Assembly: GCF_003410055.1 (NCBI RefSeq)
Contig: NZ_QUZK01000042.1
Coordinates: forward strand, 124,001 to 188,000
Reading direction: 5' to 3'
DNA from: Wenzhouxiangella sediminis
Lineage (GTDB): Bacteria; Pseudomonadota; Gammaproteobacteria; Xanthomonadales; Wenzhouxiangellaceae
DNA length: 64,000 bases
Part shown: piece by piece, positions 1 to 64,000 of the stretch
Layout: each line of letters opens with the position of its first letter
How positions within the stretch are numbered: the first letter of the stretch is position 1
Program-made: the position numbers and the translations under genes
Notes under the pieces: generated by a model
Seen by the model: only the letters and a program-made list of their open reading frames with translations
What the model was told of the DNA's origin: nothing
Database searches by the model: none

Positions 1-2
1 TG

Positions 3-290
3 GCGCGTGAGCTCTACGGCGATGCCGACGGCAGCCACGCCACGCCTTCGGAGATTGCTTTGACCTGGCATGCCTACCCCGATCTGGCGCGGGACGAAGC
101 GCTCGATCCAGTTCGTCCACCCGACGGACCGATCCGCGATGCCGCCGACTACCGCAAGCACTTTCCCGACGGCCGCATCGGCTCCGAGCCTCACCGGGCC
201 AAACCCGAACACGGCAAACGGTTCTACGAAGCCGGCCTGGCCGACGCGCTCGAAGACTACCGCCGCTTTGCAGGTGCCGACTCCAGGTAA
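3..290 (+). CDS. creatininase-family amidohydrolase, C-terminal part
   Basis: The gene enters from the left edge in frame 3 and ends at TAA 288-290; about 95 residues are visible. The segment begins ARELYGDADGSHATPSEIAL. A G-x-H-A-T/G-x-x-E stretch followed by a short acidic C-terminal region is typical of the creatininase (creatinine amidohydrolase) superfamily, metal-dependent amidohydrolases acting on cyclic amides or formamides. The His and Glu of HATPSE match the family's conserved metal-site region. The N-terminal metal ligands lie outside the window, so the substrate cannot be assigned. An internal TTG at 60 could be mistaken for a start, but the homologous motif lies upstream of it, so the gene is truncated only by the window edge. 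Confidence 0.7.
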   Translation, partial: ARELYGDADGSHATPSEIALTWHAYPDLARDEALDPVRPPDGPIRDAADYRKHFPDGRIGSEPHRAKPEHGKRFYEAGLADALEDYRRFAGADSR

Positions 291-308
291 TCGAGGGGGC
301 GGGGGGGG

Positions 309-336
309 TTGAAAAGCGATATTTTTGTGATATAAA
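309..336 (+). promoter_or_regulatory. sigma-70 promoter of the pga operon
   Basis: TTGAAA at 309-314 and TATAAA at 331-336 are separated by 16 bp; each hexamer matches the sigma-70 consensus at 5 of 6 positions. Transcription would start near 343 and leave a leader of about 65 nt before pgaA. The -10 is embedded in a CRP-type palindrome (326-341). Confidence 0.6.
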
Positions 337-341
337 TCACA
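326..341. promoter_or_regulatory. CRP/Clp/FNR-type operator over the pga -10 box
   Basis: TGTGATATAAATCACA has the TGTGA-N6-TCACA consensus of CRP and of the xanthomonad c-di-GMP-responsive homologue Clp, with no mismatch in the two half-sites. Its centre contains the TATAAA -10, so a bound CRP-family protein should block RNA polymerase. Repression is therefore the expected mode; the identity of the regulator is inference. Confidence 0.6.
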
Positions 342-409
342 CTTCCTGGTGGCCTCGCTTCTGACAGCGTGTGTAAGCCGCCGGGACCAGGAACAAAAAG
401 GGGTTTCCT

Positions 410-2212
410 TTGTTAATCGATTTCGTTTCCGGTTTGGTCCGGAGTCGGACCGTTGTTGCCGGCATCCTGTTGTTGACCCTGTTCGCGACCTCGGCGACGG
501 CGCAGGGCGACAGCTCGCCTCGTGCGCTGGGGGATCGGGCCGCGGAGAAGATCCGTGCCGCTGCCGCCGCCGATCGCATTCCCGAGCGAAATGCCCTGAT
601 TGATGAGGCGCTTGCGCTGCTCGATCGGGCAATGGCGCATCCCGAGGCCGATGCGCAGTCGCTGCAACGAAGCCGTTACGACCGCTTGCTGGCCTTGCGA
701 ACGCGCGAATCCATGGAGGAAGCCGTTTCCGCCTGGGAGTCGTTGGAGGCCGATGGCCTGGAGCCGCCCGTCTACGTCACGGTCGCCGCGGCGGATGCCT
801 ACCTGTACCTGCGCTGCCCCGAACAGGCCGAGGCGCTGTATGAACGCGTGCTCGAGCGCCAGCCCGGGCGTCTCGAGACCCTGCAGTCCCTGTTCTGGGC
901 CCGGCTCGAGCAGGAGGACTTCTCCGGTGCCCTGGCGACGATCGATTCGCTGGTCGAACATCCGGAAGTCGCCTCAGGCTCACGCCTGCACCGCGATGGG
1001 CGTATTACCGCAGCAATGGGTCGGGGATACGCCAATCGCCTCGAGGAGGCGATCGTCCGACTCGAGGCGCTTGCCGCCGATCATCCCAAAAGCGGGGCGG
1101 CCACTCGCTCGCTGGCTACCATTTATCGATGGCGGGGGTGGAGCCGGCGTGCCCTCGAGCTGATAGAGCCCTTGCTGGCCCAAACGACGGAGAGCACCGA
1201 TCTGCGGCTGTTGCATGCCGCGCTGCTGCGGGACCTGGGGCGCTACCGCGAGGCGGGCCGAATACTGGAGTCGCTCTACGAGACGCATCCGCAAGATCGC
1301 CACGTGCAGCGGGGCTGGGCCGACTGGCGAACCCGGGATCGATGGTCTTACTGGTCGCACGGTGAGTACGGAGAGAGTGATGGTGTGCGCGAGTTCGGCA
1401 GCCGTGATCGCGCCTGGCGCATGCGGCTGTCGGCGCCCTGGGTCGGAAGCTACCTGCAGCCCTACCTGCGCAGCGAATACAGCCACGCCACCTTTCCCGA
1501 GGGCGAAGCCGAATACGACCGCATCGGCCTGGGGCTGGACTACCGGCGCGCGGGTCATCGCGTGAATCTCGAATTCCATCGCAATCGCCGCGGCGCGGAT
1601 GAAGCCGGCCTCACCGCGGCCTGGGACTGGCAGCTCGATGACCAATGGAGCCTGGCGACTCGCTATGAGAGTTTTTCCACGGATGTCCCGTTGCGTGCCC
1701 GCGGCCAGGGTCTCGACGGCTGGAAAACCGAGGCGGCTGTTCGCTGGCAGGCGCACGAGTCGTTGAACCTGCGCCTGGGCGTTTCGCGCCTGGCCATCTC
1801 CGACGGTAACGAACGCGACGCCGTGCTGGTCTCACTGGGACATCGTCCTCATGTCTCGGCCCACCACACGACCGACGGCACGCTGGATCTTTATGCCGCC
1901 CGGGCCAGCCAGACCGGCGGTCCGTACTACAACCCGGAAGAGGATGCGTCGCTGGCCTACGTGATCCAGCACGACTGGCTCACCTGGCGTCGCTACGAGC
2001 ACTCGCTGACGCAGCGCTTCGTGCTGGGTGGCGGCGCCTACTGGCAGAAGCATTATGGTACGCACGCAATCGGGCTCGCCCGCTACGAGCATCTCTGGCA
2101 GGTCAGCCAGCACTGGTTTGTCCACTACGGCGTGGGGATTTCCAGTCGCGTCTATGACGGCGACCGCGAGAGCCGCGTCGACGGACAGCTGTGGCTCAGG
2201 GGGGTCTTCTGA
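410..2212 (+). CDS. pgaA: PgaA-like outer-membrane PNAG export porin with TPR domain
   Basis: Exports poly-beta-1,6-N-acetylglucosamine across the outer membrane. The 600 residues comprise an N-terminal hydrophobic signal (about 1-32, ending ATSATAQ), TPR-like helical repeats to about residue 300, and a beta-barrel with alternating aromatic residues to the C-terminus. The GPYYNPEEDASLAY stretch near 505 resembles the conserved barrel region of PgaA. It is shorter than the roughly 800-residue E. coli PgaA, mainly in the TPR part. The start is TTG at 410, preceded by an AAGGGG ribosome site and giving a clean signal peptide. It heads pgaA-pgaC-pgaD. No pgaB deacetylase gene lies in the operon. 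Likely controlled by the promoter and CRP-type site at 309-341. Confidence 0.8.
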   Translation: MLIDFVSGLVRSRTVVAGILLLTLFATSATAQGDSSPRALGDRAAEKIRAAAAADRIPERNALIDEALALLDRAMAHPEADAQSLQRSRYDRLLALRTRESMEEAVSAWESLEADGLEPPVYVTVAAADAYLYLRCPEQAEALYERVLERQPGRLETLQSLFWARLEQEDFSGALATIDSLVEHPEVASGSRLHRDGRITAAMGRGYANRLEEAIVRLEALAADHPKSGAATRSLATIYRWRGWSRRALELIEPLLAQTTESTDLRLLHAALLRDLGRYREAGRILESLYETHPQDRHVQRGWADWRTRDRWSYWSHGEYGESDGVREFGSRDRAWRMRLSAPWVGSYLQPYLRSEYSHATFPEGEAEYDRIGLGLDYRRAGHRVNLEFHRNRRGADEAGLTAAWDWQLDDQWSLATRYESFSTDVPLRARGQGLDGWKTEAAVRWQAHESLNLRLGVSRLAISDGNERDAVLVSLGHRPHVSAHHTTDGTLDLYAARASQTGGPYYNPEEDASLAYVIQHDWLTWRRYEHSLTQRFVLGGGAYWQKHYGTHAIGLARYEHLWQVSQHWFVHYGVGISSRVYDGDRESRVDGQLWLRGVF

Positions 2213-2263
2213 TGCCGGCTTGCACGCAGCGAACGTACCAAATCGAATCAAGGGGAGTTGTCG

Positions 2264-3535
2264 ATGTTGCCCTGGGGTGAGAGCACGGGCCTGCTGGCCA
2301 CGCTTTTCAATTTCGCTTTCTTCTATCCGCTGTTCATGGCCTGGCTTTGGATGGTCGGCGGAATCTGGTACTTCTTTCACTGGGAGCGGCGAATCGCGCG
2401 CACGCCGGAGGAGCCGCCGGAGCTTGACGAGTATCCCGGTTGTTCGATCCTGCTGCCCTGCCACAACGAGGGCGGGCAGGTGCGCGAAACCATGGACTGG
2501 TTGCTCAAGCAGACGTATCCCAACTTCGAGATCATCGCTGTCAACGATGCCAGCACGGATGACACGGGCGAGATTCTCGACGAATTCGCCGCCGAGCACG
2601 AGAACGTTCGCGTCATTCACTTCTCGTCCAACCAGGGCAAGGCCATGGGGCTTCGCGTTGCTGCCGTGGCCTCGCGTTACGAGTTCCTGTTCTGCATCGA
2701 CGGCGATGCCGTCCTCAACAAGACGGCCATCCAGTGGATGATGTGGCACTTTCTCAACGGGCCTCGGGTGGGCGCGGTCACGGGTAACCCGCGGATTCGC
2801 AATCGCTCGACCATGCTGGGACGGCTCCAGGTCGGAGAGTTCTCTTCGATCATCGGCCTGATCAAGCGAGCCCAGCGTATCTATGGACGCATTTTCACGG
2901 TGTCGGGCGTGGTGTCGGGCTATCGAAAGGCGGCGCTGCATCGCAATCGCTACTGGAATACCGACATGGTGACCGAGGACATCGACGTGACCTGGCTGCT
3001 CCAGGCCGATCACTGGGATGTGCGCTACGAACCGAACGCCCTGTGCTGGATCCTCATGCCCGAGACGCTGCGCGGCCTCTGGACGCAGAGGCTGCGCTGG
3101 GCCCAGGGCGGCGTGGAAGTGCTCTTGCGCTATGGCCTCAAGGCCCTGCGCTGGCGGCAACGGCGCATGTGGGGCGTGGTTTTCGAGTACACGCTGAGCG
3201 TCATCTGGGCCTACGTCATGGCGACGATCTTCTTTCTCTACTTCCTGGGGCTGCTCGTACCATTGCCCGAGACGCTACGAGTGGCCAGCATCCTGCCCGA
3301 GTGGAACGGGGTTCTCCTCGGCGTGACCTGCCTGGTCCAGTTCGCCGTGAGCCTGTTGATCGACAGCCGCTATGAAAAGGGCTTGTGGCGCATCTACTTC
3401 TGGGTGATCTGGTATCCGCTGGGGTTCTGGCTCATCAGCATGCTCACCACGGTGGCGGCCGTGCCCAAGGCGTTGGTCAAGGGGCACGGCGAACGCGCCA
3501 TCTGGACCAGCCCGGATCGGGGGGTGCGGCCATGA
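2264..3535 (+). CDS. pgaC: poly-beta-1,6-N-acetylglucosamine synthase
   Basis: Inner-membrane processive family-2 glycosyltransferase polymerising UDP-GlcNAc into PNAG. An N-terminal membrane segment (about 15-38) precedes the GT-A domain. That domain shows ILLPCHNEGGQVRETMD, the FCIDGDAVLN D-x-D region, TEDIDVTWLLQ with the catalytic-base Asp, and the QRLRWAQGG (QxxRW) motif. Three to four membrane segments follow from about 310. I chose ATG 2264 over the in-frame TTG at 2258 because AGGGGAG at 2251-2257 is spaced 6 nt from it. The length (423 aa) is close to E. coli PgaC. The stop overlaps the pgaD start, implying coupling to the c-di-GMP-dependent partner PgaD. Confidence 0.9.
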   Translation: MLPWGESTGLLATLFNFAFFYPLFMAWLWMVGGIWYFFHWERRIARTPEEPPELDEYPGCSILLPCHNEGGQVRETMDWLLKQTYPNFEIIAVNDASTDDTGEILDEFAAEHENVRVIHFSSNQGKAMGLRVAAVASRYEFLFCIDGDAVLNKTAIQWMMWHFLNGPRVGAVTGNPRIRNRSTMLGRLQVGEFSSIIGLIKRAQRIYGRIFTVSGVVSGYRKAALHRNRYWNTDMVTEDIDVTWLLQADHWDVRYEPNALCWILMPETLRGLWTQRLRWAQGGVEVLLRYGLKALRWRQRRMWGVVFEYTLSVIWAYVMATIFFLYFLGLLVPLPETLRVASILPEWNGVLLGVTCLVQFAVSLLIDSRYEKGLWRIYFWVIWYPLGFWLISMLTTVAAVPKALVKGHGERAIWTSPDRGVRP

Positions 3536-4020
3536 CACGTCATACGCCCGAGCATCCGGAGATCATCTATCGGCCCGATCTTCAGCCCCCCGGCAGGCGG
3601 GCGCTGTTTTCCACGATCACCTTCATTGCCTGGGTTCTCTGGCTCTATCTGTTCGCGCCGCTGGTGAGCCTGGCGGCGTGGTGGTTCGGTGCGAGCTCGT
3701 TCAGGGAATACATGCTCGATCCCGAGCGAAGCGATTACCTGTTGACGCTGACCGGTTATGCCATCGTGGTGGCGGTGACCGCCCTGGCCATCGTCGGGTG
3801 GTCCCGCTACAACCAGTTTCGCTTTGGTGGGCCCGACCGTCGTCGACCCTTGCCGCCGGTCAGTCGCGAAATGATGCAGGAGAAATTCCAGCTCGAAGCC
3901 GAAATGCTCGATCGCATACAGCGCGCGAGAACGATCGAACTGGATTTCGAAGAAGGCGGCAAGCTGCGCCATGCATCGTTCAGGTACAACGGCCACGTCG
4001 AGGAGATCGACACGCCCTGA
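3532..4020 (+). CDS. pgaD: PgaD-like PNAG synthase accessory subunit
   Basis: Small inner-membrane partner of PgaC; in E. coli PgaC and PgaD together bind c-di-GMP and activate polymer synthesis. The 162 residues contain two membrane segments (about 27-52 and 70-92), followed by YNQFRFGGPDRRR and an amphipathic cytoplasmic tail. This is the PgaD architecture, although PgaD proteins are poorly conserved in sequence. ATG 3532 overlaps the pgaC stop by 4 bp (ATGA). Convergent with ubiB, whose stop is 28 bp away, with no clear terminator between. Confidence 0.75.
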   Translation: MTRHTPEHPEIIYRPDLQPPGRRALFSTITFIAWVLWLYLFAPLVSLAAWWFGASSFREYMLDPERSDYLLTLTGYAIVVAVTALAIVGWSRYNQFRFGGPDRRRPLPPVSREMMQEKFQLEAEMLDRIQRARTIELDFEEGGKLRHASFRYNGHVEEIDTP

Positions 4021-4047
4021 TTCCGTCGGCATCGGGCGCGAGTGGCG

Positions 4048-5691
4048 TCAGCGCCAGGCCCGCCAGCCGAGGACAAGCCCGGCCAGCACCGCGACACCGG
4101 CCGGCAGGGAGTGTCCGCCCACCAGCGGTGCGACGTCGTAGCCGGCCAGGACGGCACCCGAAACGACCAGGCCGGCGGCAAAGACGGCGCCCGGCAGTCG
4201 GCGATTGTGTCGCCCCAGTTCCGCCGCCATTTTTTCGAGGTCTTCGGAATCGATGCGGGTGCGAAGACGGCCCGAACCGGCCGTTTTCAGGAAATCGTGG
4301 ACCAGGCCCGGCAGCTCGGGCGTGCGGGCCAGCAGGGCCGGGGTTTCCTCGAAGAAGCGCCGGGCGGTGCGGCGCAGGCCGTAGCGTTCGGCGAAGATGG
4401 CTTCCAGCTCGGGCTTGGCCACGTCCCAGATGTTGATTCGGGGATACAGTTCGCGCCCCATGCCCTCGATGTTGAGCAGGGTCTTCTGCAGCATGATCAG
4501 CTGGGGCTGCAGGGTCAGCTTGAACTGCCGGGCGACCGAGAACAGTTCGATCACCATCTCGGCGAAGGACACTTCCTCCAGCGGGCGGGTGAAGTTCGGC
4601 TCGCCGACGGTTCGGGCCGCGGCCGCCAGTTCGTCGACACGGGTGTCCGCGGGCACCCAGCCGGCCTCGATGTGCAGTTCTGCCACGCGCCGGTAATCGC
4701 GGTTGAAGATCGCCAGGAAATTCTCCCCGATGTAGTAGAGATCCTGGGGCGTCAGGCTTTCGACGATGCCGAAGTCCAGGGCGATCCATGTGGGGTCTTC
4801 GGGATTGGATGTGTCGACCAGCAGGTTGCCCGGATGCATGTCGGCGTGAAAGAGATTGTCGAAGAAGACCTGCCGGTAGAAGACCTGGATGCCCCGGCGT
4901 GCGAGCCGCTCGAGGTCGACGCCGCGGCGCTTGAGTTCCGGGATGTCCTTGACCGAAACGCCTTCGACGCGCTCCATGGTCAATACGCGCGAGGCGGTCT
5001 GCTGCCAGTGGATGGCCGGGATGTAGAGATCCTTGCGGCCCTCGAAGTTGCGGCGAAGCAGAGACGCGCTGGCGGCTTCCGCTTTCATGTCCAGCTCTCG
5101 GTAGATGACGCGCTGGAACTCGGAGACGATGTCGTCCGGGCGGATACGATCGCCTTCGGGGTGATAGCGGCGCACCAGCCGTGCGAGCGCGCGCAGGAGC
5201 TCCAGGTCGCGACCGATCTGTCGCTCGATACCGGGGCGGACCACCTTGACCACGACCTTCTCGCCCGATTTCAGGCGGGCGGCATGAACCTGCGCGATGG
5301 ACGCCGAGGCCAGGGGGCGGTCTTCGAACTCCTCGAACAGCTCGGGAATGGAAGCGCCCAGTTGCTCCTCGATGATGGCGCGCGCCTGCTCGGTGGCGAA
5401 CGGCGGCACGTCGTCCTGCAGCCCGGAGAGGTCTTCTGCGATGTCTTCGGGCAACAGGTCGCGGCGCGTCGAAAGGATCTGGCCGAACTTGACGTAAATG
5501 GGGCCCAGCTCCTGAAGCGCCAGACGCAAGCGCGCGCCCCGCGAGAGTTCGCGAACGTGGCGCCGCCCCCAGGGCAGGAGGCGGATGGCTCGCGCGAACT
5601 TCAGCGGCGGCAGGGCGACCAGGAGTTCGTCGAGGCGATAGCGCGCCAGAGTCAGCGCGATGCTCGTCAGGCGGATTCCGCGCGAGATCAT
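4048..5691 (-). CDS. ubiB: ubiquinone biosynthesis regulatory kinase-like protein UbiB
   Basis: Atypical kinase-like (ABC1/ADCK) ATPase needed for ubiquinone assembly, membrane-anchored. The 547 residues show the family's KxGQ element (YVKFGQILSTRRDLLP, KFGQ at 68-71), the Ala-rich loop region ASASIAQVHAARL, the invariant Lys stretch VVVKVVRPGIE, HADMHPGNLLVD and LDFGIVESL. Two hydrophobic segments lie at the C-terminus (about 500-545). The length matches E. coli UbiB (546). Its start overlaps the ubiJ stop by 4 bp, so ubiE-ubiJ-ubiB reads as a classical operon on the minus strand. Long open frames on the plus strand over this region are shadows. Confidence 0.93.
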   Translation of the reverse strand: MISRGIRLTSIALTLARYRLDELLVALPPLKFARAIRLLPWGRRHVRELSRGARLRLALQELGPIYVKFGQILSTRRDLLPEDIAEDLSGLQDDVPPFATEQARAIIEEQLGASIPELFEEFEDRPLASASIAQVHAARLKSGEKVVVKVVRPGIERQIGRDLELLRALARLVRRYHPEGDRIRPDDIVSEFQRVIYRELDMKAEAASASLLRRNFEGRKDLYIPAIHWQQTASRVLTMERVEGVSVKDIPELKRRGVDLERLARRGIQVFYRQVFFDNLFHADMHPGNLLVDTSNPEDPTWIALDFGIVESLTPQDLYYIGENFLAIFNRDYRRVAELHIEAGWVPADTRVDELAAAARTVGEPNFTRPLEEVSFAEMVIELFSVARQFKLTLQPQLIMLQKTLLNIEGMGRELYPRINIWDVAKPELEAIFAERYGLRRTARRFFEETPALLARTPELPGLVHDFLKTAGSGRLRTRIDSEDLEKMAAELGRHNRRLPGAVFAAGLVVSGAVLAGYDVAPLVGGHSLPAGVAVLAGLVLGWRAWR

Positions 5692-6302
5692 GTCCGGTCC
5701 CGGCGGCGCAGCCGCGCCTCGAGGCGATCGGCAGCCTCACGCAGTTCGTCGACCTCGTTTACGAACTCGTCGATTTCCTCACGCGAGACCAGCAGGCCGG
5801 ATTCCTCGCGCAGGAAGCGCGCGGTCTGCTCAGCGGCGGTTCGCCCCACGTGGCGGGCGCCGGCGCGGGCCTCGGACAGCGTTCGCCACAGCTGGTGGCC
5901 GACGACGGGTCCGAAACGTTCCACGAACACGGCTTCCCAGTCGGGATCGAGCTGCTTGAGGAGTTTCTCGAAGGCCTGGCCGGTGCCGGCATCGCCCTCG
6001 ATGCGAACGCCGCTTCCCGGCGCGCGCCAGTCGGGTACGGCCATGGCCAGCAGCGCCAGCGGCGTGCCGCTGATGGTCGTGTCGGGGGTTGCCTCGTGTT
6101 CGGCGGTCACGCTCAGGGCATCGTCGCGGCCTTGAAAGAAGAGATCGATGCCCAGGCCCTTCAACTCCAGCCGCACAAGCTTGTCGTGCAGCGGTCGCAG
6201 CCGCTCTGGCGACCCATCGTCGAGCGCAACGGCGCGGGCAATGGCCTGCTCGACGGCGGCGGCCAGCATGCCGGGCAATGGCGTCAGGTAGCGCGAGCCC
6301 AT
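5688..6302 (-). CDS. ubiJ: ubiquinone biosynthesis accessory factor UbiJ
   Basis: Scaffold and lipid-binding subunit of the soluble Ubi complex, with an N-terminal SCP2-like domain (about 20-125) and a C-terminal coiled coil rich in Glu/Arg (about 165-203). The 204 residues are the usual size. The motif GLGIDLFFQGRDDALSV fits the SCP2 beta-sheet. It sits between ubiE and ubiB as in E. coli. The ATG overlaps nothing upstream; the stop overlaps the ubiB ATG (ATGA). Confidence 0.88.
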   Translation of the reverse strand: MGSRYLTPLPGMLAAAVEQAIARAVALDDGSPERLRPLHDKLVRLELKGLGIDLFFQGRDDALSVTAEHEATPDTTISGTPLALLAMAVPDWRAPGSGVRIEGDAGTGQAFEKLLKQLDPDWEAVFVERFGPVVGHQLWRTLSEARAGARHVGRTAAEQTARFLREESGLLVSREEIDEFVNEVDELREAADRLEARLRRRDRT

Positions 6303-6306
6303 CGCC

Positions 6307-7032
6307 TCAGACCTTTGCGCCCCGGTGAATGGCGCAGATCCCGCCGGAGAGGTTGGACCAGCTCACGCGCTCGAATCCGGCCTCGCGCATCTGCTCGGCC
6401 AGGCTCGGCTGGTCCGGGAACCGGCGGATCGACTCGGCCAGATACTGGTAGCTGTCGGCGTCGCCGGCGATGCGCCCGCCCAGGCGGGGCAGGACCTGGA
6501 AGGACCAGGTGTCGTAGACCTTCGCGAGCGCCGGCAGGCCGACCTTGGAGAATTCCAGGATGTGGACGCGGCCGCCCGGCTTGAGTACGCGGTGCATTTC
6601 GGCCAGCGCCTTGTCGCGCCAGGTGACGTTGCGCAGGCCGAAGGCGATGGTGAGATGGTCGAAGTGATTGGCGGCAAACGGCAGTGCCTCGGCGTTGACC
6701 TGCAGCCACTCCAAACCCTGGACCAGGCCGATGGCGTCCATGCGCGAACGACCGGTGGCGAGCATTTCCCGGTTGATGTCGGCCACGATGACGTCCGCTC
6801 CGCGCTCGCGCGCCAGCCGGGCGATATCGCCGGTGCCGCCGGCCAGGTCGAGCAGCTGCTGGCCCGGCCGGATACCGCAGGTGGCCACGAAGTGCCGTTT
6901 CCAGAGCCGGTGAATCCCGAGGCTCATCAGGTCGTTCATCAGGTCGTATCGCCGTGCCACGGAAGAAAACACGCGGCCGACAAGCTGCGTCTTTTCATCG
7001 GGTGATACTTCGCGGTAGCCGAAGTCGGTCAT
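6307..7032 (-). CDS. ubiE: ubiquinone/menaquinone C-methyltransferase UbiE
   Basis: SAM-dependent C-methylation of the benzoquinol ring in ubiquinone synthesis. The 241 residues contain RYDLMNDLMSLGIHRLWKR, the SAM motif LDLAGGTGDIA (62-71), ADINREMLATGR and the UbiE-specific FGLRNVTWRDKALAEMHRVL region. The start codon lies only about 8 bp from the 7-bp tandem array at 7041-7117; the only ribosome-site-like sequence is GGA about 5 nt upstream. Translation initiation is thus unusually placed next to a repeat able to form secondary structure. Confidence 0.95.
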   Translation of the reverse strand: MTDFGYREVSPDEKTQLVGRVFSSVARRYDLMNDLMSLGIHRLWKRHFVATCGIRPGQQLLDLAGGTGDIARLARERGADVIVADINREMLATGRSRMDAIGLVQGLEWLQVNAEALPFAANHFDHLTIAFGLRNVTWRDKALAEMHRVLKPGGRVHILEFSKVGLPALAKVYDTWSFQVLPRLGGRIAGDADSYQYLAESIRRFPDQPSLAEQMREAGFERVSWSNLSGGICAIHRGAKV

Positions 7033-7040
7033 CGTTGTCC

Positions 7041-7213
7041 AGGTTTCAGGTTTCAGGTTTCAGGGTTCAGGTTTCAGGGTTCAGGGTTCAGGGTTCAGGG
7101 TTCAGGGTTCAGGGTTCGGACGTAGGGTTTCGGCTATTGGCGGCCCATCCAGCCGCAGGCATCCGAAACACCAGCACGCACCGAAGCCTCATTTGTTCCT
7201 GAAACCTGAAACC
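7041..7213. repeat. inverted tandem-array element E1 (7-bp unit AGGTTTC/AGGGTTC)
   Basis: The left array, 7041-7117, is eleven head-to-tail 7-bp units (AGGTTTC, drifting to AGGGTTC). The right array, 7198-7213, is just over two units in reverse orientation (CCTGAAA). The core of about 80 bp contains a smaller inverted pair GTTTCGG/CCGAAAC. The right edge touches the DUF971 stop codon (7214-7216). Seven of the left units carry a GGG run and the last six are consecutive, so the plus strand has G-quadruplex potential. Three open-frame translations across the array are repeat artefacts. Confidence 0.9.
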
Positions 7214-7564
7214 TTATTCCATTCCCGCTTCCTTCAGTCGCTGTCGGTAACGGGCCACATTGCTTTCCATGCGACTGCCCAGATCATAAAGGAAAGCCCA
7301 TGAATAAATGCCGGAATCGTGGCCGTCGTCGAAGGTGATCTGGACCGCATAGCTGCCGACGGGCTCGATCGCGGTGATGTCGACGTTTTCCTTGCCGGTC
7401 ATCAACTTCGGCTCCGAGTAGCCGTGCCCGCGAACCTCGGCCGAGGGCGAGTGCGTGCGCAGGTACTCGGCGGGCAGCTCGAATCGCTCGCCGTCGTCGA
7501 AGCTCACGATCAGTGTGCGCCTGGAACGCTCGTAGTGCAGTTCGAGGGCTTCGACTCCGCTCAT
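7214..7564 (-). CDS. DUF971 / gamma-butyrobetaine hydroxylase-like N-terminal domain protein
   Basis: Small standalone domain (116 aa) resembling the N-terminal domain of gamma-butyrobetaine hydroxylases. In proteobacteria it is frequently encoded next to ubiE, as here, but its role is not well defined. Visible features are LIVSFDDGERFELPAEYLRTHSPSAEV, a beta-rich fold, and VDITAIEPVGSYAVQITFDDGHDSGIYSW. I chose ATG 7564, which overlaps the stop of the upstream transporter by 4 bp (ATGA), rather than a longer N-terminal extension. Followed immediately by repeat element E1. Confidence 0.8.
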   Translation of the reverse strand: MSGVEALELHYERSRRTLIVSFDDGERFELPAEYLRTHSPSAEVRGHGYSEPKLMTGKENVDITAIEPVGSYAVQITFDDGHDSGIYSWAFLYDLGSRMESNVARYRQRLKEAGME

Positions 7565-9153
7565 GGCGCCTCGTAGTAGGTCGGCGAGCCCGGGCCGACC
7601 GGGAGGTCGAGGCCGAACACCCACAGCAGGAACAGCAGGCTCCAGCCGATGAAGTAGCAGATCGAGTAAGGCAGCATGGTGGCGATCAAGGTGCCGATGC
7701 CGAATTTCTTGTCGTAGCGCGTCGCCCAGGCGAGGATCAGGCCGAAGTAGCTCATCATCGGTGTGATGATGTTGGTGGTCGAGTCACCGATGCGGTAGGC
7801 GGTCTGGATGACCTCCGGCGAGTAGCCGATGAACATCAGCATGGGCACGAAAATCGGTGCGGTCACGGCCCACTGCGCCGAGGCCGAGCCGAGCGACAGG
7901 TTGACGATGCCGCACATGATGATGAACAGCACGAAGACCATCGGCCCGGTCAGGCCGATGTTCTGCAGGAATTCCGCGCCCGTGACCGCCGTGATCAGGC
8001 CGAGGTTCGACCAGCCGAAGAAGGCCACGAACTGGGCGGCGAAGAACACCAGCACCACGTAGAGGCCCAGCGTGGAGATCGCCGAGGACATGCCGTCGAT
8101 CACGTCGCGGTCGTTCCTCATGGTGCCCACGACCTTGCCGTAGGCAAAGCCCACGACGAGGAAGAAGACGAAGATCCAGGCGACGATCGAGTCGAAGAAG
8201 GGACCCGACGAGGCCAGGAAGTCGCTGCCGGCCTCCGGGTCCCGCAGCACGCCGTTTTCGGGGACGACCAGCAGGGCGATCAGCCCGAGCACAGCGACGG
8301 TGGCGACTGCGGCGGTACCCAGCCCCTTCTTCTCCGAACCGGAGAGCGGCTTCATCTGGCTGTCGTCGAGTACCGAGGGATCGGCATTCGAGTCGTCGTA
8401 CTTGCCCAGCTTGGGCTCGACGATGAAGATCGTCACCAGCGAGCCGATGATCGTGATCATGAAAGTCGACACGATCATGAAATACCAGCTTGCCGTCGCG
8501 TAGACGGTGTAGCCGGGATCGATCAGCTGCGCGGCTTCCTCGGTGATGCCGGCCAGCAGGGGGTCGATCGTGCCCAGCAGCAGGTTGGCGCTGTAGCCCC
8601 CCGACACGCCGGCGAAGGCCGCGGCCATGCCGGCCAGGGGATGTCGGCCCAGGGCGAGAAAGATGGCGCCACCCAGGGGCACCAGCACCACGTAGCCCAT
8701 TTCCGAGGCCGTGTTCGAAAGCACGCCGGCGAAGACGACGGCGACGGTCACGACATGCTTGGGCGCCGAAAGCACAATGCCGCGCACGAGGGCCGAGAGC
8801 AGGCCTGACTTCTCGGCGACGCCCACACCCAGCATGGCGACCAGCACCACGCCGAGCGGCGCGAAGTTGACGAAATTGTCGACCAGGCCGCCGAGGATCC
8901 GCCGCAGGCCTTCGGCGTTGAGCAGGCTGACCGCCTCGATGGTGGCACCGGCCGCCGCGCTGGGCCGCGGGTCCTCGACGCTCAGCCCGATCCAGCCGAA
9001 GAATCCGGACAGGAAGACCATGGCGGTCGCGAGAATGGCGAACAGGGTGACCGGATGGGGCAGGAGGTTGCCGAGCCACTCGACGACGTCGAGGAAGCGG
9101 GTGAACCAGTTGCGATTGGCGACGGCGGCCGCCGAGTTGTCGTTGTTGCTCAC
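7561..9153 (-). CDS. AbgT-family aminobenzoyl-glutamate/antimetabolite transporter
   Basis: Inner-membrane ion-coupled transporter of the AbgT family (AbgT, MtrF). Known members move p-aminobenzoyl-glutamate or export sulfonamides. The 530 residues have about 9-11 hydrophobic segments starting at LPHPVTLFAILATAMVF, and the family's re-entrant motifs NTASEMGYVVLVPLGGAIF, GGYSANLLLGTIDPLLAGIT and GDSTTNIITPMMSYFGLIL. I chose GTG 9153 over the upstream in-frame ATG 9216 because AGGGAC sits about 8 nt before it and the extension runs into the inverted-repeat region. Overlaps the DUF971 gene start by 4 bp. Substrate not determinable from sequence. Confidence 0.85.
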   Translation of the reverse strand: MSNNDNSAAAVANRNWFTRFLDVVEWLGNLLPHPVTLFAILATAMVFLSGFFGWIGLSVEDPRPSAAAGATIEAVSLLNAEGLRRILGGLVDNFVNFAPLGVVLVAMLGVGVAEKSGLLSALVRGIVLSAPKHVVTVAVVFAGVLSNTASEMGYVVLVPLGGAIFLALGRHPLAGMAAAFAGVSGGYSANLLLGTIDPLLAGITEEAAQLIDPGYTVYATASWYFMIVSTFMITIIGSLVTIFIVEPKLGKYDDSNADPSVLDDSQMKPLSGSEKKGLGTAAVATVAVLGLIALLVVPENGVLRDPEAGSDFLASSGPFFDSIVAWIFVFFLVVGFAYGKVVGTMRNDRDVIDGMSSAISTLGLYVVLVFFAAQFVAFFGWSNLGLITAVTGAEFLQNIGLTGPMVFVLFIIMCGIVNLSLGSASAQWAVTAPIFVPMLMFIGYSPEVIQTAYRIGDSTTNIITPMMSYFGLILAWATRYDKKFGIGTLIATMLPYSICYFIGWSLLFLLWVFGLDLPVGPGSPTYYEAP

Positions 9154-9267
9154 GGATGAAGTCCCTGCGTTTGGTCCGGAATGCCGCCGCGGCAGCGACC
9201 CGGCATGATAGCGCAAGGTCGCTGCGGGTGCAGTCGACGGACCGGGCGGGCGCGTTCGGGGATCCGA

Positions 9268-9456
9268 CCGGGCCGGGGTGGATCCGCCTCAGTTCGACGC
9301 GTGGCGAGGCCTTCGGCGAATCCACCCCGGCCCGGCCGGACGAGGCCGGCTGAAAGCACATGGTTCCATCTTTGGCAGCGAGGCCTGATCGTCGCGGGAC
9401 GATCCGCTGAGGGCCTCGCCACGCGTCGAACCGAAGCGGATCGTCCCGCGGCGATC
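9268..9456. repeat. element E2: two inverted hairpin modules with identical-type loops and different stems
   Basis: Module 1 has stem 9268-9288 / 9315-9335 (20 of 21 pairs) and a 26-nt loop at 9289-9314. Module 2, in the opposite orientation, has stem 9387-9408 / 9435-9456 (21 of 22 pairs) and a 26-nt loop at 9409-9434. Read in module orientation the loops are identical at 24 of 26 positions (common block GTTCGACGCGTGGCGAGGCC), whereas the outer stem sequences are unrelated. This fills the gap between the GntP-type gene's stop (9489) and the AbgT start (9153). The rest of the 335-bp gap shows no gene. Confidence 0.85.
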
Positions 9457-9488
9457 GGGCCGCCTCTGCTGTCCCCGCGCTGGCAGGG

Positions 9489-10802
9489 TCACAGGCCCAG
9501 AGCGAACAGGCCCAGGCAGAGGATCAGTCCGGCGACCGGGATCAGGACGGTCAGCGCACCCATGGCCGGGTAGGCGGCCGAGTGGGTCTCGTTGCAGATG
9601 GCGCGGATGGTGGTGACCACGTATCCGTTGTGCGGCAGCGAGTCGAGCGCGCCCGAGGAGATCGAGACCACGCGGTGCAACTGATCGGGGTCGACGCCGG
9701 CATCGACGTAGTGGGGCCCGAGGATCGGCAGGGCGATGGCCTGGCCACCCGAGGCCGAGCCGGTCATGGCGGCGATGGCGGATACCGCGATCGCGGCGCT
9801 GACCAGGCCGTTGCCGGGCAGGCCGGTGACCCAGACCACGGCGGCGTCGAAGGCGGGCGAGACCTTGGCCACGGTGCCGAAGCCGACCACGGCGGCGGTG
9901 TTGCCGATGGCGACCAGCGCTCCGACGCCGCCTTCGGTGAGCGCCTCGCCGGGCTGGTGCAGGTGGCGCAGGTTGATCAGCGCCGCGCCGATGCACCCGG
10001 CCAACAGGGCCACGATCAGCGCCGAGATGCCGAGCCGGTCGTGCAGGGTGAAGGAAAAGCCCAGCACCAGCAGCAGGGGCACCAGGGCCAGGACCGGGTT
10101 GGGCAGGTCGCCGCGCCCGCTTTCGGGATCGGCCTCGCGTTCCTCGAAGCGCTCGCCGCGGGCGACGGCGCGTTTGAGCATCCACTTCAGCCAGAAGTAG
10201 CCCGTGGTGGCCATGAAGATCGCCACCACCAGGCTGGCCTGCCAGGCCGCCAGCGGTCCGGTTCCGAGATGCTCTATGGGGATCCAGTTCTGAATCTCGG
10301 GCGAGCCGGCGGATGTCATGGTGAAGGTCACCGAGCCGAAGGCCAGGGTGGCGGGAATGAATCGCCGCGGCAGTTCGGCATCCCGGAACAATGCCAGCGC
10401 CATCGGGTAGACGGAGAAGGCGACCACGAACAGGCTCACGCCGCCGTAGGTGAGCACGGCGCAGGCGATGACCACGGCGAGGGCGGCGTGGTGCGTGCCG
10501 AGCCGCCGCACGATCCAGTGCGCCACCGACTCGGCGCCGCCGGAAGATTCCATCAGCTTGCCGAACAGCGACCCCAGCAGGAAGACGAAGAACCAGGAGG
10601 CGATGAAGCCGGTAAAGCCGTTCATGTACTGCGTGATCAGGTCGGCCTGTCCTTCGGCCGCCAGCGGGGGCAGCAGGGCGATGTCGCTGGTCAGCGCGAC
10701 GAGCAGGGCGCACAGAGGCGTGGCCACGAACAGGCTCATGCCGCGCATGACGAGTACGATCAACAGGGCGAGGCCGCCCAGCAGGCCGATCAGGCTGAGC
10801 AT
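9489..10802 (-). CDS. GntP-family permease (gluconate/hydroxyacid:H+ symporter type)
   Basis: Polytopic inner-membrane transporter of 437 residues with about 12 hydrophobic segments. Family signatures include the GxxxF-rich FVFLLGSLFGKLMESSGGAESVA stretch (about 65-87), LTYGGVSLFVVAFSVYPMAL, FTMTSAGSPEIQNWIP, AMTGSASGGQAIALPILG and the C-terminal SSGALDSLPHNGYVVTTI. GntP-family members take up gluconate, hydroxybutyrate and related organic acids; the exact substrate is unknown. I chose ATG 10802 because translation then begins with the first membrane segment. The in-frame extension to 10841 lacks a hydrophobic or conserved sequence. Same strand as, but not overlapping, the AbgT gene; separated from it by element E2. 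Confidence 0.82.
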   Translation of the reverse strand: MLSLIGLLGGLALLIVLVMRGMSLFVATPLCALLVALTSDIALLPPLAAEGQADLITQYMNGFTGFIASWFFVFLLGSLFGKLMESSGGAESVAHWIVRRLGTHHAALAVVIACAVLTYGGVSLFVVAFSVYPMALALFRDAELPRRFIPATLAFGSVTFTMTSAGSPEIQNWIPIEHLGTGPLAAWQASLVVAIFMATTGYFWLKWMLKRAVARGERFEEREADPESGRGDLPNPVLALVPLLLVLGFSFTLHDRLGISALIVALLAGCIGAALINLRHLHQPGEALTEGGVGALVAIGNTAAVVGFGTVAKVSPAFDAAVVWVTGLPGNGLVSAAIAVSAIAAMTGSASGGQAIALPILGPHYVDAGVDPDQLHRVVSISSGALDSLPHNGYVVTTIRAICNETHSAAYPAMGALTVLIPVAGLILCLGLFALGL

Positions 10803-10857
10803 GATGGATGCTTCCGCTTGAATTCGCGGCCATGTTGGCAAGCCCCCGCGCGGGGCG

Positions 10858-10879
10858 GAACTGTACCAAGGTACAAGTT
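10858..10879. promoter_or_regulatory. inverted repeat in divergent intergenic region (candidate operator)
   Basis: TGTACC-AA-GGTACA (10862-10875) is a perfect 6-bp inverted pair flanked by a further AAC/GTT pair. It lies midway between the divergent GntP-type gene (start 10802) and the TonB-dependent receptor (start 10988), a natural position for a shared operator. No clear sigma-70 hexamers were found in the same 185 bp. Confidence 0.35.
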
Positions 10880-10987
10880 ACACGCCCGTGCCGCTTGTCT
10901 AGTCTGCGAAGCGTGTCGGTCGCTCGCGTTGCGAGGCGACGAAAACAACTAGAGCGAGCAAGCATTCGTCTATCGAAGGGAGTTGAA

Positions 10988-13396
10988 ATGAAATCGCTGA
11001 AGCAGTCCAAGAATTCGCCCCGGCTGTCGAGGCTGAGCCTGGCCATCGTGCTGGGCCTGGCCATGACCACCGCGGTATCGGCCCAGGACGAACAGTCCGA
11101 AGATAACAACGAAGGCGAGGCGGCCGAGGAGTCGACCGACCTGGGCAATCTCGAAGTGACCGCCCGGCGCCGCACCGAAAACCTGCGCGACGTGCCCATT
11201 TCGGTCACCGCGATCACCGGCGAAGGCCTGCAGGATGCCGGTGCCCAGGACATCACCTATCTGAACCAGGTGGTGCCCAACACCACCCTTGAAGTCTCGC
11301 GCGGCACTAGCAACACGCTGACCGCCTTCATTCGCGGCATCGGCCAGCAGGACCCGGTCGCCGGCTTCGAGGCCGGTGTCGGCATCTATATCGATGATGT
11401 CTACCTCAACCGACCGCAGGCGGCGGTGCTCGACATCTACGACGTGCAGCGCGTGGAAGTGCTGCGTGGTCCGCAGGGCACGCTCTATGGCCGCAATACG
11501 ATCGGCGGCGCCGTCAAGTACGTGACCAAGCGCCTTGGCCGCCAGCCTTCGGCGAGCGTGCGCGCCAGCGTCGGCAGCTACAACCAGGCCGACCTGGTGG
11601 TCAAGGGCGAGACCCCAATCGGCGATTCGTTCGCCGTGGGTGGCGCCCTGGCCACATTCAACCGCGATGGCTTCGGCGACAACCTGACCACCGGCCTGGA
11701 CAACTACAACAAGGAAGTGATGGCCGCCCGGGCCAGCATGGAATGGACGCCGACTTACAACCTGTTCGTGCGTCTATCCGGCGATTACTACAAGGATGAT
11801 TCCAACCCGGTCGGTGGCCATCGCCTGATACCGGGCCTGTTCTCCGGAGCGCCGGTCCTCGACGACGTCTACGACTCGCGCGGCGGCATCACGGGCGAGA
11901 ACGAGACCGAGCAGCAGGGTCTGAGCCTGCTGGTCGAATACGACATCAACCCCAATTGGCTTTTCAAGAGCATCACCGCTTGGCGGGAAGACGACACGAT
12001 CAACCAGATCGACTTCGAGGCCCTTCCGCCGGTCGACCTCGATGTCGCGACCATCTATGAAAACGAGCAGTTCAGCCAGGAGTTCCAGCTCAACTATTCC
12101 GGCGAGAACGTCACCGGCGTGGCCGGCTTCTACTATCTCGATGCCAACGCCTTCGGGCCCTTCGACGTCCGCCTCTACCAGACGGGCGAATTGATCGGTG
12201 CGCCGCAGCTCAACGCCTTCACCCTGGGCGATGTGGATACCGAGACCTGGTCGGTCTTCGCCGACGCCAGCTTCGACCTGGCCAACATGTTCGACCTGAA
12301 TACGGGTCTGGAACTGTCGGTCGGCGGTCGCTACACCAACGACAAGCGTTCCTCGCGCGTGCTGCGCCAGAACATGCTGGGTGCCTCGTCCTGGTTTGGC
12401 GGGGATCCGATCGTCATCGCAACCACGTCGGACTTCGAGGGCTCGGACACCTTCAACGAGTTCACGCCGCGTGCCAGCCTCGCCTGGCAGCCGACGACCA
12501 ACCAGAACTTCTACGTGTCCTGGAGCCAGGGGTTCAAGGGCGGCAGCTTCGACCCGCGCGGCCTGACCACCGCCGCACCCGATTTCAACGGGGACGGCAC
12601 GGTCAGCGAAGACGAGGTGTTCGAGTTCATGCGCTTCGAGCCGGAGACCGTGGACACCTACGAGATCGGCGCCAAGTCATCCTTCGCCGACGGTCGCGTC
12701 AACACCAGCCTGGCTTTCTTCTACAGCGATTACACCGACATCCAGGTGCCCGGCTCGATTGGCGTCGACAACAACGGCGACGGTATCGCCGACACTTTTG
12801 CCGGGGTGACCACCAATGCCGGTGCGGCCACGGTCCAGGGCGTGGAGTTCGAGATGAATGCACTGCTGGGCCGTAACATGGCCGCGCAGGGCGATGCGCT
12901 CACTACCATGCTGACGCTGGGTTATATCGACGCGGAGTACGACGAATTCATCACTTCGGTCACCAATCCGGCCACGGGCGAGACCGCGCTCGAAGACGTC
13001 TCGGACCAGCGTGTGTTCCAGAACACCCCCGACTGGACGGGTCACTGGAACATGCGCTACGACACGCCGATGTCCCTGTTCGGCAGCGACGGGCTGTTCT
13101 CCATCATCGGCGCCTGGTCGTACCGGGGCGAGACGAACCAGTTCGAGGTGCCTTCGCAATTCCTCGACCAGGACGCGTACTCGCTCTATGACCTGCACCT
13201 GATCTGGGAGCGCAACGACGGTCGCTACCAGATCGGCCTGCACGGCCGCAATCTCAGCGACGAGCAGTACAAGACCTCCGGCTACGTGTTCGCCACCCCG
13301 GACGGCAGCGCGTCGACCCTGGGCCTGGAAGGGGTGATGAACGCCTTCTACGGTCCGCCGCGGACGGTCACCCTGACCGCCACGGTCAACTTCTGA
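10988..13396 (+). CDS. TonB-dependent outer-membrane receptor
   Basis: Outer-membrane active transporter energised by TonB. The 802 residues start with a signal peptide (about 1-33, ending TTAVSAQD), then an acidic linker and the TonB-box-like NLEVTARRR. The plug domain follows (DVPISVTAITGEGLQDAG, VLRGPQGTLYGRNTIGGAV), then a 22-strand-type barrel ending in TLTATVNF with terminal Phe. I chose ATG 10988, preceded by GGGAG; the in-frame extension upstream is not supported. The absence of a CTD/STN domain argues against direct anti-sigma signalling. The ligand is unknown; adjacency to a GntP-type permease would fit uptake of an organic acid or sugar derivative. A strong terminator follows. Confidence 0.92.
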   Translation: MKSLKQSKNSPRLSRLSLAIVLGLAMTTAVSAQDEQSEDNNEGEAAEESTDLGNLEVTARRRTENLRDVPISVTAITGEGLQDAGAQDITYLNQVVPNTTLEVSRGTSNTLTAFIRGIGQQDPVAGFEAGVGIYIDDVYLNRPQAAVLDIYDVQRVEVLRGPQGTLYGRNTIGGAVKYVTKRLGRQPSASVRASVGSYNQADLVVKGETPIGDSFAVGGALATFNRDGFGDNLTTGLDNYNKEVMAARASMEWTPTYNLFVRLSGDYYKDDSNPVGGHRLIPGLFSGAPVLDDVYDSRGGITGENETEQQGLSLLVEYDINPNWLFKSITAWREDDTINQIDFEALPPVDLDVATIYENEQFSQEFQLNYSGENVTGVAGFYYLDANAFGPFDVRLYQTGELIGAPQLNAFTLGDVDTETWSVFADASFDLANMFDLNTGLELSVGGRYTNDKRSSRVLRQNMLGASSWFGGDPIVIATTSDFEGSDTFNEFTPRASLAWQPTTNQNFYVSWSQGFKGGSFDPRGLTTAAPDFNGDGTVSEDEVFEFMRFEPETVDTYEIGAKSSFADGRVNTSLAFFYSDYTDIQVPGSIGVDNNGDGIADTFAGVTTNAGAATVQGVEFEMNALLGRNMAAQGDALTTMLTLGYIDAEYDEFITSVTNPATGETALEDVSDQRVFQNTPDWTGHWNMRYDTPMSLFGSDGLFSIIGAWSYRGETNQFEVPSQFLDQDAYSLYDLHLIWERNDGRYQIGLHGRNLSDEQYKTSGYVFATPDGSASTLGLEGVMNAFYGPPRTVTLTATVNF

Positions 13397-13426
13397 GTTC
13401 CGTGAGTCCCGCTTGACTCTCCTTTC

Positions 13427-13452
13427 GGGCCGGCACTGCCGGCCCTTCTTTA
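13427..13452 (+). terminator. rho-independent terminator after the TonB-dependent receptor
   Basis: GGGCCGGC-ACT-GCCGGCCC hairpin followed by TTCTTTATT, 30 bp after the receptor's stop codon. Confidence 0.85.
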
Positions 13453-13540
13453 TTGGGGTTCCGCAACAGACGAGGTGCCGTGAGTCCGTTGCTTCTAAAC
13501 TGTTGGTCATGAGCACACGTCTTTCTTTGCCGGTACATCC

Positions 13541-16500
13541 GTGTCGACGCTGGCGCTGATCGGTGCCGGGCTGGCCTGGCTGGGCCTGCTGTTCGCCGTC
13601 GCCCTGTTCGGCGAGCGATCGCAGGCGCGATGGCGTGGGCTGTGGCCCGTGGTGTATTCACTTTCTCTGGCGGTCTACTGCACGGCCTGGACGTTCTACG
13701 GCACGACAACGCAGGCGGCGCGGTCGGGCTGGCCGATTCCGCCGACCTTCGTCGGCACCATCATCCTTTTCGTCGTCTTCTTTCCCTTCCTGCGCCGGCT
13801 GGTGGCGTTGAGCAAGGCGAGCAACGCCACGAGTATCGCCGACTTCATCGCCACGCGCTTCGGCAAGTCCTCCGTGCTGGCGGCGGTGGTTACCGGCGTG
13901 GCGGTGATCGGCATCGTGCCCTACATCTCGCTGCAGCTCCAGGCGGTGGCGATGAGCTTCGAGGCGATTCACGGCCGCGTGACGGCCGGGGAGTCGGCGG
14001 CCTGGCAGGATCTCGCGCTGTACGCGGCGATCATCATGGCGGTGTTCGCGATGCTCTTCGGTACCCGCCGCGCCGCCGCCACCGAGCACAATCGCGGCCT
14101 GGTGCTGGCGATGGGCTTCGAGTCACTGCTCAAGCTCGCCGCAATGCTCGCGCTGGGAGCGTTCGTGCTGTTCGGTCTCTTTTCCGGGCCGGCCGAGTTC
14201 GCCGAGCGCGCGCCGTCGCCGGAGTTTTCCGGTCTGGATTCCTTCCTGACGCTCACCCTGCTCGGGGCGCTGGCAATGTTCACGCTGCCCCACCAGTTCC
14301 ACATCGGCGTCGTGGAGTGCCGCCAGGAACGGCACCTGCGCGTGGCTCGCTGGCTTTTCCCGCTGTTCCTCATCCTGATCAGCCTGCCGGTGTTGCCGCT
14401 CGCTCGTGCCGGTAATGCGCTGCTCGAAGGCGTGGTCACGCCCGACCTCTACGTGCTGATGCTGCCGCTGGGAGAAGGCCAGCAAGGCCTTGCGCTGCTG
14501 GCTTTCCTGGGCGGCCTGAGCGCGGCGACCTCGATGGTCATCCTGGCCAGCCTGACCCTGTCGATCATGATCGGCAACCACTGGCTCACGCCGGCCTTGC
14601 TCAACCGCCACTGGGGGCGGGTGAGCGAACTCGGCATCCCGGTGCGCCAGCAGCGGCGGCTGGGCATCGTCGTCGTCCTGCTGCTCGCCTACGTCTACAG
14701 CCGCTCGATCGGTGTCGCCGACGCCCTGGCCGACATCGGGGCGCTGTCGTTCTCCGGCCTCGCCCAGCTGGGGCCAGCGGTGATCCTGGCCGTGTATCGC
14801 CCGGGCCTGTCGGCTCGACCGATCCTGGCCGGCATCGTTTTCGGTGTCGGGGTCTGGGCCTACGTGCTCTTCCTGCCGCTGCTGCTGGCCGGGTTCGGCG
14901 TCCAGGGCGACTGGATGAGCACGGGGCCGCTGGGGCTGACCTGGCTGGCTCCCGAAAACCTGTTCGGAATGGCCGAGCTGGCGCCGCTGACGCGTGCCGT
15001 GGTCGCCAGCCTGGCGGTCAACCTGGTGGTCACGCTGCTGGGTGCCCGGCTCGATGCCTCGCCGGGGCGCGACGTGGCCGAAGAAGATCCGATGCGCCCG
15101 GACATGCTCTACCGGCTGGCCGAGCGCTTCCTCCCCGAAGAGCGTCTGGCGCCCTTGTTTGCCGGCCGCCGGGATGCCCGCAGCCTGGCCGCGCGTCTCG
15201 AGCACGAGCTGGCGGCAGTGGTCGGATCCGCCTCGGCTCGCCTTCTGCTCGATGCAGCCCGTCGTCGAACGCCGGCGCCCCTGGACACGGTCGCCGACCT
15301 GGTCGGGCAGGCCGCCGAGCAGGCGCGCTTCAGCCGCGAAGTGCTCTCGGGCGCGCTCGAGAACATGAGTCAGGGTGTCTGCGTGGTCGACCGCGAAATG
15401 CGCCTGGTGGCCTGGAACAGCGCCTACCTGGCTTTGTTCGACTACCCCGAAGAATTGATCCGGGTCGGTCGGCCGGTCGCCGACCTGCTCCGCCACAACG
15501 CGGAGTCGGGCCTGATGGGAGGCGGAGACATCGAACGCAAGATCCAGCGCCGGCTCGCCCACAAGCGAGCGGGCACGCGGCACCGCATCGAGCGGCCCTG
15601 GCCTGACGGGCGCATCATCGAAATTCGCGGCAACCCGATGCCGGGAGGCGGCTTCGTCGCAACGTTCACCGATGTGACGGCCTTTCGCAATGCCGAAGAA
15701 GAACTGAGGCGCATCAACGAAACGCTGGAGCAGCGCGTCGCCGATCGAACGGGCAAGCTCGAAAGGGCAATGAAGGATGCCGAGCGCGCCAGCGAAGCGA
15801 AAACGCGCTTTCTGGCAGCCGTCAGTCACGACCTGGTCCAGCCCCTCAATGCCGCCCAGTTGCTGACCCATGCTCTGATCGGACGGGTCAGCGACGAGCC
15901 CTCGCGCCAGTCACTGGACCAGATCTCCGGAGCGCTGGGCGCAACCGAGGATCTGATCGAGGGTCTGCTGGACATTTCCCGGCTCGACGCCGGCGGCATG
16001 GAGCCCAGGCGCAGCCGATTTCCACTGGGCGAACTGTTCTCCCAGTTGCAGGGCGAGTTCTCGGTGCTGGCGCGCGAGCGTGGGCTCGAACTGATCTGCG
16101 TCGAAACCCGTCTCTGGGTCGAGACCGATCCGCAGCTACTGCGGCGGATTCTGCAGAACTTCCTTTCCAACGCCGTGCGCTACACGCCGGAGGGCAGGGT
16201 GCTGATCGGCTGCCGCCGGCGCGGCGAGCGGGTGATGATCGGTGTCTGGGATACCGGTCCCGGCCTCACGCGCGAAGACCAGGCGGTGATCTTCGAGGAG
16301 TTTCGCCGCCTGGGAGATCGCCAGCATGCGCCGGGCCTGGGGTTGGGCCTGGCCATCGCCGAGCGCATGGCCCGGCTGCTGGGGCACGAAATCGAACTGG
16401 CCAGCCAGCCCGGTCGCGGCACGGTCTTCGGCGTTCACGTGCCCCGGACCGAGCCCGCGCGAGCCGCGCCGCCGCGCGATGCGGACCGCTCGGAGCCCGG

Positions 16501-16876
16501 CTCGGGCCGCGTGCTCATCGTCGACAACGAAGCGGCCATGCTCGGTTCGCTCGACACCCTGGTTTCGGGCTGGGGCTTCGAGGTCCGCGTGGCCGGCGAC
16601 GCCGACCAGGCGCAGGCGGCCGCCGAGCGCTTTGCGCCGGAGTTGCTGGTCGTGGACTTTCACCTCGATGACGGTCGAACCGGGCTGGAATTGCTCGACG
16701 GGTTGCGGGAAGCGGGCTGCGCGGCGCCGGCGATCCTGATCAGTGCCGATCATGCCGCCGAAGTCCGGCAGGCCGCCCGCCGGGCCGGTTGCGAGTTCCT
16801 GCACAAGCCGATCCGGCCGTTGGCCCTTCGCTCGGTGATGACTCGCATGATGCCGCGGCGACGCCGCGGAAGCTGA
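13541..16876 (+). CDS. hybrid sensor histidine kinase with SLC5-type transporter domain
   Basis: Large signal-transduction protein (1111 aa). Residues 1 to about 500 form 12-13 membrane segments related to sodium:solute symporters (SLC5), as in CbrA-type kinases. A PAS domain follows (about 603-720, starting ENMSQGVCVVDREMRLVAWN), then a short coiled coil. The HisKA has its phospho-His in AAVSHDLVQPLNAAQL (about 765). The HATPase_c shows NAVRYTPEG, WDTGPGLT and GLGLGLAIAERMA. A C-terminal receiver (about 990-1105) has acceptor Asp in VVDFHLDDG. A kinase with terminal receiver usually passes phosphate to a separate partner; none is adjacent. The GTG start at 13541 has a weak ribosome site, so the start is uncertain by a few codons. 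Its stop is 2 bp from that of the convergent QEGLA gene. Confidence 0.9.
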   Translation: MSTLALIGAGLAWLGLLFAVALFGERSQARWRGLWPVVYSLSLAVYCTAWTFYGTTTQAARSGWPIPPTFVGTIILFVVFFPFLRRLVALSKASNATSIADFIATRFGKSSVLAAVVTGVAVIGIVPYISLQLQAVAMSFEAIHGRVTAGESAAWQDLALYAAIIMAVFAMLFGTRRAAATEHNRGLVLAMGFESLLKLAAMLALGAFVLFGLFSGPAEFAERAPSPEFSGLDSFLTLTLLGALAMFTLPHQFHIGVVECRQERHLRVARWLFPLFLILISLPVLPLARAGNALLEGVVTPDLYVLMLPLGEGQQGLALLAFLGGLSAATSMVILASLTLSIMIGNHWLTPALLNRHWGRVSELGIPVRQQRRLGIVVVLLLAYVYSRSIGVADALADIGALSFSGLAQLGPAVILAVYRPGLSARPILAGIVFGVGVWAYVLFLPLLLAGFGVQGDWMSTGPLGLTWLAPENLFGMAELAPLTRAVVASLAVNLVVTLLGARLDASPGRDVAEEDPMRPDMLYRLAERFLPEERLAPLFAGRRDARSLAARLEHELAAVVGSASARLLLDAARRRTPAPLDTVADLVGQAAEQARFSREVLSGALENMSQGVCVVDREMRLVAWNSAYLALFDYPEELIRVGRPVADLLRHNAESGLMGGGDIERKIQRRLAHKRAGTRHRIERPWPDGRIIEIRGNPMPGGGFVATFTDVTAFRNAEEELRRINETLEQRVADRTGKLERAMKDAERASEAKTRFLAAVSHDLVQPLNAAQLLTHALIGRVSDEPSRQSLDQISGALGATEDLIEGLLDISRLDAGGMEPRRSRFPLGELFSQLQGEFSVLARERGLELICVETRLWVETDPQLLRRILQNFLSNAVRYTPEGRVLIGCRRRGERVMIGVWDTGPGLTREDQAVIFEEFRRLGDRQHAPGLGLGLAIAERMARLLGHEIELASQPGRGTVFGVHVPRTEPARAAPPRDADRSEPGSGRVLIVDNEAAMLGSLDTLVSGWGFEVRVAGDADQAQAAAERFAPELLVVDFHLDDGRTGLELLDGLREAGCAAPAILISADHAAEVRQAARRAGCEFLHKPIRPLALRSVMTRMMPRRRRGS

Positions 16877-16878
16877 AG

Positions 16879-18204
16879 TCAGGGGCGGGAGAAGCGCGCC
16901 ACCGGCGCGGTGGCCAGGACCTCGGCGTAACGTTCGTGGACGCGACCCATTCTCACTCGTCCCAGAAAACCCGAGTAGGCCAGGTAGCTGACCAGGAAAC
17001 GGCGGTCGGCGGCCCAGCGCGGCAGGAATTTCGGCGCCCGCAGCAGGCCCATCTCGGCCAGCTCGCAGAGCACGGGGATGTCGCCGAGCGACAGCTTCCC
17101 GCAGAACAGCAGTTGCAGCACATCGGCGCGCCCGGCCGCCACGACCGATCGCAGGAAGTCGTGCACGCGCAGCAAGCCGTCGAGGTAGACCACGTCCTTG
17201 GTGAAGGGCGCGCCCCCCGCCAGCACGCCGCCACGGAAAACGCGCCTGGCCTGCTCGAAGGCCGTGCGCTGCAGGTCCTCGTCGCGCGGCTGCACCGATT
17301 GCCGGGCCGCAGCGGCACGACCTTGCTCGAGGAAGTGGTCGTAGACTTCGATGAAGTCGGCGCCGTCGACGGCCATCTGGATAGCCAGCACCCGATCGGC
17401 CAGGCGCCCGAGCCGGTCGACGTCCATGCCGCCGGTGATGAACTCGGCGAACACCGCGAGGCCCTCCTGGGTTCGCGTGGTGCCCGGATGACTCGAAGCC
17501 AGGATCGGCAGCGCCGCCTGGGCGCGACCGTTGAGCGCGGTGGCTACATGGATGCCCGCTTCGTGGTGTACGAGCTGCTCCACATCGCGGTCGGTGAATC
17601 TCGCGCCGGCCCGTATCCGGATTCGATCCGGGCCCGCCGTGGCGTTGGCCGACAGTTCGGCCACGATCTCGACCGGGGGCGCATCGGCGCCGAAGAAGCG
17701 CGTCACGGCCGCGCGCATCCGACGGGCCACCTGGCGGTCCGTGGCGCTGGGGTCGTCGGGCGCACCGAGGTCGAGATGATTGAGCCCGTCGATGATTCGC
17801 CGCAGCCGCTTCGCCAGCTGTAGCGGGCTGTCGCTCGAGTCGGGCAAGGCTTCCCCGGGACTGCCGTAGAGTTCCCTGGAGGCGTCGAAGAAGGTGGTGC
17901 TGCCGATACCCTTCATCATGCGGCCGGCCAGGTCCAGGCGGTCGGCGATGCGCTCGAACCATTCCCGCGCTGGACCCGTGCCGGCGATCAGGGGGCGGGC
18001 CCGGGCCAGGGCCTCGTCGACCGCGGCGGCGTCGACGTCGGGGTAGTCGACGCGAGGCAGTTCGCGGCCGCTCCGTTCGAGAAAGCGTTCCCGGACCGAC
18101 AGGGGCCAGGCCAGCAAGCCCAGGATTCGCAGCGGCTGCTCAGCCTCTCGCAAGGCCGCGGCCGCCTTCGTGATGCGTCCGGCGACGGAGGAGGAGCGGG
18201 ACAA
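16879..18204 (-). CDS. QEGLA-motif protein (DUF1704 / flavohemoglobin-expression-modulating type)
   Basis: 441-residue cytoplasmic protein of the DUF1704 family, described in databases as flavohemoglobin expression-modulating QEGLA-motif protein. It resembles zincin-like peptidases, including eukaryotic tyrosine carboxypeptidase-type proteins. The signature pieces are visible: LVHHEAGIHVATALNG (HExxxH-type metal ligand pair, about residue 234) and TRTQEGLAVFAEF (QEGLA, third ligand Glu). Hydrolase activity for this member is inference. Its promoter probably lies in the 90-bp gap shared with oleA, where a perfect palindrome covers back-to-back -10 boxes. Confidence 0.82.
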   Translation of the reverse strand: MSRSSSVAGRITKAAAALREAEQPLRILGLLAWPLSVRERFLERSGRELPRVDYPDVDAAAVDEALARARPLIAGTGPAREWFERIADRLDLAGRMMKGIGSTTFFDASRELYGSPGEALPDSSDSPLQLAKRLRRIIDGLNHLDLGAPDDPSATDRQVARRMRAAVTRFFGADAPPVEIVAELSANATAGPDRIRIRAGARFTDRDVEQLVHHEAGIHVATALNGRAQAALPILASSHPGTTRTQEGLAVFAEFITGGMDVDRLGRLADRVLAIQMAVDGADFIEVYDHFLEQGRAAAARQSVQPRDEDLQRTAFEQARRVFRGGVLAGGAPFTKDVVYLDGLLRVHDFLRSVVAAGRADVLQLLFCGKLSLGDIPVLCELAEMGLLRAPKFLPRWAADRRFLVSYLAYSGFLGRVRMGRVHERYAEVLATAPVARFSRP

Positions 18205-18233
18205 GGTCAGTGAAGGTTTCCGGTCATCATTTC

Positions 18234-18250
18234 ACGCTATAATAGCGTGT
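18234..18250. promoter_or_regulatory. palindromic operator covering the oleA -10 box
   Basis: CACGCTATAATAGCGTG is a perfect 7-3-7 inverted repeat containing a consensus TATAAT (18238-18243) for oleA; on the opposite strand it reads TATTAT, a possible -10 for the divergent QEGLA gene. No convincing -35 for oleA is present at 16-18 bp. A repressor bound here would silence both promoters, or an activator could compensate for the poor -35. Confidence 0.5.
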
Positions 18251-18295
18251 TAACTCAACGAACTGCCTCGATTAGCGCGGCCAGGATAAAGATAC

Positions 18296-19312
18296 ATGCT
18301 GTTTGACAATGTCGTCATCAAGTCGGTGGCCTCCGTGGACGCCCCGCACACGGTAACCAGCGAGGAAATCCGCGAGCGACTCGCGCCGACCTTCAAGAAG
18401 CTGCGCCTGCGCGGCAACCCGCTGATCGACCTGGCCGGTATCGAGGAGCGCCGTTTCTGGGACGAAGGTGTGCTGCCTTCCCAGGCCGCGACGATGGCCG
18501 CCGAGAAAGCCCTGGCCCGTGCCGACATCGATCCCGACCGCGTGGGCATCCTGATCAACACGTCGGTCTCGCGCGACTTCCTCGAGCCCTCGACCGCCTG
18601 CATGGTGCACGGCAACCTCAAGCTGCCCAACACCTGCGAGAGTTTCGACGTGGGCAACGCCTGCCTGGCATTCATCAACGGCATGAACATCGCCGCGCAC
18701 ATGCTCGATCGCGGCGAAATCGACTACGCGCTGATCGTCAATGCCGAGAACAGTCGGGAAATCAACGAAATCACGATCAACCGGCTGCTAGAACCCAAGG
18801 TCACGCGCAAGCAGTTCAAGAGCGAGTTCGCCAGCCTGACCCTGGGCTGCGGCGCGGCCGCCATGATCATGTCGCGCGGCGATCTCGAGCCCGACGGCCA
18901 CCAGTACAAGGGCGGTGTCTCGCGCGCGGCTACCGAGTTCAACAATCTCTGCCGCGGCTGGAACCACCAGATGTGGACCGACACCAAGAGCCTGCTTCGT
19001 GAAGGCATGAAGCTCGCCGGCGCCACGTACTCCACGGCCCGGCAGGTACTGGGCTGGGTGGCCAACGAGCTCGACCATGTCGTCATCCACCAGGTCTCGC
19101 GCGTGCACACCGAAGCTTTCATCCGCGCCTTCGGCGTGCAGCCCGAGCGCGTCTACCGCATCTTCCCGAAGTTCGGCAATATCGGCCCGGCCTCCATCCC
19201 GACGGTGCTCAGCAAGATCGTCGACGAGAACCGCATCCAGCGCGGCGACAAGGTCGCCCTGATGGGCATCGGTTCGGGCCTGAACTGCTGCATGGCGGAA
19301 GTCATCTGGTAA
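18296..19312 (+). CDS. oleA: OleA thiolase (acyl-CoA:acyl-CoA decarboxylation-independent Claisen condensation)
   Basis: First enzyme of long-chain olefin synthesis; condenses two fatty acyl-CoAs to a beta-keto acid. The 338 residues have the thiolase/KASIII fold with catalytic Cys123 (DVGNACLAF), His265 (VIHQVS) and Asn295 (FGNIGPASIP). Glu97 in DFLEPSTAC corresponds to the intersubunit glutamate that distinguishes OleA from FabH. Length and motifs match Xanthomonas OleA. ATG 18296 has AGGA about 10 nt upstream. It is followed directly by repeat element E3, then oleB. Probably controlled by the palindromic -10 region at 18234-18250. Confidence 0.93.
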   Translation: MLFDNVVIKSVASVDAPHTVTSEEIRERLAPTFKKLRLRGNPLIDLAGIEERRFWDEGVLPSQAATMAAEKALARADIDPDRVGILINTSVSRDFLEPSTACMVHGNLKLPNTCESFDVGNACLAFINGMNIAAHMLDRGEIDYALIVNAENSREINEITINRLLEPKVTRKQFKSEFASLTLGCGAAAMIMSRGDLEPDGHQYKGGVSRAATEFNNLCRGWNHQMWTDTKSLLREGMKLAGATYSTARQVLGWVANELDHVVIHQVSRVHTEAFIRAFGVQPERVYRIFPKFGNIGPASIPTVLSKIVDENRIQRGDKVALMGIGSGLNCCMAEVIW

Positions 19313-19394
19313 ACGAGTTGGCTTGTTATCTGGTCGGCTGGTTGGCTCGTTGTCGCCGTAACCAGCCAACCAGCCAACGAGCGAACCAGCCAAC
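19313..19394. repeat. inverted tandem-array element E3 (8-bp unit AACCAGCC)
   Basis: Starts immediately after the oleA stop. Left 8-bp units of TGGTTGGC type (clearest 19331-19354) face right units AACCAGCC, AACCAGCC, AACGAGCG, AACCAGCC (19360-19391) across a core of only about 5 bp. The transcript would form one long imperfect hairpin between oleA and oleB. Confidence 0.85.
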
Positions 19395-19406
19395 ATAGGC
19401 AATCGA

Positions 19407-20294
19407 ATGCCCCTGGTTCCCGATAAGCTCTTTCCGTTCGAGCCGAACTTCCATGTCCAGTCCACCGGTCACCGGATGCACTACGTGGACGAAGGGCCGC
19501 TGGACGGGCGGCCCGTGGTCATGGTGCACGGCAATCCCACCTGGTCGTTCTACTATCGCAATCTCATCGAGGCGCTCAAGGGAGACCACCGCTGCCTGGC
19601 GCCCGACCATGTCGGTATGGGATTGTCGGATCGCCCCGGCAAGTCGGCGTATGACTACACCATGGCCAGCCGGGTCGCCGATTTCGGCCATTGGCTCGAC
19701 GAGGTCGAGCCCGAACGCGAGATCGACCTGGTCGTGCACGACTGGGGCGGTGCGATCGCCATGGCCTGGGCGGTGCAGCATCCCGAGCGGGTGCGGCGTA
19801 TCGTGCTGCTCAACACCTGGGCCTTCACCATCCCGCCCGACGAGCCGCTGCCCTTCGCGCTGAAGTTCGCGCGCACCGGCCTGGGCGGCTTCCTGATCAA
19901 CCGCTTCAACGCCTTTTCCGGCCTCGCGACGCGCCTGGCCACCGCGCACAGGCTCGACCGCGAAGTCGCGCGCGGCCTGACCGCGCCCTACCGCGGCAGC
20001 CCGGACCGGCGGCTCGCCACCCTGCGCTTCGTCCAGGACATCCCGCTGAAGGAATCCGACGCGGCCTGGCCGGTGCTGGCGGAAACGGAAAAGCATCTCG
20101 ATCGCCTGGCCGCCAAGCCCATCAGGTTCATCTGGGGCGCGAAGGACTTCGTCTTCGACGACCGCGTCCTCAACATGTGGCGCGAGATCTGGCCCGAAGC
20201 CGAGGTCGAATACCTCGAAGACGCCGGCCACTACGTCCTCGAAGATGCCCCCGAGCGGGTCGTAGCGGGTATTCGGCAGTTTCTGGGCCAGTAA
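19407..20294 (+). CDS. oleB: OleB beta-lactone decarboxylase (haloalkane-dehalogenase-like alpha/beta hydrolase)
   Basis: Last step of olefin synthesis: decarboxylates the cis-beta-lactone to the alkene. The 295-residue alpha/beta hydrolase has HGNPTWSFYYRN around the oxyanion hole, nucleophile Asp112 in VVHDWGG (an Asp, as in haloalkane dehalogenases, not Ser) and His275 in DAGHYVLED. ATG 19407 follows element E3 by 12 bp and has no strong ribosome site. It is placed between oleA and oleC as in Xanthomonas-type ole clusters. A true haloalkane dehalogenase is the alternative, but the neighbours make OleB far more likely. Confidence 0.9.
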   Translation: MPLVPDKLFPFEPNFHVQSTGHRMHYVDEGPLDGRPVVMVHGNPTWSFYYRNLIEALKGDHRCLAPDHVGMGLSDRPGKSAYDYTMASRVADFGHWLDEVEPEREIDLVVHDWGGAIAMAWAVQHPERVRRIVLLNTWAFTIPPDEPLPFALKFARTGLGGFLINRFNAFSGLATRLATAHRLDREVARGLTAPYRGSPDRRLATLRFVQDIPLKESDAAWPVLAETEKHLDRLAAKPIRFIWGAKDFVFDDRVLNMWREIWPEAEVEYLEDAGHYVLEDAPERVVAGIRQFLGQ

Positions 20295-20303
20295 AAGAAA
20301 AGA

Positions 20304-20609
20304 ATTGTGTCCACAGATGAACACAGATGAACACAGATCAAAAACTCTGTTATTCGAGCGTTTGAATGTTGCCTTGGTGCCAGGCTTTCCAAGTTGAGAG
20401 TTGCTAGCGCCAATGAGCATCCAGCGAAGCAATTCGTAGCAGGTTGGTCGTTTCTGTCATTCGAATTTCGGTAATTGGAATTTGTTTGATATTTGGTGCT
20501 TGGAATTTGAGATTTTCGGCGCCGGATGAATGGTTGGATGGACGAGTGCCCCAATCTCTGATTATCGGCACACCCAATCTGTGTTTATCTGTGTTCATCT
20601 GTGGACAAT
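20304..20609. repeat. inverted tandem-array element E4 (10-bp unit ACACAGATGA) with AT-rich core
   Basis: The left arm (about 20304-20339) carries three ACACAGATGA-type decamers after AATTGTGTCC; the right arm (about 20576-20609) is the near-exact reverse complement. The 236-bp core is markedly AT-richer than its surroundings and includes a second repetitive tract (about 20458-20520) with recurring GGAATTTG. It fills the 340 bp between oleB and oleC; no gene is seen in it. The left arm begins 10 bp after the oleB stop. Confidence 0.88.
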
Positions 20610-20634
20610 TAGATTTTGATTTTCTTCTGGAATC

Positions 20635-22278
20635 ATGGCCCCTGAACAGCAAATCAATATCGCCCAAGCCCTGACCCGGCAAGCCGAGGCGCAGCCGGAG
20701 ACGACGGCGCTGATCCTGCCGCGCAAGCGCACTTCGCAGGGCTGGAGCGACCGACGCTGGAGCTATCGCGAACTCAACGAGCTGACCGACCGGCTGGCGG
20801 CCGGACTTCAGGCCCAAGGCATCGGCAAGGGCACGCGGGTGGCCTTCATGGTGCCGCCCTCGCTGGAGTTCTTCGCGCTGTTCTTTGCCCTGTTCAAGTC
20901 CGGGGCCGTGCCCGTGCTGATCGATCCGGGCATCGGGTTGAAACCTCTCAAGACCTGCCTGGCCGAGGCCGAGCCGGAAGTCTTCATCGGCGTGACGCGT
21001 GCGCAGCTGGCTCGCATGGTCCTGGGATGGGCGCGCGGCAGCATCCGCCGCACGGTCACTGTCGGGCCGCGGCCTTTCTGGCGGGGGCTGAAGTATGCCG
21101 ACCTGCTCTCCGCCCGGGTCGAGGCATTCCAGCCGCCCGAAGTGAGCGGCGACGATGAGGCCGCTATCCTGTTTACCTCCGGGTCGACCGGCATCCCCAA
21201 GGGCGTGGTCTACCGCCACCGCATGTTCGCCGCCCAGGTCGAGCTGATGCGCGACGCTTTCGGTATGAGTCCCGGCGAAGTGGATTTGCCTACGTTCCCG
21301 CCCTTTGCGCTCTTCGACCCGGCGCTGGGCATGACCACCGTGATTCCGATCATGGACTTCACCAAGCCGGCCAAGGCCGACCCCGACATGCTCGTCAGCC
21401 TGATCGAGCAATACGGCGTGACCAACCTGTTCGGGTCACCGGCGCTGATGAACACCCTCAGCCGATACCTCGAAGCCAACCGCCTGCGGATTCCCGGCGT
21501 GAAGCGGGCGCTTTCGGCCGGTGCGCCGGTGCCGCCAAGCGTGATCGAGCGCATGCACGGCGCGCTCGATCCCTGGTCGGACATCCACACGCCCTACGGT
21601 GCGACCGAAGCCCTGCCGGTGGCCACCGTCTCCGGGCGGGAGCTGGTCGGCGAGCTTTCCGACGGCAACCGTTCGGGCAAGGGTATCTGCGTCGGTCGGC
21701 CGCTGGCCGCCAACGAGGTCCGCATCATTCCGGTATCCGACGACCCGATCGACCTGACCGAATACGCCGGGGAAATGCCCGACGGGGAGATCGGAGAGAT
21801 CTGCGTGGCCGGCCCGACCGTGACCGATACCTATTGGAGGCGCGAGAAGCAGACGCGTGAGGCCAAGATGACCGATGATCAGGGTCGGATCTGGCATCGC
21901 ATGGGCGATCTTGGCTGGCGCGACGCCGAGGGCAGGCTGTGGTTCTGCGGCCGCAAGTCCGAGCGCGTGGTCACGCCCGAGGGCACACTGTTCACCGAGT
22001 GCGTGGAAGGGCCGGTCAATGCCGTCGACGGCGTGTTCCGATCGGCGTTGGTGGGCGTCGGCGAAAGGGGCAACCAGGAGCCGGTGATCGTGATCGAGCC
22101 CGAGCCGGACGCCGACCGCTCGGCCGTCGAGGCCGCCGTGCGCGAGGTCCTGGCGCGTGACTGGCTCACCCGCGAAGTCCGTCGCGTGCTGTTCAAGGAC
22201 GCCTTCCCCGTCGATATCCGCCACAACGCCAAGATCCGCCGCCGCGAACTGGCCCAGTGGGCGGCTTCGCCTGGCTGA
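20635..22278 (+). CDS. oleC: OleC beta-lactone synthetase (AMP-dependent synthetase fold)
   Basis: Adenylate-forming enzyme converting beta-hydroxy acids into beta-lactones for olefin synthesis. The 547 residues have the ANL-superfamily P-loop LFTSGSTGIPKGVVYRH (about 178-194), the A5-type motif TPYGATEALPVA (about 320) and the hinge/A8-type region MGDLGWRDAEGRLWFCGRKSERV. The family Lys near the C-terminus lies in RHNAKIRRREL. The pattern matches OleC rather than acyl-CoA ligases because of its neighbours OleA and OleB. ATG 20635 lacks a good ribosome site and lies 25 bp after element E4. The usual oleD reductase does not follow; prpD does. Confidence 0.9.
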   Translation: MAPEQQINIAQALTRQAEAQPETTALILPRKRTSQGWSDRRWSYRELNELTDRLAAGLQAQGIGKGTRVAFMVPPSLEFFALFFALFKSGAVPVLIDPGIGLKPLKTCLAEAEPEVFIGVTRAQLARMVLGWARGSIRRTVTVGPRPFWRGLKYADLLSARVEAFQPPEVSGDDEAAILFTSGSTGIPKGVVYRHRMFAAQVELMRDAFGMSPGEVDLPTFPPFALFDPALGMTTVIPIMDFTKPAKADPDMLVSLIEQYGVTNLFGSPALMNTLSRYLEANRLRIPGVKRALSAGAPVPPSVIERMHGALDPWSDIHTPYGATEALPVATVSGRELVGELSDGNRSGKGICVGRPLAANEVRIIPVSDDPIDLTEYAGEMPDGEIGEICVAGPTVTDTYWRREKQTREAKMTDDQGRIWHRMGDLGWRDAEGRLWFCGRKSERVVTPEGTLFTECVEGPVNAVDGVFRSALVGVGERGNQEPVIVIEPEPDADRSAVEAAVREVLARDWLTREVRRVLFKDAFPVDIRHNAKIRRRELAQWAASPG

Positions 22279-22290
22279 GTGCATGTTCAA

Positions 22291-22680
22291 TCTCACGCAG
22301 AGACGCAGAGTTCGCAGAGGAAAGGATGAGTAGAAGGCGGGCACATCCAGTTTTAGCGCGACAACCAGATGCGTGGGTGAGGCTGAGCCGTCGCCTTAGT
22401 TCACGCCAAGGCGCAAAGGCGCGAAGTTCGCCAAGAGATTAGATAAAGAAAAGAGCGAGGAAGCTGAAATGTCCATTCCCGGGGCAATTCAGAGTTCCGC
22501 GGGCTTGATTCATTGGCTGGCTTTCTTCGCGATCTTGGCGTCGTTGCGGCTTGGCGTGAAAATAGACAACGTCGCGGGCTTCTGCACAAACCGAGTTTCA
22601 GCTCAGGAGCCTTGGAGCACCCGCTTTATCCTTCGTTATTTGCTCTGCGAACTCCGCGACTCTGCGGCTCTGCGTGAGGC
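22291..22680. repeat. nested inverted tandem-array element E5 (8-bp units ACGCAGAG outside, ACGCCAAG inside)
   Basis: Two inverted pairs are nested. The outer arms are 22291-22330 (ACGCAGAG, ACGCAGAG, TTCGCAGAG) and about 22629-22680 (reverse complement). The inner arms are 22400-22442 (ACGCCAAG, GCGCAAAG, GCGCGAAG, TTCGCCAAG) and about 22516-22561. Inner and outer units share the pattern N-C-G-C-N-R-A-G and both end in a 9-bp TTCGC variant. It fills the gap between oleC and prpD; no gene supported. It starts 12 bp after the oleC stop. Confidence 0.87.
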
Positions 22681-22750
22681 CCATCCAGCACCAGGCCAGC
22701 AGTAAGGTAAAATGGTGGGCTTTTCCGCAAACCCATCAGGAGCCCGCACC

Positions 22751-24205
22751 ATGAGTGGCGAGATCGATATTCGTTCGGCGACGCGCCCGGACCCCGACCA
22801 GCTCATCCAGGACATCGCCGACTACGTCGTCGACTACGAGATCACCTCGAAGGAGGCCTGGGAGACGGCCCACTACTGTCTCAAGGATTCCCTGGCCTGC
22901 TCGATGCTGGCGCTGAAGTTCCCCGAGTGCGCCAAGCTGCTCGGGCCGGTCGTTCCCGGCATGGAGCTGGAAGCCGGCGCGCGCGTGCCGGGTACGCCCT
23001 ACAAGCTTGATCCCGTCCAGGCCGCCTTCAACATCGGCGTGCTGGTGCGCTACCTCGACTTCAATGACACCTGGCTGGCCGCTGAGTGGGGCCATCCCTC
23101 CGACAACCTGGGCGCGATCCTGGCCGTGGCCGACTACGTCTCGCGCCGGAATGTCGCGGAAGGCGGCGAGCCGCTGAAGATCGAGGCCGTGCTCGAGGCC
23201 ATGATCAAGGCCCACGAAATCCAGGGCATCCTGGCGCTCAAGAATTCCTTCAACCGCGTCGGCCTCGACCACGTGCTGCTGGTGCGCGTTGCCTCGACCG
23301 CCGTGGTCACGAAGATGCTCGGCGGCGACCGCGACGATGTCGTCAACGCCGTCAGCCAGGCCTGGATCGACGGCGGCGCGTTGCGCACCTATCGTCACGC
23401 GCCCAACACCGGCCCGCGCAAGAGCTGGGCCGCCGGCGACGCCTGCCGCCGCGCCGTGCAGCTGGCCCTGATCACCCTCAAGGGCGAGATCGGCTATCCC
23501 TCGGCGCTCACGGCCAAGGGCTGGGGCTTCCAGGACGTGCTGTTCAATGGCAACGATCTCGTACTCGAGCGCGAACTGGGCAGCTACGTCATGGAGCAGG
23601 TGCTGTTCAAGATCTCCTTCCCGGCCGAGTTTCACGCCCAGACCGCCGTCGAGTGCGCCTACAAGCTGCATGGCGAGGTCAAGGATCGGCTCGATGACAT
23701 CGAGCGCATCGAGCTCGAAACCCAGGAAGCGGGCTGCCGCATCATCGACAAGACCGGCCCGCTGAACAACTACGCCGACCGTGACCACTGCCTGCAGTAC
23801 ATGGTTGCCGTGCCGCTGATCTTCGGCGAATTGACCGCCGATTCCTACACCGACGAGGTCGCCGCCGATCCGTGCATCGATGCGCTGCGCGAGAAGATGA
23901 CGGTCAAGGAGAACCCGCGCTTTACCGAGGAGTACTTCGACGCCGACAAGCGCGCGATCGGCAACTCGGTGCAGGTGTTCTTCACCGACGGTTCGAGCAC
24001 CGAAAAGGTCTCCATCGACTACCCGGTCGGCCATCGTCGCCGCCGCGAGGAGGGCATTCCGCTGCTCGAGGACAAGTTTGCCCGGGCCATCGCGGGGCAG
24101 CTGTCGGCGCGCAAGGCCGGCGCCATCATGGCCGCGACCGAGGCCTTCGGCACGCTCAAGGCCATGCCGGTGCCGGCGTTCACCGCGCTGTGGTCGATGG
24201 ACTGA
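22751..24205 (+). CDS. prpD: 2-methylcitrate dehydratase PrpD
   Basis: Dehydrates 2-methylcitrate to 2-methyl-cis-aconitate in propionate catabolism (MmgE/PrpD superfamily). The 484 residues (E. coli PrpD 483) are collinear with PrpD, with DFNDTWLAAEWGHPSDNLG (about 98-116), IKAHEIQGILALKNSFNRVG, TYRHAPNTGPRKSWAAGDA and KISFPAEFHAQTAVE. I chose ATG 22751 with AGGAG 10 nt upstream. No prpB or prpC is in the window, and it follows oleC on the same strand in the position where oleD is normally found; a functional link to olefin synthesis is not supported by the family. A strong terminator follows. Confidence 0.92.
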   Translation: MSGEIDIRSATRPDPDQLIQDIADYVVDYEITSKEAWETAHYCLKDSLACSMLALKFPECAKLLGPVVPGMELEAGARVPGTPYKLDPVQAAFNIGVLVRYLDFNDTWLAAEWGHPSDNLGAILAVADYVSRRNVAEGGEPLKIEAVLEAMIKAHEIQGILALKNSFNRVGLDHVLLVRVASTAVVTKMLGGDRDDVVNAVSQAWIDGGALRTYRHAPNTGPRKSWAAGDACRRAVQLALITLKGEIGYPSALTAKGWGFQDVLFNGNDLVLERELGSYVMEQVLFKISFPAEFHAQTAVECAYKLHGEVKDRLDDIERIELETQEAGCRIIDKTGPLNNYADRDHCLQYMVAVPLIFGELTADSYTDEVAADPCIDALREKMTVKENPRFTEEYFDADKRAIGNSVQVFFTDGSSTEKVSIDYPVGHRRRREEGIPLLEDKFARAIAGQLSARKAGAIMAATEAFGTLKAMPVPAFTALWSMD

Positions 24206-24228
24206 CGCTCGACTGCTGCGTTGCAACG

Positions 24229-24258
24229 AAAAAGGCCGCCCATCGAGGCGGCCTTTTT
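24229..24258. terminator. bidirectional rho-independent terminator between prpD and fbp
   Basis: AAAAA-GGCCGCC-loop-GGCGGCC-TTTTT. T-runs on both strands serve the convergent genes prpD (+) and fbp (-). Confidence 0.88.
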
Positions 24259-24283
24259 CGTTTCCCGGCGGCTTGCCCGCGAA

Positions 24284-25288
24284 TCAGCCGTGGTAGCTCG
24301 TGACCCGCTCGACCTCGTTGCGCGAGCCCAGGATCACCGGCACGCGCTGGTGCAGTTCTTCGGGTTCGATCTCGAGAATGCGTTGGGTGCCCGTGGTCGC
24401 CGCCCCGCCGGCCTGCTCGACGATCATGGCCATGGGGTTGGCCTCGTACATGAGCCGCAGTTTGCCGGCCTTGCCCTGGGCGCGGATGCGCCGATCGCAG
24501 GGGTACATGAAGATGCCACCGCGCGTGAGGATGCGATGGACCTCGGCGACCATCGAGGCGACCCAGCGCATGTTGAAATTCTTGCCCCGCGGGCCGTCCT
24601 CGCCGGCCAGGCACTCGTCGATGTAGCGGCGGACCGGATCGTCCCAGTGCCGCTGGTAGGAGGCGTTGATGGCGAATTCCTTCGTGTCGGCCTCGATGGT
24701 CACGTTCTCGCGCGTGAGCAGGAACTCGCCGATGTCTCGATCGAGGGTGAACATGCTCACGCCCTCGCCGGTGGTCAGCACCATCATGGCCGACGGGCCG
24801 TACAAGCAGTATCCGGCGGCCACCTGTTCGGTGCCGGGGCGGAGGAAATCGGCCTCGGTGGGCTCGGTGGCGTCGTCGGGCGCACGCAGGATCGAGAAGA
24901 TCGTGCCGACCGAGACGTTGACGTCGATGTTCGAGGAGCCGTCGAGGGGATCGCAAAGCAGCAGGTAGCGGCCGCGGCGCTCGGCGGTCATCGGGTGGAT
25001 GCCTTCCATTTCCTCCGAGGCCAGGGCCGCGATGTGCCCGTTGTGCTCGAGCGCTTCGATCATGATCTCATTGGAGATGACGTCGAGCTTCTTCTGCTGC
25101 TCGCCCTGGACGTTCTCGCTCTCCGCGCTGCCCAGCACGTTGACCAGCGCGCCCTTGTCGACCAGGGCGGCGATCTTCTTGCAGGCCACGGAGACGTCGT
25201 TGAGCAGGCCGGTGAAGGTGCCGCTGGCGCCTGCGATCTCGCGCTGGTTGCGGATGATGTAGTGGGTAAGCGTGGTTCCGATGCGCAT
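24284..25288 (-). CDS. fbp: class 1 fructose-1,6-bisphosphatase
   Basis: Gluconeogenic hydrolysis of fructose-1,6-bisphosphate to fructose-6-phosphate in the cytoplasm. The 334 residues include the metal-binding motif [11 protein letters not shown] (DPLDGSSN at 113-120), ASEEMEG upstream, and GGIFMYP...[13 protein letters not shown], all signatures of class 1 enzymes. Convergent with prpD across a shared terminator. The 220 bp upstream of its ATG, between it and the divergent secreted protein gene at 25510, shows no gene and no convincing promoter. Confidence 0.95.
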
Positions 25289-25509
25289 CGTGATTCCGGA
25301 ATTCGGTATGGCTGGGTGCAGCGCGCCATTCTAGCCCGGTCCACCGGTCGGGCCAAGGCGCTGACGCCGGCGGGCTGCCGTTCAACCGGCGGATGCCGCC
25401 GCTCGGGCCAAAAGCCAAGTGCGACTCTGGCATTCCGCGCGACTGGGGGTAGGATGTTGGCCGCGAGGGGGTGACTTAACTCGGGTAACGGAACAGGGAG
25501 TCTCGCCCC

Positions 25510-28476
25510 ATGCAACGAATCGTGTTGGCGCTGCTGTGCCTTGCTTGCAGCTTCGATCTGTACGCGCAATCCATCGACTACGACATCGTCTACGTGCGGC
25601 AGGCACGCTTCGGTGATGCGACGAACACGGTCTGGCCGGAGGTCGGTCACCCCGGCCGCATCGATCCCGGCGCCGACCTGGTGCTGCGCCATCCCGACGG
25701 CAGCGAGGAAGTCCTCGTCGACTGCACGGACTGCGCGGTGACCGACCCCGTCGTGGGTTTCGAGGCCGAATGGGTCTACTACAGCCTGTTCCACGACGTC
25801 AGCGAAGACGCGCTCAATCCGCAGCGCAACGACCTGTCGGTGGCGGGCGCCGATGTCTTCCGCATCCATCTGGTAAGCCGCGCGATCGAGCAGCTGACCT
25901 TCGGTGAGTTCACGCCCAATACGGGCTCGGGGAACTGGGACGAAACCGATCCCGTCGATCCGCCTTCGGGTCACAACCGCCTGGGCTACGGCATTCTCAA
26001 CCTCGGCCCCATGCCCCTGCCGGGCGGCCGCCTGGCCTTCACCAGCAGCCGCAACGGCTTCATTCCGACGCGGCCGTTCACAACGCCGACGATGCAGCTG
26101 TTCGTCATGGACGACGACGGCGAGAACGTCGAAGCCATTGCGCCGATGACGCTCGGCAGCGCGCTGCATCCCACGATTCTCAAGGACGGCCGGCTGATGT
26201 TTTCCAGCTATGAGTCCCAGGGGCTGCGCGATCGCCGGCTCTGGGGGGTGTGGGCCATACAGCCCGACGGGCGGGCCTGGGAGCCGCTGGTCAGCGCCAT
26301 GTCCTCGCCAGAGGCATTCCATTTCATGACCCAGGTCAGCAGCGGCGACATCGTCGTCGAGGCCTACTACAACATCAACAACAACGGCTTCGGCGCGCTC
26401 TATGCCTTTCCGCCGTCGCCGCCGGCCGGCGAGCCCGCCTTCAACAGCTGGGATCCGGCCCAGAACCCGCAGATCGACATGACGCCTTCCAACGGCCAGC
26501 CGGGCAGCTTCACCATGGCCTACACGCCGCGCGGCTACTACGCCGTGACACCGATGACGCACCACAACGACGACGCGGCGCCCCTTGGCGATGACGGGCA
26601 GCGGGTCGGCAAGTTCACGCACCCCTCGGCCGCGCCCGGCAACGACCTGCTGGTGGTGTGGTCGCCGGGGCCGGCCAACGACCTCGACCGTCCGACGCCC
26701 GAGCCCTACTACGACGCGGGCGTCTACCTGGTGCCGGACACCGCGCCGGTGTGGCATCCCGACCAATTGGTACCGCTGGTCGAGGACGAGGGTTTCAATG
26801 CTGCCTGGCCGCGAGCGGTCGTGCCCTATCGCGCCATCCACGGCGTCGACGAGCCCGCCGAGCTCGAGTGGCTGCCCAATGACGGCAGCGCGCATCCCGA
26901 ACTGCCGGAAGGCACGCCGCACGGCCTGGTCGGGACCTCCAGCCTATACAAGCGCGAGAGTTTTCCGCACGCCGGCGATGAAGATTTCGACGGACTCGAT
27001 CCCTTCAATACTTCGCAGAACCGCAACGGCAACAACCGGCGCTGGAGCAACTGGTTCTACCAGGGCGCCGATGCCGGCAAGTACGACAACAGCGACATCT
27101 GGGCGATTCGCATCCTGGCGATGGAAGGCATTCCGGATCGCCGCTACGGGCCCAACGGCGGCAGCACCAATGGTTTCGTCAGCCACGCCAACGAGCGCCT
27201 GCGCATCCTCGGGGAGATTCCGGTGCGCAAGTTCGACCAGGAGGGCGCCCCGGTGCTCGACCCGGAAGGCAACCCCGACACCAGTTTCCTGGCGAAGCTG
27301 CCGGCCGACACGCCGTTCACTTTTCAGACCATCGACCGCAATGGCATGGTGCTCAACATGTCTCAGACCTGGCACCAGGTGCGGCCGGGCGAAATGCGCG
27401 CCGACTGCGGCGGCTGCCACGCTCACAGCCAGCAACCGTTGGCCTTCGAGTCGACGGCCGCGGCGCAGCCCGGTTTCGAAGTGCCGGATCTGTCGGACGG
27501 TACGCCGCTGCTCACGCACGACGACGCGGGCGAGCCTGTCCTCGAGCACCGGCCGGAGCGGGTCGTGGACGTGGAGTTTCTGCGCGATGTGCGACCGATC
27601 CTCCAGGATCACTGCGTGCAGTGCCACAACGGCGCGCAGAACGCCGGCAATCTCGATCTGTCCGAAACCACGCTGGTCGACGGTTGCAGCTGGAACGTGC
27701 CCGACCTGCCGGGCGACTATCGCCGCCTGGCTGCCGACGAATGCGCCGACTACGGATATGCGCCCGTAATCAGCAACGGGTCCTGGCGGCAGACCAACGC
27801 CAGCCGCTACGTGCGCAAGTTCCAGAGCCGTCGCAGCCTGCTGGCCTGGAAGGTCTTCGGACAGCGGCTTGACGGATGGACCAATGCCGACCATCCCACC
27901 GAGTCGACCCCCGGCGATGCCGAAACGCTGCCAGAAGGCACCGATCCCAACGAGGCCGATCTCGACTTCACCGGTACGATCATGCCGCCCCCCGATTCGG
28001 GCGTGCCCCCGCTGACCATCGGCGAGAAGATGACCATTGCTCGCTGGATCGACCTGGGCGCGCCGATCGACCTGACATCACAGCTCGGCTACCCGCCGGA
28101 CCTGGGCTGGTTCATGGATACCCAGCGGCCGGTGCTGACGATCGCCAGCCCGCGTCCTGAGCGCACGCCGCAGCCCGTCGATGTCATTCGGGTCGGAGCC
28201 GCCGACGCCAACAGCGGCCTGGCGGACGGAAGCTTGTCGATCCGGGCGGATTTCCCGGTGCTGGGGCGGCCGGCCGGAGCGGAGCTGGTCGACCTGGCGG
28301 TGCTCGAGAGCGACGGCAGCTGGGCGATCGCGCTGCCAGAGGGCTTGCCCGGCAACCTCGTCGATGCCCATGTCTTTGCCGAAGTCGCCGACGTGCAGGG
28401 CAACGTCACGCGGGTCAGCCGCCGCTTCCACACGACCGGTACGGGCCGAATCTTTTCCGATAGGTTCCGGCAATGA
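25510..28476 (+). CDS. secreted PD40-type beta-propeller protein with two c-heme motifs (HzsA-related type)
   Basis: Large exported protein (988 aa) with signal peptide 1-20 (ending SFDLYAQ). Residues to about 560 resemble PD40/beta-propeller repeats (for example AFTSSRNGFIPTRPF, FVMDDDGENVEAI). Two CxxCH heme attachment motifs follow: CGGCH (633-637) and CVQCH (702-706). The second sits in DVRPILQDHCVQCHNG, the form typical of planctomycete-type cytochrome domains. This layout recalls proteins annotated as related to the hydrazine synthase alpha subunit, but anammox chemistry is not implied. The C-terminus after an Ig-like region ends GRIFSDRF, a short motif that may be a lineage-specific sorting tag. 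Probable periplasmic or surface electron-transfer or oxidase function; substrate unknown. Confidence 0.6.
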   Translation: MQRIVLALLCLACSFDLYAQSIDYDIVYVRQARFGDATNTVWPEVGHPGRIDPGADLVLRHPDGSEEVLVDCTDCAVTDPVVGFEAEWVYYSLFHDVSEDALNPQRNDLSVAGADVFRIHLVSRAIEQLTFGEFTPNTGSGNWDETDPVDPPSGHNRLGYGILNLGPMPLPGGRLAFTSSRNGFIPTRPFTTPTMQLFVMDDDGENVEAIAPMTLGSALHPTILKDGRLMFSSYESQGLRDRRLWGVWAIQPDGRAWEPLVSAMSSPEAFHFMTQVSSGDIVVEAYYNINNNGFGALYAFPPSPPAGEPAFNSWDPAQNPQIDMTPSNGQPGSFTMAYTPRGYYAVTPMTHHNDDAAPLGDDGQRVGKFTHPSAAPGNDLLVVWSPGPANDLDRPTPEPYYDAGVYLVPDTAPVWHPDQLVPLVEDEGFNAAWPRAVVPYRAIHGVDEPAELEWLPNDGSAHPELPEGTPHGLVGTSSLYKRESFPHAGDEDFDGLDPFNTSQNRNGNNRRWSNWFYQGADAGKYDNSDIWAIRILAMEGIPDRRYGPNGGSTNGFVSHANERLRILGEIPVRKFDQEGAPVLDPEGNPDTSFLAKLPADTPFTFQTIDRNGMVLNMSQTWHQVRPGEMRADCGGCHAHSQQPLAFESTAAAQPGFEVPDLSDGTPLLTHDDAGEPVLEHRPERVVDVEFLRDVRPILQDHCVQCHNGAQNAGNLDLSETTLVDGCSWNVPDLPGDYRRLAADECADYGYAPVISNGSWRQTNASRYVRKFQSRRSLLAWKVFGQRLDGWTNADHPTESTPGDAETLPEGTDPNEADLDFTGTIMPPPDSGVPPLTIGEKMTIARWIDLGAPIDLTSQLGYPPDLGWFMDTQRPVLTIASPRPERTPQPVDVIRVGAADANSGLADGSLSIRADFPVLGRPAGAELVDLAVLESDGSWAIALPEGLPGNLVDAHVFAEVADVQGNVTRVSRRFHTTGTGRIFSDRFRQ

Positions 28477-28612
28477 CGGCTATTGATCCTCGCCCGGGGT
28501 TTCTAATGTAGACTGTTTCCATCTTATGAATTCGGCAGGGCAGGGTGGCCAGGATCGCCCGGATCCCGGCCGGACACCGGAACAGGGCATCGGTTGGAAG
28601 GGGCTGGCCGAC

Positions 28613-31600
28613 TTGAATCTACGAAAGTTCTTGGGAGCGGCGATCCTACTGGCGCTGCTCGTCAGCATCGAAGCCGGGGCCTACCCGGAAGTCCGTTTCG
28701 AACATCTGTCGCTGGAGCACGGCCTGGCGCAGTCGGCCGTGCAGGACATGGTCAGCGACGAGCTGGGCTACATGTGGTTCGGAACGCAGTTCGGGCTGAG
28801 CCGTTACGACGGCTACGGATTCCGCAATTTCCGGCACGACCCGGACGATCCCACGACGCTCAGCAACAGCCGGATCCAGTCGCTGTTGCGTTGTCACGAC
28901 GGCTCGCTGTGGATCGGCACGCGGTCGGGTCTCAACAGGCTGGATCCCGAGACCCTGCGCATCGAGCGGATTCCCCTGTCCGGGCGGTCGCCGACTGGCC
29001 AGGACCGAGAGCAGCCGCAGGTCCGCGCAATGGCGGAGGATGCCGCCGGCGACCTGGTCGTCCAGACGGTGCGGGATGTCCTGCACTACGACCGCAGCAG
29101 CAACCGTCTGCGCCCCGTCCCTTTCGATGGATCGGTACCCGAGCGCTCCAGCGGCATTCCGATAAGCGACGAGCAGGGGCGAGTGTGGCTCTACAACACC
29201 CACGGGCTCTGGCGATTCGAGGCCGAAGCGCCCCGGCTGCGCCGGGTGCTGGTCAATCCTATCGGAGAGCAGGAGGTGCGCCAGCACTCGATCGTCCTCA
29301 TGCCATCGGGCGAGCTGGCGCTGGCCGGTCAGGACGGCGTCGTGCTGTTCGACCCCGACGAAGAGGCCGTCGTGGGCCGACTTCGCCCCAGCGAACACGG
29401 GCACGAAGACGATTGGGTGCCGGCGCTGGCCGCCGATCCGAACGGGTCCCTGTGGTTGCTGACCCGCGAATCCCTCGTTCAGGCCGATCCGGCGTCCGGC
29501 GAATGGCGTAGCTGGATGCGTCGCTGGCATCCCGAGCAGGCCGCCAGCCAGCTCGAATACCAGATCGAGATTGCCCACGACTGGCAGGGCTACATCTGGA
29601 TCGGCCTGCCGGAAGGTATCGGGCTCTACCATCCGGACGACGACAGTTTCCGCGTTCTGCGTCACGATGCCAGCCGGCCGTCGTCGCTGAATGCCTCGCC
29701 CTGGTCCGCCGTCTATGACGTCTACGTGGACCATTTCGGTACGGTGTGGGTCGGCGGCGGACTGGGCGGCCTGTCGCGATTCGCGCCCCAGAGCGCTCGT
29801 TTCGAGCACGTGATCGACTCATCCAGCAGCGAATACTTCGGCGTCGACAACGTGGTGCGGGCGGTTCTCGAAACCGAAAGCGACGGGCGCCGGTTCCTGT
29901 GGACCGGCCTGAGCGTCAGCGGTATCCGGGTATGGGAACGGCGGGACGGTGCCTACAGCCGGATCGCCGCGACGCTGCACACGCTCGCGTCGCCGGAGCG
30001 CATCCTTCCGGATAATGCCGTATGGGAGTTGAAGCCCAACCCCCTGACCGGGGACGTCTGGGCGGGAACCAGCGAGGGCTTCGCCGTGGTCTCCGGTGGC
30101 GAGTTCACGGTCATCGCGCGCCACGGTTTCGACATCGACGGCGACCAGCCCCGAATCAAGGCCATGGTGTTTTCCCAAGATGGGCGGACGCTCTGGGCCG
30201 CCGGCAGCCGCAAGCTGATGACGTTCGGGGTCGCCGCCGACGGCGGAGACATCCAGCTTCTCGATGTGCTGTCCATCGCCCCGCCGGGCGACGACGAACT
30301 CGAGCATGCCATCTTCGACATGATCCGCCTGCGCTCCGGCGAGCTTCTCGTCGGCACCCGCCGCGGAATCGTGCTCTGGGATCCGGCCGACGGCAGTCTG
30401 GTTCGAAACCATCCTGCGGGGCGACCCGGAGAACACCCGCGCAACTTCATTTTCGGGCTGGCGCAAACCGAGGACGGCCGGTTGTGGCTGGGCAGCGAGC
30501 AGGGCGGGCTGGCCCACGGCAACCTGCTCGAGGGACGCTTCATGGACTGGCACTGGCACGATCGCAACAACGGCCTGCCGGACAATACGGTTTACGCGAT
30601 CCTGCCCACGCGGGCCGGTCGGCTCTGGTTGAGCAGCAATCGCGGCCTGATCCGCTTCAATCCAGCAACCGGCATTTCGCGGCACTTCACGCTTGGAGAC
30701 GGCCTGCAGGCCCTGGAGTTCAACAATACCGTTGCCACCATCGGTGCGAGCGGCCTGTTCTATTTCGGCGGGATCAAGGGCGTCAATGCGTTCCGGCCGG
30801 CCGAGATCGAGCTCCATCCCGATCCGCCCCGCGTCTACCTGCAGCGCGCTGAGCTCGATCGCGAGCCGGTCCCGATCGATGCTGCCGAAAAGGTGTCGGT
30901 GACGACGCCTCATGATCGCAACTCGCTTGAAGTGGCCTTCGTCGGGCTGCACTTCTCGGAACCGTCGCGCAACCGGTATGCCTACCGTCTGGTCGGCATC
31001 GACAATGAATGGGTCACCACCGACTCGGTGCGACCGGTCCGCTATCCGGATCTCCCGCCGGGGGACTACCGCTTCGTGGTCAAGGCGGCCAACAGCGACG
31101 GTGTCTGGTCCGAGGCGCGGGACCTCCTGACTCTCCGGGTGGCTTCTCCGCCCTGGCTCTCGGCGTGGGCGTTTTCCCTCTACGTCGCCGTTGTAGCGAT
31201 GCTGATCAGCGGCTTCCTGCTCGCCGAGCGCAAGCGTCGGCGGCGGCTGGAGCAGGTCGTGGCGACACGCACGCGCGAACTGCGCGAGCAGAAGGATCTC
31301 GTCGATCGCCAGGCGGGCGAACTCGAGGAAGTCCTGAACACGCGCACGACCCTGTTCGCCAATATCTCGCACGAGTTCCGGACTCCGCTGACGCTGATCG
31401 AAGCGAGCATCGACCGGCTTTCGCGCAATCCGAAAGACGCCGGCGCGATCATTTCCGCCCGTCGCTATCTAAGGCGTCTGCTTCGCCTGGTCGATCAGCT
31501 TCTCAACCTGTCGCGGCTCCAGTCCACGCGCGAACAGCCCGCGCCGGACCCCTGGTCGATCGACCAGGTCGTGGTGATGACCGTCGATGCGTTCCGGCCG

Positions 31601-32938
31601 CTGGCCGACCAGCGCGGCATCGGACTGGAAACCTCGGTCGACGGGCGCTGGCTGACCCAGTGCCACCAGGCCGACGTCGAGCGCATCCTGCTCAACCTCA
31701 TAGGAAACGCACTGAAGTACTGTCCGACGGGCTCGAAGGTTTGCGTCGCGGTCGGTGACGGCGGGGGCGGCGTCCTGATCGCCGTCAGTGACGACGGCCC
31801 CGGTATCGCCGACGGCCAGAAGGACTTGATCTTCGAGCGATTCAGCCGTATGCCGGCGCATGAACACGGTCGCATCGAAGGTGCCGGGATCGGCCTGACG
31901 CTGGTTCGCGAGGCCGCCCGGGCCAACGGAGGCAGCGTCGAGGTGAGCAGCGACCCGGGGCAGGGCGCGGAGTTTCGGGTCCGCTTGCCGGCCTGGCGCG
32001 GGCACATGGAAGGCGCGCCGGTCGACCAGCTGGCCGGCCAGCGCCTGGAGCTCGAACTGGAATCGCTGGAGCCCGAGATTCCGGGAGCGCCCACGACCGG
32101 GGAGGTGCGGACCGGTGACGCGGGCTCCGGCCGATTCGGAACGGCTCTCGTTGCCGAGGACAACCGGGACCTGCGGCAGCATCTGGCCGAAGCCCTGGCC
32201 GGCGACTGGCAGGTCCTGGCGGCCAGCGACGGCGCGGAGGCGCTGCGGTTGGCACGTGAGCGCCTTCCGGACGTGGTCGTGAGCGACATCATGATGCCGG
32301 GCATGGATGGTCTGGAGATGCTCAAGCGCCTGCGCGAAGACGTCCGGACCAGCCATCTGCCCGTGCTTCTGCTCACCGCCAGGCAGGACGAGGCGACCCG
32401 TCTCCAGGGATTCTCGCTCAGCGCCGACGATTTCCTGGCCAAACCCTTCAACCCGGCCGAGTTGAGGCTGCGCCTGAGGCGAATGGCCGACATCCGCGCA
32501 CGGGTGCAGGCTCGCCTGTGGCGGCAGATGGATACCTCCGGACGAACCGCCGAGCGCGCCAACCCTTCCGACGAGCACGACGACTTGCCGGATCTCTCCG
32601 AGCGGGATGCGCAACTCCTCGCGCGGGTGCGCAACTGGCTCGAGGCGAATTTCGAGGATCCCGACGCCGGTGTGGCCGAGCTGGCCGAGTTCGTGGCCAT
32701 GGAGCAGCGCACCCTGCAGCGCAAGCTCAAGGCGCTGACCGGACGGAGCCCGGCGGCACACCTGCAGAACTATCGCCTGGAGCGTGCCCGCCGCCTGCTT
32801 GCCGAAACGGGTCGGGCCGTGCAGGACATCGCTTTCAGTTGCGGCTTCTCCAGCCCCCAGTATTTCTCCCGCGCCTTCACCCAGCAGGAAGGTCTGTCCC
32901 CCTCCAAATGGCGACGTCGCGAGCAGGGATCGGGGTAA
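28613..32938 (+). CDS. hybrid two-component system (HTCS) sensor-regulator
   Basis: Single-polypeptide two-component system of 1441 residues. It has a signal peptide/anchor (MNLRKFLGAAILLALLVS), then Reg_prop-type beta-propeller repeats (about 30-750; for example MWFGTQFGLSRYDGYGF) and a Y_Y_Y domain. A membrane segment follows (about 848-868), then HisKA with NISHEFRTPLTLIE (His about 917), HATPase_c (NLIGNALKYCPTG), a receiver (SDIMMPGMDG, Asp about 1224) and an AraC-type HTH (about 1340-1435). HTCS proteins sense extracellular glycans or similar ligands and activate neighbouring genes; they are common in Bacteroidota and rarer in Gammaproteobacteria. I preferred TTG 28613 (AAGGGG 9 nt upstream, clean signal peptide) to ATG 28526, which lacks both. 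The adjacent heme protein is a candidate target. Confidence 0.85.
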   Translation: MNLRKFLGAAILLALLVSIEAGAYPEVRFEHLSLEHGLAQSAVQDMVSDELGYMWFGTQFGLSRYDGYGFRNFRHDPDDPTTLSNSRIQSLLRCHDGSLWIGTRSGLNRLDPETLRIERIPLSGRSPTGQDREQPQVRAMAEDAAGDLVVQTVRDVLHYDRSSNRLRPVPFDGSVPERSSGIPISDEQGRVWLYNTHGLWRFEAEAPRLRRVLVNPIGEQEVRQHSIVLMPSGELALAGQDGVVLFDPDEEAVVGRLRPSEHGHEDDWVPALAADPNGSLWLLTRESLVQADPASGEWRSWMRRWHPEQAASQLEYQIEIAHDWQGYIWIGLPEGIGLYHPDDDSFRVLRHDASRPSSLNASPWSAVYDVYVDHFGTVWVGGGLGGLSRFAPQSARFEHVIDSSSSEYFGVDNVVRAVLETESDGRRFLWTGLSVSGIRVWERRDGAYSRIAATLHTLASPERILPDNAVWELKPNPLTGDVWAGTSEGFAVVSGGEFTVIARHGFDIDGDQPRIKAMVFSQDGRTLWAAGSRKLMTFGVAADGGDIQLLDVLSIAPPGDDELEHAIFDMIRLRSGELLVGTRRGIVLWDPADGSLVRNHPAGRPGEHPRNFIFGLAQTEDGRLWLGSEQGGLAHGNLLEGRFMDWHWHDRNNGLPDNTVYAILPTRAGRLWLSSNRGLIRFNPATGISRHFTLGDGLQALEFNNTVATIGASGLFYFGGIKGVNAFRPAEIELHPDPPRVYLQRAELDREPVPIDAAEKVSVTTPHDRNSLEVAFVGLHFSEPSRNRYAYRLVGIDNEWVTTDSVRPVRYPDLPPGDYRFVVKAANSDGVWSEARDLLTLRVASPPWLSAWAFSLYVAVVAMLISGFLLAERKRRRRLEQVVATRTRELREQKDLVDRQAGELEEVLNTRTTLFANISHEFRTPLTLIEASIDRLSRNPKDAGAIISARRYLRRLLRLVDQLLNLSRLQSTREQPAPDPWSIDQVVVMTVDAFRPLADQRGIGLETSVDGRWLTQCHQADVERILLNLIGNALKYCPTGSKVCVAVGDGGGGVLIAVSDDGPGIADGQKDLIFERFSRMPAHEHGRIEGAGIGLTLVREAARANGGSVEVSSDPGQGAEFRVRLPAWRGHMEGAPVDQLAGQRLELELESLEPEIPGAPTTGEVRTGDAGSGRFGTALVAEDNRDLRQHLAEALAGDWQVLAASDGAEALRLARERLPDVVVSDIMMPGMDGLEMLKRLREDVRTSHLPVLLLTARQDEATRLQGFSLSADDFLAKPFNPAELRLRLRRMADIRARVQARLWRQMDTSGRTAERANPSDEHDDLPDLSERDAQLLARVRNWLEANFEDPDAGVAELAEFVAMEQRTLQRKLKALTGRSPAAHLQNYRLERARRLLAETGRAVQDIAFSCGFSSPQYFSRAFTQQEGLSPSKWRRREQGSG

Positions 32939-33019
32939 AACCCGCTATTGTCGGGTCAGTGCAACCGATGGTCGGATATGTGCAAGTCCCCTGCGAAACA
33001 GGCGGTTAGGATACTTCTA

Positions 33020-33036
33020 CATGCAGAGTCTGCATG
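33020..33036. promoter_or_regulatory. perfect 8-1-8 palindrome in the HTCS/DUF4442 gap (candidate operator)
   Basis: CATGCAGA-G-TCTGCATG. The one-base centre makes an RNA hairpin unlikely, so a dimeric DNA-binding protein is the more natural explanation. The gap 32939-33183 otherwise holds a UUCG-type mini-hairpin near 33067-33087 and the terminator at 33128. Confidence 0.35.
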
Positions 33037-33127
33037 AACCGTCATGCGGGCTTGCGTGGCGCGCGCGATGGTCCTTCGGGACCGTCCCATTGGCAGATGG
33101 GGGGCGTACGGGAAGGGGAAAAGGAGT

Positions 33128-33161
33128 GCCGGCGCTCGCGAGGGCGCCGGCGTTTCTTTTT
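33128..33161 (+). terminator. rho-independent terminator downstream of HTCS gene
   Basis: GCCGGCGC-loop-GCGCCGGC followed by GTTTCTTTTTC, about 190 bp after the HTCS stop and just before the convergent DUF4442 gene's stop (33184). The distance allows a short transcript of its own to end here. Confidence 0.7.
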
Positions 33162-33183
33162 CCGGGGCTTCCCGGACCCGGTT

Positions 33184-33648
33184 CTACTCCTCGGCCACCC
33201 GTTTCCGGCGCTTGCGGCGGATGTAGAGGGTGCGGGTTGTGTGCGAGACCACATCGCCCTCCTCGTCGACGATGTCGACCGCCAGGGTGGGCTCGAACTT
33301 CCGGCCGCCGGCGGTCGCCTCGCGGATCTCTGCGAGAAAGGGCTCGTCGATCCGGAACTCCGCCCGGACCCTGCCGCGACCGGGCTTTCGGTAGTCGATC
33401 GTGCCGAATTTGTCCCAGACGATGTAGTCGCTGCCCAGATTCTTCATGACCATCAACATGTAGAACGGATCGGTCATGGCCGAAAGGCTGCCGCCGAAGT
33501 GCGTCCCGACGTAGTTGCGGTTGTAGAAGCGCAGTTTCATGTCGACCACGATGTGGCGAAAGTCCGGGGCGATGTGCTGAACCACGATTCCCGTGCCCAG
33601 GTAGGGCGGGTACAGGTTGAACAGCAGCCGCATCGTCCAGGCGTTCAT
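33184..33648 (-). CDS. DUF4442 hotdog-fold protein (PaaI/YiiD-like thioesterase family)
   Basis: 154-residue single hotdog domain. NRNYVGTHFGGSLSAMTDPFYMLM matches the helix-and-strand core of DUF4442/acyl-CoA thioesterase-like proteins, and SDYIVWDKFGTIDYRKPGRGRV is typical of the family. Thioesterase activity is plausible but unproven for the family. I chose ATG 33648 (AAGGAAA ribosome site) and rejected an N-terminal extension of 82 codons, which runs into the neighbouring methyltransferase gene. Possibly cotranscribed with the methyltransferase upstream (gap 61 bp). Confidence 0.72.
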   Translation of the reverse strand: MNAWTMRLLFNLYPPYLGTGIVVQHIAPDFRHIVVDMKLRFYNRNYVGTHFGGSLSAMTDPFYMLMVMKNLGSDYIVWDKFGTIDYRKPGRGRVRAEFRIDEPFLAEIREATAGGRKFEPTLAVDIVDEEGDVVSHTTRTLYIRRKRRKRVAEE

Positions 33649-33709
33649 GCGATTTCCTTTTCCGGATCGGGGCCGGTGCACGGTTGTCGAGGGGGCGCTC
33701 ATCATACCG

Positions 33710-34813
33710 TTATGCCCGGGGCCGCTCGTCGTGGCTTGCGATGAAGTAGACGTTGAAGGGGTCGTGCTCCAGCTTGTGGCTGACGATGTGACCAAAACCG
33801 GCGGATTCCAGCATCGAGCGCGCCAGCTCCTCGCCCCACATCGTGCCCAGCCCGGGTCCGCCCTGGCCGAGTGAAACCGGCGTGCAGTGGACACAGGAGA
33901 TGGCGTAGATCAGAGGGCCGAGGGGATGGGCCATGTTGTTTTCGAGGTGGCTCGAGCCGGCGATGTCCTGCATCAGGTAGACGCCTCCCGGCCGGAGCGC
34001 CCGGGCAATCCCGTCGAGCAGGCGCTGTGGGTCGGCCTGGTCGTGGACCGCGTCGAAGGAGGCGATGAAGTCGAAGCTCCCCGGCTCGTCGAAATCGCGC
34101 AAGTCGCGAGCCTCGAAGCGGACATTGTCCAGCCCTTCCTCCCGGCAGCGGGCACGCGTCGGCTCGAAGGCCTCCGCGCAAAGATCGTAGCCGACGAACT
34201 CGCTGCACGGGTAGCGCCGCGCCATCTCCACCAGCGCGAGCCCGCGACCGCATCCTGCATCGAGAACGCGGATGCCCGCCTCCAGGCGCTCCTGCAGTTG
34301 CGGAACCATCGGGATGATCGTGTCGAACAGGGCGCATACCACGGTCTGGAAACTGTCTTCGGCCATGACTTCGTGGAAGCAGGGGTAGTCGTCATAGGCC
34401 AGACCTTCACCCGAGCGGAAGCAGGCCATGATCGGCTCTTCCATCCGTGCAAGGAGCGGTATGAAGCGCGCCGTCACGGCCAGGTTGTCCGGCGACGCCG
34501 AGCGGGTCAGGCTCGCGGCGTGCTCGGGCGGGAGCTGAAAAGTGCGTTCGGCCGGGTCGTACTCGACGATCCTGCTCGTGGCCATGACCGACAGCCACTC
34601 CCGGACGTAGCGCTCGGCCAGGCCGGTGCGCCGGGCGAGCTGCGGAGACGTCTGACGGTCGCTGTCGCCCATGGCGTCGAACAAGCCCAGCCGGTGACCG
34701 AGCGCGATCATCACGATGACCGCACTGTCGTTGATCATGCCGCCGATTCGCTCGGCAAAGCGCTCGCTGAGCGCCGGGTCGGCGGTCGCAAGCATTTCGG
34801 GGTTGGCACTCAT
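33710..34813 (-). CDS. class I SAM-dependent methyltransferase with N-terminal winged helix
   Basis: 367 residues. The N-terminal part (about 20-110) looks like a winged-helix dimerisation domain (LGHRLGLFDAMGDSDRQTSPQLARRTGLAERYVREWL). The catalytic Rossmann domain shows motif I RVLDAGCGRGLALVEMA (about 180-197), acidic GYDLCAE and the post-I motif FDFIASFDAVHDQADP. The layout resembles mycobacterial Rv2258c-type methyltransferases of small molecules; the acceptor is unknown. Divergent from the GlxA-type regulator at 34941, with an inverted-repeat pair between them, so it is a candidate target of that regulator. Confidence 0.78.
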   Translation of the reverse strand: MSANPEMLATADPALSERFAERIGGMINDSAVIVMIALGHRLGLFDAMGDSDRQTSPQLARRTGLAERYVREWLSVMATSRIVEYDPAERTFQLPPEHAASLTRSASPDNLAVTARFIPLLARMEEPIMACFRSGEGLAYDDYPCFHEVMAEDSFQTVVCALFDTIIPMVPQLQERLEAGIRVLDAGCGRGLALVEMARRYPCSEFVGYDLCAEAFEPTRARCREEGLDNVRFEARDLRDFDEPGSFDFIASFDAVHDQADPQRLLDGIARALRPGGVYLMQDIAGSSHLENNMAHPLGPLIYAISCVHCTPVSLGQGGPGLGTMWGEELARSMLESAGFGHIVSHKLEHDPFNVYFIASHDERPRA

Positions 34814-34826
34814 TGCATATCTCCAG

Positions 34827-34881
34827 TTGGCTTTTGAGTGCGCCCAGATTAGGGCGGCCGAAGCCCGGGCACTAAAGCCAA
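34827..34881. promoter_or_regulatory. inverted repeat between divergent methyltransferase and GlxA-type regulator
   Basis: TTGGCTTTTGAGTGC (34827-34841) faces GCACTAAAGCCAA (34869-34881), differing by one base insertion plus one mismatch, 27 bp apart. It is placed centrally in the 127-bp divergent promoter region, as expected for an AraC-family operator pair. Confidence 0.45.
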
Positions 34882-34940
34882 AAGGGACCTAGAATGGTCA
34901 TACCGGACACGCCGAACCCGTTGAACGAGGAGTGAGATCG

Positions 34941-35975
34941 ATGGACAGCCCCTCGCGGGGCGAGCGCCCGATCGAGATCGCCATACTGGCCCTGGATCGG
35001 GCGACCGCTTCGCCCATCTACGGCATGCAGGAGTTACTGGCCGCTCCGGGTCGTGACTGGCCGGCCGTTGTGGAAGGCAGGAAGGGGTGTTCGATGATCG
35101 ATGTCCGGATCGCATCGATGGATGCCCGGCCGGTCGAACTCGCCCAGGGCGCCGTGGTTCGGCCCGGCCGTGGCCTCGACGCGGGCTATCGCCCCGACGC
35201 CGTTTGCCTGCTCGAGGTCGTGCTCGACCCCGAAGACGCGCCCGAGCGACTTTACGCTCGCGAGATCGACTGGCTTCGCCGCTACCACGCCGCCGGCGGC
35301 GTGATCGCGACGGCCTGCACCGGCGCGCTTGTCCTGGCCGAAACCGGTCTGCTGTCGGGGCTGGCAGCCACGACGCACTGGGGTTACTGCGACTTCCTGG
35401 CGCGCCGCCATCCGGATGTGCAGGTGCAGCCGGACCGAATCCTGCTGGCGACCGGAGCGGGTGAGCGGCTGATCATGGCCGGCGGGGGGACGTCGTGGAT
35501 GGATCTGGGCCTCTACCTGATCGCCCGTTTCTGCGGTGGACAGGAAGCCGTGCGGGCGGCGAAGATTCACCTGATCGACTGGCACCAGGCCGGCCAGCAG
35601 GCCTTCGCTGCCCTGGCCGTGACGCGTCAGAGTCAGGACGCCCTCATTGCCAACGCGCAGGCCTGGATTGCCGAACACTACGAGGAATCCTCGCCGGTGG
35701 CGCGCATGGTCGAATTGACCGGCCTCAACGAACGCACCTTCAAGCGCCGGTTCCGGAAGGCGACCGGTATGGCGCCAATCGACTATGTGCTGACTCTGAG
35801 GCTCGAAGAGGCCAAGCAGATGCTCGAAGCCGGCGAGGAGCCCGTCGAGGCGATCGCCGAGGCGGTGGGCTACCAGGACGCGGCTTTCTTCGGTCGCAAG
35901 TTCGCCGCGCGGGTCGGCCTCACGCCGCTTCAGTATCGCCGCAAGTTCCGGGGGATTCGTCGGCTGGCCGGGTAA
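34941..35975 (+). CDS. GlxA-family transcriptional regulator (DJ-1/PfpI + AraC HTH)
   Basis: 344 residues: N-terminal DJ-1/PfpI-like amidotransferase fold (about 10-180), with the family Cys in VIATACTGALVLAETGLLSG, and a C-terminal AraC-type double HTH (about 235-335; VARMVELTGLNERTFKRRF and AIAEAVGYQDAAFFGRKF). Members often regulate amino-acid-derivative or quaternary-amine catabolism. I chose ATG 34941 with GAGGAG 8 nt upstream over GTG 34932. It stands just upstream of, and codirectional with, the ectoine/diaminobutyrate catabolic genes, where EnuR is the usual regulator, so a role in their control is inferred. Confidence 0.85.
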   Translation: MDSPSRGERPIEIAILALDRATASPIYGMQELLAAPGRDWPAVVEGRKGCSMIDVRIASMDARPVELAQGAVVRPGRGLDAGYRPDAVCLLEVVLDPEDAPERLYAREIDWLRRYHAAGGVIATACTGALVLAETGLLSGLAATTHWGYCDFLARRHPDVQVQPDRILLATGAGERLIMAGGGTSWMDLGLYLIARFCGGQEAVRAAKIHLIDWHQAGQQAFAALAVTRQSQDALIANAQAWIAEHYEESSPVARMVELTGLNERTFKRRFRKATGMAPIDYVLTLRLEEAKQMLEAGEEPVEAIAEAVGYQDAAFFGRKFAARVGLTPLQYRRKFRGIRRLAG

Positions 35976-36175
35976 GCGCCCCGGCCGGATCATTGACCGG
36001 AAGAATCGGCTAAATGCTTGCCGCGCAACTGTTTTGGGCCTAAACGAAAGTGCTTGCACGGGGGATGATCGCGGGTCTAGCCTAGGCAGAGATGGCGGGC
36101 TCGGCGGCTGATGGAGCCTTTTGTTTTTCCCTCGACCCGGTGCCTGCCGGGTTGATTCTTTCGGGAGTCGCGGCC

Positions 36176-37354
36176 GTGGCGAACCACCTGGCTGACAACT
36201 GGCGCACGATGGTCGACGAGGCTGTGGCGTTTCGTCGTGACCTGCATCGCGCGCCGGAGCTGACCTGGGAGGAGCACGAGACGGCCGCGGTCATTCGCCG
36301 CTGCCTGGATGCCTTCGGCATTGCCTGGCGTGCCTGCGCCGGCACCGGAACGGTGGCGAAGCTGGCCGAGGCCGCGGCCGGGCGCTCGATTGCCCTGCGC
36401 GCCGATATCGATGCCCTGCCCATTGTCGAGGCAAGCGGCGTGGACTGGGCTTCTAGGCGGGATGGCTGCATGCACGCCTGCGGGCACGACGGGCACGCCG
36501 CCACGCTGCTGGCGGCCGCGGGCTGGCTCAAGGCGCACGAAGCCGAGCTGCCGGGGCCGGTGACCCTGCTGTTCCAGCCGGCCGAGGAGGGTGGTCACGG
36601 CGCGAAGGCGATGATCGACGGCGGCGCCCTCGAGGGTGTGGAAGCGATTTTCGGGTGGCATAACTGGCCGGCGATTCCTTTCGGCAAGGCCGTCTGCCCG
36701 GACGGCGCCGTGATGGCGGGCAATGGCACCTTCGAGATCAACGTGCGCGGGCAGGGCGGGCACGCCAGCCAGCCCGAGCTCTGCCGCGATCCGGTGCTGG
36801 CCGCTTCGGCCATCGTCACCGCGCTACAGCAAGTCGTGAGTCGGCGAATTTCGCCGCAGGCGCCGACGGTGCTGAGCGTGACCCGCATTCAGGCCGACGG
36901 CGGTGCGCCGACGGTGATACCCGACGGCGCTGTCATCGGCGGGAGCTTTCGCCTCGGCGATCCCGACACACGCCGGCAGATGGAAGAGCTCCTCGAAGAG
37001 ATCGCCCGGAACACGGCGGCAGCCCACGGCGTCGAAGCCGATGTGAGCATCCAGCCGCGCTACGACGCCACGGTCAATCACGCCGAGCAGGCTGCGCAAT
37101 TCCGCGAAGCGCTCGTCGCCGAGCTGGGGGAAGGCGGGCTGGATGTCGGACTGAAGACGCCCATCATGGCCTCGGAGGACTTCAGCTACTACCTCAACGA
37201 GATTCCCGGCGCCTTCGCCCTGGTCGGCGCCGATGACGGTCCGGGGCATCAACACCCCTGCCACAGCCCGAAATACGACTTCAACGACCGGCTGATCGAA
37301 GTGGTCGGCCGAACCTACGCCCGAATCGCTGGTTGTCCAGTGAAGGAGCAATAG
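36176..37354 (+). CDS. doeB2: M20-family amidohydrolase, probable N-acetyl-diaminobutyrate deacetylase
   Basis: Metal-dependent M20 peptidase-family amidohydrolase (392 aa), similar to hippurate hydrolases and to the DoeB2-type deacetylase that removes acetate from N-acetyl-L-2,4-diaminobutyrate in ectoine degradation. Visible: RRDLHRAPELTWEEHETA (about 18-35), HACGHDGHAATLL, QPAEEGGHGAKAMI, the dimerisation-domain RGQGGHASQP, and GHQHPCHSPKYDFND near the end. I chose GTG 36176 because GGGAG precedes it by 9 nt; an ATG at 36092 would add an unconserved leader. The substrate assignment rests on the neighbours DAB aminotransferase, ectoine hydrolase and aldehyde dehydrogenase. Confidence 0.75.
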   Translation: MANHLADNWRTMVDEAVAFRRDLHRAPELTWEEHETAAVIRRCLDAFGIAWRACAGTGTVAKLAEAAAGRSIALRADIDALPIVEASGVDWASRRDGCMHACGHDGHAATLLAAAGWLKAHEAELPGPVTLLFQPAEEGGHGAKAMIDGGALEGVEAIFGWHNWPAIPFGKAVCPDGAVMAGNGTFEINVRGQGGHASQPELCRDPVLAASAIVTALQQVVSRRISPQAPTVLSVTRIQADGGAPTVIPDGAVIGGSFRLGDPDTRRQMEELLEEIARNTAAAHGVEADVSIQPRYDATVNHAEQAAQFREALVAELGEGGLDVGLKTPIMASEDFSYYLNEIPGAFALVGADDGPGHQHPCHSPKYDFNDRLIEVVGRTYARIAGCPVKEQ

Positions 37355-37405
37355 CAAGAGCGCCCGGCCGAAGTCGCGCCGGGTCAGAGCCCAAGGAGGT
37401 GCAAC

Positions 37406-38668
37406 ATGCAGGTATTCGAACAGTGGGAATCGGACATCCGTGGCTACTGCCGGCTGTATCCGACCGTGTTCAAGTCGGCGTCCAACGCCCGACAGACAGA
37501 CGAGAACGGCAAGTCGTACATCGACTTCTTTGCCGGCGCCGGGGTGCTGAATTTCGGCCACAACAATGCCCGCATGAAGCGCGCCATGATCGATTTTCTC
37601 GAGCGCGACGGCGTGGCCCACAGCCTGGACATGTACACCGACGTCAAGCGTGATTTCATCGAGAAGTTCGTCGACACCATCGTCAAGCCCCGAGGCTGGA
37701 ACCACAAGCTGCAGTTCATGGGCCCGACCGGCACCAATGCGGTCGAGACGGCGCTGAAGCTGGCGCGCAAGGTGACCGGTCGCCGAAGCGTCGTGGCCTA
37801 CGAGCACGGCTTTCACGGCATGACGCTGGGCTCGCTGGCCTGCACCGCCAATGCCTATTTCCGCAATGCCGCCGGCGTGCCGCTGGAGCATGTCTACCGC
37901 CAGCCCTTCGGCAGCGACGAGGTGCCGTTGGAAGACTGCCTGGCCTGGGTCGACCAGCTCCGCGCCCTGTACGAGGATTCCTCCAGCGGTCTCGAGCCGC
38001 CGGCGGCGTTCCTGATCGAGCCGATTCAGGCCGAGGGCGGCGTGCACGTGGCAAGACCCGAGTGGTTGAAGGCCGTCCAGGACCTGGCCAGGGACCTCGG
38101 CGCCCTGGTCATCTACGACGACATCCAGGCCGGTTGTGGTCGCACCGGCCACTATTTCAGCTTCGACGGGATGGGCCTCGATCCAGACATCATCACCCTG
38201 GCGAAGGGCATCGGCGGCTTCGGAACACCCATGGCGATGAACCTGGTCAAGCCCGAGTACGACAGGCACTGGTCGCCGGGCGAGCACACCGGCACCTTCC
38301 GCGGCCAGGGCTTAAGCTTCGTCGCCGGCACCGTGGCGCTGGAATACTTCGACGACGACGAGTTGATGAACGCGGTCCGCGCCCATGCTGAAACCATGCG
38401 CCGGCGCCTGGAATCCATCGCCGAGGGTCACGACGGTTTCTCGGTGCGCGGGCGCGGCATGATGCAGGCGCTCGACGTCGGCGACGGCGAGCTGGCCAAG
38501 CAGATTGCCTCGACCGCCTTCGAGAACGGCTTGTTGATCGGCGCCTGCGGCACCGGTGGGCGGGTCCTCAAGCTGATTCCGCCGCTGACCATTCCCGAGT
38601 CCGATCTCGCCGAAGGTCTGGACATCCTCGATCAGGCGGTGGCCACGGCGCGGAGGGCGGCGGCATGA
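37406..38668 (+). CDS. doeD: diaminobutyrate aminotransferase, catabolic (DoeD/EctB-like)
   Basis: PLP-dependent class III aminotransferase, 420 residues. It shows MGPTGTNAVETALKLARKVTGR, EHGFHGMTLGSLA, IYDDIQAGCGRTG and the PLP-lysine region ITLALAKGIGGFG-like ITLAKGIGGFG (Lys about 268). The N-terminal FEQWESDIRGYCRLYPTVF is characteristic of EctB/DoeD diaminobutyrate-2-oxoglutarate transaminases. Because ectA and ectC are absent and degradation genes flank it, I read it as the catabolic form that makes aspartate semialdehyde. ATG 37406 has AAGGAGG upstream. Its stop overlaps the next gene's ATG by 4 bp. Confidence 0.82.
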   Translation: MQVFEQWESDIRGYCRLYPTVFKSASNARQTDENGKSYIDFFAGAGVLNFGHNNARMKRAMIDFLERDGVAHSLDMYTDVKRDFIEKFVDTIVKPRGWNHKLQFMGPTGTNAVETALKLARKVTGRRSVVAYEHGFHGMTLGSLACTANAYFRNAAGVPLEHVYRQPFGSDEVPLEDCLAWVDQLRALYEDSSSGLEPPAAFLIEPIQAEGGVHVARPEWLKAVQDLARDLGALVIYDDIQAGCGRTGHYFSFDGMGLDPDIITLAKGIGGFGTPMAMNLVKPEYDRHWSPGEHTGTFRGQGLSFVAGTVALEYFDDDELMNAVRAHAETMRRRLESIAEGHDGFSVRGRGMMQALDVGDGELAKQIASTAFENGLLIGACGTGGRVLKLIPPLTIPESDLAEGLDILDQAVATARRAAA

Positions 38669-39942
38669 GACAGCGCGACGACATGACCTTTCCCTTCGAG
38701 GAGTACGAGCGCCGGCTCGGGGAGCTGCGCCAGCGCATGGCCGAGCGTCTGCTCGACGCGGTGGTGATCACCGACCCCGAAAACCTGATGTACCTGACCG
38801 ATTATCAGACCACCGGGTACAGTTTCTTTCAGGCCCTGGTGGTGCCGCTGGAGAACGAGCCGTTCATGATCACGCGCATGCTGGAGGAATCCAACATCCA
38901 TGCGCGCACCTGGGTCGAGAAGACGCGACCGTACCCGGACACCGGCGATGCCATCCAGATGCTGGTCGAATCCCTGCGCGAATTCGGCCTGACGGGCAAG
39001 AACATTGGCTACGAGCGCAACAGCTACTTCTTCCCGGCTTATCACCAGGACAGTATTCACACGACCTTCGTCGACGGCAAGCTGCTCGACTGCTTCGGCA
39101 TCGTCGAGGAAGGCCGGGTATGCAAGTCGAAGTTCGAGCTCGAGATCATGCGCAAGGCCGCGGTCGCCACCGAGGCCGGCATGAAGGCCGGCTTCGAGGC
39201 CGTTCGCGCCGGCGTGACCGAGAACGAGATCGGGGCGGCGATCTCCGACGGCATGTTCCGCGCCGGCGGCGAACCGCCGGCGGTCATGCCCTACGTCACC
39301 TCCGGCCCGCGCAGCATGATCGGCCACGCCACCTGGGAGGGCCGCACGGTGCAGCCGGGCGAGCACGTCTTTCTCGAGGTCGGCGGCTGCTATCGCCGCT
39401 ACCACACCGCGATGATGCGCACGGTGGTCCTGGGCGAGTTGTCGCATTCGATGGCCCACGCCCAGGAGCGCATGAAGCAGGCCCTGCACGAGATCAAGCA
39501 GGCAATCCGCCCGGGCATGACGGTGTCGGACGCCGACAACCTGGTGCGCAACATCATTACCGCCAACGAGGTCGGCGCGCGATTGATCACCCGCTCGGGC
39601 TATTCGATCGGAATCGCCTTCCCGCCGAGCTGGGACGAGGGCTACATCATCAGCCTCAAGCAGGGTGATTCGCGCGTGCTCAGGGAAGGCATGACCTTCC
39701 ACATCATTCCCTGGATGTGGGGCGTTGACGGCGACAAGACGGTCGGGATCTCCGACACGATCCACGTCACCGCCGACGGCTGCAAGTCGTTCTTCACGAT
39801 GGACGAGGATTTCGTGGTCAAGCCCGACCAGGCGCCGCAGGAGCTGCCGCGCCCGAAGTCCGGGCAGGTGCCGAAACCGGTGAGCGAAAGCGTCGCGGGA
39901 AAGGAGTCGGTCAAGCACATCGGGGAGGCGCGCGGACAATGA
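38665..39942 (+). CDS. doeA: ectoine hydrolase DoeA (M24 family)
   Basis: Opens the ectoine ring to N-acetyl-diaminobutyrate. The 425 residues have a creatinase/aminopeptidase-type N-terminal domain (MYLTDYQTTGYSFFQALVVP) and an M24 pita-bread domain (about 150-380). The latter includes PYVTSGPRSMIGHATWEGR, HVFLEVGGCYRRYHTAMMRT and GIAFPPSWDEGYII. Classical M24 metal ligands are partly replaced, as in other metal-independent members (EutD/DoeA). The ATGA start overlaps the aminotransferase stop, and its own stop overlaps the dehydrogenase start. The strict operon context makes the DoeA assignment firm. Confidence 0.85.
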   Translation: MRQRDDMTFPFEEYERRLGELRQRMAERLLDAVVITDPENLMYLTDYQTTGYSFFQALVVPLENEPFMITRMLEESNIHARTWVEKTRPYPDTGDAIQMLVESLREFGLTGKNIGYERNSYFFPAYHQDSIHTTFVDGKLLDCFGIVEEGRVCKSKFELEIMRKAAVATEAGMKAGFEAVRAGVTENEIGAAISDGMFRAGGEPPAVMPYVTSGPRSMIGHATWEGRTVQPGEHVFLEVGGCYRRYHTAMMRTVVLGELSHSMAHAQERMKQALHEIKQAIRPGMTVSDADNLVRNIITANEVGARLITRSGYSIGIAFPPSWDEGYIISLKQGDSRVLREGMTFHIIPWMWGVDGDKTVGISDTIHVTADGCKSFFTMDEDFVVKPDQAPQELPRPKSGQVPKPVSESVAGKESVKHIGEARGQ

Positions 39943-41303
39943 GCAAGCTCCAATCGATCAATCCGGCGACCGGACGAGTACAGTACGAGGTCGAGGCGCT
40001 GACCGATGAGGCCCTTGAGCAGCGCTTGGCGGCGGCTCAGAGTGCATTCTCCGGCTGGAGCCGCACGACTTTTGCCGATCGTGCGAAGGTCCTCGAAGCC
40101 GTTGCCGCCGGAATGCGCGACGACCGCGAGCGCCTGGCGCGACTGATGTGCGACGAGATGGGCAAGCCCATCCGCGAGGCCCGCGGCGAGGTCGACAAGG
40201 CGGCCTGGTGCGCCGAGCACTATGCCGAGCATGCCGAGGGGTATCTCGCCACCGAAAGGCTGGCCTCGGATGCCAGCGACAGCTACGTGCAGTACCTGCC
40301 ACTGGGCGTGATCCTGGGCATCCTGCCCTGGAATGCGCCGTTCTGGCTGGCCTTCCGGTTTGCCGCGCCGACCCTGATGGGCGGCAACGCCTGCCTGATG
40401 AAACACGACCCCAACGTGCCGGCCTGCGCGCAAGCGATCGGCGAGTTGTTTGATCATGCCGGCGCGCCGGCGGGACTGTTCACCAACCTGCCCCTGGAAA
40501 CCGAGCGTGTCGCGGGCGTGATCCGCGACCGGCGGGTTCAGGCCGTATCCTTCACCGGTTCGGAAAAGGCTGGGGGCATCGTCGCCTCCACCGCGGCGGC
40601 CGAGATCAAGCATTCCGTGCTCGAGCTGGGCGGTTCGGATCCCGCCGTCGTGCTCGCCGACGCCGACCTGGAGAAGGCGGCCGACACGATCTGTCTGTCG
40701 CGCATCATCAACGCCGGGCAGAGTTGCATCGCGGCCAAGCGCATCATCGTCGAAGCGTCGGTGCACGACCGCTTCGTCGAACTGCTGCACGAGCGCCTGG
40801 CGCGCCTGAAGCTGGGCGACCCCGGGGGCGAGGACACGGACATCGGCCCGATCGCGCGCGCCGATCTGCGCGAGAATCTGCACCGCCAGGTGCGCGAAAC
40901 CGTGCAGGCCGGAGCGCTTTGCCCGCTCGGCGGTGAGTTGCCCGTGGGCGAGGGTTTCTTCTACCCGGTGACCCTGCTGACCCACGTCACCCGCGAGATG
41001 ACCGCCGCGAAGGAGGAAACCTTCGGACCGGTCGCCGTGGTGATGAAAGTCAGCGGCGAGGACGAGGCCGTCGAACTGGCCAACGACACCGAGTATGGAC
41101 TGGCGGCGGCGATCTGGACGAGCACCGAACGTGGCGCGGCCCTGGCGAACCGACTCGAAACCGGCCAGGTGGCGGTCAACGGCATCGTCAAGACCGACCC
41201 CAGGCTACCTTCGGGCGGCGTCAAGCGCTCGGGCATCGGCCGCGAGCTCGGCCCGCACGGCATCCGCGAATTCGTCAACGCCCAGCAGGTGTGGGTGGCG
41301 TAG
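39939..41303 (+). CDS. doeC: aldehyde dehydrogenase, probable aspartate-semialdehyde dehydrogenase DoeC
   Basis: NAD(P)-dependent aldehyde dehydrogenase (454 aa) of the succinate-semialdehyde-like branch. It shows LPWNAPFWLAFRFAAPTLMGGNACLMKH, VSFTGSEKAGGIVASTAA, catalytic Glu in LELGGSDPAVVLADADL and catalytic Cys in INAGQSCIAAKRI. As last gene of the doe operon it would oxidise aspartate semialdehyde to aspartate, feeding ectoine carbon into central metabolism. The ATG overlaps the doeA stop by 4 bp. Succinate-semialdehyde activity is the main alternative. Confidence 0.83.
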   Translation: MSKLQSINPATGRVQYEVEALTDEALEQRLAAAQSAFSGWSRTTFADRAKVLEAVAAGMRDDRERLARLMCDEMGKPIREARGEVDKAAWCAEHYAEHAEGYLATERLASDASDSYVQYLPLGVILGILPWNAPFWLAFRFAAPTLMGGNACLMKHDPNVPACAQAIGELFDHAGAPAGLFTNLPLETERVAGVIRDRRVQAVSFTGSEKAGGIVASTAAAEIKHSVLELGGSDPAVVLADADLEKAADTICLSRIINAGQSCIAAKRIIVEASVHDRFVELLHERLARLKLGDPGGEDTDIGPIARADLRENLHRQVRETVQAGALCPLGGELPVGEGFFYPVTLLTHVTREMTAAKEETFGPVAVVMKVSGEDEAVELANDTEYGLAAAIWTSTERGAALANRLETGQVAVNGIVKTDPRLPSGGVKRSGIGRELGPHGIREFVNAQQVWVA

Positions 41304-41359
41304 TCAGAGAGGCTCCGCGTGAGACCAATCAGCACTCCAGGCCATCGAAGTCGTCGCGA

Positions 41360-41896
41360 TCAGGGACGCGCCGCCCGCTCGAGGAGTCGCCGTTTCATCT
41401 TGTCGTTGAAGGGTTCTTCGCCGAACCAGATCTGGAAGTACTGGTGGCCGTGTCCGCGGTCGGGGCATTCGCGAAGCAGTTCGCCGTTGCGGTAGAGCGC
41501 CAGGCGTTCGTCGGGCTGGTAGGTGACGTCGAAGCGTTCGCCCTCGGCCGCGTCAACATAGGCATTCGCCAGGCAGGCCAGTTCCTCGGGCAGTGCCGCG
41601 CGGGACTGGAGGTCCAGGTTGTCGACCAGCAGATCGTTGGCGCTGTCGATGAGGTCCGAGCCCGCGATGTCGCGGTCGAGTTCCAGGGAAAACATCTTGG
41701 GAACACGTTCCAGGACGCGATCCCGATCGCTGCAGTCGGCGAGGTGAAGGCTGGCGGTGCCGACGCTGAACAGCCCGATGACCTTCAGCTCCACCTCGGA
41801 ACATCGCTGCAGTTCGGTCTTCCCGGTAGAGGCTTCGCCGGCGGTCGAAAGAACCGCCGAAACCACCAGGATGGTTGCGGGAAGAAGGCGATTCAC
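41360..41896 (-). CDS. chalcone isomerase-like secreted protein
   Basis: 178 residues with an N-terminal signal peptide (MNRLLPATILVVSAVLSTAGEAS). The body resembles bacterial chalcone isomerase-like (CHI-like) proteins, with KVIGLFSVGTASLHLADC, ELDRDIAGSDLIDSANDLL, LALYRNGELLRE and a C-terminal FQIWFGEEPFNDKMKRRLL. Bacterial members are periplasmic, lack flavonoid substrates and may bind fatty acids. It recurs next to CFA-synthase/DUF1365 clusters. ATG 41896 overlaps the stop of the upstream lipoprotein gene (4 bp). The pair is divergent from the lipid-modification operon. Confidence 0.75.
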   Translation of the reverse strand: MNRLLPATILVVSAVLSTAGEASTGKTELQRCSEVELKVIGLFSVGTASLHLADCSDRDRVLERVPKMFSLELDRDIAGSDLIDSANDLLVDNLDLQSRAALPEELACLANAYVDAAEGERFDVTYQPDERLALYRNGELLRECPDRGHGHQYFQIWFGEEPFNDKMKRRLLERAARP

Positions 41897-42498
41897 TGCA
41901 TTGCTCCCTGGGCGCGACGGACGAAAAAGCCGACCACGGGCAGGTGGGCATAGAGGGCGCTGCCGCTATCCCAGAAGTCCTGGTGGAGAATGATCTGGCC
42001 ATCGGCGTTGAAGCGCAGGTGGGTCATGCCGATGGAGTGAGACTCTACGCGCTTTCCCGCAGCTCGGCTCAGGAAAGTCATTTCCCAGCGGACGTAGACG
42101 TCGGCACCGTCCCGGATGACGCGGTGGACCACGACACTGTTCTCTTCCAGTTTCGACCCGGTACGGGCCATGTAGTCGACCAGGTCTGACCGCTTGCGGA
42201 TGATGTGCACGGTGTCGTTGAAATAGATTTCTTCGGCGTAGAGTTCACCAATCCGTTCCGCCAGGTCCTGGCGAGTCAGGTCCGCATAGGTCTGGCGGAA
42301 GGTATCGACTCCCTGCTCGACACCCGCGCTGTCGCCAGGCATGTTCTCCAATGCCTGGTGATAGGCGTCGACTGTCCGTTCGTCCATCATCGGTCCGCTC
42401 CCGGCGCAGGCCGCAGTCGCCCCGAGGACGAGGCCGGCGGCAAGACACCTGATCGTTTTCCTGTGCTTTTCCATGGCCCGGATCATGCGCGCTCGCAT
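41893..42498 (-). CDS. SnoaL/NTF2-like lipoprotein
   Basis: 201 residues. An N-terminal hydrophobic segment with a lipobox-like CLAAGLVLGATAACAGS suggests an acylated Cys near residue 31. The mature part has an NTF2/SnoaL-like cone fold: DLAERIGELYAEEIYFNDT, RWEMTFLSR, SIGMTHLRFNADGQIILHQDFWDSGS. SnoaL-like members bind or isomerise small hydrophobic molecules; here a lipid is plausible. Several ATGs (42498, 42486, 42474) compete; none has a good ribosome site, and 42474 would give the most compact signal. It is the first gene of a two-gene unit divergent from the desaturase operon. Confidence 0.75.
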   Translation of the reverse strand: MRARMIRAMEKHRKTIRCLAAGLVLGATAACAGSGPMMDERTVDAYHQALENMPGDSAGVEQGVDTFRQTYADLTRQDLAERIGELYAEEIYFNDTVHIIRKRSDLVDYMARTGSKLEENSVVVHRVIRDGADVYVRWEMTFLSRAAGKRVESHSIGMTHLRFNADGQIILHQDFWDSGSALYAHLPVVGFFVRRAQGAMQ

Positions 42499-42587
42499 GT
42501 TCAGCCGGAGTGAAGGAACGACTTCACGCCGACTTGATGGGCCGGGGCGTCTAATCTGCGGCCAAGCGGATTGGATAAATATAGGAA

Positions 42588-43499
42588 ATGCAGCAATTTT
42601 TCGCCTGGTTTGATTCCCGGCAGCGCTTTCGGGACGATGCCGACGATCCCCGTCGGGTCGATTGGCTGCGCATCATTCCCTTCATCGGGCTGCATCTGGC
42701 CTGCCTGGGCGTGCTGTTCGTGGGCGTCTCCACCACGGCCGTCGTGGTTTTCGCGGCGAGCTATTTCCTGCGGATGTTCGCCATCACGGCCTTCTATCAC
42801 CGCTATTTCTCGCATCGGACTTTCCGCACCAGTCGGCCGGTCCAGTTCCTTTTCGCCCTGGTCGGCGCCTCGGCCACGCAGCGCGGTCCGCTTTGGTGGG
42901 CGGCCCATCACCGGCACCATCATCGACACGCCGATACCGATCAGGATGTCCACGCTCCACGGCACGGGTTCTGGTGGAGCCATATGGGCTGGTTTCTCTG
43001 CCGCGAGAACTTCGAAACGCGGGCCGACCAGATTCCCGACCTGATCGTGTACCCGGAACTCCGCTGGCTGGATCGCTATGACCTGCTCGTGCCGGTGATC
43101 TATGCGGCGGCGCTCTTCGGTCTCGGCACCTTCCTGAACTGGCTGGCCCCCGGGCTGGAGACCAGCGGCATGCAGTTGCTCGTCTGGGGCTACTTCCTCT
43201 CCACTGTCGTGCTGATTCACGTCACGCTGACCATCAATTCGCTCGCCCATGTCTGGGGCAGTCGGCGTTACGCGACACGGGACGACAGTCGCAACAACTT
43301 CTTCCTTGCGCTCCTGACGCTCGGTGAAGGCTGGCACAACAACCATCACCACTTCCCCGGCTCGGCCCGGCAGGGCTTCTACTGGTGGGAGGTCGACATC
43401 AGCTACTATCTGCTCAGGATGATGAGTTGGTTCGGGCTGGTCAGCGGCCTCAAGCCGGTGCCCGAGAGAATCCGCGAGGCGCGGCGAGTCAAGCCATGA
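42588..43499 (+). CDS. membrane fatty-acid desaturase (acyl-CoA/lipid delta-9 type)
   Basis: Di-iron integral-membrane desaturase, 303 aa, with the three histidine boxes HRYFSH (about 67), HRHHHRH (about 107) and HNNHHHFP (about 247), and four membrane segments. It is expected to introduce a double bond into acyl chains using oxygen. First gene of a tightly overlapping seven-gene operon with FAD oxidoreductase, DUF1365, two CFA-type methyltransferases and DUF2878. The AGGA before ATG 42588 is unusually close (1-2 nt), so efficient initiation is doubtful, but no better in-frame start precedes the first histidine box. Confidence 0.88.
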   Translation: MQQFFAWFDSRQRFRDDADDPRRVDWLRIIPFIGLHLACLGVLFVGVSTTAVVVFAASYFLRMFAITAFYHRYFSHRTFRTSRPVQFLFALVGASATQRGPLWWAAHHRHHHRHADTDQDVHAPRHGFWWSHMGWFLCRENFETRADQIPDLIVYPELRWLDRYDLLVPVIYAAALFGLGTFLNWLAPGLETSGMQLLVWGYFLSTVVLIHVTLTINSLAHVWGSRRYATRDDSRNNFFLALLTLGEGWHNNHHHFPGSARQGFYWWEVDISYYLLRMMSWFGLVSGLKPVPERIREARRVKP

Positions 43500-44737
43500 A
43501 GATCGCGATCGTCGGCGGTGGCGTATCTGGTCTGTATGCTGCCTGGCATCTTTCGAATCGTCACGAAGTGACCGTCTTCGAGGCGGCCGATCGCCTCGGT
43601 GGTCATGCCGATACCCAGGTCGTTGACGACGAGGGCGTCGAGCAGAGCATCGATACGGGGTTCATCGTCTTCAACCGCCAGCACTACCCGCTGCTGACGA
43701 CTTGGTTCGAGTCGCTGGGCGTGACCTCCCGGACGACCGATATGAGCTTCGGCGTCAGCGATACCGGCTCGGGGATGGAATACAACGCCAGCACCCTCGG
43801 CCGACTCTATTGTCAGCGCCGCAACCTGCTCAGTCCGCGTTTTCACGGCATGGTGCTCGACATCGCGCGCTTCTACCGGCGTGCGCCGGCGCTCCTGGCC
43901 GAGCTGGACGAGCGCGTGACGCTGGGCGAATGGCTCGCGGGCAGCGGTCTCGGCGAGATGTTCGCATCGCGACACATGCTGCCCATGGCCTCCGCGCTCT
44001 GGTCCGCCCCGATGGGCGACGTCACGAAGTTCCCAATGAAGCACCTGCTGGCCTTCATGGACAATCACTCCATGTTGACCCTGGGCGAGCGCCCCGCCTG
44101 GGAAACGGTCGACGGCGGTAGCCGGCAGTACGTCGAGGCGGCACGGCGGTGTGCTGCCCGGTTCGAGATCGCCAGTCCCGTTCGGTGGGTCGAGCGAACG
44201 AACGACGGCGTGGTCGTCAGAACGCCTGAGGACGAGGCGCGTTTCGACGCCATCGTTCTCGCCTGTCATTCGGACCAGGCGCTGGGACTCCTGGCCGACG
44301 CCAGTCCGGTTGAGCGCTGCGTCCTTTCCGCCATCCAGTATCAGCCCAATGAGGCCGTCCTGCACACCGACGTTTCGGTGCTGCCGTCCAGGCGGGCGGC
44401 CAGGGCGGCCTGGAATGTCCGGATCGACGGCGAGGAAGGCAGGCGGTGTCGGGTTTCCTACTACATGAACCTGCTGCAGAACATCAAAAGCCGACAACAT
44501 TTCGTGGTCTCGCTCAACCAGACCGAGCTGATCGACCCGGCCCGGATTCTCGTGCGCCGCAATTACGCTCACCCGGTCTTTACGCCAGAGGCTGTGGCCG
44601 CCCAGTCGCGATGGAGCGACATCAACGGCTTGCGCCGAACCTGGTTCTGCGGTGCCTGGTGGGGCTGGGGATTTCACGAGGACGGCGCCCGCAGCGCGCG
44701 GCGCGTCGTCGACGATATCGAGGCCCGCCATGGATAA
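43496..44737 (+). CDS. FAD-dependent oxidoreductase (amine oxidase/desaturase-like)
   Basis: 413 residues with a Rossmann dinucleotide site at the extreme N-terminus (IAIVGGGVSGLYAAWHL), FEAADRLGGHADT and an amine-oxidase-type C-terminal FAD contact (WFCGAWWGWGFHEDG). This family, often labelled NAD/FAD-binding protein, occurs almost invariably beside DUF1365 and CFA synthase-like genes and probably oxidises or reduces an acyl-chain intermediate. ATG 43496 overlaps the desaturase stop (ATGA). Confidence 0.82.
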   Translation: MKIAIVGGGVSGLYAAWHLSNRHEVTVFEAADRLGGHADTQVVDDEGVEQSIDTGFIVFNRQHYPLLTTWFESLGVTSRTTDMSFGVSDTGSGMEYNASTLGRLYCQRRNLLSPRFHGMVLDIARFYRRAPALLAELDERVTLGEWLAGSGLGEMFASRHMLPMASALWSAPMGDVTKFPMKHLLAFMDNHSMLTLGERPAWETVDGGSRQYVEAARRCAARFEIASPVRWVERTNDGVVVRTPEDEARFDAIVLACHSDQALGLLADASPVERCVLSAIQYQPNEAVLHTDVSVLPSRRAARAAWNVRIDGEEGRRCRVSYYMNLLQNIKSRQHFVVSLNQTELIDPARILVRRNYAHPVFTPEAVAAQSRWSDINGLRRTWFCGAWWGWGFHEDGARSARRVVDDIEARHG

Positions 44738-45479
44738 CGCGATCGCAACCGGCCGGGTGTGGCACGAGCGCCTCACGCCCAGGCCACACCGGTTCGCCTA
44801 CCGAACCAGCTACACGCTGATCGACATCGATCGGATCGCGGACGTCTTCGGCCGCAGTCGACTGTGGTCGGTGGAGGGCCGCAACCTGGTCAGCTTCCGG
44901 CGCGGTGATTTCCTGGGTCCGCTCGATCGCCCGCTGCGCCAGGCAGTGCTCGATCGGGTGTCGGCAGAAACCGGCCGGCGGCCCGAAGGGCAAATCTTTC
45001 TACTGGCTCACCTGCGCCAGTGGGGCCTGTGCTTCAATCCGGTCAGCTTTTATTTCTGTCTCGGCAGGAACGAGCAGCTGGATGCCATCGTCGCCGAGGT
45101 GCACAACACCCCCTGGAACGAACGGCACGCCTACGTGCTCGACTGTCTCGAGCAGTCCGGGCCCGAGTACCGATTCGGATTCGACAAGGTCTTTCACGTC
45201 TCTCCCTTCATGCCCATGGCCATACGCTACGACTGGCGATTCCGCGTCGAGAACGACCACCTGCGCGTTCACATGCGCCTGAAGGAAGCGGGTCGACAAT
45301 GCTTCTCGGCGGGAATGCGCCTGGCGCTGGAGCCGATGACGACGGCCGCCATGCGCCGTATGCCGCTGGCTTTTCCCCTGATGACGGCCAAGGTCGTCGC
45401 AGCGATCTACTGGCAGGCGTTCAGGTTGTGGCTGAAGAAGACGCCGTTTCATTCCCATCCGGACAAGGTGACGCAATGA
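44730..45479 (+). CDS. DUF1365 protein
   Basis: 249-residue protein of DUF1365, function unknown, consistently linked with FAD oxidoreductase and CFA synthase-like genes. Conserved pieces: HERLTPRPHRFAYRTSY (about 12-28), GQIFLLAHLRQWGLCFNPVSFYFC (about 87-110), EVHNTPWNERHAYVL and KVFHVSPFMPMAIRYDWRF. Its N-terminal RxHxR-like part and Asn/His-rich core suggest an enzyme acting on lipid substrates, but no catalytic mechanism is established. Overlaps the previous gene by 8 bp and the next by 4 bp. Confidence 0.83.
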   Translation: MDNAIATGRVWHERLTPRPHRFAYRTSYTLIDIDRIADVFGRSRLWSVEGRNLVSFRRGDFLGPLDRPLRQAVLDRVSAETGRRPEGQIFLLAHLRQWGLCFNPVSFYFCLGRNEQLDAIVAEVHNTPWNERHAYVLDCLEQSGPEYRFGFDKVFHVSPFMPMAIRYDWRFRVENDHLRVHMRLKEAGRQCFSAGMRLALEPMTTAAMRRMPLAFPLMTAKVVAAIYWQAFRLWLKKTPFHSHPDKVTQ

Positions 45480-46762
45480 CGCACACGGACAGAACGATTG
45501 ATGAGGCGGATGTCGGTTCCGGCGGCGGGCTCGACCGCTGGCTGCGTGCCAGAGTGCTCGCCCGTCTCGGATCGATCGAGCAGGGGCGACTGACGATTCA
45601 GGACGCCGACGGTGAATACGAGCTGGGCGCGGTCGACGATGCGCTTCAGGCAACGGTGGTCATCCACGACCTGCGCTTCTGGCGCCTGATGGCCAGCGGC
45701 GGCAGCGTCGGTGCGGCGGAGGCCTGGATGGCAGGTCTCTGGGACAGCCCCGACCCGGTCGCTGTCGTGCAGGTGCTCTCGCGCAATCGGCGGGTGCTCG
45801 ACAGGATGGAGAGGGGTGCGGCGCGATTGACCAACGTCCTGCTCGGGGCGTGGCACGCCTTCAACCGCAATAGTCTCCGCGGCAGTCGCCGCAACATCGC
45901 CGCGCACTACGACCTGGGCAATGAGTTCTTCGGGTCCTGGCTCGACGCGCGGATGATGTATTCGAGCGCCCTGTACACCGCCGAAGAGCAGACGCTCGAG
46001 CAGGCCCAGCTCAACAAGCTCGACCGGATCTGCCGAAAGCTCGATCTCGGTCCGGAAGATCACCTGCTGGAAATCGGCACCGGCTGGGGCGGGCTGGCCA
46101 TTCACGCCGCCGAGCAATACGGATGCCGCGTGACGACGACCACCATTTCGCGCGAGCAGTTCGAGTTCGCGCGCCGCAAGGTGCAAGAGGCCGGTCTCGA
46201 GGGCCGGGTGACGCTGCTGATGCGCGACTACCGGGACCTCGAAGGGCGGTTCGACAAGGTCGTGTCGGTCGAAATGATCGAGGCGGTCGGCCATCAGTAC
46301 CTCGATACCTACCTGGCGAAGATCGATTCCCTTCTCGTGCCCGACGGTCTGGCACTGATCCAGGCGATCACGATCGAGGACTACCGCTACGCCAGCGCGC
46401 TCAGGACCGTGGACTTCATCAAGCGCTACATCTTCCCCGGAGCTTTCATTCCTTCGGTCAGCGCCATCACCGCCTCGATGGCGCGGTCCAGTCGGCTCGG
46501 CCTGGTCGAACTGGCCGACTTCGGTGCCAGTTACGCGACAACTCTGGCAGCCTGGCGCGAGCGTTTCGAGAGTCGTTGGGACAGCATCCGGGAAATGGGG
46601 TTCGACGAAACGTTCCGGCGCCGCTGGCTGTGGTACCTGGCCTATTGCGAAGGCGGCTTCCGGGAGCGGGCGATCAGCGACGTGCACCTGCTCATGGCCG
46701 GTCCGGACTGGCGACCGCCGGCCCGGCACGGGCTGTCCGGCGGACGGGATCTGACCGCATGA
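45476..46762 (+). CDS. cyclopropane-fatty-acid-synthase-family SAM methyltransferase (first copy)
   Basis: 428-residue CFA-synthase-like enzyme that methylates unsaturated acyl chains of phospholipids. It has an N-terminal helical domain, AHYDLGNEFFGSWLDARMMYSSALY, the SAM-binding LLEIGTGWGGLAIHAA and EMIEAVGHQYLDTYLAKID, and IFPGAFIPSV. Relatives in such clusters may introduce a methyl or methylene branch rather than a cyclopropane ring, for example as the first step toward furan fatty acids; the product here is inference. The ATG overlaps the DUF1365 stop. A second, divergent copy lies two genes downstream. Confidence 0.85.
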   Translation: MTHTDRTIDEADVGSGGGLDRWLRARVLARLGSIEQGRLTIQDADGEYELGAVDDALQATVVIHDLRFWRLMASGGSVGAAEAWMAGLWDSPDPVAVVQVLSRNRRVLDRMERGAARLTNVLLGAWHAFNRNSLRGSRRNIAAHYDLGNEFFGSWLDARMMYSSALYTAEEQTLEQAQLNKLDRICRKLDLGPEDHLLEIGTGWGGLAIHAAEQYGCRVTTTTISREQFEFARRKVQEAGLEGRVTLLMRDYRDLEGRFDKVVSVEMIEAVGHQYLDTYLAKIDSLLVPDGLALIQAITIEDYRYASALRTVDFIKRYIFPGAFIPSVSAITASMARSSRLGLVELADFGASYATTLAAWRERFESRWDSIREMGFDETFRRRWLWYLAYCEGGFRERAISDVHLLMAGPDWRPPARHGLSGGRDLTA

Positions 46763-47328
46763 AGTACGATTTCTGGATCAACCAGGGCCTGTTCCAGCTC
46801 AGCTGGCCGGCTTGCGTGGTCGGCGCATCCGCCGGAGTGGCGGGCTGGACCGGCACCTCGGTGGTGGCGGCGATGGCGCTGTGGCAACTGCATCCCCGCC
46901 GGCGCCATCCCAGTGATTGGCGCATGATCTTCCTGTGCCTGGGGATCGGGTTCCTGCTCGACTCGCTGTGGGTGCAGGCGGGGCTGCTCGCCTACGCCAT
47001 GCCCTGGCCTTCGACGCAATTCGCCCCCTTCTGGATCCTGCTGCTGTGGCTGGCCATGGCCCTGGTGCTCAATCACTCGATGAGCGTGTTCAAGGGGCGG
47101 CTTCTGCTGATCGGTATCCTCGGCGGGATCGGTTCGCCCATGTCGTACTTCGCCGGTTCGCGCTTCGGCGCCGTCGAGTGGCTGGCGCCGGCCTGGCAGG
47201 TCGTTCTGGCCACGGGCCTGAGCTGGGCTCTTCTCCTGCCCGCGCTGTTCTGGCTGGCCGACCGGCCGGGTCGGCGGCACGACGGCAAGACTTCCGACCA
47301 ATCCTTATCCCGGAGCGCGACTTCATGA
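46759..47328 (+). CDS. DUF2878 membrane protein
   Basis: 189 residues, about five membrane segments (DFWINQGLFQLSWPACVVGA; FLCLGIGFLLDSLWVQAGL; FWILLLWLAMALVLNHSM; LLLIGILGGIGSPMSYFAG; VVLATGLSWALLLPALFWL). Matches DUF2878, an uncharacterised membrane family. It recurs between CFA-synthase-like genes, so a role in handling or moving modified lipids is plausible. ATG 46759 overlaps the preceding stop by 4 bp. Confidence 0.8.
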   Translation: MKYDFWINQGLFQLSWPACVVGASAGVAGWTGTSVVAAMALWQLHPRRRHPSDWRMIFLCLGIGFLLDSLWVQAGLLAYAMPWPSTQFAPFWILLLWLAMALVLNHSMSVFKGRLLLIGILGGIGSPMSYFAGSRFGAVEWLAPAWQVVLATGLSWALLLPALFWLADRPGRRHDGKTSDQSLSRSATS

Positions 47329-48353
47329 AGCCTATCGATCTGGCCGAAAAGGGACTGGTTCCCGACTGGCTCATCCGGCGCGGCATTCGCAAGTTGCTCA
47401 GGCAGCGCCTGCGCGAGGAGCGGGCGGACAATCCCGAATCCCAATCCGAGCGCTACCAGGCCCTGATGGAAGAGCTGGCCGAGTCGGCCATCGCCATTGA
47501 AACGGACGCGGCCAACGAACAGCACTACGAAGTGCCGGCGGCTTTCTACCAGCAGGTTCTGGGGCATCGCCTCAAGTATTCCAGCGCGCTCTGGCCGCCC
47601 GGTGTAGACAGTCTGGACGACGCTGAAACCGTGATGCTCGACCAGACTTGCCGAAACGCGGCGCTGGAGGATGGTCAGGACATTCTAGAGTTGGGATGCG
47701 GCTGGGGCTCGCTGACGATTTGGATGGCGTCGAACTATCCGACCAGTCGAATCACGGCCGTTTCCAACTCGAGTTCGCAACGGCGTCATATCGAGACCCG
47801 GGCCCGGGAGCTGGCGCTGGACAACGTCGAGGTCATCACCTGCGACGTCAACGAGCTGTCGCTCGACAGGCAGTTCGACCGGGTGGTTTCGGTGGAGATG
47901 TTCGAGCACGTGCGCAATTACCGCCAGCTTCTCGGGCGCATTGCCGGCTGGATGAAACCGGAGGCCCGCCTGTTCGTGCATATTTTCTGCCATCGCTATC
48001 TGGCCTATCCGTTCGAAACGGAAGGAGAGGACAATTGGATGGGCCGCCACTTCTTTACCGGCGGCCTGATGCCGGGTGCCGACACACTGTTACACTTCGC
48101 TGATGATGTGGTCATCGAACGCCGCTGGCTTTACTCGGGCGAGCACTACGCCAGGACCGCGCGTGCGTGGCTGGAGAATCTCGACCAGCGCTCCCGCGAA
48201 GTCCGCTCGGTCATGCAGGCCACCTACGGCGATCAGGCCCCTCTGTGGCAGCAACGCTGGCGAATATTCTTCATGGCCTGCGAAGAGCTGTTCGGCTTCG
48301 ATCACGGGCGCCAGTGGCTGGTCGGTCATTTCCTGTTCCGCAAGGCGCAATGA
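47325..48353 (+). CDS. CFA-synthase-like SAM methyltransferase (second, divergent copy)
   Basis: 342 residues. The SAM motif ILELGCGWGSLTIWMASNYP (about 118-137), EQHYEVPAAFYQQVLGHRLKYSSALW and VSVEMFEHVRNYRQLLGRI place it in the CFA/coclaurine-N-methyltransferase-like branch. It lacks much of the N-terminal lipid-binding domain seen in the first copy, so it may act on a different, perhaps more soluble, acceptor. ATG 47325 overlaps DUF2878, and its stop overlaps the sensor kinase start. Confidence 0.82.
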   Translation: MKPIDLAEKGLVPDWLIRRGIRKLLRQRLREERADNPESQSERYQALMEELAESAIAIETDAANEQHYEVPAAFYQQVLGHRLKYSSALWPPGVDSLDDAETVMLDQTCRNAALEDGQDILELGCGWGSLTIWMASNYPTSRITAVSNSSSQRRHIETRARELALDNVEVITCDVNELSLDRQFDRVVSVEMFEHVRNYRQLLGRIAGWMKPEARLFVHIFCHRYLAYPFETEGEDNWMGRHFFTGGLMPGADTLLHFADDVVIERRWLYSGEHYARTARAWLENLDQRSREVRSVMQATYGDQAPLWQQRWRIFFMACEELFGFDHGRQWLVGHFLFRKAQ

Positions 48354-49675
48354 AGCCGTTTAATCGCCTCCTCACCGGCGGGCTGCGCACCCGGCTGGTG
48401 CGCGTTTTCCTGTTGCAGGTGCTGGCGATCAGTATCGCCACCGTTCTCGGTGTCTACGCCGCAGCCTGGGTGGTCGAGCGCGTACTGGTCCAGGAAGCCC
48501 TGAACGGGGAGGCGGAATACTTCTGGAATCACTACGAGGACAATCCGGATTTTCCGCTTCCCGATACGAATAATCTGACTGCCTACATGGCGCAGAACGG
48601 CGACCCTTCCAGTGTTCCGGGATGGCTTCGTGACGAGACGCCGGGCTTCCGGCGGGGGCATCGTCACGACGATTCATCTCCCGTGATTCACGTATCGCAG
48701 CGCGGTGACGAGCGTCTGTATCTGGTGTTCGACGAAATGCAGGTGTCTTCCCTGGCCTGGTATTTCGGGGTTGCGCCCCTGACCGGTGTGCTGCTTCTGA
48801 TCTACCTGCTGACCTGGCTTGGTTACATCATGTCCCGGCGGGCCGTCTCGACGGTTGTCCAACTGGCGGATGCCGTTCGCAATTACGATTTCCGTTCGGG
48901 CCAGCTGGAGGAGCTCAGCGAGGAAGCCTTCGGCGAAACCACCGATACCGAAACCCTGGCTTTGATCAACGCCTTCAACCAGTTCATCCATCGCCTCGAG
49001 TCCTTCATCCAGCGCGAACGCAACTTCACGCGCAACGCGAGCCACGAGTTGCGAACGCCCCTGGCGGTTCTTCGATCGAATCTGGGGCTTCTCGCCAAGC
49101 AGAGTGATCCCGAGGCGAGGGCCAAGACGGTGGAGCGGATGAACCGGACCGTGCGCGACATGGAGGCGCTCGTCGAGACCCTGCTGATCCTCGCACGCGA
49201 GAGCGAGTCGCGCCTGAACTGGTCGTCGGTGGTTCTCAACGACCTGCTCGCCGACCTGCTCGAGCAGATCGCATCGACTTTCGACCGGCCGGAGGTGACC
49301 ACCGGAGTGCGCGCCAACGGCCTGCTCGAAATCAGCGCGCCCGAACGGGTGCTGGCCATCGTCTTCACCAACCTGCTGCGCAATGCCCTGAGCTACACCG
49401 AGAAGGGGCATGTGCACGTTCTGGTCGACCGCAACGGCGTGACCATTCAGGATTCCGGCTGCGGCATGGCCGAGACGGATCTCGAGCGCATGTTCGAGCC
49501 TTTCTACCGGGGGCATGACCGCTCCAACGAGGGATACGGCCTGGGCCTGTCCATCGTCCGCCGCCTGTGCGACCGATTCGGCTGGCACCTGCACGCCGAC
49601 AGCGAACTGGGCGCCGGCACCGAGATCCGCGTCGAATTCCCCCAGGCGACCTTCAAGCCCTTCGGAAGTAACTAG
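48350..49675 (+). CDS. sensor histidine kinase closing the lipid operon
   Basis: 441 aa with two membrane segments (about 18-40 and 141-162) flanking a periplasmic domain of roughly 100 residues. A HAMP-like linker follows, then HisKA with RNASHELRTPLAVLRSNL (His about 231) and HATPase_c (NLLRNALSYTEKGHV, DSGCGMAE, GYGLGLSIVRRL). No response regulator is adjacent; the nearest OmpR-type regulator is at 55021-55725, beyond the mevalonate operon. Translationally coupled (4-bp overlap) to the second CFA-like gene, so it is made together with the lipid enzymes and may sense the membrane they modify. Its TAG stop is part of the first 7-bp unit of repeat element E6. Confidence 0.88.
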   Translation: MKPFNRLLTGGLRTRLVRVFLLQVLAISIATVLGVYAAAWVVERVLVQEALNGEAEYFWNHYEDNPDFPLPDTNNLTAYMAQNGDPSSVPGWLRDETPGFRRGHRHDDSSPVIHVSQRGDERLYLVFDEMQVSSLAWYFGVAPLTGVLLLIYLLTWLGYIMSRRAVSTVVQLADAVRNYDFRSGQLEELSEEAFGETTDTETLALINAFNQFIHRLESFIQRERNFTRNASHELRTPLAVLRSNLGLLAKQSDPEARAKTVERMNRTVRDMEALVETLLILARESESRLNWSSVVLNDLLADLLEQIASTFDRPEVTTGVRANGLLEISAPERVLAIVFTNLLRNALSYTEKGHVHVLVDRNGVTIQDSGCGMAETDLERMFEPFYRGHDRSNEGYGLGLSIVRRLCDRFGWHLHADSELGAGTEIRVEFPQATFKPFGSN

Positions 49676-49891
49676 GGTTCAGGTTTCAGTGTTCAGGTTT
49701 CAGGAGCGCGTGGCGAAGCCCGAGAGTGCGTTGCCTAAAAGCCTGGTGTCGTGCTGGCCGGAAACATAGCGTGAACGAAGACACGGGCAGTCCTGAATGC
49801 GTCGACACTGCTTTCCCGAACCCGGAACCCCTTTATCCTTTACCTGAAACCTGAAACCTGAAACCTGAAACCTGAAACCTGAAACCTGAAA
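49674..49891. repeat. inverted tandem-array element E6 (7-bp unit AGGTTTC)
   Basis: The left array, 49674-49701, has four units (AGGGTTC, AGGTTTC, AGTGTTC, AGGTTTC), the first overlapping the TAG stop of the sensor kinase. The right array, 49843-49891, has seven perfect CCTGAAA units. The core of about 140 bp includes GCGTTGCCTAAAAGCC (49728-49743), shared in opposite orientation with element E9. It occupies almost all of the gap before mvaD. Confidence 0.92.
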
Positions 49892-49961
49892 CCCAACCCC
49901 CACTGCCACAACACCCCGCAAGCCCTTATCATTGGGGCCTCTCCACTGTCACAATCCGGAC

Positions 49962-50945
49962 ATGTCCTTCAAACAAGCCGCCGCGCGGGCGGGTGCCAAT
50001 ATCGCGCTGGTCAAATACTGGGGCAAGCGCGACCAGCGGTTGAATCTGCCGGCCGCCGGATCGATTTCCATCACGCTGGCAGGGCTGGAGACGCGCACGA
50101 CGGTCACGCCCGATCCCACGCTGGGCGCAGACGAATTCGTGCTCGACGGCGTCGAGCAGCCGCCCGGGCGGGTGGGCGCGGTTCTCGACCTCGTTCGCGA
50201 GCGGGCCGGGGCGACGGTGGCCTGCCGGGTGGAGAGCCGGAACAACTTTCCGACGGGTGCCGGTCTGGCCTCGTCGGCGTCTGGATTCGCCGCGCTGGTA
50301 GTGGCCGCCGCACAGGCTTTCGGCTTGCAGCTGTCGGAGAGCGAGTTGTCCGGTCTGGCCCGGCGCGGTTCGGGATCGGCGGCACGCTCGATTTTCGGGG
50401 GGTTCGCGGAAATGGACCCCGGCCACCGAGAAAACGGCGTCGACGCAGTCGCCCGCCCCCTCCTGTCCGCCGAAGAGTGGCCGCTGGAGGTCGTTGTGGC
50501 CATCACCGATTCGGGCAGCAAGGCCGTGGGGTCGCGCGACGGCATGAACCACACCATGAGAACCTCGCCTTACTACCCGGCCTGGGTGGAAACGGTGGCG
50601 GAAGATCTCGATGCAGCGCGTTCGGCGATCGCTGCTCGCGATTTCGAGGCACTGGCAGAGACGGCCGAACACAGCGCCCTGAAGATGCACGCCTCGATGT
50701 TGGCGGCGCGTCCGGGACTGGTCTACTGGAACCCGGCCACCCTGGCCTGCCTGCACGCCGTGCGAGCCCTGCGTTCGGCTGGAACGGGCGTGTTCTTCAC
50801 GATTGATGCGGGTCCCCAGCTCAAGGCCGTCTGCCTGCCGGGCGAGAGCGAACGGGTTGCCGGGCTGCTCGCTGATCAGCCTGGCGTGAGTGATGTGCTG
50901 GTGACTGGCCTGGGCGGCGGCGCGGCGCGGGCCGCAGTCCCGTGA
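49962..50945 (+). CDS. mvaD: diphosphomevalonate decarboxylase
   Basis: ATP-dependent decarboxylation of mevalonate-5-diphosphate to isopentenyl diphosphate. The 327-residue GHMP-superfamily protein has the MDD signature NNFPTGAGLASSASGFA (94-110), N-terminal NIALVKYWGKRDQRLNLP, GSRDGMNHT and catalytic-Asp region FFTIDAGPQLK. I chose ATG 49962, giving the conserved N-terminus; an in-frame GTG-type extension to 49932 is unconserved. No strong ribosome site precedes it, and element E6 ends 70 bp upstream. The stop overlaps the mvaK2 GTG. Heads a mevalonate operon, unusual in Gammaproteobacteria, which mostly use the MEP route. Confidence 0.92.
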   Translation: MSFKQAAARAGANIALVKYWGKRDQRLNLPAAGSISITLAGLETRTTVTPDPTLGADEFVLDGVEQPPGRVGAVLDLVRERAGATVACRVESRNNFPTGAGLASSASGFAALVVAAAQAFGLQLSESELSGLARRGSGSAARSIFGGFAEMDPGHRENGVDAVARPLLSAEEWPLEVVVAITDSGSKAVGSRDGMNHTMRTSPYYPAWVETVAEDLDAARSAIAARDFEALAETAEHSALKMHASMLAARPGLVYWNPATLACLHAVRALRSAGTGVFFTIDAGPQLKAVCLPGESERVAGLLADQPGVSDVLVTGLGGGAARAAVP

Positions 50946-52003
50946 CACGCTGGGTCGCTACGGCTCCGGGCAAGGTTGTCTTGCTGGGCGAGTACGCGGT
51001 CCTCGAGGGCACACCCGCTCTCGTCCAGGCCGTGGACCGGCGCTGCCGCGTCGAACTCATCGAATGCGCTGCCCGAGATTGCCGAATCGAGGCGCCGCAG
51101 CTCGACATTCCGCCGGTCCGATTCGCGCCGGAAGATTCGGGCTCCTTGCGCTGGCAGGAGGCCGTGCCGGCGCCCTTTGCCCGGACAGCCGCCTTGATCG
51201 ACGCCGTGCTGGGCCGCATCTCTCGCTCGGGCGGGCGGATCGCGCCATTCCGGATGAGCATAGACACCGCCGAGCTGTTCGATGCCGGCGGCAAGCGACC
51301 GATCAAGCTGGGACTGGGCTCCAGTGCCGCCACCGCGGTCGCGATCGACGCGGTGCTGCATGCCGCCTTTCTCGGCGATCACCCGGCCGAGTCGGCGGTG
51401 GAGACCGTTGCCAGGCTGCTCGTGCCGGGGCGCGAGGCGCAGGGCAACGCCGGTAGCGGTATCGATCTGGCCGCGAGCCTTTGCGGCGGCCTGCTGGCCT
51501 ACCGCATTCGCGACGAGCAGATCGAGATCCGGCCGCTGTCGATGCCGGAATCCGTGCGCACCTGCTTCGTGTGGGCCGGGGAGCCGGCCTCGACTGCCGA
51601 ACTGCTCGCGGCCTGGCGCCGGTCCCGGGAGCGCGCGCCACGCGAGCATGGCGGTCTGCTCGGCGAGATGCACAGCGTGGCGAGTGCGGGAGTCGAGGCC
51701 CTGGAGCGCGGGGACGCCGATGCCATTCTCGCGTGCTGGTCGGATTACGGGGAAATAATGGGTAAAATGAACGATTTGGTCGGCTGCGAGGTCGTCACGA
51801 CCGAGCACCGGATGGCGAACGGCTTCGCACAGTTGCTGGCCGGCGTCTACAAGCCTTGCGGCGCCGGCGGCGGCGACCTGGGCGTGGCCGCTTCGCGCGA
51901 CCCGGAGTTCGGGCCGCGGATGCGCTACTTGTGCCGGCAGGCCGGATTGAAGACCCTGTCGGTTCGTCCCGATCCACAGGGCGTGCGCGTAATACGAGAG
52001 TGA
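50942..52003 (+). CDS. mvaK2: phosphomevalonate kinase
   Basis: GHMP kinase phosphorylating mevalonate-5-phosphate to the diphosphate. The 353 residues have APGKVVLLGEYAVLEGTPALV (8-28), the ATP loop GLGSSAATAVA (124-134), GNAGSGIDLAASLCGGLL and the C-terminal YKPCGAGGGDLGVAAS, as in bacterial phosphomevalonate kinases. GTG 50942 overlaps the mvaD stop. Assignment to PMK rather than mevalonate kinase follows from the GSGIDLAAS region and from the fused mevalonate kinase next door. Confidence 0.88.
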   Translation: MTRWVATAPGKVVLLGEYAVLEGTPALVQAVDRRCRVELIECAARDCRIEAPQLDIPPVRFAPEDSGSLRWQEAVPAPFARTAALIDAVLGRISRSGGRIAPFRMSIDTAELFDAGGKRPIKLGLGSSAATAVAIDAVLHAAFLGDHPAESAVETVARLLVPGREAQGNAGSGIDLAASLCGGLLAYRIRDEQIEIRPLSMPESVRTCFVWAGEPASTAELLAAWRRSRERAPREHGGLLGEMHSVASAGVEALERGDADAILACWSDYGEIMGKMNDLVGCEVVTTEHRMANGFAQLLAGVYKPCGAGGGDLGVAASRDPEFGPRMRYLCRQAGLKTLSVRPDPQGVRVIRE

Positions 52004-52010
52004 CGAGTTG

Positions 52011-54279
<2,269 letters not shown>

Positions 54280-54290
<11 letters not shown>

Positions 54291-54867
54291 CCAGGCCGGC
54301 CCGGCGCGCGTGGTGTCGTCCGACAGCGAGCAGCTGATTCTCGTCGACGACCGCGACCGCGAGATCGGAACGCTGTCCAAGGGCGCCTGCCACGACGGCG
54401 ACGGCGTTCTTCACCGTGCCTTTTCCGTCTTTCTTTTCGATCCGACCGGAAGGTTGCTGATCCAGCAGCGGGTGGGCGAGAAGCGCCTCTGGCCGCTGTA
54501 TTGGGCCAACAGCTGCTGCTCGCATCCGCGCGTCGGCGAAGACATGGCCGAGGCAACTCTGCGTCGCACGGAGGAAGAACTGGGCGTACGCGCCGAATTG
54601 GAGTTCGTCTACAAGTTCCAGTACCAGGCCCACTACGAGGACCTGGGCGCAGAGCACGAACTGTGCTGGGTCCATATCGGACGCACCGCCGAGACCGAGG
54701 TCCGCCCGAATCCTTCGGAAATCGCCGACTGGCGCTTTCTCACGCCGGCCGAAGTCGACGCCCTGATCGCCGACGAGTCGGCCGACGTGGCGCCGTGGTT
54801 CCGCATGGAATGGCGCGAGCTGCGCCGGGCCCACTGGCAGCGCGTCGAGCAGCTACTGAACGGCTGA
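54280..54867 (+). CDS. idi: isopentenyl-diphosphate delta-isomerase, type 1
   Basis: Interconverts IPP and DMAPP. The 195-residue Nudix-fold type 1 enzyme has catalytic Cys80 in NSCCSHPR, the Nudix-like stretch EATLRRTEEELGV and the Glu of AEHELCWVH. GTG 54280 has GGAGG 9 nt upstream and overlaps the fusion gene's end by 11 bp, making it the last gene of the mevalonate operon. The longer frame from 54220 lies inside the fusion gene and is rejected. Its TGA is followed at once by element E7. Confidence 0.92.
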
Positions 54868-55020
54868 TTGGTTTTTTTGGTGTTTTAGTATTTTGGTGTT
54901 TTGGTAGGGGCAGGCTCCAGAGCCTCGTGCATCAAGTCGAGGCCCCGGCGCCGTCGAGCAACCAAAAAACCAAAAAACCAAAAAACCAACGAACCAACGA
55001 ACCAAAAAACGAACGAACCG
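54868..55020. repeat. inverted tandem-array element E7 (8-bp unit AACCAAAA)
   Basis: The left array, 54868-54907, has five 8-bp units of TTTGGTGT type. The 52-bp core is 54908-54959. The right array, 54960-55020, has seven-plus units (AACCAAAA x3, AACCAACG x2, AACCAAAA, AACGAACG). The element exactly fills the gap between the convergent stop codons of idi (54865-54867) and the response regulator (55021-55023). The core is homologous to that of E8. Confidence 0.9.
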
Positions 55021-55725
55021 TCAGGCTTCGTCCGGCGTGGCCAGCTTGAAGCCCATCCCCTGCACCGTGTGCAGCAGCTTGTGCTCGAACGGGCGGTCGA
55101 TGCCCTTGCGCAGGTTGTAGACGTGGCTGCGCAGCGTGTCGGAATCGGGCAGGGTGTCGCCCCAGAGTTCGTTCTCGATCTGCTCGCGGCTGACTACGCG
55201 GGGCGATTCGCGCATCAGGATCTTGAGGATGCGCATCGCCGTCGGTGACAGGGTGATGCGCTGCCCGGCGCGCTCGACGCGCATCAGGCGCGGGTCGAAC
55301 ATCAGGTCGCCGACCTTGAGCTGGCCCTCGCCGGTCTCTCCCCGGGCGCGGCGGATCAGGGCGCGCAGCCTGGCGATGAGTTCCTCGGTCTCGAAGGGCT
55401 TGACCACGTAGTCGTCGGCGCCGGCGTTGAAGCCCTCTATCTTGTCGTCGAGCTGGTCGCGGGCGGTCAGCATCAGGATGGGCGTGGCCACGCCGTCGTC
55501 GCGCAGCTTCTCGGCCACCCGGATGCCGTTGACGCGGGGCAGCATGAGGTCGAGTACGATGGCGTCGTACTCGTTTTCCGTGACCAGGTTCAGGGCGATC
55601 GCCCCGTCCGCGGCGAAATCGACGGCGAAATTGGCGTCTTCCAGCCAGGCCCCGATGGTGGCGGCCAGGTCGTCGTGGTCCTCGACCAGCAGGATCGTGG
55701 CCTGGGGCAGCGCTTCTTCGGACAT
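55021..55725 (-). CDS. OmpR/PhoB-family response regulator
   Basis: 234 residues: receiver domain (about 9-122) with LVEDHDD, phospho-acceptor Asp in IVLDLMLPRVNG and Lys in DYVVKPF, then a winged-helix effector (about 135-230; RVVSREQIENELWGD, SDTLRSHVYNLRKGID). It is an orphan here: no kinase is adjacent. The sensor kinase ending at 49675 is the nearest candidate partner. An inverted repeat TTCACA-TT-TGTGAA sits 12 bp upstream of its ATG, and array elements E7 and E8 lie on both sides. Confidence 0.9.
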   Translation of the reverse strand: MSEEALPQATILLVEDHDDLAATIGAWLEDANFAVDFAADGAIALNLVTENEYDAIVLDLMLPRVNGIRVAEKLRDDGVATPILMLTARDQLDDKIEGFNAGADDYVVKPFETEELIARLRALIRRARGETGEGQLKVGDLMFDPRLMRVERAGQRITLSPTAMRILKILMRESPRVVSREQIENELWGDTLPDSDTLRSHVYNLRKGIDRPFEHKLLHTVQGMGFKLATPDEA

Positions 55726-55736
55726 TCCTTCACTCC

Positions 55737-55750
55737 TTCACATTTGTGAA
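55737..55750. promoter_or_regulatory. inverted repeat upstream of the response regulator (candidate autoregulatory operator)
   Basis: TTCACATTTGTGAA is a perfect 6-2-6 inverted repeat just upstream of the ribosome site (AAGGAGTGAAGGA on the minus strand) of the regulator gene. OmpR-type regulators more often use direct repeats, so another protein may bind. Confidence 0.35.
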
Positions 55751-55802
55751 TGAGGCCAGTTTATGGGGGGAATGTCAACGTTGAGTGAACGAAGCCTTGT
55801 GT

Positions 55803-55942
55803 TTCGGTTCTTTGGTGTTTTAGTGCTTTAGTGTTTTGGTAGATCGGGGCTCCGTAGCCGCCCGGGTGAATTCGGAGCCCCGGCGCCGTGTAGCAACCAA
55901 AAAACCAAAAAACCAAAAAACCAACGAACCAAGGAGCCAGAT
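55803..55942. repeat. inverted tandem-array element E8 (8-bp unit AACCAAAA)
   Basis: The left array, 55803-55842, has five 8-bp units (TTCGGTTC, TTTGGTGT, TTTAGTGC, TTTAGTGT, TTTGGTAG). The 52-bp core, 55843-55894, contains the perfect stem GGGGCTCCG/CGGAGCCCC. The right array, 55895-55934, has five units. It stands 8 bp from the rho stop codon (55943-55945). Same core length and orientation as E7, with about 34 of 52 core bases identical. Confidence 0.9.
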
Positions 55943-57199
55943 TTACCGCTTCATGTAATTGAAGAACTCCTCGTTGGTCTTGGTGACCTTGAGCTTGTCG
56001 AGCATGAACTCGATGGCCTGGGATTCGTCCATGGGGTGCAGGATTCGGCGCAGGATCCAGGTCTTCTGCAGCTGGTCATTGCCGATCATCAGTTCCTCGC
56101 GGCGGGTACCCGAGCGGTTGATGTCGATGGCCGGGTAGACCCGCTTCTCGGCGATGCGGCGGCTGAGATGGATTTCCATGTTGCCGGTGCCCTTGAACTC
56201 TTCGTAGATCACCTCGTCCATCTTCGAGCCGGTGTCGACCAGGGCCGTGGCGATGATCGTCAGGCTGGCGCCGTCCTCGATGTTGCGCGCCGCGCCGAAA
56301 AAGCGCTTGGGGCGCTGCAGGGCGTTGGCGTCGACACCGCCGGTGAGCACCTTGCCCGACGAGGGCACCACGGTGTTGTAGGCGCGCGCCAGGCGGGTGA
56401 TCGAGTCGAGCAGGATGATCACGTCGTGCTTGTGCTCGACCAGGCGCTTGGCCCGCTCGATGACCATGTCGGCGACCTGAACGTGGCGCGTGGCCGGCTC
56501 GTCGAAGGTCGACGAGATGACCTCGGCGTCGACGCTGCGCTCCATCTCGGTAACTTCCTCGGGGCGCTCGTCGATGAGCAGGATGATCATGTGCGTTTCC
56601 GGGTTGTTGGCCCGGATCGCCGTGGCGATGTTCTGCAGCATCATGGTCTTGCCGGCCTTGGGCGGGCTGACCACCAGGCCGCGCTGGCCCTTGCCGATGG
56701 GCGCGATCAGGTCGACGATGCGCCCGGTGATGTCCTCGGTGGACCCGTTGCCGCGTTCGAGCACGAGCTGCTCGCGCGGGAATTCCGGGGTGAGGTTCTC
56801 GAACAGGATCTTGTTCTTGGACTGATCCGGCCTGTCGTAGTTGAGCTCCTCGACCTTGAGCAGGGCGAAGTAGCGTTCCGAGGACTTCGGCGGCCGGATC
56901 TTGCCGGAAATGTAGTCGCCGGTGCGCAGGTTGAAGCGGCGGATCTGCGAGGGCGAGACGTAAATATCGTCGGGGCCCGCCATGTAGGAGGCTTCGGCCG
57001 ATCTGAGGAAGCCGAAGCCGTCCTGCAGGATTTCGAGCACGCCGTCGCCGTAGATGGCGTCCTTCTTCTGGGCCTTGGCCTTGAGAATGGCAAAGATGAC
57101 GTCGTGCTTGCGCGAACGCCCCATGTTCTCGATGCCGAGTTCCTCGGCCATCTCGACCAGTTCTTTGGCGGATTTCTTCTTGAGTTCGGTAAGGTTCAT
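55943..57199 (-). CDS. rho: transcription termination factor Rho
   Basis: Hexameric RNA-dependent ATPase/translocase. The 418 residues (E. coli 419) comprise the N-terminal helical and cold-shock-like RNA-binding domain ([22 protein letters not shown]), Walker [15 protein letters not shown], Walker B region [18 protein letters not shown]-loop and R-loop ([12 protein letters not shown]). I chose ATG 57199 ([17 protein letters not shown]), as in other Rho proteins. Downstream of trxA in the usual trxA-rho order; its 253-bp leader has two strong hairpins. Confidence 0.96.
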
Positions 57200-57392
57200 C
57201 GCTTGAGTGTCTTTACGGGAGTCATTGGGCACACCGCGGGCGAACAGGGAGGTTCGCCGGTCGCGGCGACCGGAAAAGGACCATGATCAGGTTCTATCGC
57301 ATGTTGCCCCGGAGATCCGGGAAAGGGTTCGGGAATTAAGGAACTGCCGGACGGTGACCCGCCCCGATTGGGCGTAAAGTTAGCACCATTCG

Positions 57393-57445
57393 ACGGCGGA
57401 GTCCAGCCGTCGCCGTGAAATCCGCCGGGCCGGACGGCCCGGCGG
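57393..57445 (-). terminator. tandem hairpins between trxA and rho
   Basis: Two stems read on the minus strand. The first, 57422-57431/57436-57445, is a perfect 10-bp stem with a GGAC-type loop immediately after the trxA stop. The second, 57393-57399/57408-57414, is 7 bp. The T-tract is weak, so this may be a partial terminator, a processing site or part of rho autoregulation. The remaining leader to the rho start shows no gene. Confidence 0.5.
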
Positions 57446-57452
57446 AAAACGA

Positions 57453-57779
57453 TCAGATGGTTTCTTCGACGAAGGACTTCAGCGCGGACTTGGTCAGCGC
57501 GCCCACCTTGGTGCCCTGGTGCTCGCCGTTTTCGAAGATCATCAGGGTCGGAATGCCGCGAATCTTGTAGCGGCTGGTCACCTGCTGGTTCTCGTCGATG
57601 TTCAGCTTGGCGATTTTCAGGCGGCCGCCGTACTCGTCGGCCAGCTCGTGCAGGATGGGCTCGATCATCTTGCAGGGGCCGCACCATTCGGCCCAGTAGT
57701 CGACCAGCACCGGTCCGTCGGCCTTGAGGACGTTTTCCTCGAAATCGCTGTCGGTTACATGAATGATGTTGTCGCTCAC
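57453..57779 (-). CDS. trxA: thioredoxin 1
   Basis: 108-residue cytoplasmic disulfide reductase. The active site [13 protein letters not shown] has Cys33 and Cys36; cis-Pro lies in [10 protein letters not shown]. It matches E. coli TrxA in length and order of motifs. Divergent from rhlB and upstream of rho, the arrangement seen in many Gammaproteobacteria. Confidence 0.96.
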
Positions 57780-57857
57780 GGCTCGTATTGCTCCTTGGAA
57801 TAGGGGTTTGCGGCGGCCATTTGCGCCCGCGCTCGGCAGAACCGGGCAATTGACAAT

Positions 57858-57886
57858 ATACTATGCCACGCTCGCCTGTGTGTTGA
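57858..57886 (-). promoter_or_regulatory. candidate trxA promoter
   Basis: On the minus strand, TCAACA (57881-57886) and TAGTAT (57858-57863) are separated by 17 bp, each 4 of 6 to consensus. A leader of about 70 nt would precede trxA. Confidence 0.35.
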
Positions 57887-57982
57887 CTCCCCCTGAAACC
57901 GGGTCGCGATGGCTCGACGCCGTCCGGGGTCACACGCAAGGTCAAGGCAATTCACCAGAATTTCAAGGACTACATCATTTCC

Positions 57983-59278
57983 GTGACCGAACACACTGGC
58001 ACCCAGCAGGTGCTGACCGAGACGCGCTTCGATTCCTTCGATCTGCATCCCGACATCCGTCGCAGCCTGGCCGAGGCCGGGTTCGAGTACTGCACACCCA
58101 TTCAGGAACGAACCCTGCCCCTGGCCCTCTCGGGCCGTGACGTGGCCGGCCAGGCCCGCACCGGCACCGGCAAGACCGCTGCCTTTCTCCTGGCGGTGTT
58201 CCAGCGGCTGCTTTCGCCCGATTCGATCGGGCCGGGCCCGAATCCCCGCTCGATCATCATCGCGCCGACTCGCGAACTGGCGATCCAGATCCACCGCGAT
58301 GCCGAGCTGCTGGGCAAGCACACGGGCCTGCGCTCGGTGTTGACCTACGGCGGCGTCGACTACGGCAAGCAGCGCGACCAGATTGCCGCCGGCGTGGACA
58401 TCCTGATCGGCACGCCGGGCCGCCTGATCGACTACCTCAAGCAGGGCGTCTACAACCTCAAGGTCATCGAGGTGGCCGTGCTCGACGAGGCCGACCGGAT
58501 GTTCGATCTGGGCTTCATCGCCGACATCCGCTACCTGTTCCGCAAGATGCCGCCGGTCGACAAGCGCCAGACCCTGATGTTCTCGGCCACTTTCCCGCTC
58601 AAGGTCACCGAGCTCGCCTACGAGCACATGAACGATGCCCAGACCATCCGCTTCGAGGAAGAGCAGGTCACCAGCGACCGGGTGCGGCAGTGCGTCTACT
58701 ATCCCTCGAACCGCGAGAAGCTGCCCCTGCTGGTAAAGCTGCTGCGCGGCATGGAAGATGGCCACGTGATGGTCTTCGTCAACACCCGGCACGAGACCGA
58801 CCGGGTCGCGCGGACGCTCAAGGCCAACGGCATGAACGCCGCCATGCTGGCCGGCAACGTGCCGCAGAAGAAGCGCCAGACCCTGCTCAAGCGATTCCAC
58901 GACGGGGAACTCGACGTGCTGGTCGCCACCGACGTGGCCGCGCGCGGCCTGCACATTCCCGATGTCAGCCACGTCATCAACTATGACCTGCCGCAGGACG
59001 CCGCCGACTATGTCCACCGGATCGGCCGCACGGCGCGGCTGGGCGCGACCGGGGATGCCATCAGCTTCGCCTGCGAGGATTACGCCTTCCACCTGCCCGA
59101 GATCGAGGAGTACATCGAGATGCCGTTGACGGTCGAGCAGCACGATCCCGATGATCTGCCCGAACTCGAACGTCCGGCGCCGCGCAAGCCCAGCGGCAAG
59201 AAGAAGGGCGGGCGGCGTGGTGGAGGTCGTGGGCGTGGAGGGTCGAATCGGGGTGGTGGCCGGCGCCACTCCGGGTGA
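57983..59278 (+). CDS. rhlB: DEAD-box RNA helicase RhlB
   Basis: ATP-dependent RNA helicase, in relatives a component of the RNA degradosome. The 431 residues have the Q motif [13 protein letters not shown], Walker [56 protein letters not shown] and [11 protein letters not shown] basic Gly/Arg-rich C-terminal tail (about 405-431, [18 protein letters not shown]) is likely RNA-binding. The start is GTG 57983. The divergent trxA neighbour favours RhlB over RhlE/SrmB. Confidence 0.9.
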
Positions 59279-59300
59279 ACCCGAAGAGCCCGCTATTGCC

Positions 59301-59414
59301 CGCGTAGGTCGGGGTCGTCTCCCCGACGGACGAGGTCTCGGGCCTGTGCACGAATCGCGATGTGTCTTCCGGGCTGAGACGTGGTCCGTCGGGGGTGCGA
59401 CCCCGACCTGCGGA
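59301..59414. repeat. inverted hairpin element E10 (GTCGGGGT family)
   Basis: Arm 59301-59343 and arm 59374-59414 are near-perfect reverse complements of each other (shared blocks AGGTCGGGGTCG, CCCCGACGGAC, GTCTC). Each arm contains its own smaller hairpin GTCGGGG/CCCCGAC. The core is about 30 bp. It begins 22 bp after the rhlB stop and precedes gspC; the remaining sequence to 59503 shows no gene. Confidence 0.85.
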
Positions 59415-59503
59415 GCCATGGATCACGCCGTTTCTCCCCTCCGAACCGCGGCCGGTCTGTGCTAATCTCCCGCCAGAACCAACCCTCCGGAGTCGACTGG
59501 TCC

Positions 59504-60391
59504 GTGTCCGCCATGATGTCACCCGCCTGGTCCTCGCGACTGGCCTTGTTGAGCAGCGCGCTACTGGCGCTGGCGGTGGTCTGGCTGCTGGTGCGCTCGC
59601 TGTGGCTGGTGGTCGGGGGCGTCTCGGTGGCGTCGGTGCCTGCGCTGGCCGTTCCCGAGGTGTCGGAAATCGGCGGTGCGAGCGGCGAGTTCCGTTGGAA
59701 CCTGTTCGGTCGTTCCGCGTCGCCGGCGGTGATGCTCCAGCCGGTTCCGGTTTCCGACAGCCGTCTTCGCCTCAAGGGTGTCATGAGCGGCGAGCGCGGC
59801 TACGCGATCATTTCGGTCAGCGGCTCGGGTGAAGACGTCTACCGCGTCGGCGACGAGTTGCCCGGTGGCGGCGAGGTCGAGGCCATCGAATCGCGCCGCG
59901 TCATCATCGTTCGCAACGGTCGCCGCGAGACCCTGGCGCTGGATCCCGACGCCGTCTCCAGCGGCCCCGCGTCCGGCCGCCCGGGCCGCGATGATCGGGT
60001 GGCAGAGGAGCCTTCGCGGCAACTCCCGGGCATCCGGGGATTCAGTGCCCCCGCCGGGGCCAGCGTCGCATCCTTGCCCGATGCGGCTCGCTCGCTCGGG
60101 CTGGATGCCGGTGCACTGGCCCAGTCAATTTCGGCCATGCCCGTCGCGGGGGGTGGATTCCGCGTGCGACCCGGGCGCGACGCTCGGCTGTTCCAGGAAC
60201 TGGGCCTTCAGGTCAACGACGTGGTCGTGGCGGTCAACGGTCAGCCGCTCGAAACCGCCCAGGGAGTCCAGCGGCTGTTCGCCGACGTGCTGTCGCGCGG
60301 AGAAGTCGCCATCACGGTGCGCCGCGACGGCCGCGAGATGACGCTGCGACCCGATATCGAGCAAATCATGGGGAGTCTGCAATCAAGATGA
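59504..60391 (+). CDS. gspC: type II secretion system protein GspC
   Basis: Inner-membrane-anchored periplasmic component linking the assembly platform to the secretin. Of its 295 residues, one membrane segment lies at about 8-32 (SSRLALLSSALLALAVVWLL). A homology-region domain follows (FRWNLFGRSA... SRLRLKGVMSG, EDVYRVGDELPGGGEVEAI), then a C-terminal PDZ-like domain (RDARLFQELGLQVNDVVVAVNGQPL). I chose GTG 59504; ATG 59513/59516 are alternatives. The frame extends upstream into element E10, which I treat as noncoding. The stop overlaps the gspD ATG. Confidence 0.87.
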   Translation: MSAMMSPAWSSRLALLSSALLALAVVWLLVRSLWLVVGGVSVASVPALAVPEVSEIGGASGEFRWNLFGRSASPAVMLQPVPVSDSRLRLKGVMSGERGYAIISVSGSGEDVYRVGDELPGGGEVEAIESRRVIIVRNGRRETLALDPDAVSSGPASGRPGRDDRVAEEPSRQLPGIRGFSAPAGASVASLPDAARSLGLDAGALAQSISAMPVAGGGFRVRPGRDARLFQELGLQVNDVVVAVNGQPLETAQGVQRLFADVLSRGEVAITVRRDGREMTLRPDIEQIMGSLQSR

Positions 60392-62328
60392 TCAAACAAC
60401 TACGACTGGCCGCCGTTCTGCTGGTGCTGTCGCTGCCGGCCCCGGCGCAGGAAGCGGCCGACGAGAACGGGCACGTGCTCAACTTCAAGGACGCCGACAT
60501 CCGGGCGCTGATCACGGCCGTGGCCGACATGACCGGCCGCTCGATCATCGTCGACCCGCAGGTGACCGGGCAGGTGACGGTGATTTCCTCGCAGTCGCTG
60601 GACGAAGACGAGGTGTGGGACGTTTTCCAGTCGATCCTGCGCGTGCACGGCTACGCCGCGGTGGGCGACGAGCAGACCGTTCGCGTCGTGCCCGACGTCA
60701 ACGCCCGCCAGGACGGTCGCGTACCGGTCGACGACATGCGCGGCGGGGGCGACGAGCCCGTCACGCGCATCATCCAGCTCGAGCACGTCGACGCCGCCGA
60801 GGTTTCGCAGTTGCTGCGCCAGCTGCTGCCCCAGTCGGCCTACATGGTGCACCACGAAAGCTCCAATAGCCTGATCATCAGCGACCGGGCCAGCAATATC
60901 CGGCGCGTCGAAACGATCATCGACCGCCTCGACGCGGCCATCGACCAGGAAGTCGAGGTGATCGCCCTGTCTCATGCCGACGCCGCCGAGGTGGTCCAGC
61001 TGATCAACCAGATCTACCCGGCCAACGGGGGCGCCCAGTCCGCCGTGGCCGATGAGCGGACCAACACCGTCGTGCTCTCCGGCGATCCGGCGCGTCGCCT
61101 TCGGCTTCGCACCCTGATCAGCCATCTCGACACGCCGTTGGAGTCCGAGGGCAGCACGCAGGTCATCTACCTGCGCTACGCCACGGCCGACACGCTCGTG
61201 CCGGTGCTCGAGGGCATGCTCGAGCTCGACGCCGAAGAGGGCGCGAAGGCCCGCATCCAGGCGCACGGCGAGACCAATGCGCTGGTCGTGACGGCGCCGC
61301 CGTCGGTGTACCGTTCGATCGAGTCGGTCGTCGACCAGCTCGACGTGCGCCGCGCGCAGGTTCTGGTCGAGGCCATCATCGCCGAGGTGGCCATGGACAC
61401 CAGTCGCGAGCTGGGCATCCAGTGGCAGGCCTTCGAGTCGGGTGACTCCGGCTTCTTCGGCGGCACCAACTACCAGAGCGGCGGCAACAACATTCTCAAT
61501 CTCTCGGCCGGGCTGGGCGGCGCCGGCGAAGAAGGCAACCTGCTCCTGCCCGGTCGCGGGCTGAACCTGGGATATGTCGGCGGCACGACCAGCCTGCTCG
61601 GGGTCGAGTTGCTCGAGATCGGTGGCCTGGCCCGCGCCCTGGCCAGCGACTCCAACACCAACGTCCTTTCGACGCCGTCGATCGTGACCCTCGACAATCA
61701 CGAAGCGAGCATCAACGTGGGCCAGGAAGTGCCGTTCCTTTCGGGCAGTTATTCCACCCAGGGGGTGGCGACCGGGGAAGGGCAGGTCAATCCCTTCCAG
61801 ACGATCAATCGCGAAGAAATCGGCGTGAAACTCAACGTCACCCCGCATATCAACGAGGGCGATACCATCATGCTCGACATCTCGCAGGAAGTCTCGGACC
61901 TGGCGCCCTCGGCCGGAGCGGTGGACCTGATTACCAGCAAGCGCACGATTTCCACCCGCGTGATGGTGCCTGACGGCTCGATGCTGGTGCTCGGCGGGCT
62001 GATCAGAGACGACTTGCAGGAAGGTCGCGAGGAAGTGCCGGGCCTCGGCCGGATTCCGCTGCTCGGCGAGCTGTTCCGCTACCGCACGACCAGCAAGGTC
62101 AAGCGCAACCTGATGGTCTTCATCCGGCCGCAGATCCTGCACGACAAGGAATTGGTGGACAGCGTCACGCGTTCGAAGTACACGCGCATTCGCGACCTCC
62201 AGCTCGAGCAGCGCGAGGCGGTCGACGGCCTGAGCCGCAAGTCGCAGATGCCCCTGCTGCCCGAACTCGAGGCGTTCATGCAGGCCGCTCCCGAGAATGC
62301 GGGAGACGCGGGCAGCGATGGCCGGTGA
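60388..62328 (+). CDS. gspD: type II secretion system secretin GspD
   Basis: Outer-membrane channel of the type II secretion system, 646 aa: signal peptide (1-20, LSLPAPAQ), N0 domain (HVLNFKDADIRALITAVADMTGRSIIVDPQVTGQVTV), N1-N3 repeats (RIIQLEHVDAAEVSQLLRQLLPQ; IALSHADAAEVVQLINQIYP; VIYLRYATADTLVPVLEGML) and the secretin domain (VLVEAIIAEVAMDTSRELGIQW; VGQEVPFLSGSY; GVKLNVTPHINEGDTI; GLGRIPLLGELFRYR). ATG 60388 overlaps the gspC stop. Confidence 0.95.
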   Translation: MIKQLRLAAVLLVLSLPAPAQEAADENGHVLNFKDADIRALITAVADMTGRSIIVDPQVTGQVTVISSQSLDEDEVWDVFQSILRVHGYAAVGDEQTVRVVPDVNARQDGRVPVDDMRGGGDEPVTRIIQLEHVDAAEVSQLLRQLLPQSAYMVHHESSNSLIISDRASNIRRVETIIDRLDAAIDQEVEVIALSHADAAEVVQLINQIYPANGGAQSAVADERTNTVVLSGDPARRLRLRTLISHLDTPLESEGSTQVIYLRYATADTLVPVLEGMLELDAEEGAKARIQAHGETNALVVTAPPSVYRSIESVVDQLDVRRAQVLVEAIIAEVAMDTSRELGIQWQAFESGDSGFFGGTNYQSGGNNILNLSAGLGGAGEEGNLLLPGRGLNLGYVGGTTSLLGVELLEIGGLARALASDSNTNVLSTPSIVTLDNHEASINVGQEVPFLSGSYSTQGVATGEGQVNPFQTINREEIGVKLNVTPHINEGDTIMLDISQEVSDLAPSAGAVDLITSKRTISTRVMVPDGSMLVLGGLIRDDLQEGREEVPGLGRIPLLGELFRYRTTSKVKRNLMVFIRPQILHDKELVDSVTRSKYTRIRDLQLEQREAVDGLSRKSQMPLLPELEAFMQAAPENAGDAGSDGR

Positions 62329-63796
62329 GTTCCGGCCCGGCTATGGATTCGCGCGCAAGCGCGGCGTGGCGGTGGCCGGTCACGACGCCGGCGGCCGCCA
62401 CCGGCTGGTTGTCCGTGAACCGGTCGATGTGGTCGCCGTGCAGGAAGTGCGCCGCCGCCTCGACGGTCCGGTGCAGGTCGAGCGCCTGCCTGCCGCCGAT
62501 TTCGATCGGCTGATCACTGAGCTCTACGAGGCCGACGACGCCGCGGCGCGTCACGCCGCCGAAGATCTCGGCGAGGACCTGGACCTGTCCCGGCTGGCCG
62601 AGGACCTGCCCGAGCCCGCCGACCTGCTGGAGTCCGAGGATGACGCACCGATCATCCGTCTGATCAACGGCGTGCTCACCCAGGCCATCCGCGAGGGTGC
62701 CTCCGATATCCATCTCGAGCCTTTCGAGGAGCGCTTGTCGATTCGCTTCCGCGTCGACGGCGTGCTGCGCGAGGTGATGACGCCGGCCCGTGGCCTGGCA
62801 GGCCTGATCGTCTCGCGCATCAAGGTCATGGCGCGGCTCGACATCGCCGAAAAGCGCGTGCCGCAGGACGGCCGGATCGGCCTGCGCATCGCTGGCCGGC
62901 CGGTCGACGTGCGTGTATCGACCCTGCCTTCGAACCACGGCGAGCGGGTCGTGCTGCGCCTGCTCGACAAGCAGGCCGGCCGCCTCGACCTGGCCGAACT
63001 TGGCATGGACGAGGCCACGCGTGATCGCATGGAAGCGCTGATCCAGCGGCCACACGGCATCCTGCTGGTGACCGGGCCGACCGGCTCGGGCAAGTCGACC
63101 ACCCTCTACGCTTCGCTCATGCGGCTCAACGATCGCAGCCGTAACATCATGACGGTCGAAGATCCGATCGAGTACGACCTCGACGGCATCGGCCAGACGC
63201 AGGTCAACCCCAAGGTCGACCTGACTTTCGCGCGCGGCCTGCGCGCGATCCTGCGCCAGGATCCCGACGTGGTGATGGTCGGCGAGATCCGCGACCTCGA
63301 AACCGCCCGTATCGCGGTGCAGGCCAGCCTGACCGGTCACCTCGTTCTCTCGACTCTGCATACGAACACCGCCGTCGGTGCCATTCCGCGCCTGGTCGAC
63401 ATGGGCGTGGAGCCTTTCCTGCTCGCCTCGAGCCTGATCGGCGTGCTGGCCCAGCGCCTGGTCCGCGTCCTCGATCCGGCCGCTCGCGAGGCCTACACGC
63501 TGGAGGCCGCCGAGTTACAGCGCCTGGGCGTGCAGACCGGGGACGGCGCCACCCTCTACCGACCGCGCCCCGACCTGCCGGCGGACCAGTCCGGCTACCA
63601 CGGCCGCACCGGCATCTACGAACTGGTGCCGGTCAACGAGGCGATGCGCGGGCTGATCCACGACGGCGCAGCCGAACAGGCCCTGGAAAAGCTGGCCCGG
63701 GAGCTGGCGCCTTCGATCTTCGAGGACGGCTGGCGGAAAGCTCTGGCAGGCACAACCAGCCTGGAAGAAGTGTTGCGGGTGACGAGGACGGCGTGA
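62318..63796 (+). CDS. gspE: type II secretion ATPase GspE, lacking the tetracysteine motif
   Basis: Cytoplasmic secretion ATPase, 492 aa. Visible: N-terminal domain, GASDIHLEPFEERLSIRFRVDG, Walker A VTGPTGSGKSTTLYA (about 248-262), Asp box TVEDPIEYDLDG, Walker B ILRQDPDVVMVGEIRD and the His box HLVLSTLHTNTA. Canonical GspE proteins carry a zinc-binding CxxC...CxxC insertion before GYHGRTGIYEL. Here that region (about 400-430) contains no Cys, and none occurs in the whole protein. I chose ATG 62318, overlapping gspD by 11 bp; ATG 62297 lacks a ribosome site. gspF follows after element E9. Confidence 0.93.
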   Translation: MAGEFRPGYGFARKRGVAVAGHDAGGRHRLVVREPVDVVAVQEVRRRLDGPVQVERLPAADFDRLITELYEADDAAARHAAEDLGEDLDLSRLAEDLPEPADLLESEDDAPIIRLINGVLTQAIREGASDIHLEPFEERLSIRFRVDGVLREVMTPARGLAGLIVSRIKVMARLDIAEKRVPQDGRIGLRIAGRPVDVRVSTLPSNHGERVVLRLLDKQAGRLDLAELGMDEATRDRMEALIQRPHGILLVTGPTGSGKSTTLYASLMRLNDRSRNIMTVEDPIEYDLDGIGQTQVNPKVDLTFARGLRAILRQDPDVVMVGEIRDLETARIAVQASLTGHLVLSTLHTNTAVGAIPRLVDMGVEPFLLASSLIGVLAQRLVRVLDPAAREAYTLEAAELQRLGVQTGDGATLYRPRPDLPADQSGYHGRTGIYELVPVNEAMRGLIHDGAAEQALEKLARELAPSIFEDGWRKALAGTTSLEEVLRVTRTA

Positions 63797-63801
63797 TGAT
63801 G

Positions 63802-63957
63802 AGGTTTCAGGTTTCAGGTTTCAGGTTTCAGGAATCCCTCGCTTCGGATCTGGCTGAGCGCCTGACGCAACCGTCCGGTGGCACGGTCAATGGCTTTTGG
63901 GCAACGCTCGTTCCGTGTTGCCAAGCGTCCCTGAAACCTGAAACCTGCAACCTGAAA
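63802..63957. repeat. inverted tandem-array element E9 (7-bp unit AGGTTTC)
   Basis: The left array, 63802-63829, has four perfect AGGTTTC units starting 5 bp after the gspE stop. The core of about 97 bp is 63833-63929. The right array, 63930-63957, has four units (CCTGAAA, CCTGAAA, CCTGCAA, CCTGAAA). The core block GGCTTTTGGGCAACGC (63892-63907) is the reverse complement (15 of 16) of a block in E6 at the same distance from its array. It splits gspE from gspF inside the secretion operon. Confidence 0.92.
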
Positions 63958-63969
63958 CCTCTGTTTTAG

Positions 63970-64000
63970 ATGCAAGCATTCGAATACAGGGCACTGACTG
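63970..64000 (+). CDS. gspF: type II secretion inner-membrane protein GspF, N-terminal fragment
   Basis: Ten codons before the window edge read MQAFEYRALT, matching the conserved GspF opening (M-x-x-F-x-Y-x-A-L). Position directly after gspE supports the call. ATG 63970 lies 12 bp after the E9 right array. Confidence 0.75.
   Translation, partial: MQAFEYRALT

What the first reader, a model, noticed from the sequence alone, without database searches (positions are those of the whole stretch)
7041..63957. Ten stop-codon-adjacent inverted array elements with one architecture and several unit families
Seen directly: elements at 7041, 9268, 19313, 20304, 22291, 49674, 54868, 55803, 59301 and 63802. 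Each has two arms in inverted orientation around a core. In eight of them the arms are tandem short units of 7, 8 or 10 bp. Every one lies 0 to about 35 bp downstream of a stop codon on that gene's coding strand, whichever strand that is. Genes in this window that overlap by 4 bp carry none, but operons with gaps (ole, gsp) do. Unit families differ, yet placement and layout are the same, as if one process builds or tolerates them. Possible explanations: 3'-UTR structures that terminate transcription or protect mRNA, a non-autonomous mobile element targeting termini, or repeat addition by a reverse transcriptase or slippage. Strings like these occur in unrelated genomes from memory, but I know no function.
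Basis: partly seen in the sequence, partly recalled or inferred. Interest (0 to 1): 0.88.

Follow-up and report, generated by a model that had tools for sequence, protein, structure and literature searches.

The report
Gene-end hairpins with interchangeable repeat words
Just after many genes of Wenzhouxiangella bacteria sit mirror-image stacks of 7-10-letter DNA repeats; the same gene ends tend to stay occupied from species to species while the repeated word is often swapped for an unrelated one, which suggests that place and shape matter more than sequence.

Summary
All ten elements exist as described; the genome is a Wenzhouxiangella. Eight have tandem 7-, 8- or 10-bp word arms; 9268 and 59301 are plain palindromes. 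In samples (0.80 Mb of this genome, 0.97 Mb of relative G010) tandem-armed inverted elements fill 77 of 636 stop-bearing gaps of 40 bp or more, but 5 of 206 divergent gaps and none of 2,424 shuffled gaps. Codirectional ones begin a median 8-9 bp after the stop. Paired arms keep one polarity per family, 86 of 86. New result: the address stays while the word changes. Of 24 occupied orthologous stop-bearing sites, 19 are also occupied in G010 (P 1e-11; P 0.005 among gaps free to vary in length). By word family 17 sites are shared; 12 of them carry different families. No reverse transcriptase or Y1 transposase was found in this genome. Closest known: Xanthomonas GGGAATC heptad arrays and REPINs. 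I favour REPIN-like non-autonomous arrays turning over at transcript 3' ends, kept because a hairpin there is harmless or useful. Mobility, machinery and function are not shown; pure tolerance is a serious rival.

The parts
7041..7213 (-). 7-bp word element (CAGGTTT/CAGGGTT), arms inverted round a unique core; short arm at the stop (7214), long arm next to the start of ubiE-like 6307-7032
   Evidence: UbiE match
9264..9458 (-). plain palindromic element, no tandem arms
19317..19394 (+). 8-bp word element (GGTTGGCT / AACCAGCC) after the oleA-like gene
20308..20607 (+). 10-bp word element (CACAGATGAA), with a half array of CAAATTC/GAAATTC type words inside; core inverted relative to G010
22296..22666 (+). 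nested element: CGCAGAG arms outside, CGCAAAG/GGCGCAAAG arms inside
49678..49890 (+). 7-bp word element (CAGGTTT); the sister genome G009 has a CGCAAAG-type element at this site
54868..54997 (+). 8-bp word element (TTTTTGGT / ACCAAAAA) between the convergent IPP-isomerase and phoB-like genes; core related to 55803
55806..55930 (-). 8-bp word element (ACCAAAAA) after rho
59295..59419 (+). plain inverted palindrome after rhlB; by eye a GTAG-tagged REP-like pair
   Evidence: REP likeness by eye
63802..63960 (+). 7-bp word element (CAGGTTT) after the gspE-like gene

Best explanation
These are members of a large class of REPIN-like, non-autonomous inverted word arrays that occupy transcript 3' ends. 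Shown: each family is a 7-10-bp word repeated in tandem in two inverted arms of fixed polarity round a variable core; arrays lie close after stop codons; the same gene ends tend to be occupied in different species while the word family is often another one. Inferred: each family spreads in bursts by a copying process whose enzyme is unknown; arms grow and shrink by slippage; new families replace old ones, partly by landing inside them; and gene ends keep an array because a hairpin there is harmless and probably useful, as a barrier that defines or protects the mRNA 3' end or insulates neighbouring genes.
For: Placement: 25 of 29 (this genome) and 22 of 24 (G010) codirectional elements begin within 35 bp of the stop against 17.0 and 15.8 expected at random in the same gaps, P<=5e-5 each; 77 of 636 stop-bearing against 5 of 206 divergent gaps (P 5.5e-6). 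Polarity: 86 of 86 paired arms sense to antisense; single arms follow the rule in 23 of 26 codirectional and 10 of 11 convergent cases (counted). Address: 19 both, 5 here only, 14 G010 only, 121 neither (P 1.2e-11); codirectional gaps >=80 bp in both: 13, 1, 4, 21 (P 3.5e-6); gaps differing by >10 bp in length: 19, 4, 8, 12 (P 0.005); many genomes: 55 co-occupied pairs against 22.6 expected in gaps >=40 bp (P 2e-4). Word change: different family at 12 of 17 shared sites. Copying: 54868 and 55803 share a core, 82% over 123 nt; the 20304 element is 92% identical but inverted in G010 between flanking matches of 84 and 85%. Nesting: three of four gaps with two complete pairs are nested.
Against: No Y1 transposase or reverse transcriptase in this genome; other transposases were not searched. 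No target duplication or clean empty site resolved. Gaps empty in both species often have fixed lengths (within 10 bp: 20 such gaps >=40 bp, 19 empty in both, 1 occupied in G010 only), as tolerance alone predicts. Convergent gaps alone show no significant address effect (17 gaps, P 0.24). With the strict detector and both gaps >=40 bp the effect is not significant (P 0.26; 0.08-0.085). Terminator exclusion is inconsistent; the G.U excess may be base composition. Four named Wenzhouxiangella contigs (L061, L062, L063, L065) gave no tandem-armed element.
Confidence: 0.45

Rival explanations
1. Purely tolerated selfish repeats: several mobile word families saturate the only unconstrained spacer of a compact genome, the stretch between a stop codon and the next promoter. 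There is no function; address conservation only reflects which gaps can take an insertion.
For: Gaps with nearly equal length in both species are almost always empty (19 of 20 empty in both). Words are nearly absent from coding DNA and rare in divergent gaps. Families differ sharply in copy number between species. Nesting.
Against: Among gaps free to vary in length, co-occupancy is still above chance (P 0.005 at >=40 bp, 0.0008 at >=80 bp). Empty codirectional gaps with room exist (21 of 39 gaps >=80 bp are empty in both).
Confidence: 0.33
2. Locally grown 3' hairpins: gene-end hairpins under selection grow in place by slippage and by template switching between arms, so that words arise independently at each site.
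For: Long uniform arrays and length differences between species; placement and RNA foldability. By eye some words at one site in different species could be drifted versions of each other (oleA site).
Against: The same words recur at hundreds of places in one genome (367 copies of one 15-bp string) and in genomes of another class; polarity is fixed within families; two elements share a core.
Confidence: 0.12
3. Repeat addition templated by a reverse transcriptase.
For: Short, sometimes G-rich words in tandem at defined places.
Against: No PF00078 match in this genome, while the same search rings in 3 of 14 control genomes. The draft is 99.8% complete, not closed, and very divergent enzymes could be missed.
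Confidence: 0.03
4. Assembly artefact.
For: Some contigs begin in or near arrays.
Against: Similar arrays in separately assembled relatives, the oleA-site array nearly letter for letter in G009.
Confidence: 0.01

Closest known systems
GGGNATC heptad arrays of Xanthomonas and Nostoc (Rehm et al. 2015, PMC4692102; I saw the abstract, passages, and sections 14 and 15 whole)
   Same: Same order for Xanthomonas; 7-bp words in tandem; near the stop on the sense strand or near the next start on the antisense strand; rare between divergent genes; 70 and 75 inverted pairs in two genomes; [quoted passage not shown]
   Different: One word there, at least ten word families here; here the word at an orthologous gene end is often replaced. 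The paper says it found the heptads in Xanthomonas but not in other gammaproteobacteria (section 15) and stresses G-quadruplexes; most words here lack GGG runs.
REPINs and GTAG/CGTC REPs (PMC3116915, abstract and outline seen; PMC3733652, passages seen)
   Same: Inverted doublets with a spacer, extragenic, mostly after genes, hairpin-forming, several families, non-autonomous.
   Different: Arms here are tandem arrays of 7-10-bp words, not single 20-40-bp palindromes; no Y1/RAYT match in this genome. The plain elements 9268 and 59301 look more like REPs (by eye).
TAACTGA direct repeats of Beggiatoaceae (PMC4679880, passages seen)
   Same: Heptads in tandem in spacers, patchy over distant lineages, possible horizontal transfer.
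   Different: Almost never inverted, and mostly oriented towards start codons.
Inverted DNA-uptake-sequence pairs as terminators (Neisseria, Haemophilus; recalled)
   Same: Short words in inverted pairs after genes.
   Different: Uptake words are also common inside genes and not tandem (recalled); here word clusters were found in 0 of 347 and 0 of 474 coding stretches.

Membership tests
Xanthomonas-type heptad arrays (PMC4692102) | tandem 7-bp words in spacers | tested here: met
   Periods of tandem-armed elements: 7 in 14 of 37 here and 23 of 45 in G010; the others 8-11, so met for part of the class.
Xanthomonas-type heptad arrays (PMC4692102) | sense strand near the stop, antisense near the next start; inverted pairs | tested here: met
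   86 of 86 pairs in one polarity; 23 of 26 codirectional single arms follow the rule.
Xanthomonas-type heptad arrays (PMC4692102) | the word GGGNATC, able to form G-quadruplexes | not tested
   GGGNATC was not searched for and quadruplex potential was not computed; the words found have mostly no GGG run.
REPIN / RAYT system | inverted doublet with spacer in extragenic DNA | tested here: met
REPIN / RAYT system | Y1 transposase (PF01797) in the genome | tested here: not met
   0 matches in this genome; 3 in G010; 0 in the other 11 same-genus genomes; arrays equally dense in this genome and G010, 6.6 per 100 kb.
REPIN / RAYT system | GTAG or CGTC tag at the word | tested here: inconclusive
   Not seen in the tandem words (one search list); GTAG stands at the core edge of 54868 and 55803 and in 59301 by eye; no systematic test.
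MITE | terminal inverted repeats with target-site duplication | tested here: inconclusive
   Inverted ends present; no clean empty site was found among the gap pairs read by eye, so duplications could not be judged.
Intrinsic terminator | short G+C hairpin followed by a T run | tested here: not met
   Strict scan: 7 of 77 gaps with tandem-armed elements hold such a site anywhere (2 of 29, 2 of 6, 0 of 24, 3 of 18), 3 of 77 outside the element; the arrays as a class are not of this type.
Reverse-transcriptase-made repeats | reverse transcriptase in the genome | tested here: not met
   PF00078: 0 matches.

The most novel reading that the evidence does not exclude
Gene ends in this genus are functional addresses at which the conserved unit is the architecture (an inverted tandem-word hairpin just after the stop), not the sequence. 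An unknown copying system writes, erases and rewrites these addresses with different word families, some shared with a distant class, and the hairpin helps to set mRNA 3' ends.
Probability: 0.3. Interest if true: 0.87.

Novelty: new variant of a known kind. Interest (0 to 1): 0.7.

Why it matters
Repeats in bacterial spacers are usually studied one family at a time, by sequence. If place and shape persist while the sequence is replaced, family-based surveys miss the feature, and orthologous gene ends become a natural experiment: one site tested by evolution with unrelated hairpins. That makes the old question whether such repeats are useful 3' structures or tolerated parasites directly testable, by 3'-end mapping and single-site deletions, and it calls for a search for the copying enzyme.

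Tried and rejected
Reverse transcriptase origin: no PF00078 match here. RAYT/IS200 in this genome: no match, and arrays are equally dense here and in G010, which has three. Loss of the hairpin nuclease SbcD as the cause of unequal loads: no TIGR00619 match over the cut-off in any of the 13 same-genus genomes, several of them incomplete (weak partial matches in 10 of them), so at most it is permissive.

Exclusion between arrays and intrinsic terminators: a strict scan gave 3 of 77 versus 45 of 435, P 0.048 (convergent only 2 of 24 versus 14 of 47, P 0.036), but a looser scan of orthologous gaps gave 6 of 17 versus 7 of 24, P 0.74; not relied on. G.U excess as a sign of RNA selection: 235 G.T to 167 A.C in codirectional gaps (P 4e-4) and 99 to 127 in convergent ones, but T is over-represented in general; setting 235:167 against (TT+CT):(AA+AG) = 315:272 leaves an odds ratio of about 1.2 (arithmetic); inconclusive.

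The core-homology count (75 of 82) is inflated because degenerate words escaped my mask; only the long matches are used. The strict detector gave no significant co-occupancy when both gaps were >=40 bp (P 0.26 for G010; 0.08 and 0.085); reading the pairs showed that it missed weaker arrays, and I then used a looser family-agnostic test (inverted score >=16 or tandem score >=10). That change was made after seeing the data. The word-vocabulary test used words drawn from both genomes, and the ten families were grouped by eye. In the 80 loci the detector found 9 elements in 8 loci; one is a run of N, and by eye five are word arrays (L084, L113, L123, L131, L135). My gene caller failed on loci of G003 and G006 (2 and 3 genes), so their zeros carry no weight and they are missing from the address tests.

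Literature: exact word strings gave no relevant paper; topic searches gave the papers cited and none on word swaps at fixed gene ends. The library is open-access PubMed Central only.

Full report
What is there. [quoted passage not shown] Eight have arms made of tandem 7-, 8- or 10-bp words; 9268 and 59301 are plain palindromes that look like REP pairs by eye. The window is part of a 3.5-Mb draft genome in 54 contigs. Its rhlB gene finds four Wenzhouxiangella records, 75-82% identical, among its five best named relatives. Neighbouring genes include matches to ubiE, olefin-synthesis, mevalonate-pathway, phoB-like, rho, trxA, rhlB and gspC/D/E families. All ten spans fold as RNA better than shuffled versions.

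How common and where. I took stretches covering 0.80 Mb of this genome and 0.97 Mb of a relative, G010, whose contig C54 matches both 20-kb pieces of the window that were searched (main matches 77-88% DNA identity). I called genes with a simple codon-usage caller and looked for inverted repeats whose arms touch a tandem run. In this genome 29 of 238 codirectional, 6 of 43 convergent and 2 of 93 divergent gaps of 40 bp or more hold one; in G010 24 of 301, 18 of 54 and 3 of 113; shuffled gaps 0 of 1,065 and 0 of 1,359. Codirectional elements begin a median of 8 and 9 bp after the stop and end 50 and 33.5 bp before the next start; 25 of 29 and 22 of 24 begin within 35 bp of the stop against 17.0 and 15.8 expected if placed at random in the same gaps, P<=5e-5 each. 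Word clusters were found in 0 of 347 and 0 of 474 coding stretches.

Families and polarity. I distinguish ten word families, grouped by eye. CAGGTTT and CGCAAAG are commonest in this genome, GAAATTC, CACGGAA and GTGTGAAG in G010. One 15-bp CAGGTTT-family string occurs 367 times in this genome, 138 times in G009, 0-17 times in each of the other 11 same-genus genomes and never in the eight genomes sampled from other families of the order; the reversed control never occurs. In every family paired arms run sense to antisense, 86 of 86; 'sense' was defined from the first left arms seen, so the test is of consistency within families. Of codirectional single arms, 14 of 16 sense ones lie nearer the stop and 9 of 10 antisense ones nearer the next start (counted), the rule reported for Xanthomonas heptads (PMC4692102).

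Main new result: the address stays, the word changes. Of 159 orthologous stop-bearing gaps shared with G010, 19 hold an array or inverted repeat in both, 5 only here, 14 only in G010, 121 in neither (P 1.2e-11). Gap length does not explain it: codirectional gaps of 80 bp or more in both give 13, 1, 4 and 21 (P 3.5e-6), and gaps of 40 bp or more whose lengths differ by more than 10 bp give 19, 4, 8 and 12 (P 0.005). The 17 convergent gaps alone are not significant (P 0.24), nor was the strict detector on gaps of 40 bp or more (P 0.08-0.085). By word family 17 sites are occupied in both, and at 12 the family differs; 5 are the same, more than the 7% expected from independent draws. Over this genome, nine same-genus genomes and contigs of four named assemblies (sister G009 left out), gaps of 40 bp or more give 55 co-occupied pairs where 22.6 are expected, and 33 against 15.3 with this genome also left out (P 2e-4, the smallest value the test could give).

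Examples. After oleA, 8 of the 9 genomes compared carry an array: GGTTGGCT (this genome, G009), GTCGTTTC (G007), TTCGTTCG (G008), GAAATTC (G010), CAGGGTT type (G011, G012) and CTTGAAC type (G005); G002 has a 10-bp gap, and G006, seen only, has none by eye. By eye these fall into at least three unrelated kinds, since the first three could be drifted forms of one 8-bp word and CTTGAAC of CAGGGTT. After rho, 6 of 8 genomes are occupied: ACCAAAAA, GGACCAG type (G001, G004), AAGGGCGA (G005), AAAGGTA (G008), GGTTGGCT (G010); G002 and G012 are empty. The close sister G009 has a CGCAAAG-type element at 49674, where this genome and the more distant G010 have CAGGTTT. Of six gaps occupied in this genome or G009, five are occupied in both.

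How turnover may work. Sixteen of 153 gaps with word clusters hold two or more families. Of four with two complete pairs, three are nested one inside the other and one is of another arrangement; half arrays lie inside the other family's pair in 8 of 10 comparisons. The 20304 element is 92% identical to its G010 counterpart but inverted, between flanking matches of 84 and 85%, which fits separate arrivals of a recently active element at one address, or flipping between the inverted arms. The 54868 and 55803 elements share their core (82% over 123 nt). So some copying between sites happens, but I found no enzyme: no Y1 transposase and no reverse transcriptase in this genome. Other transposases were not searched, and no clean empty site or target duplication was resolved.

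Spread beyond the genus. The string ACAGATGAACACAGAT occurs in 16 of 398 genomes drawn from the phylum (this genome included), 13 of them in one family of another class; the reversed control occurs in none. Of the 15 other genomes, 4 show a full inverted pair in the same polarity at one or more fetched places; the other 11 show one arm or none by that rule. In the 80 loci such elements are rare: by eye five true word arrays, for example in Dokdonella and Pseudoxanthomonas contigs with GGGAATG and GGGATTG words, and none in the four Wenzhouxiangella contigs there.

Function. Placement and foldability suit an mRNA 3'-end hairpin; protection of mRNA by such hairpins is known for REP elements (recalled). 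In Xanthomonas, transcripts start or stop more often at quadruplex-forming heptads than at control heptads (PMC4692102, section 15). My own functional signs are weak: the G.U excess may be a base-composition effect, and the relation to intrinsic terminators is inconsistent. Pure tolerance in unconstrained spacer remains a serious rival: of 20 stop-bearing gaps of 40 bp or more with lengths within 10 bp in both species, 19 are empty in both.

Verdict. Observation confirmed and extended. By placement, polarity and layout it belongs with the Xanthomonas heptad arrays and resembles REPINs, but in this genome it is not a RAYT-dependent REPIN system. Word swaps at fixed gene ends were not found in the searches listed under Tried and rejected; I rate it a new variant of a known kind.

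Noticed in passing
window 52011-54290: One 759-aa gene joins an HMG-CoA reductase (residues 1-387, TIGR00532) to a mevalonate kinase (458-732, TIGR00549), beside diphosphomevalonate decarboxylase and IPP isomerase genes: a mevalonate pathway with a fused enzyme in a gammaproteobacterium.
   Followed up: no
G000:C3:97990, C7:77307, C14:134187, C14:145433, C14:146050 (gaps): Another repeat, around GACGCGAAGCGTCATCCCGGACCCCGATCCGGGACCT, recurs beside the word arrays; by eye it resembles CGTC-tagged REPs.
   Followed up: no
window 20308-20593 and G010:C54:38666-38951: The core of the 20304 element is inverted between this genome and G010 at 92% identity, between flanks of 84 and 85%.
   Followed up: partly
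13 same-genus genomes: No SbcD (TIGR00619) match over the cut-off in any of the 13 same-genus genomes searched, some incomplete; only weak partial matches. Lack of this hairpin nuclease could make long inverted repeats tolerable.
   Followed up: partly
G000 contigs C5, C9, C11, C15: Contigs begin in or within a few hundred bases of CAGGTTT arrays, so arrays probably break the assembly and are under-counted.
   Followed up: no
W:49676 and gaps at C3:48159, C7:98213, C7:101126, C14:115710, C14:134187, C14:146098; G010 C6:175173: A second word, GGGGTTCC/GGAACCCC, recurs inside or beside CAGGTTT arrays in seven gaps here and one in G010.
   Followed up: partly
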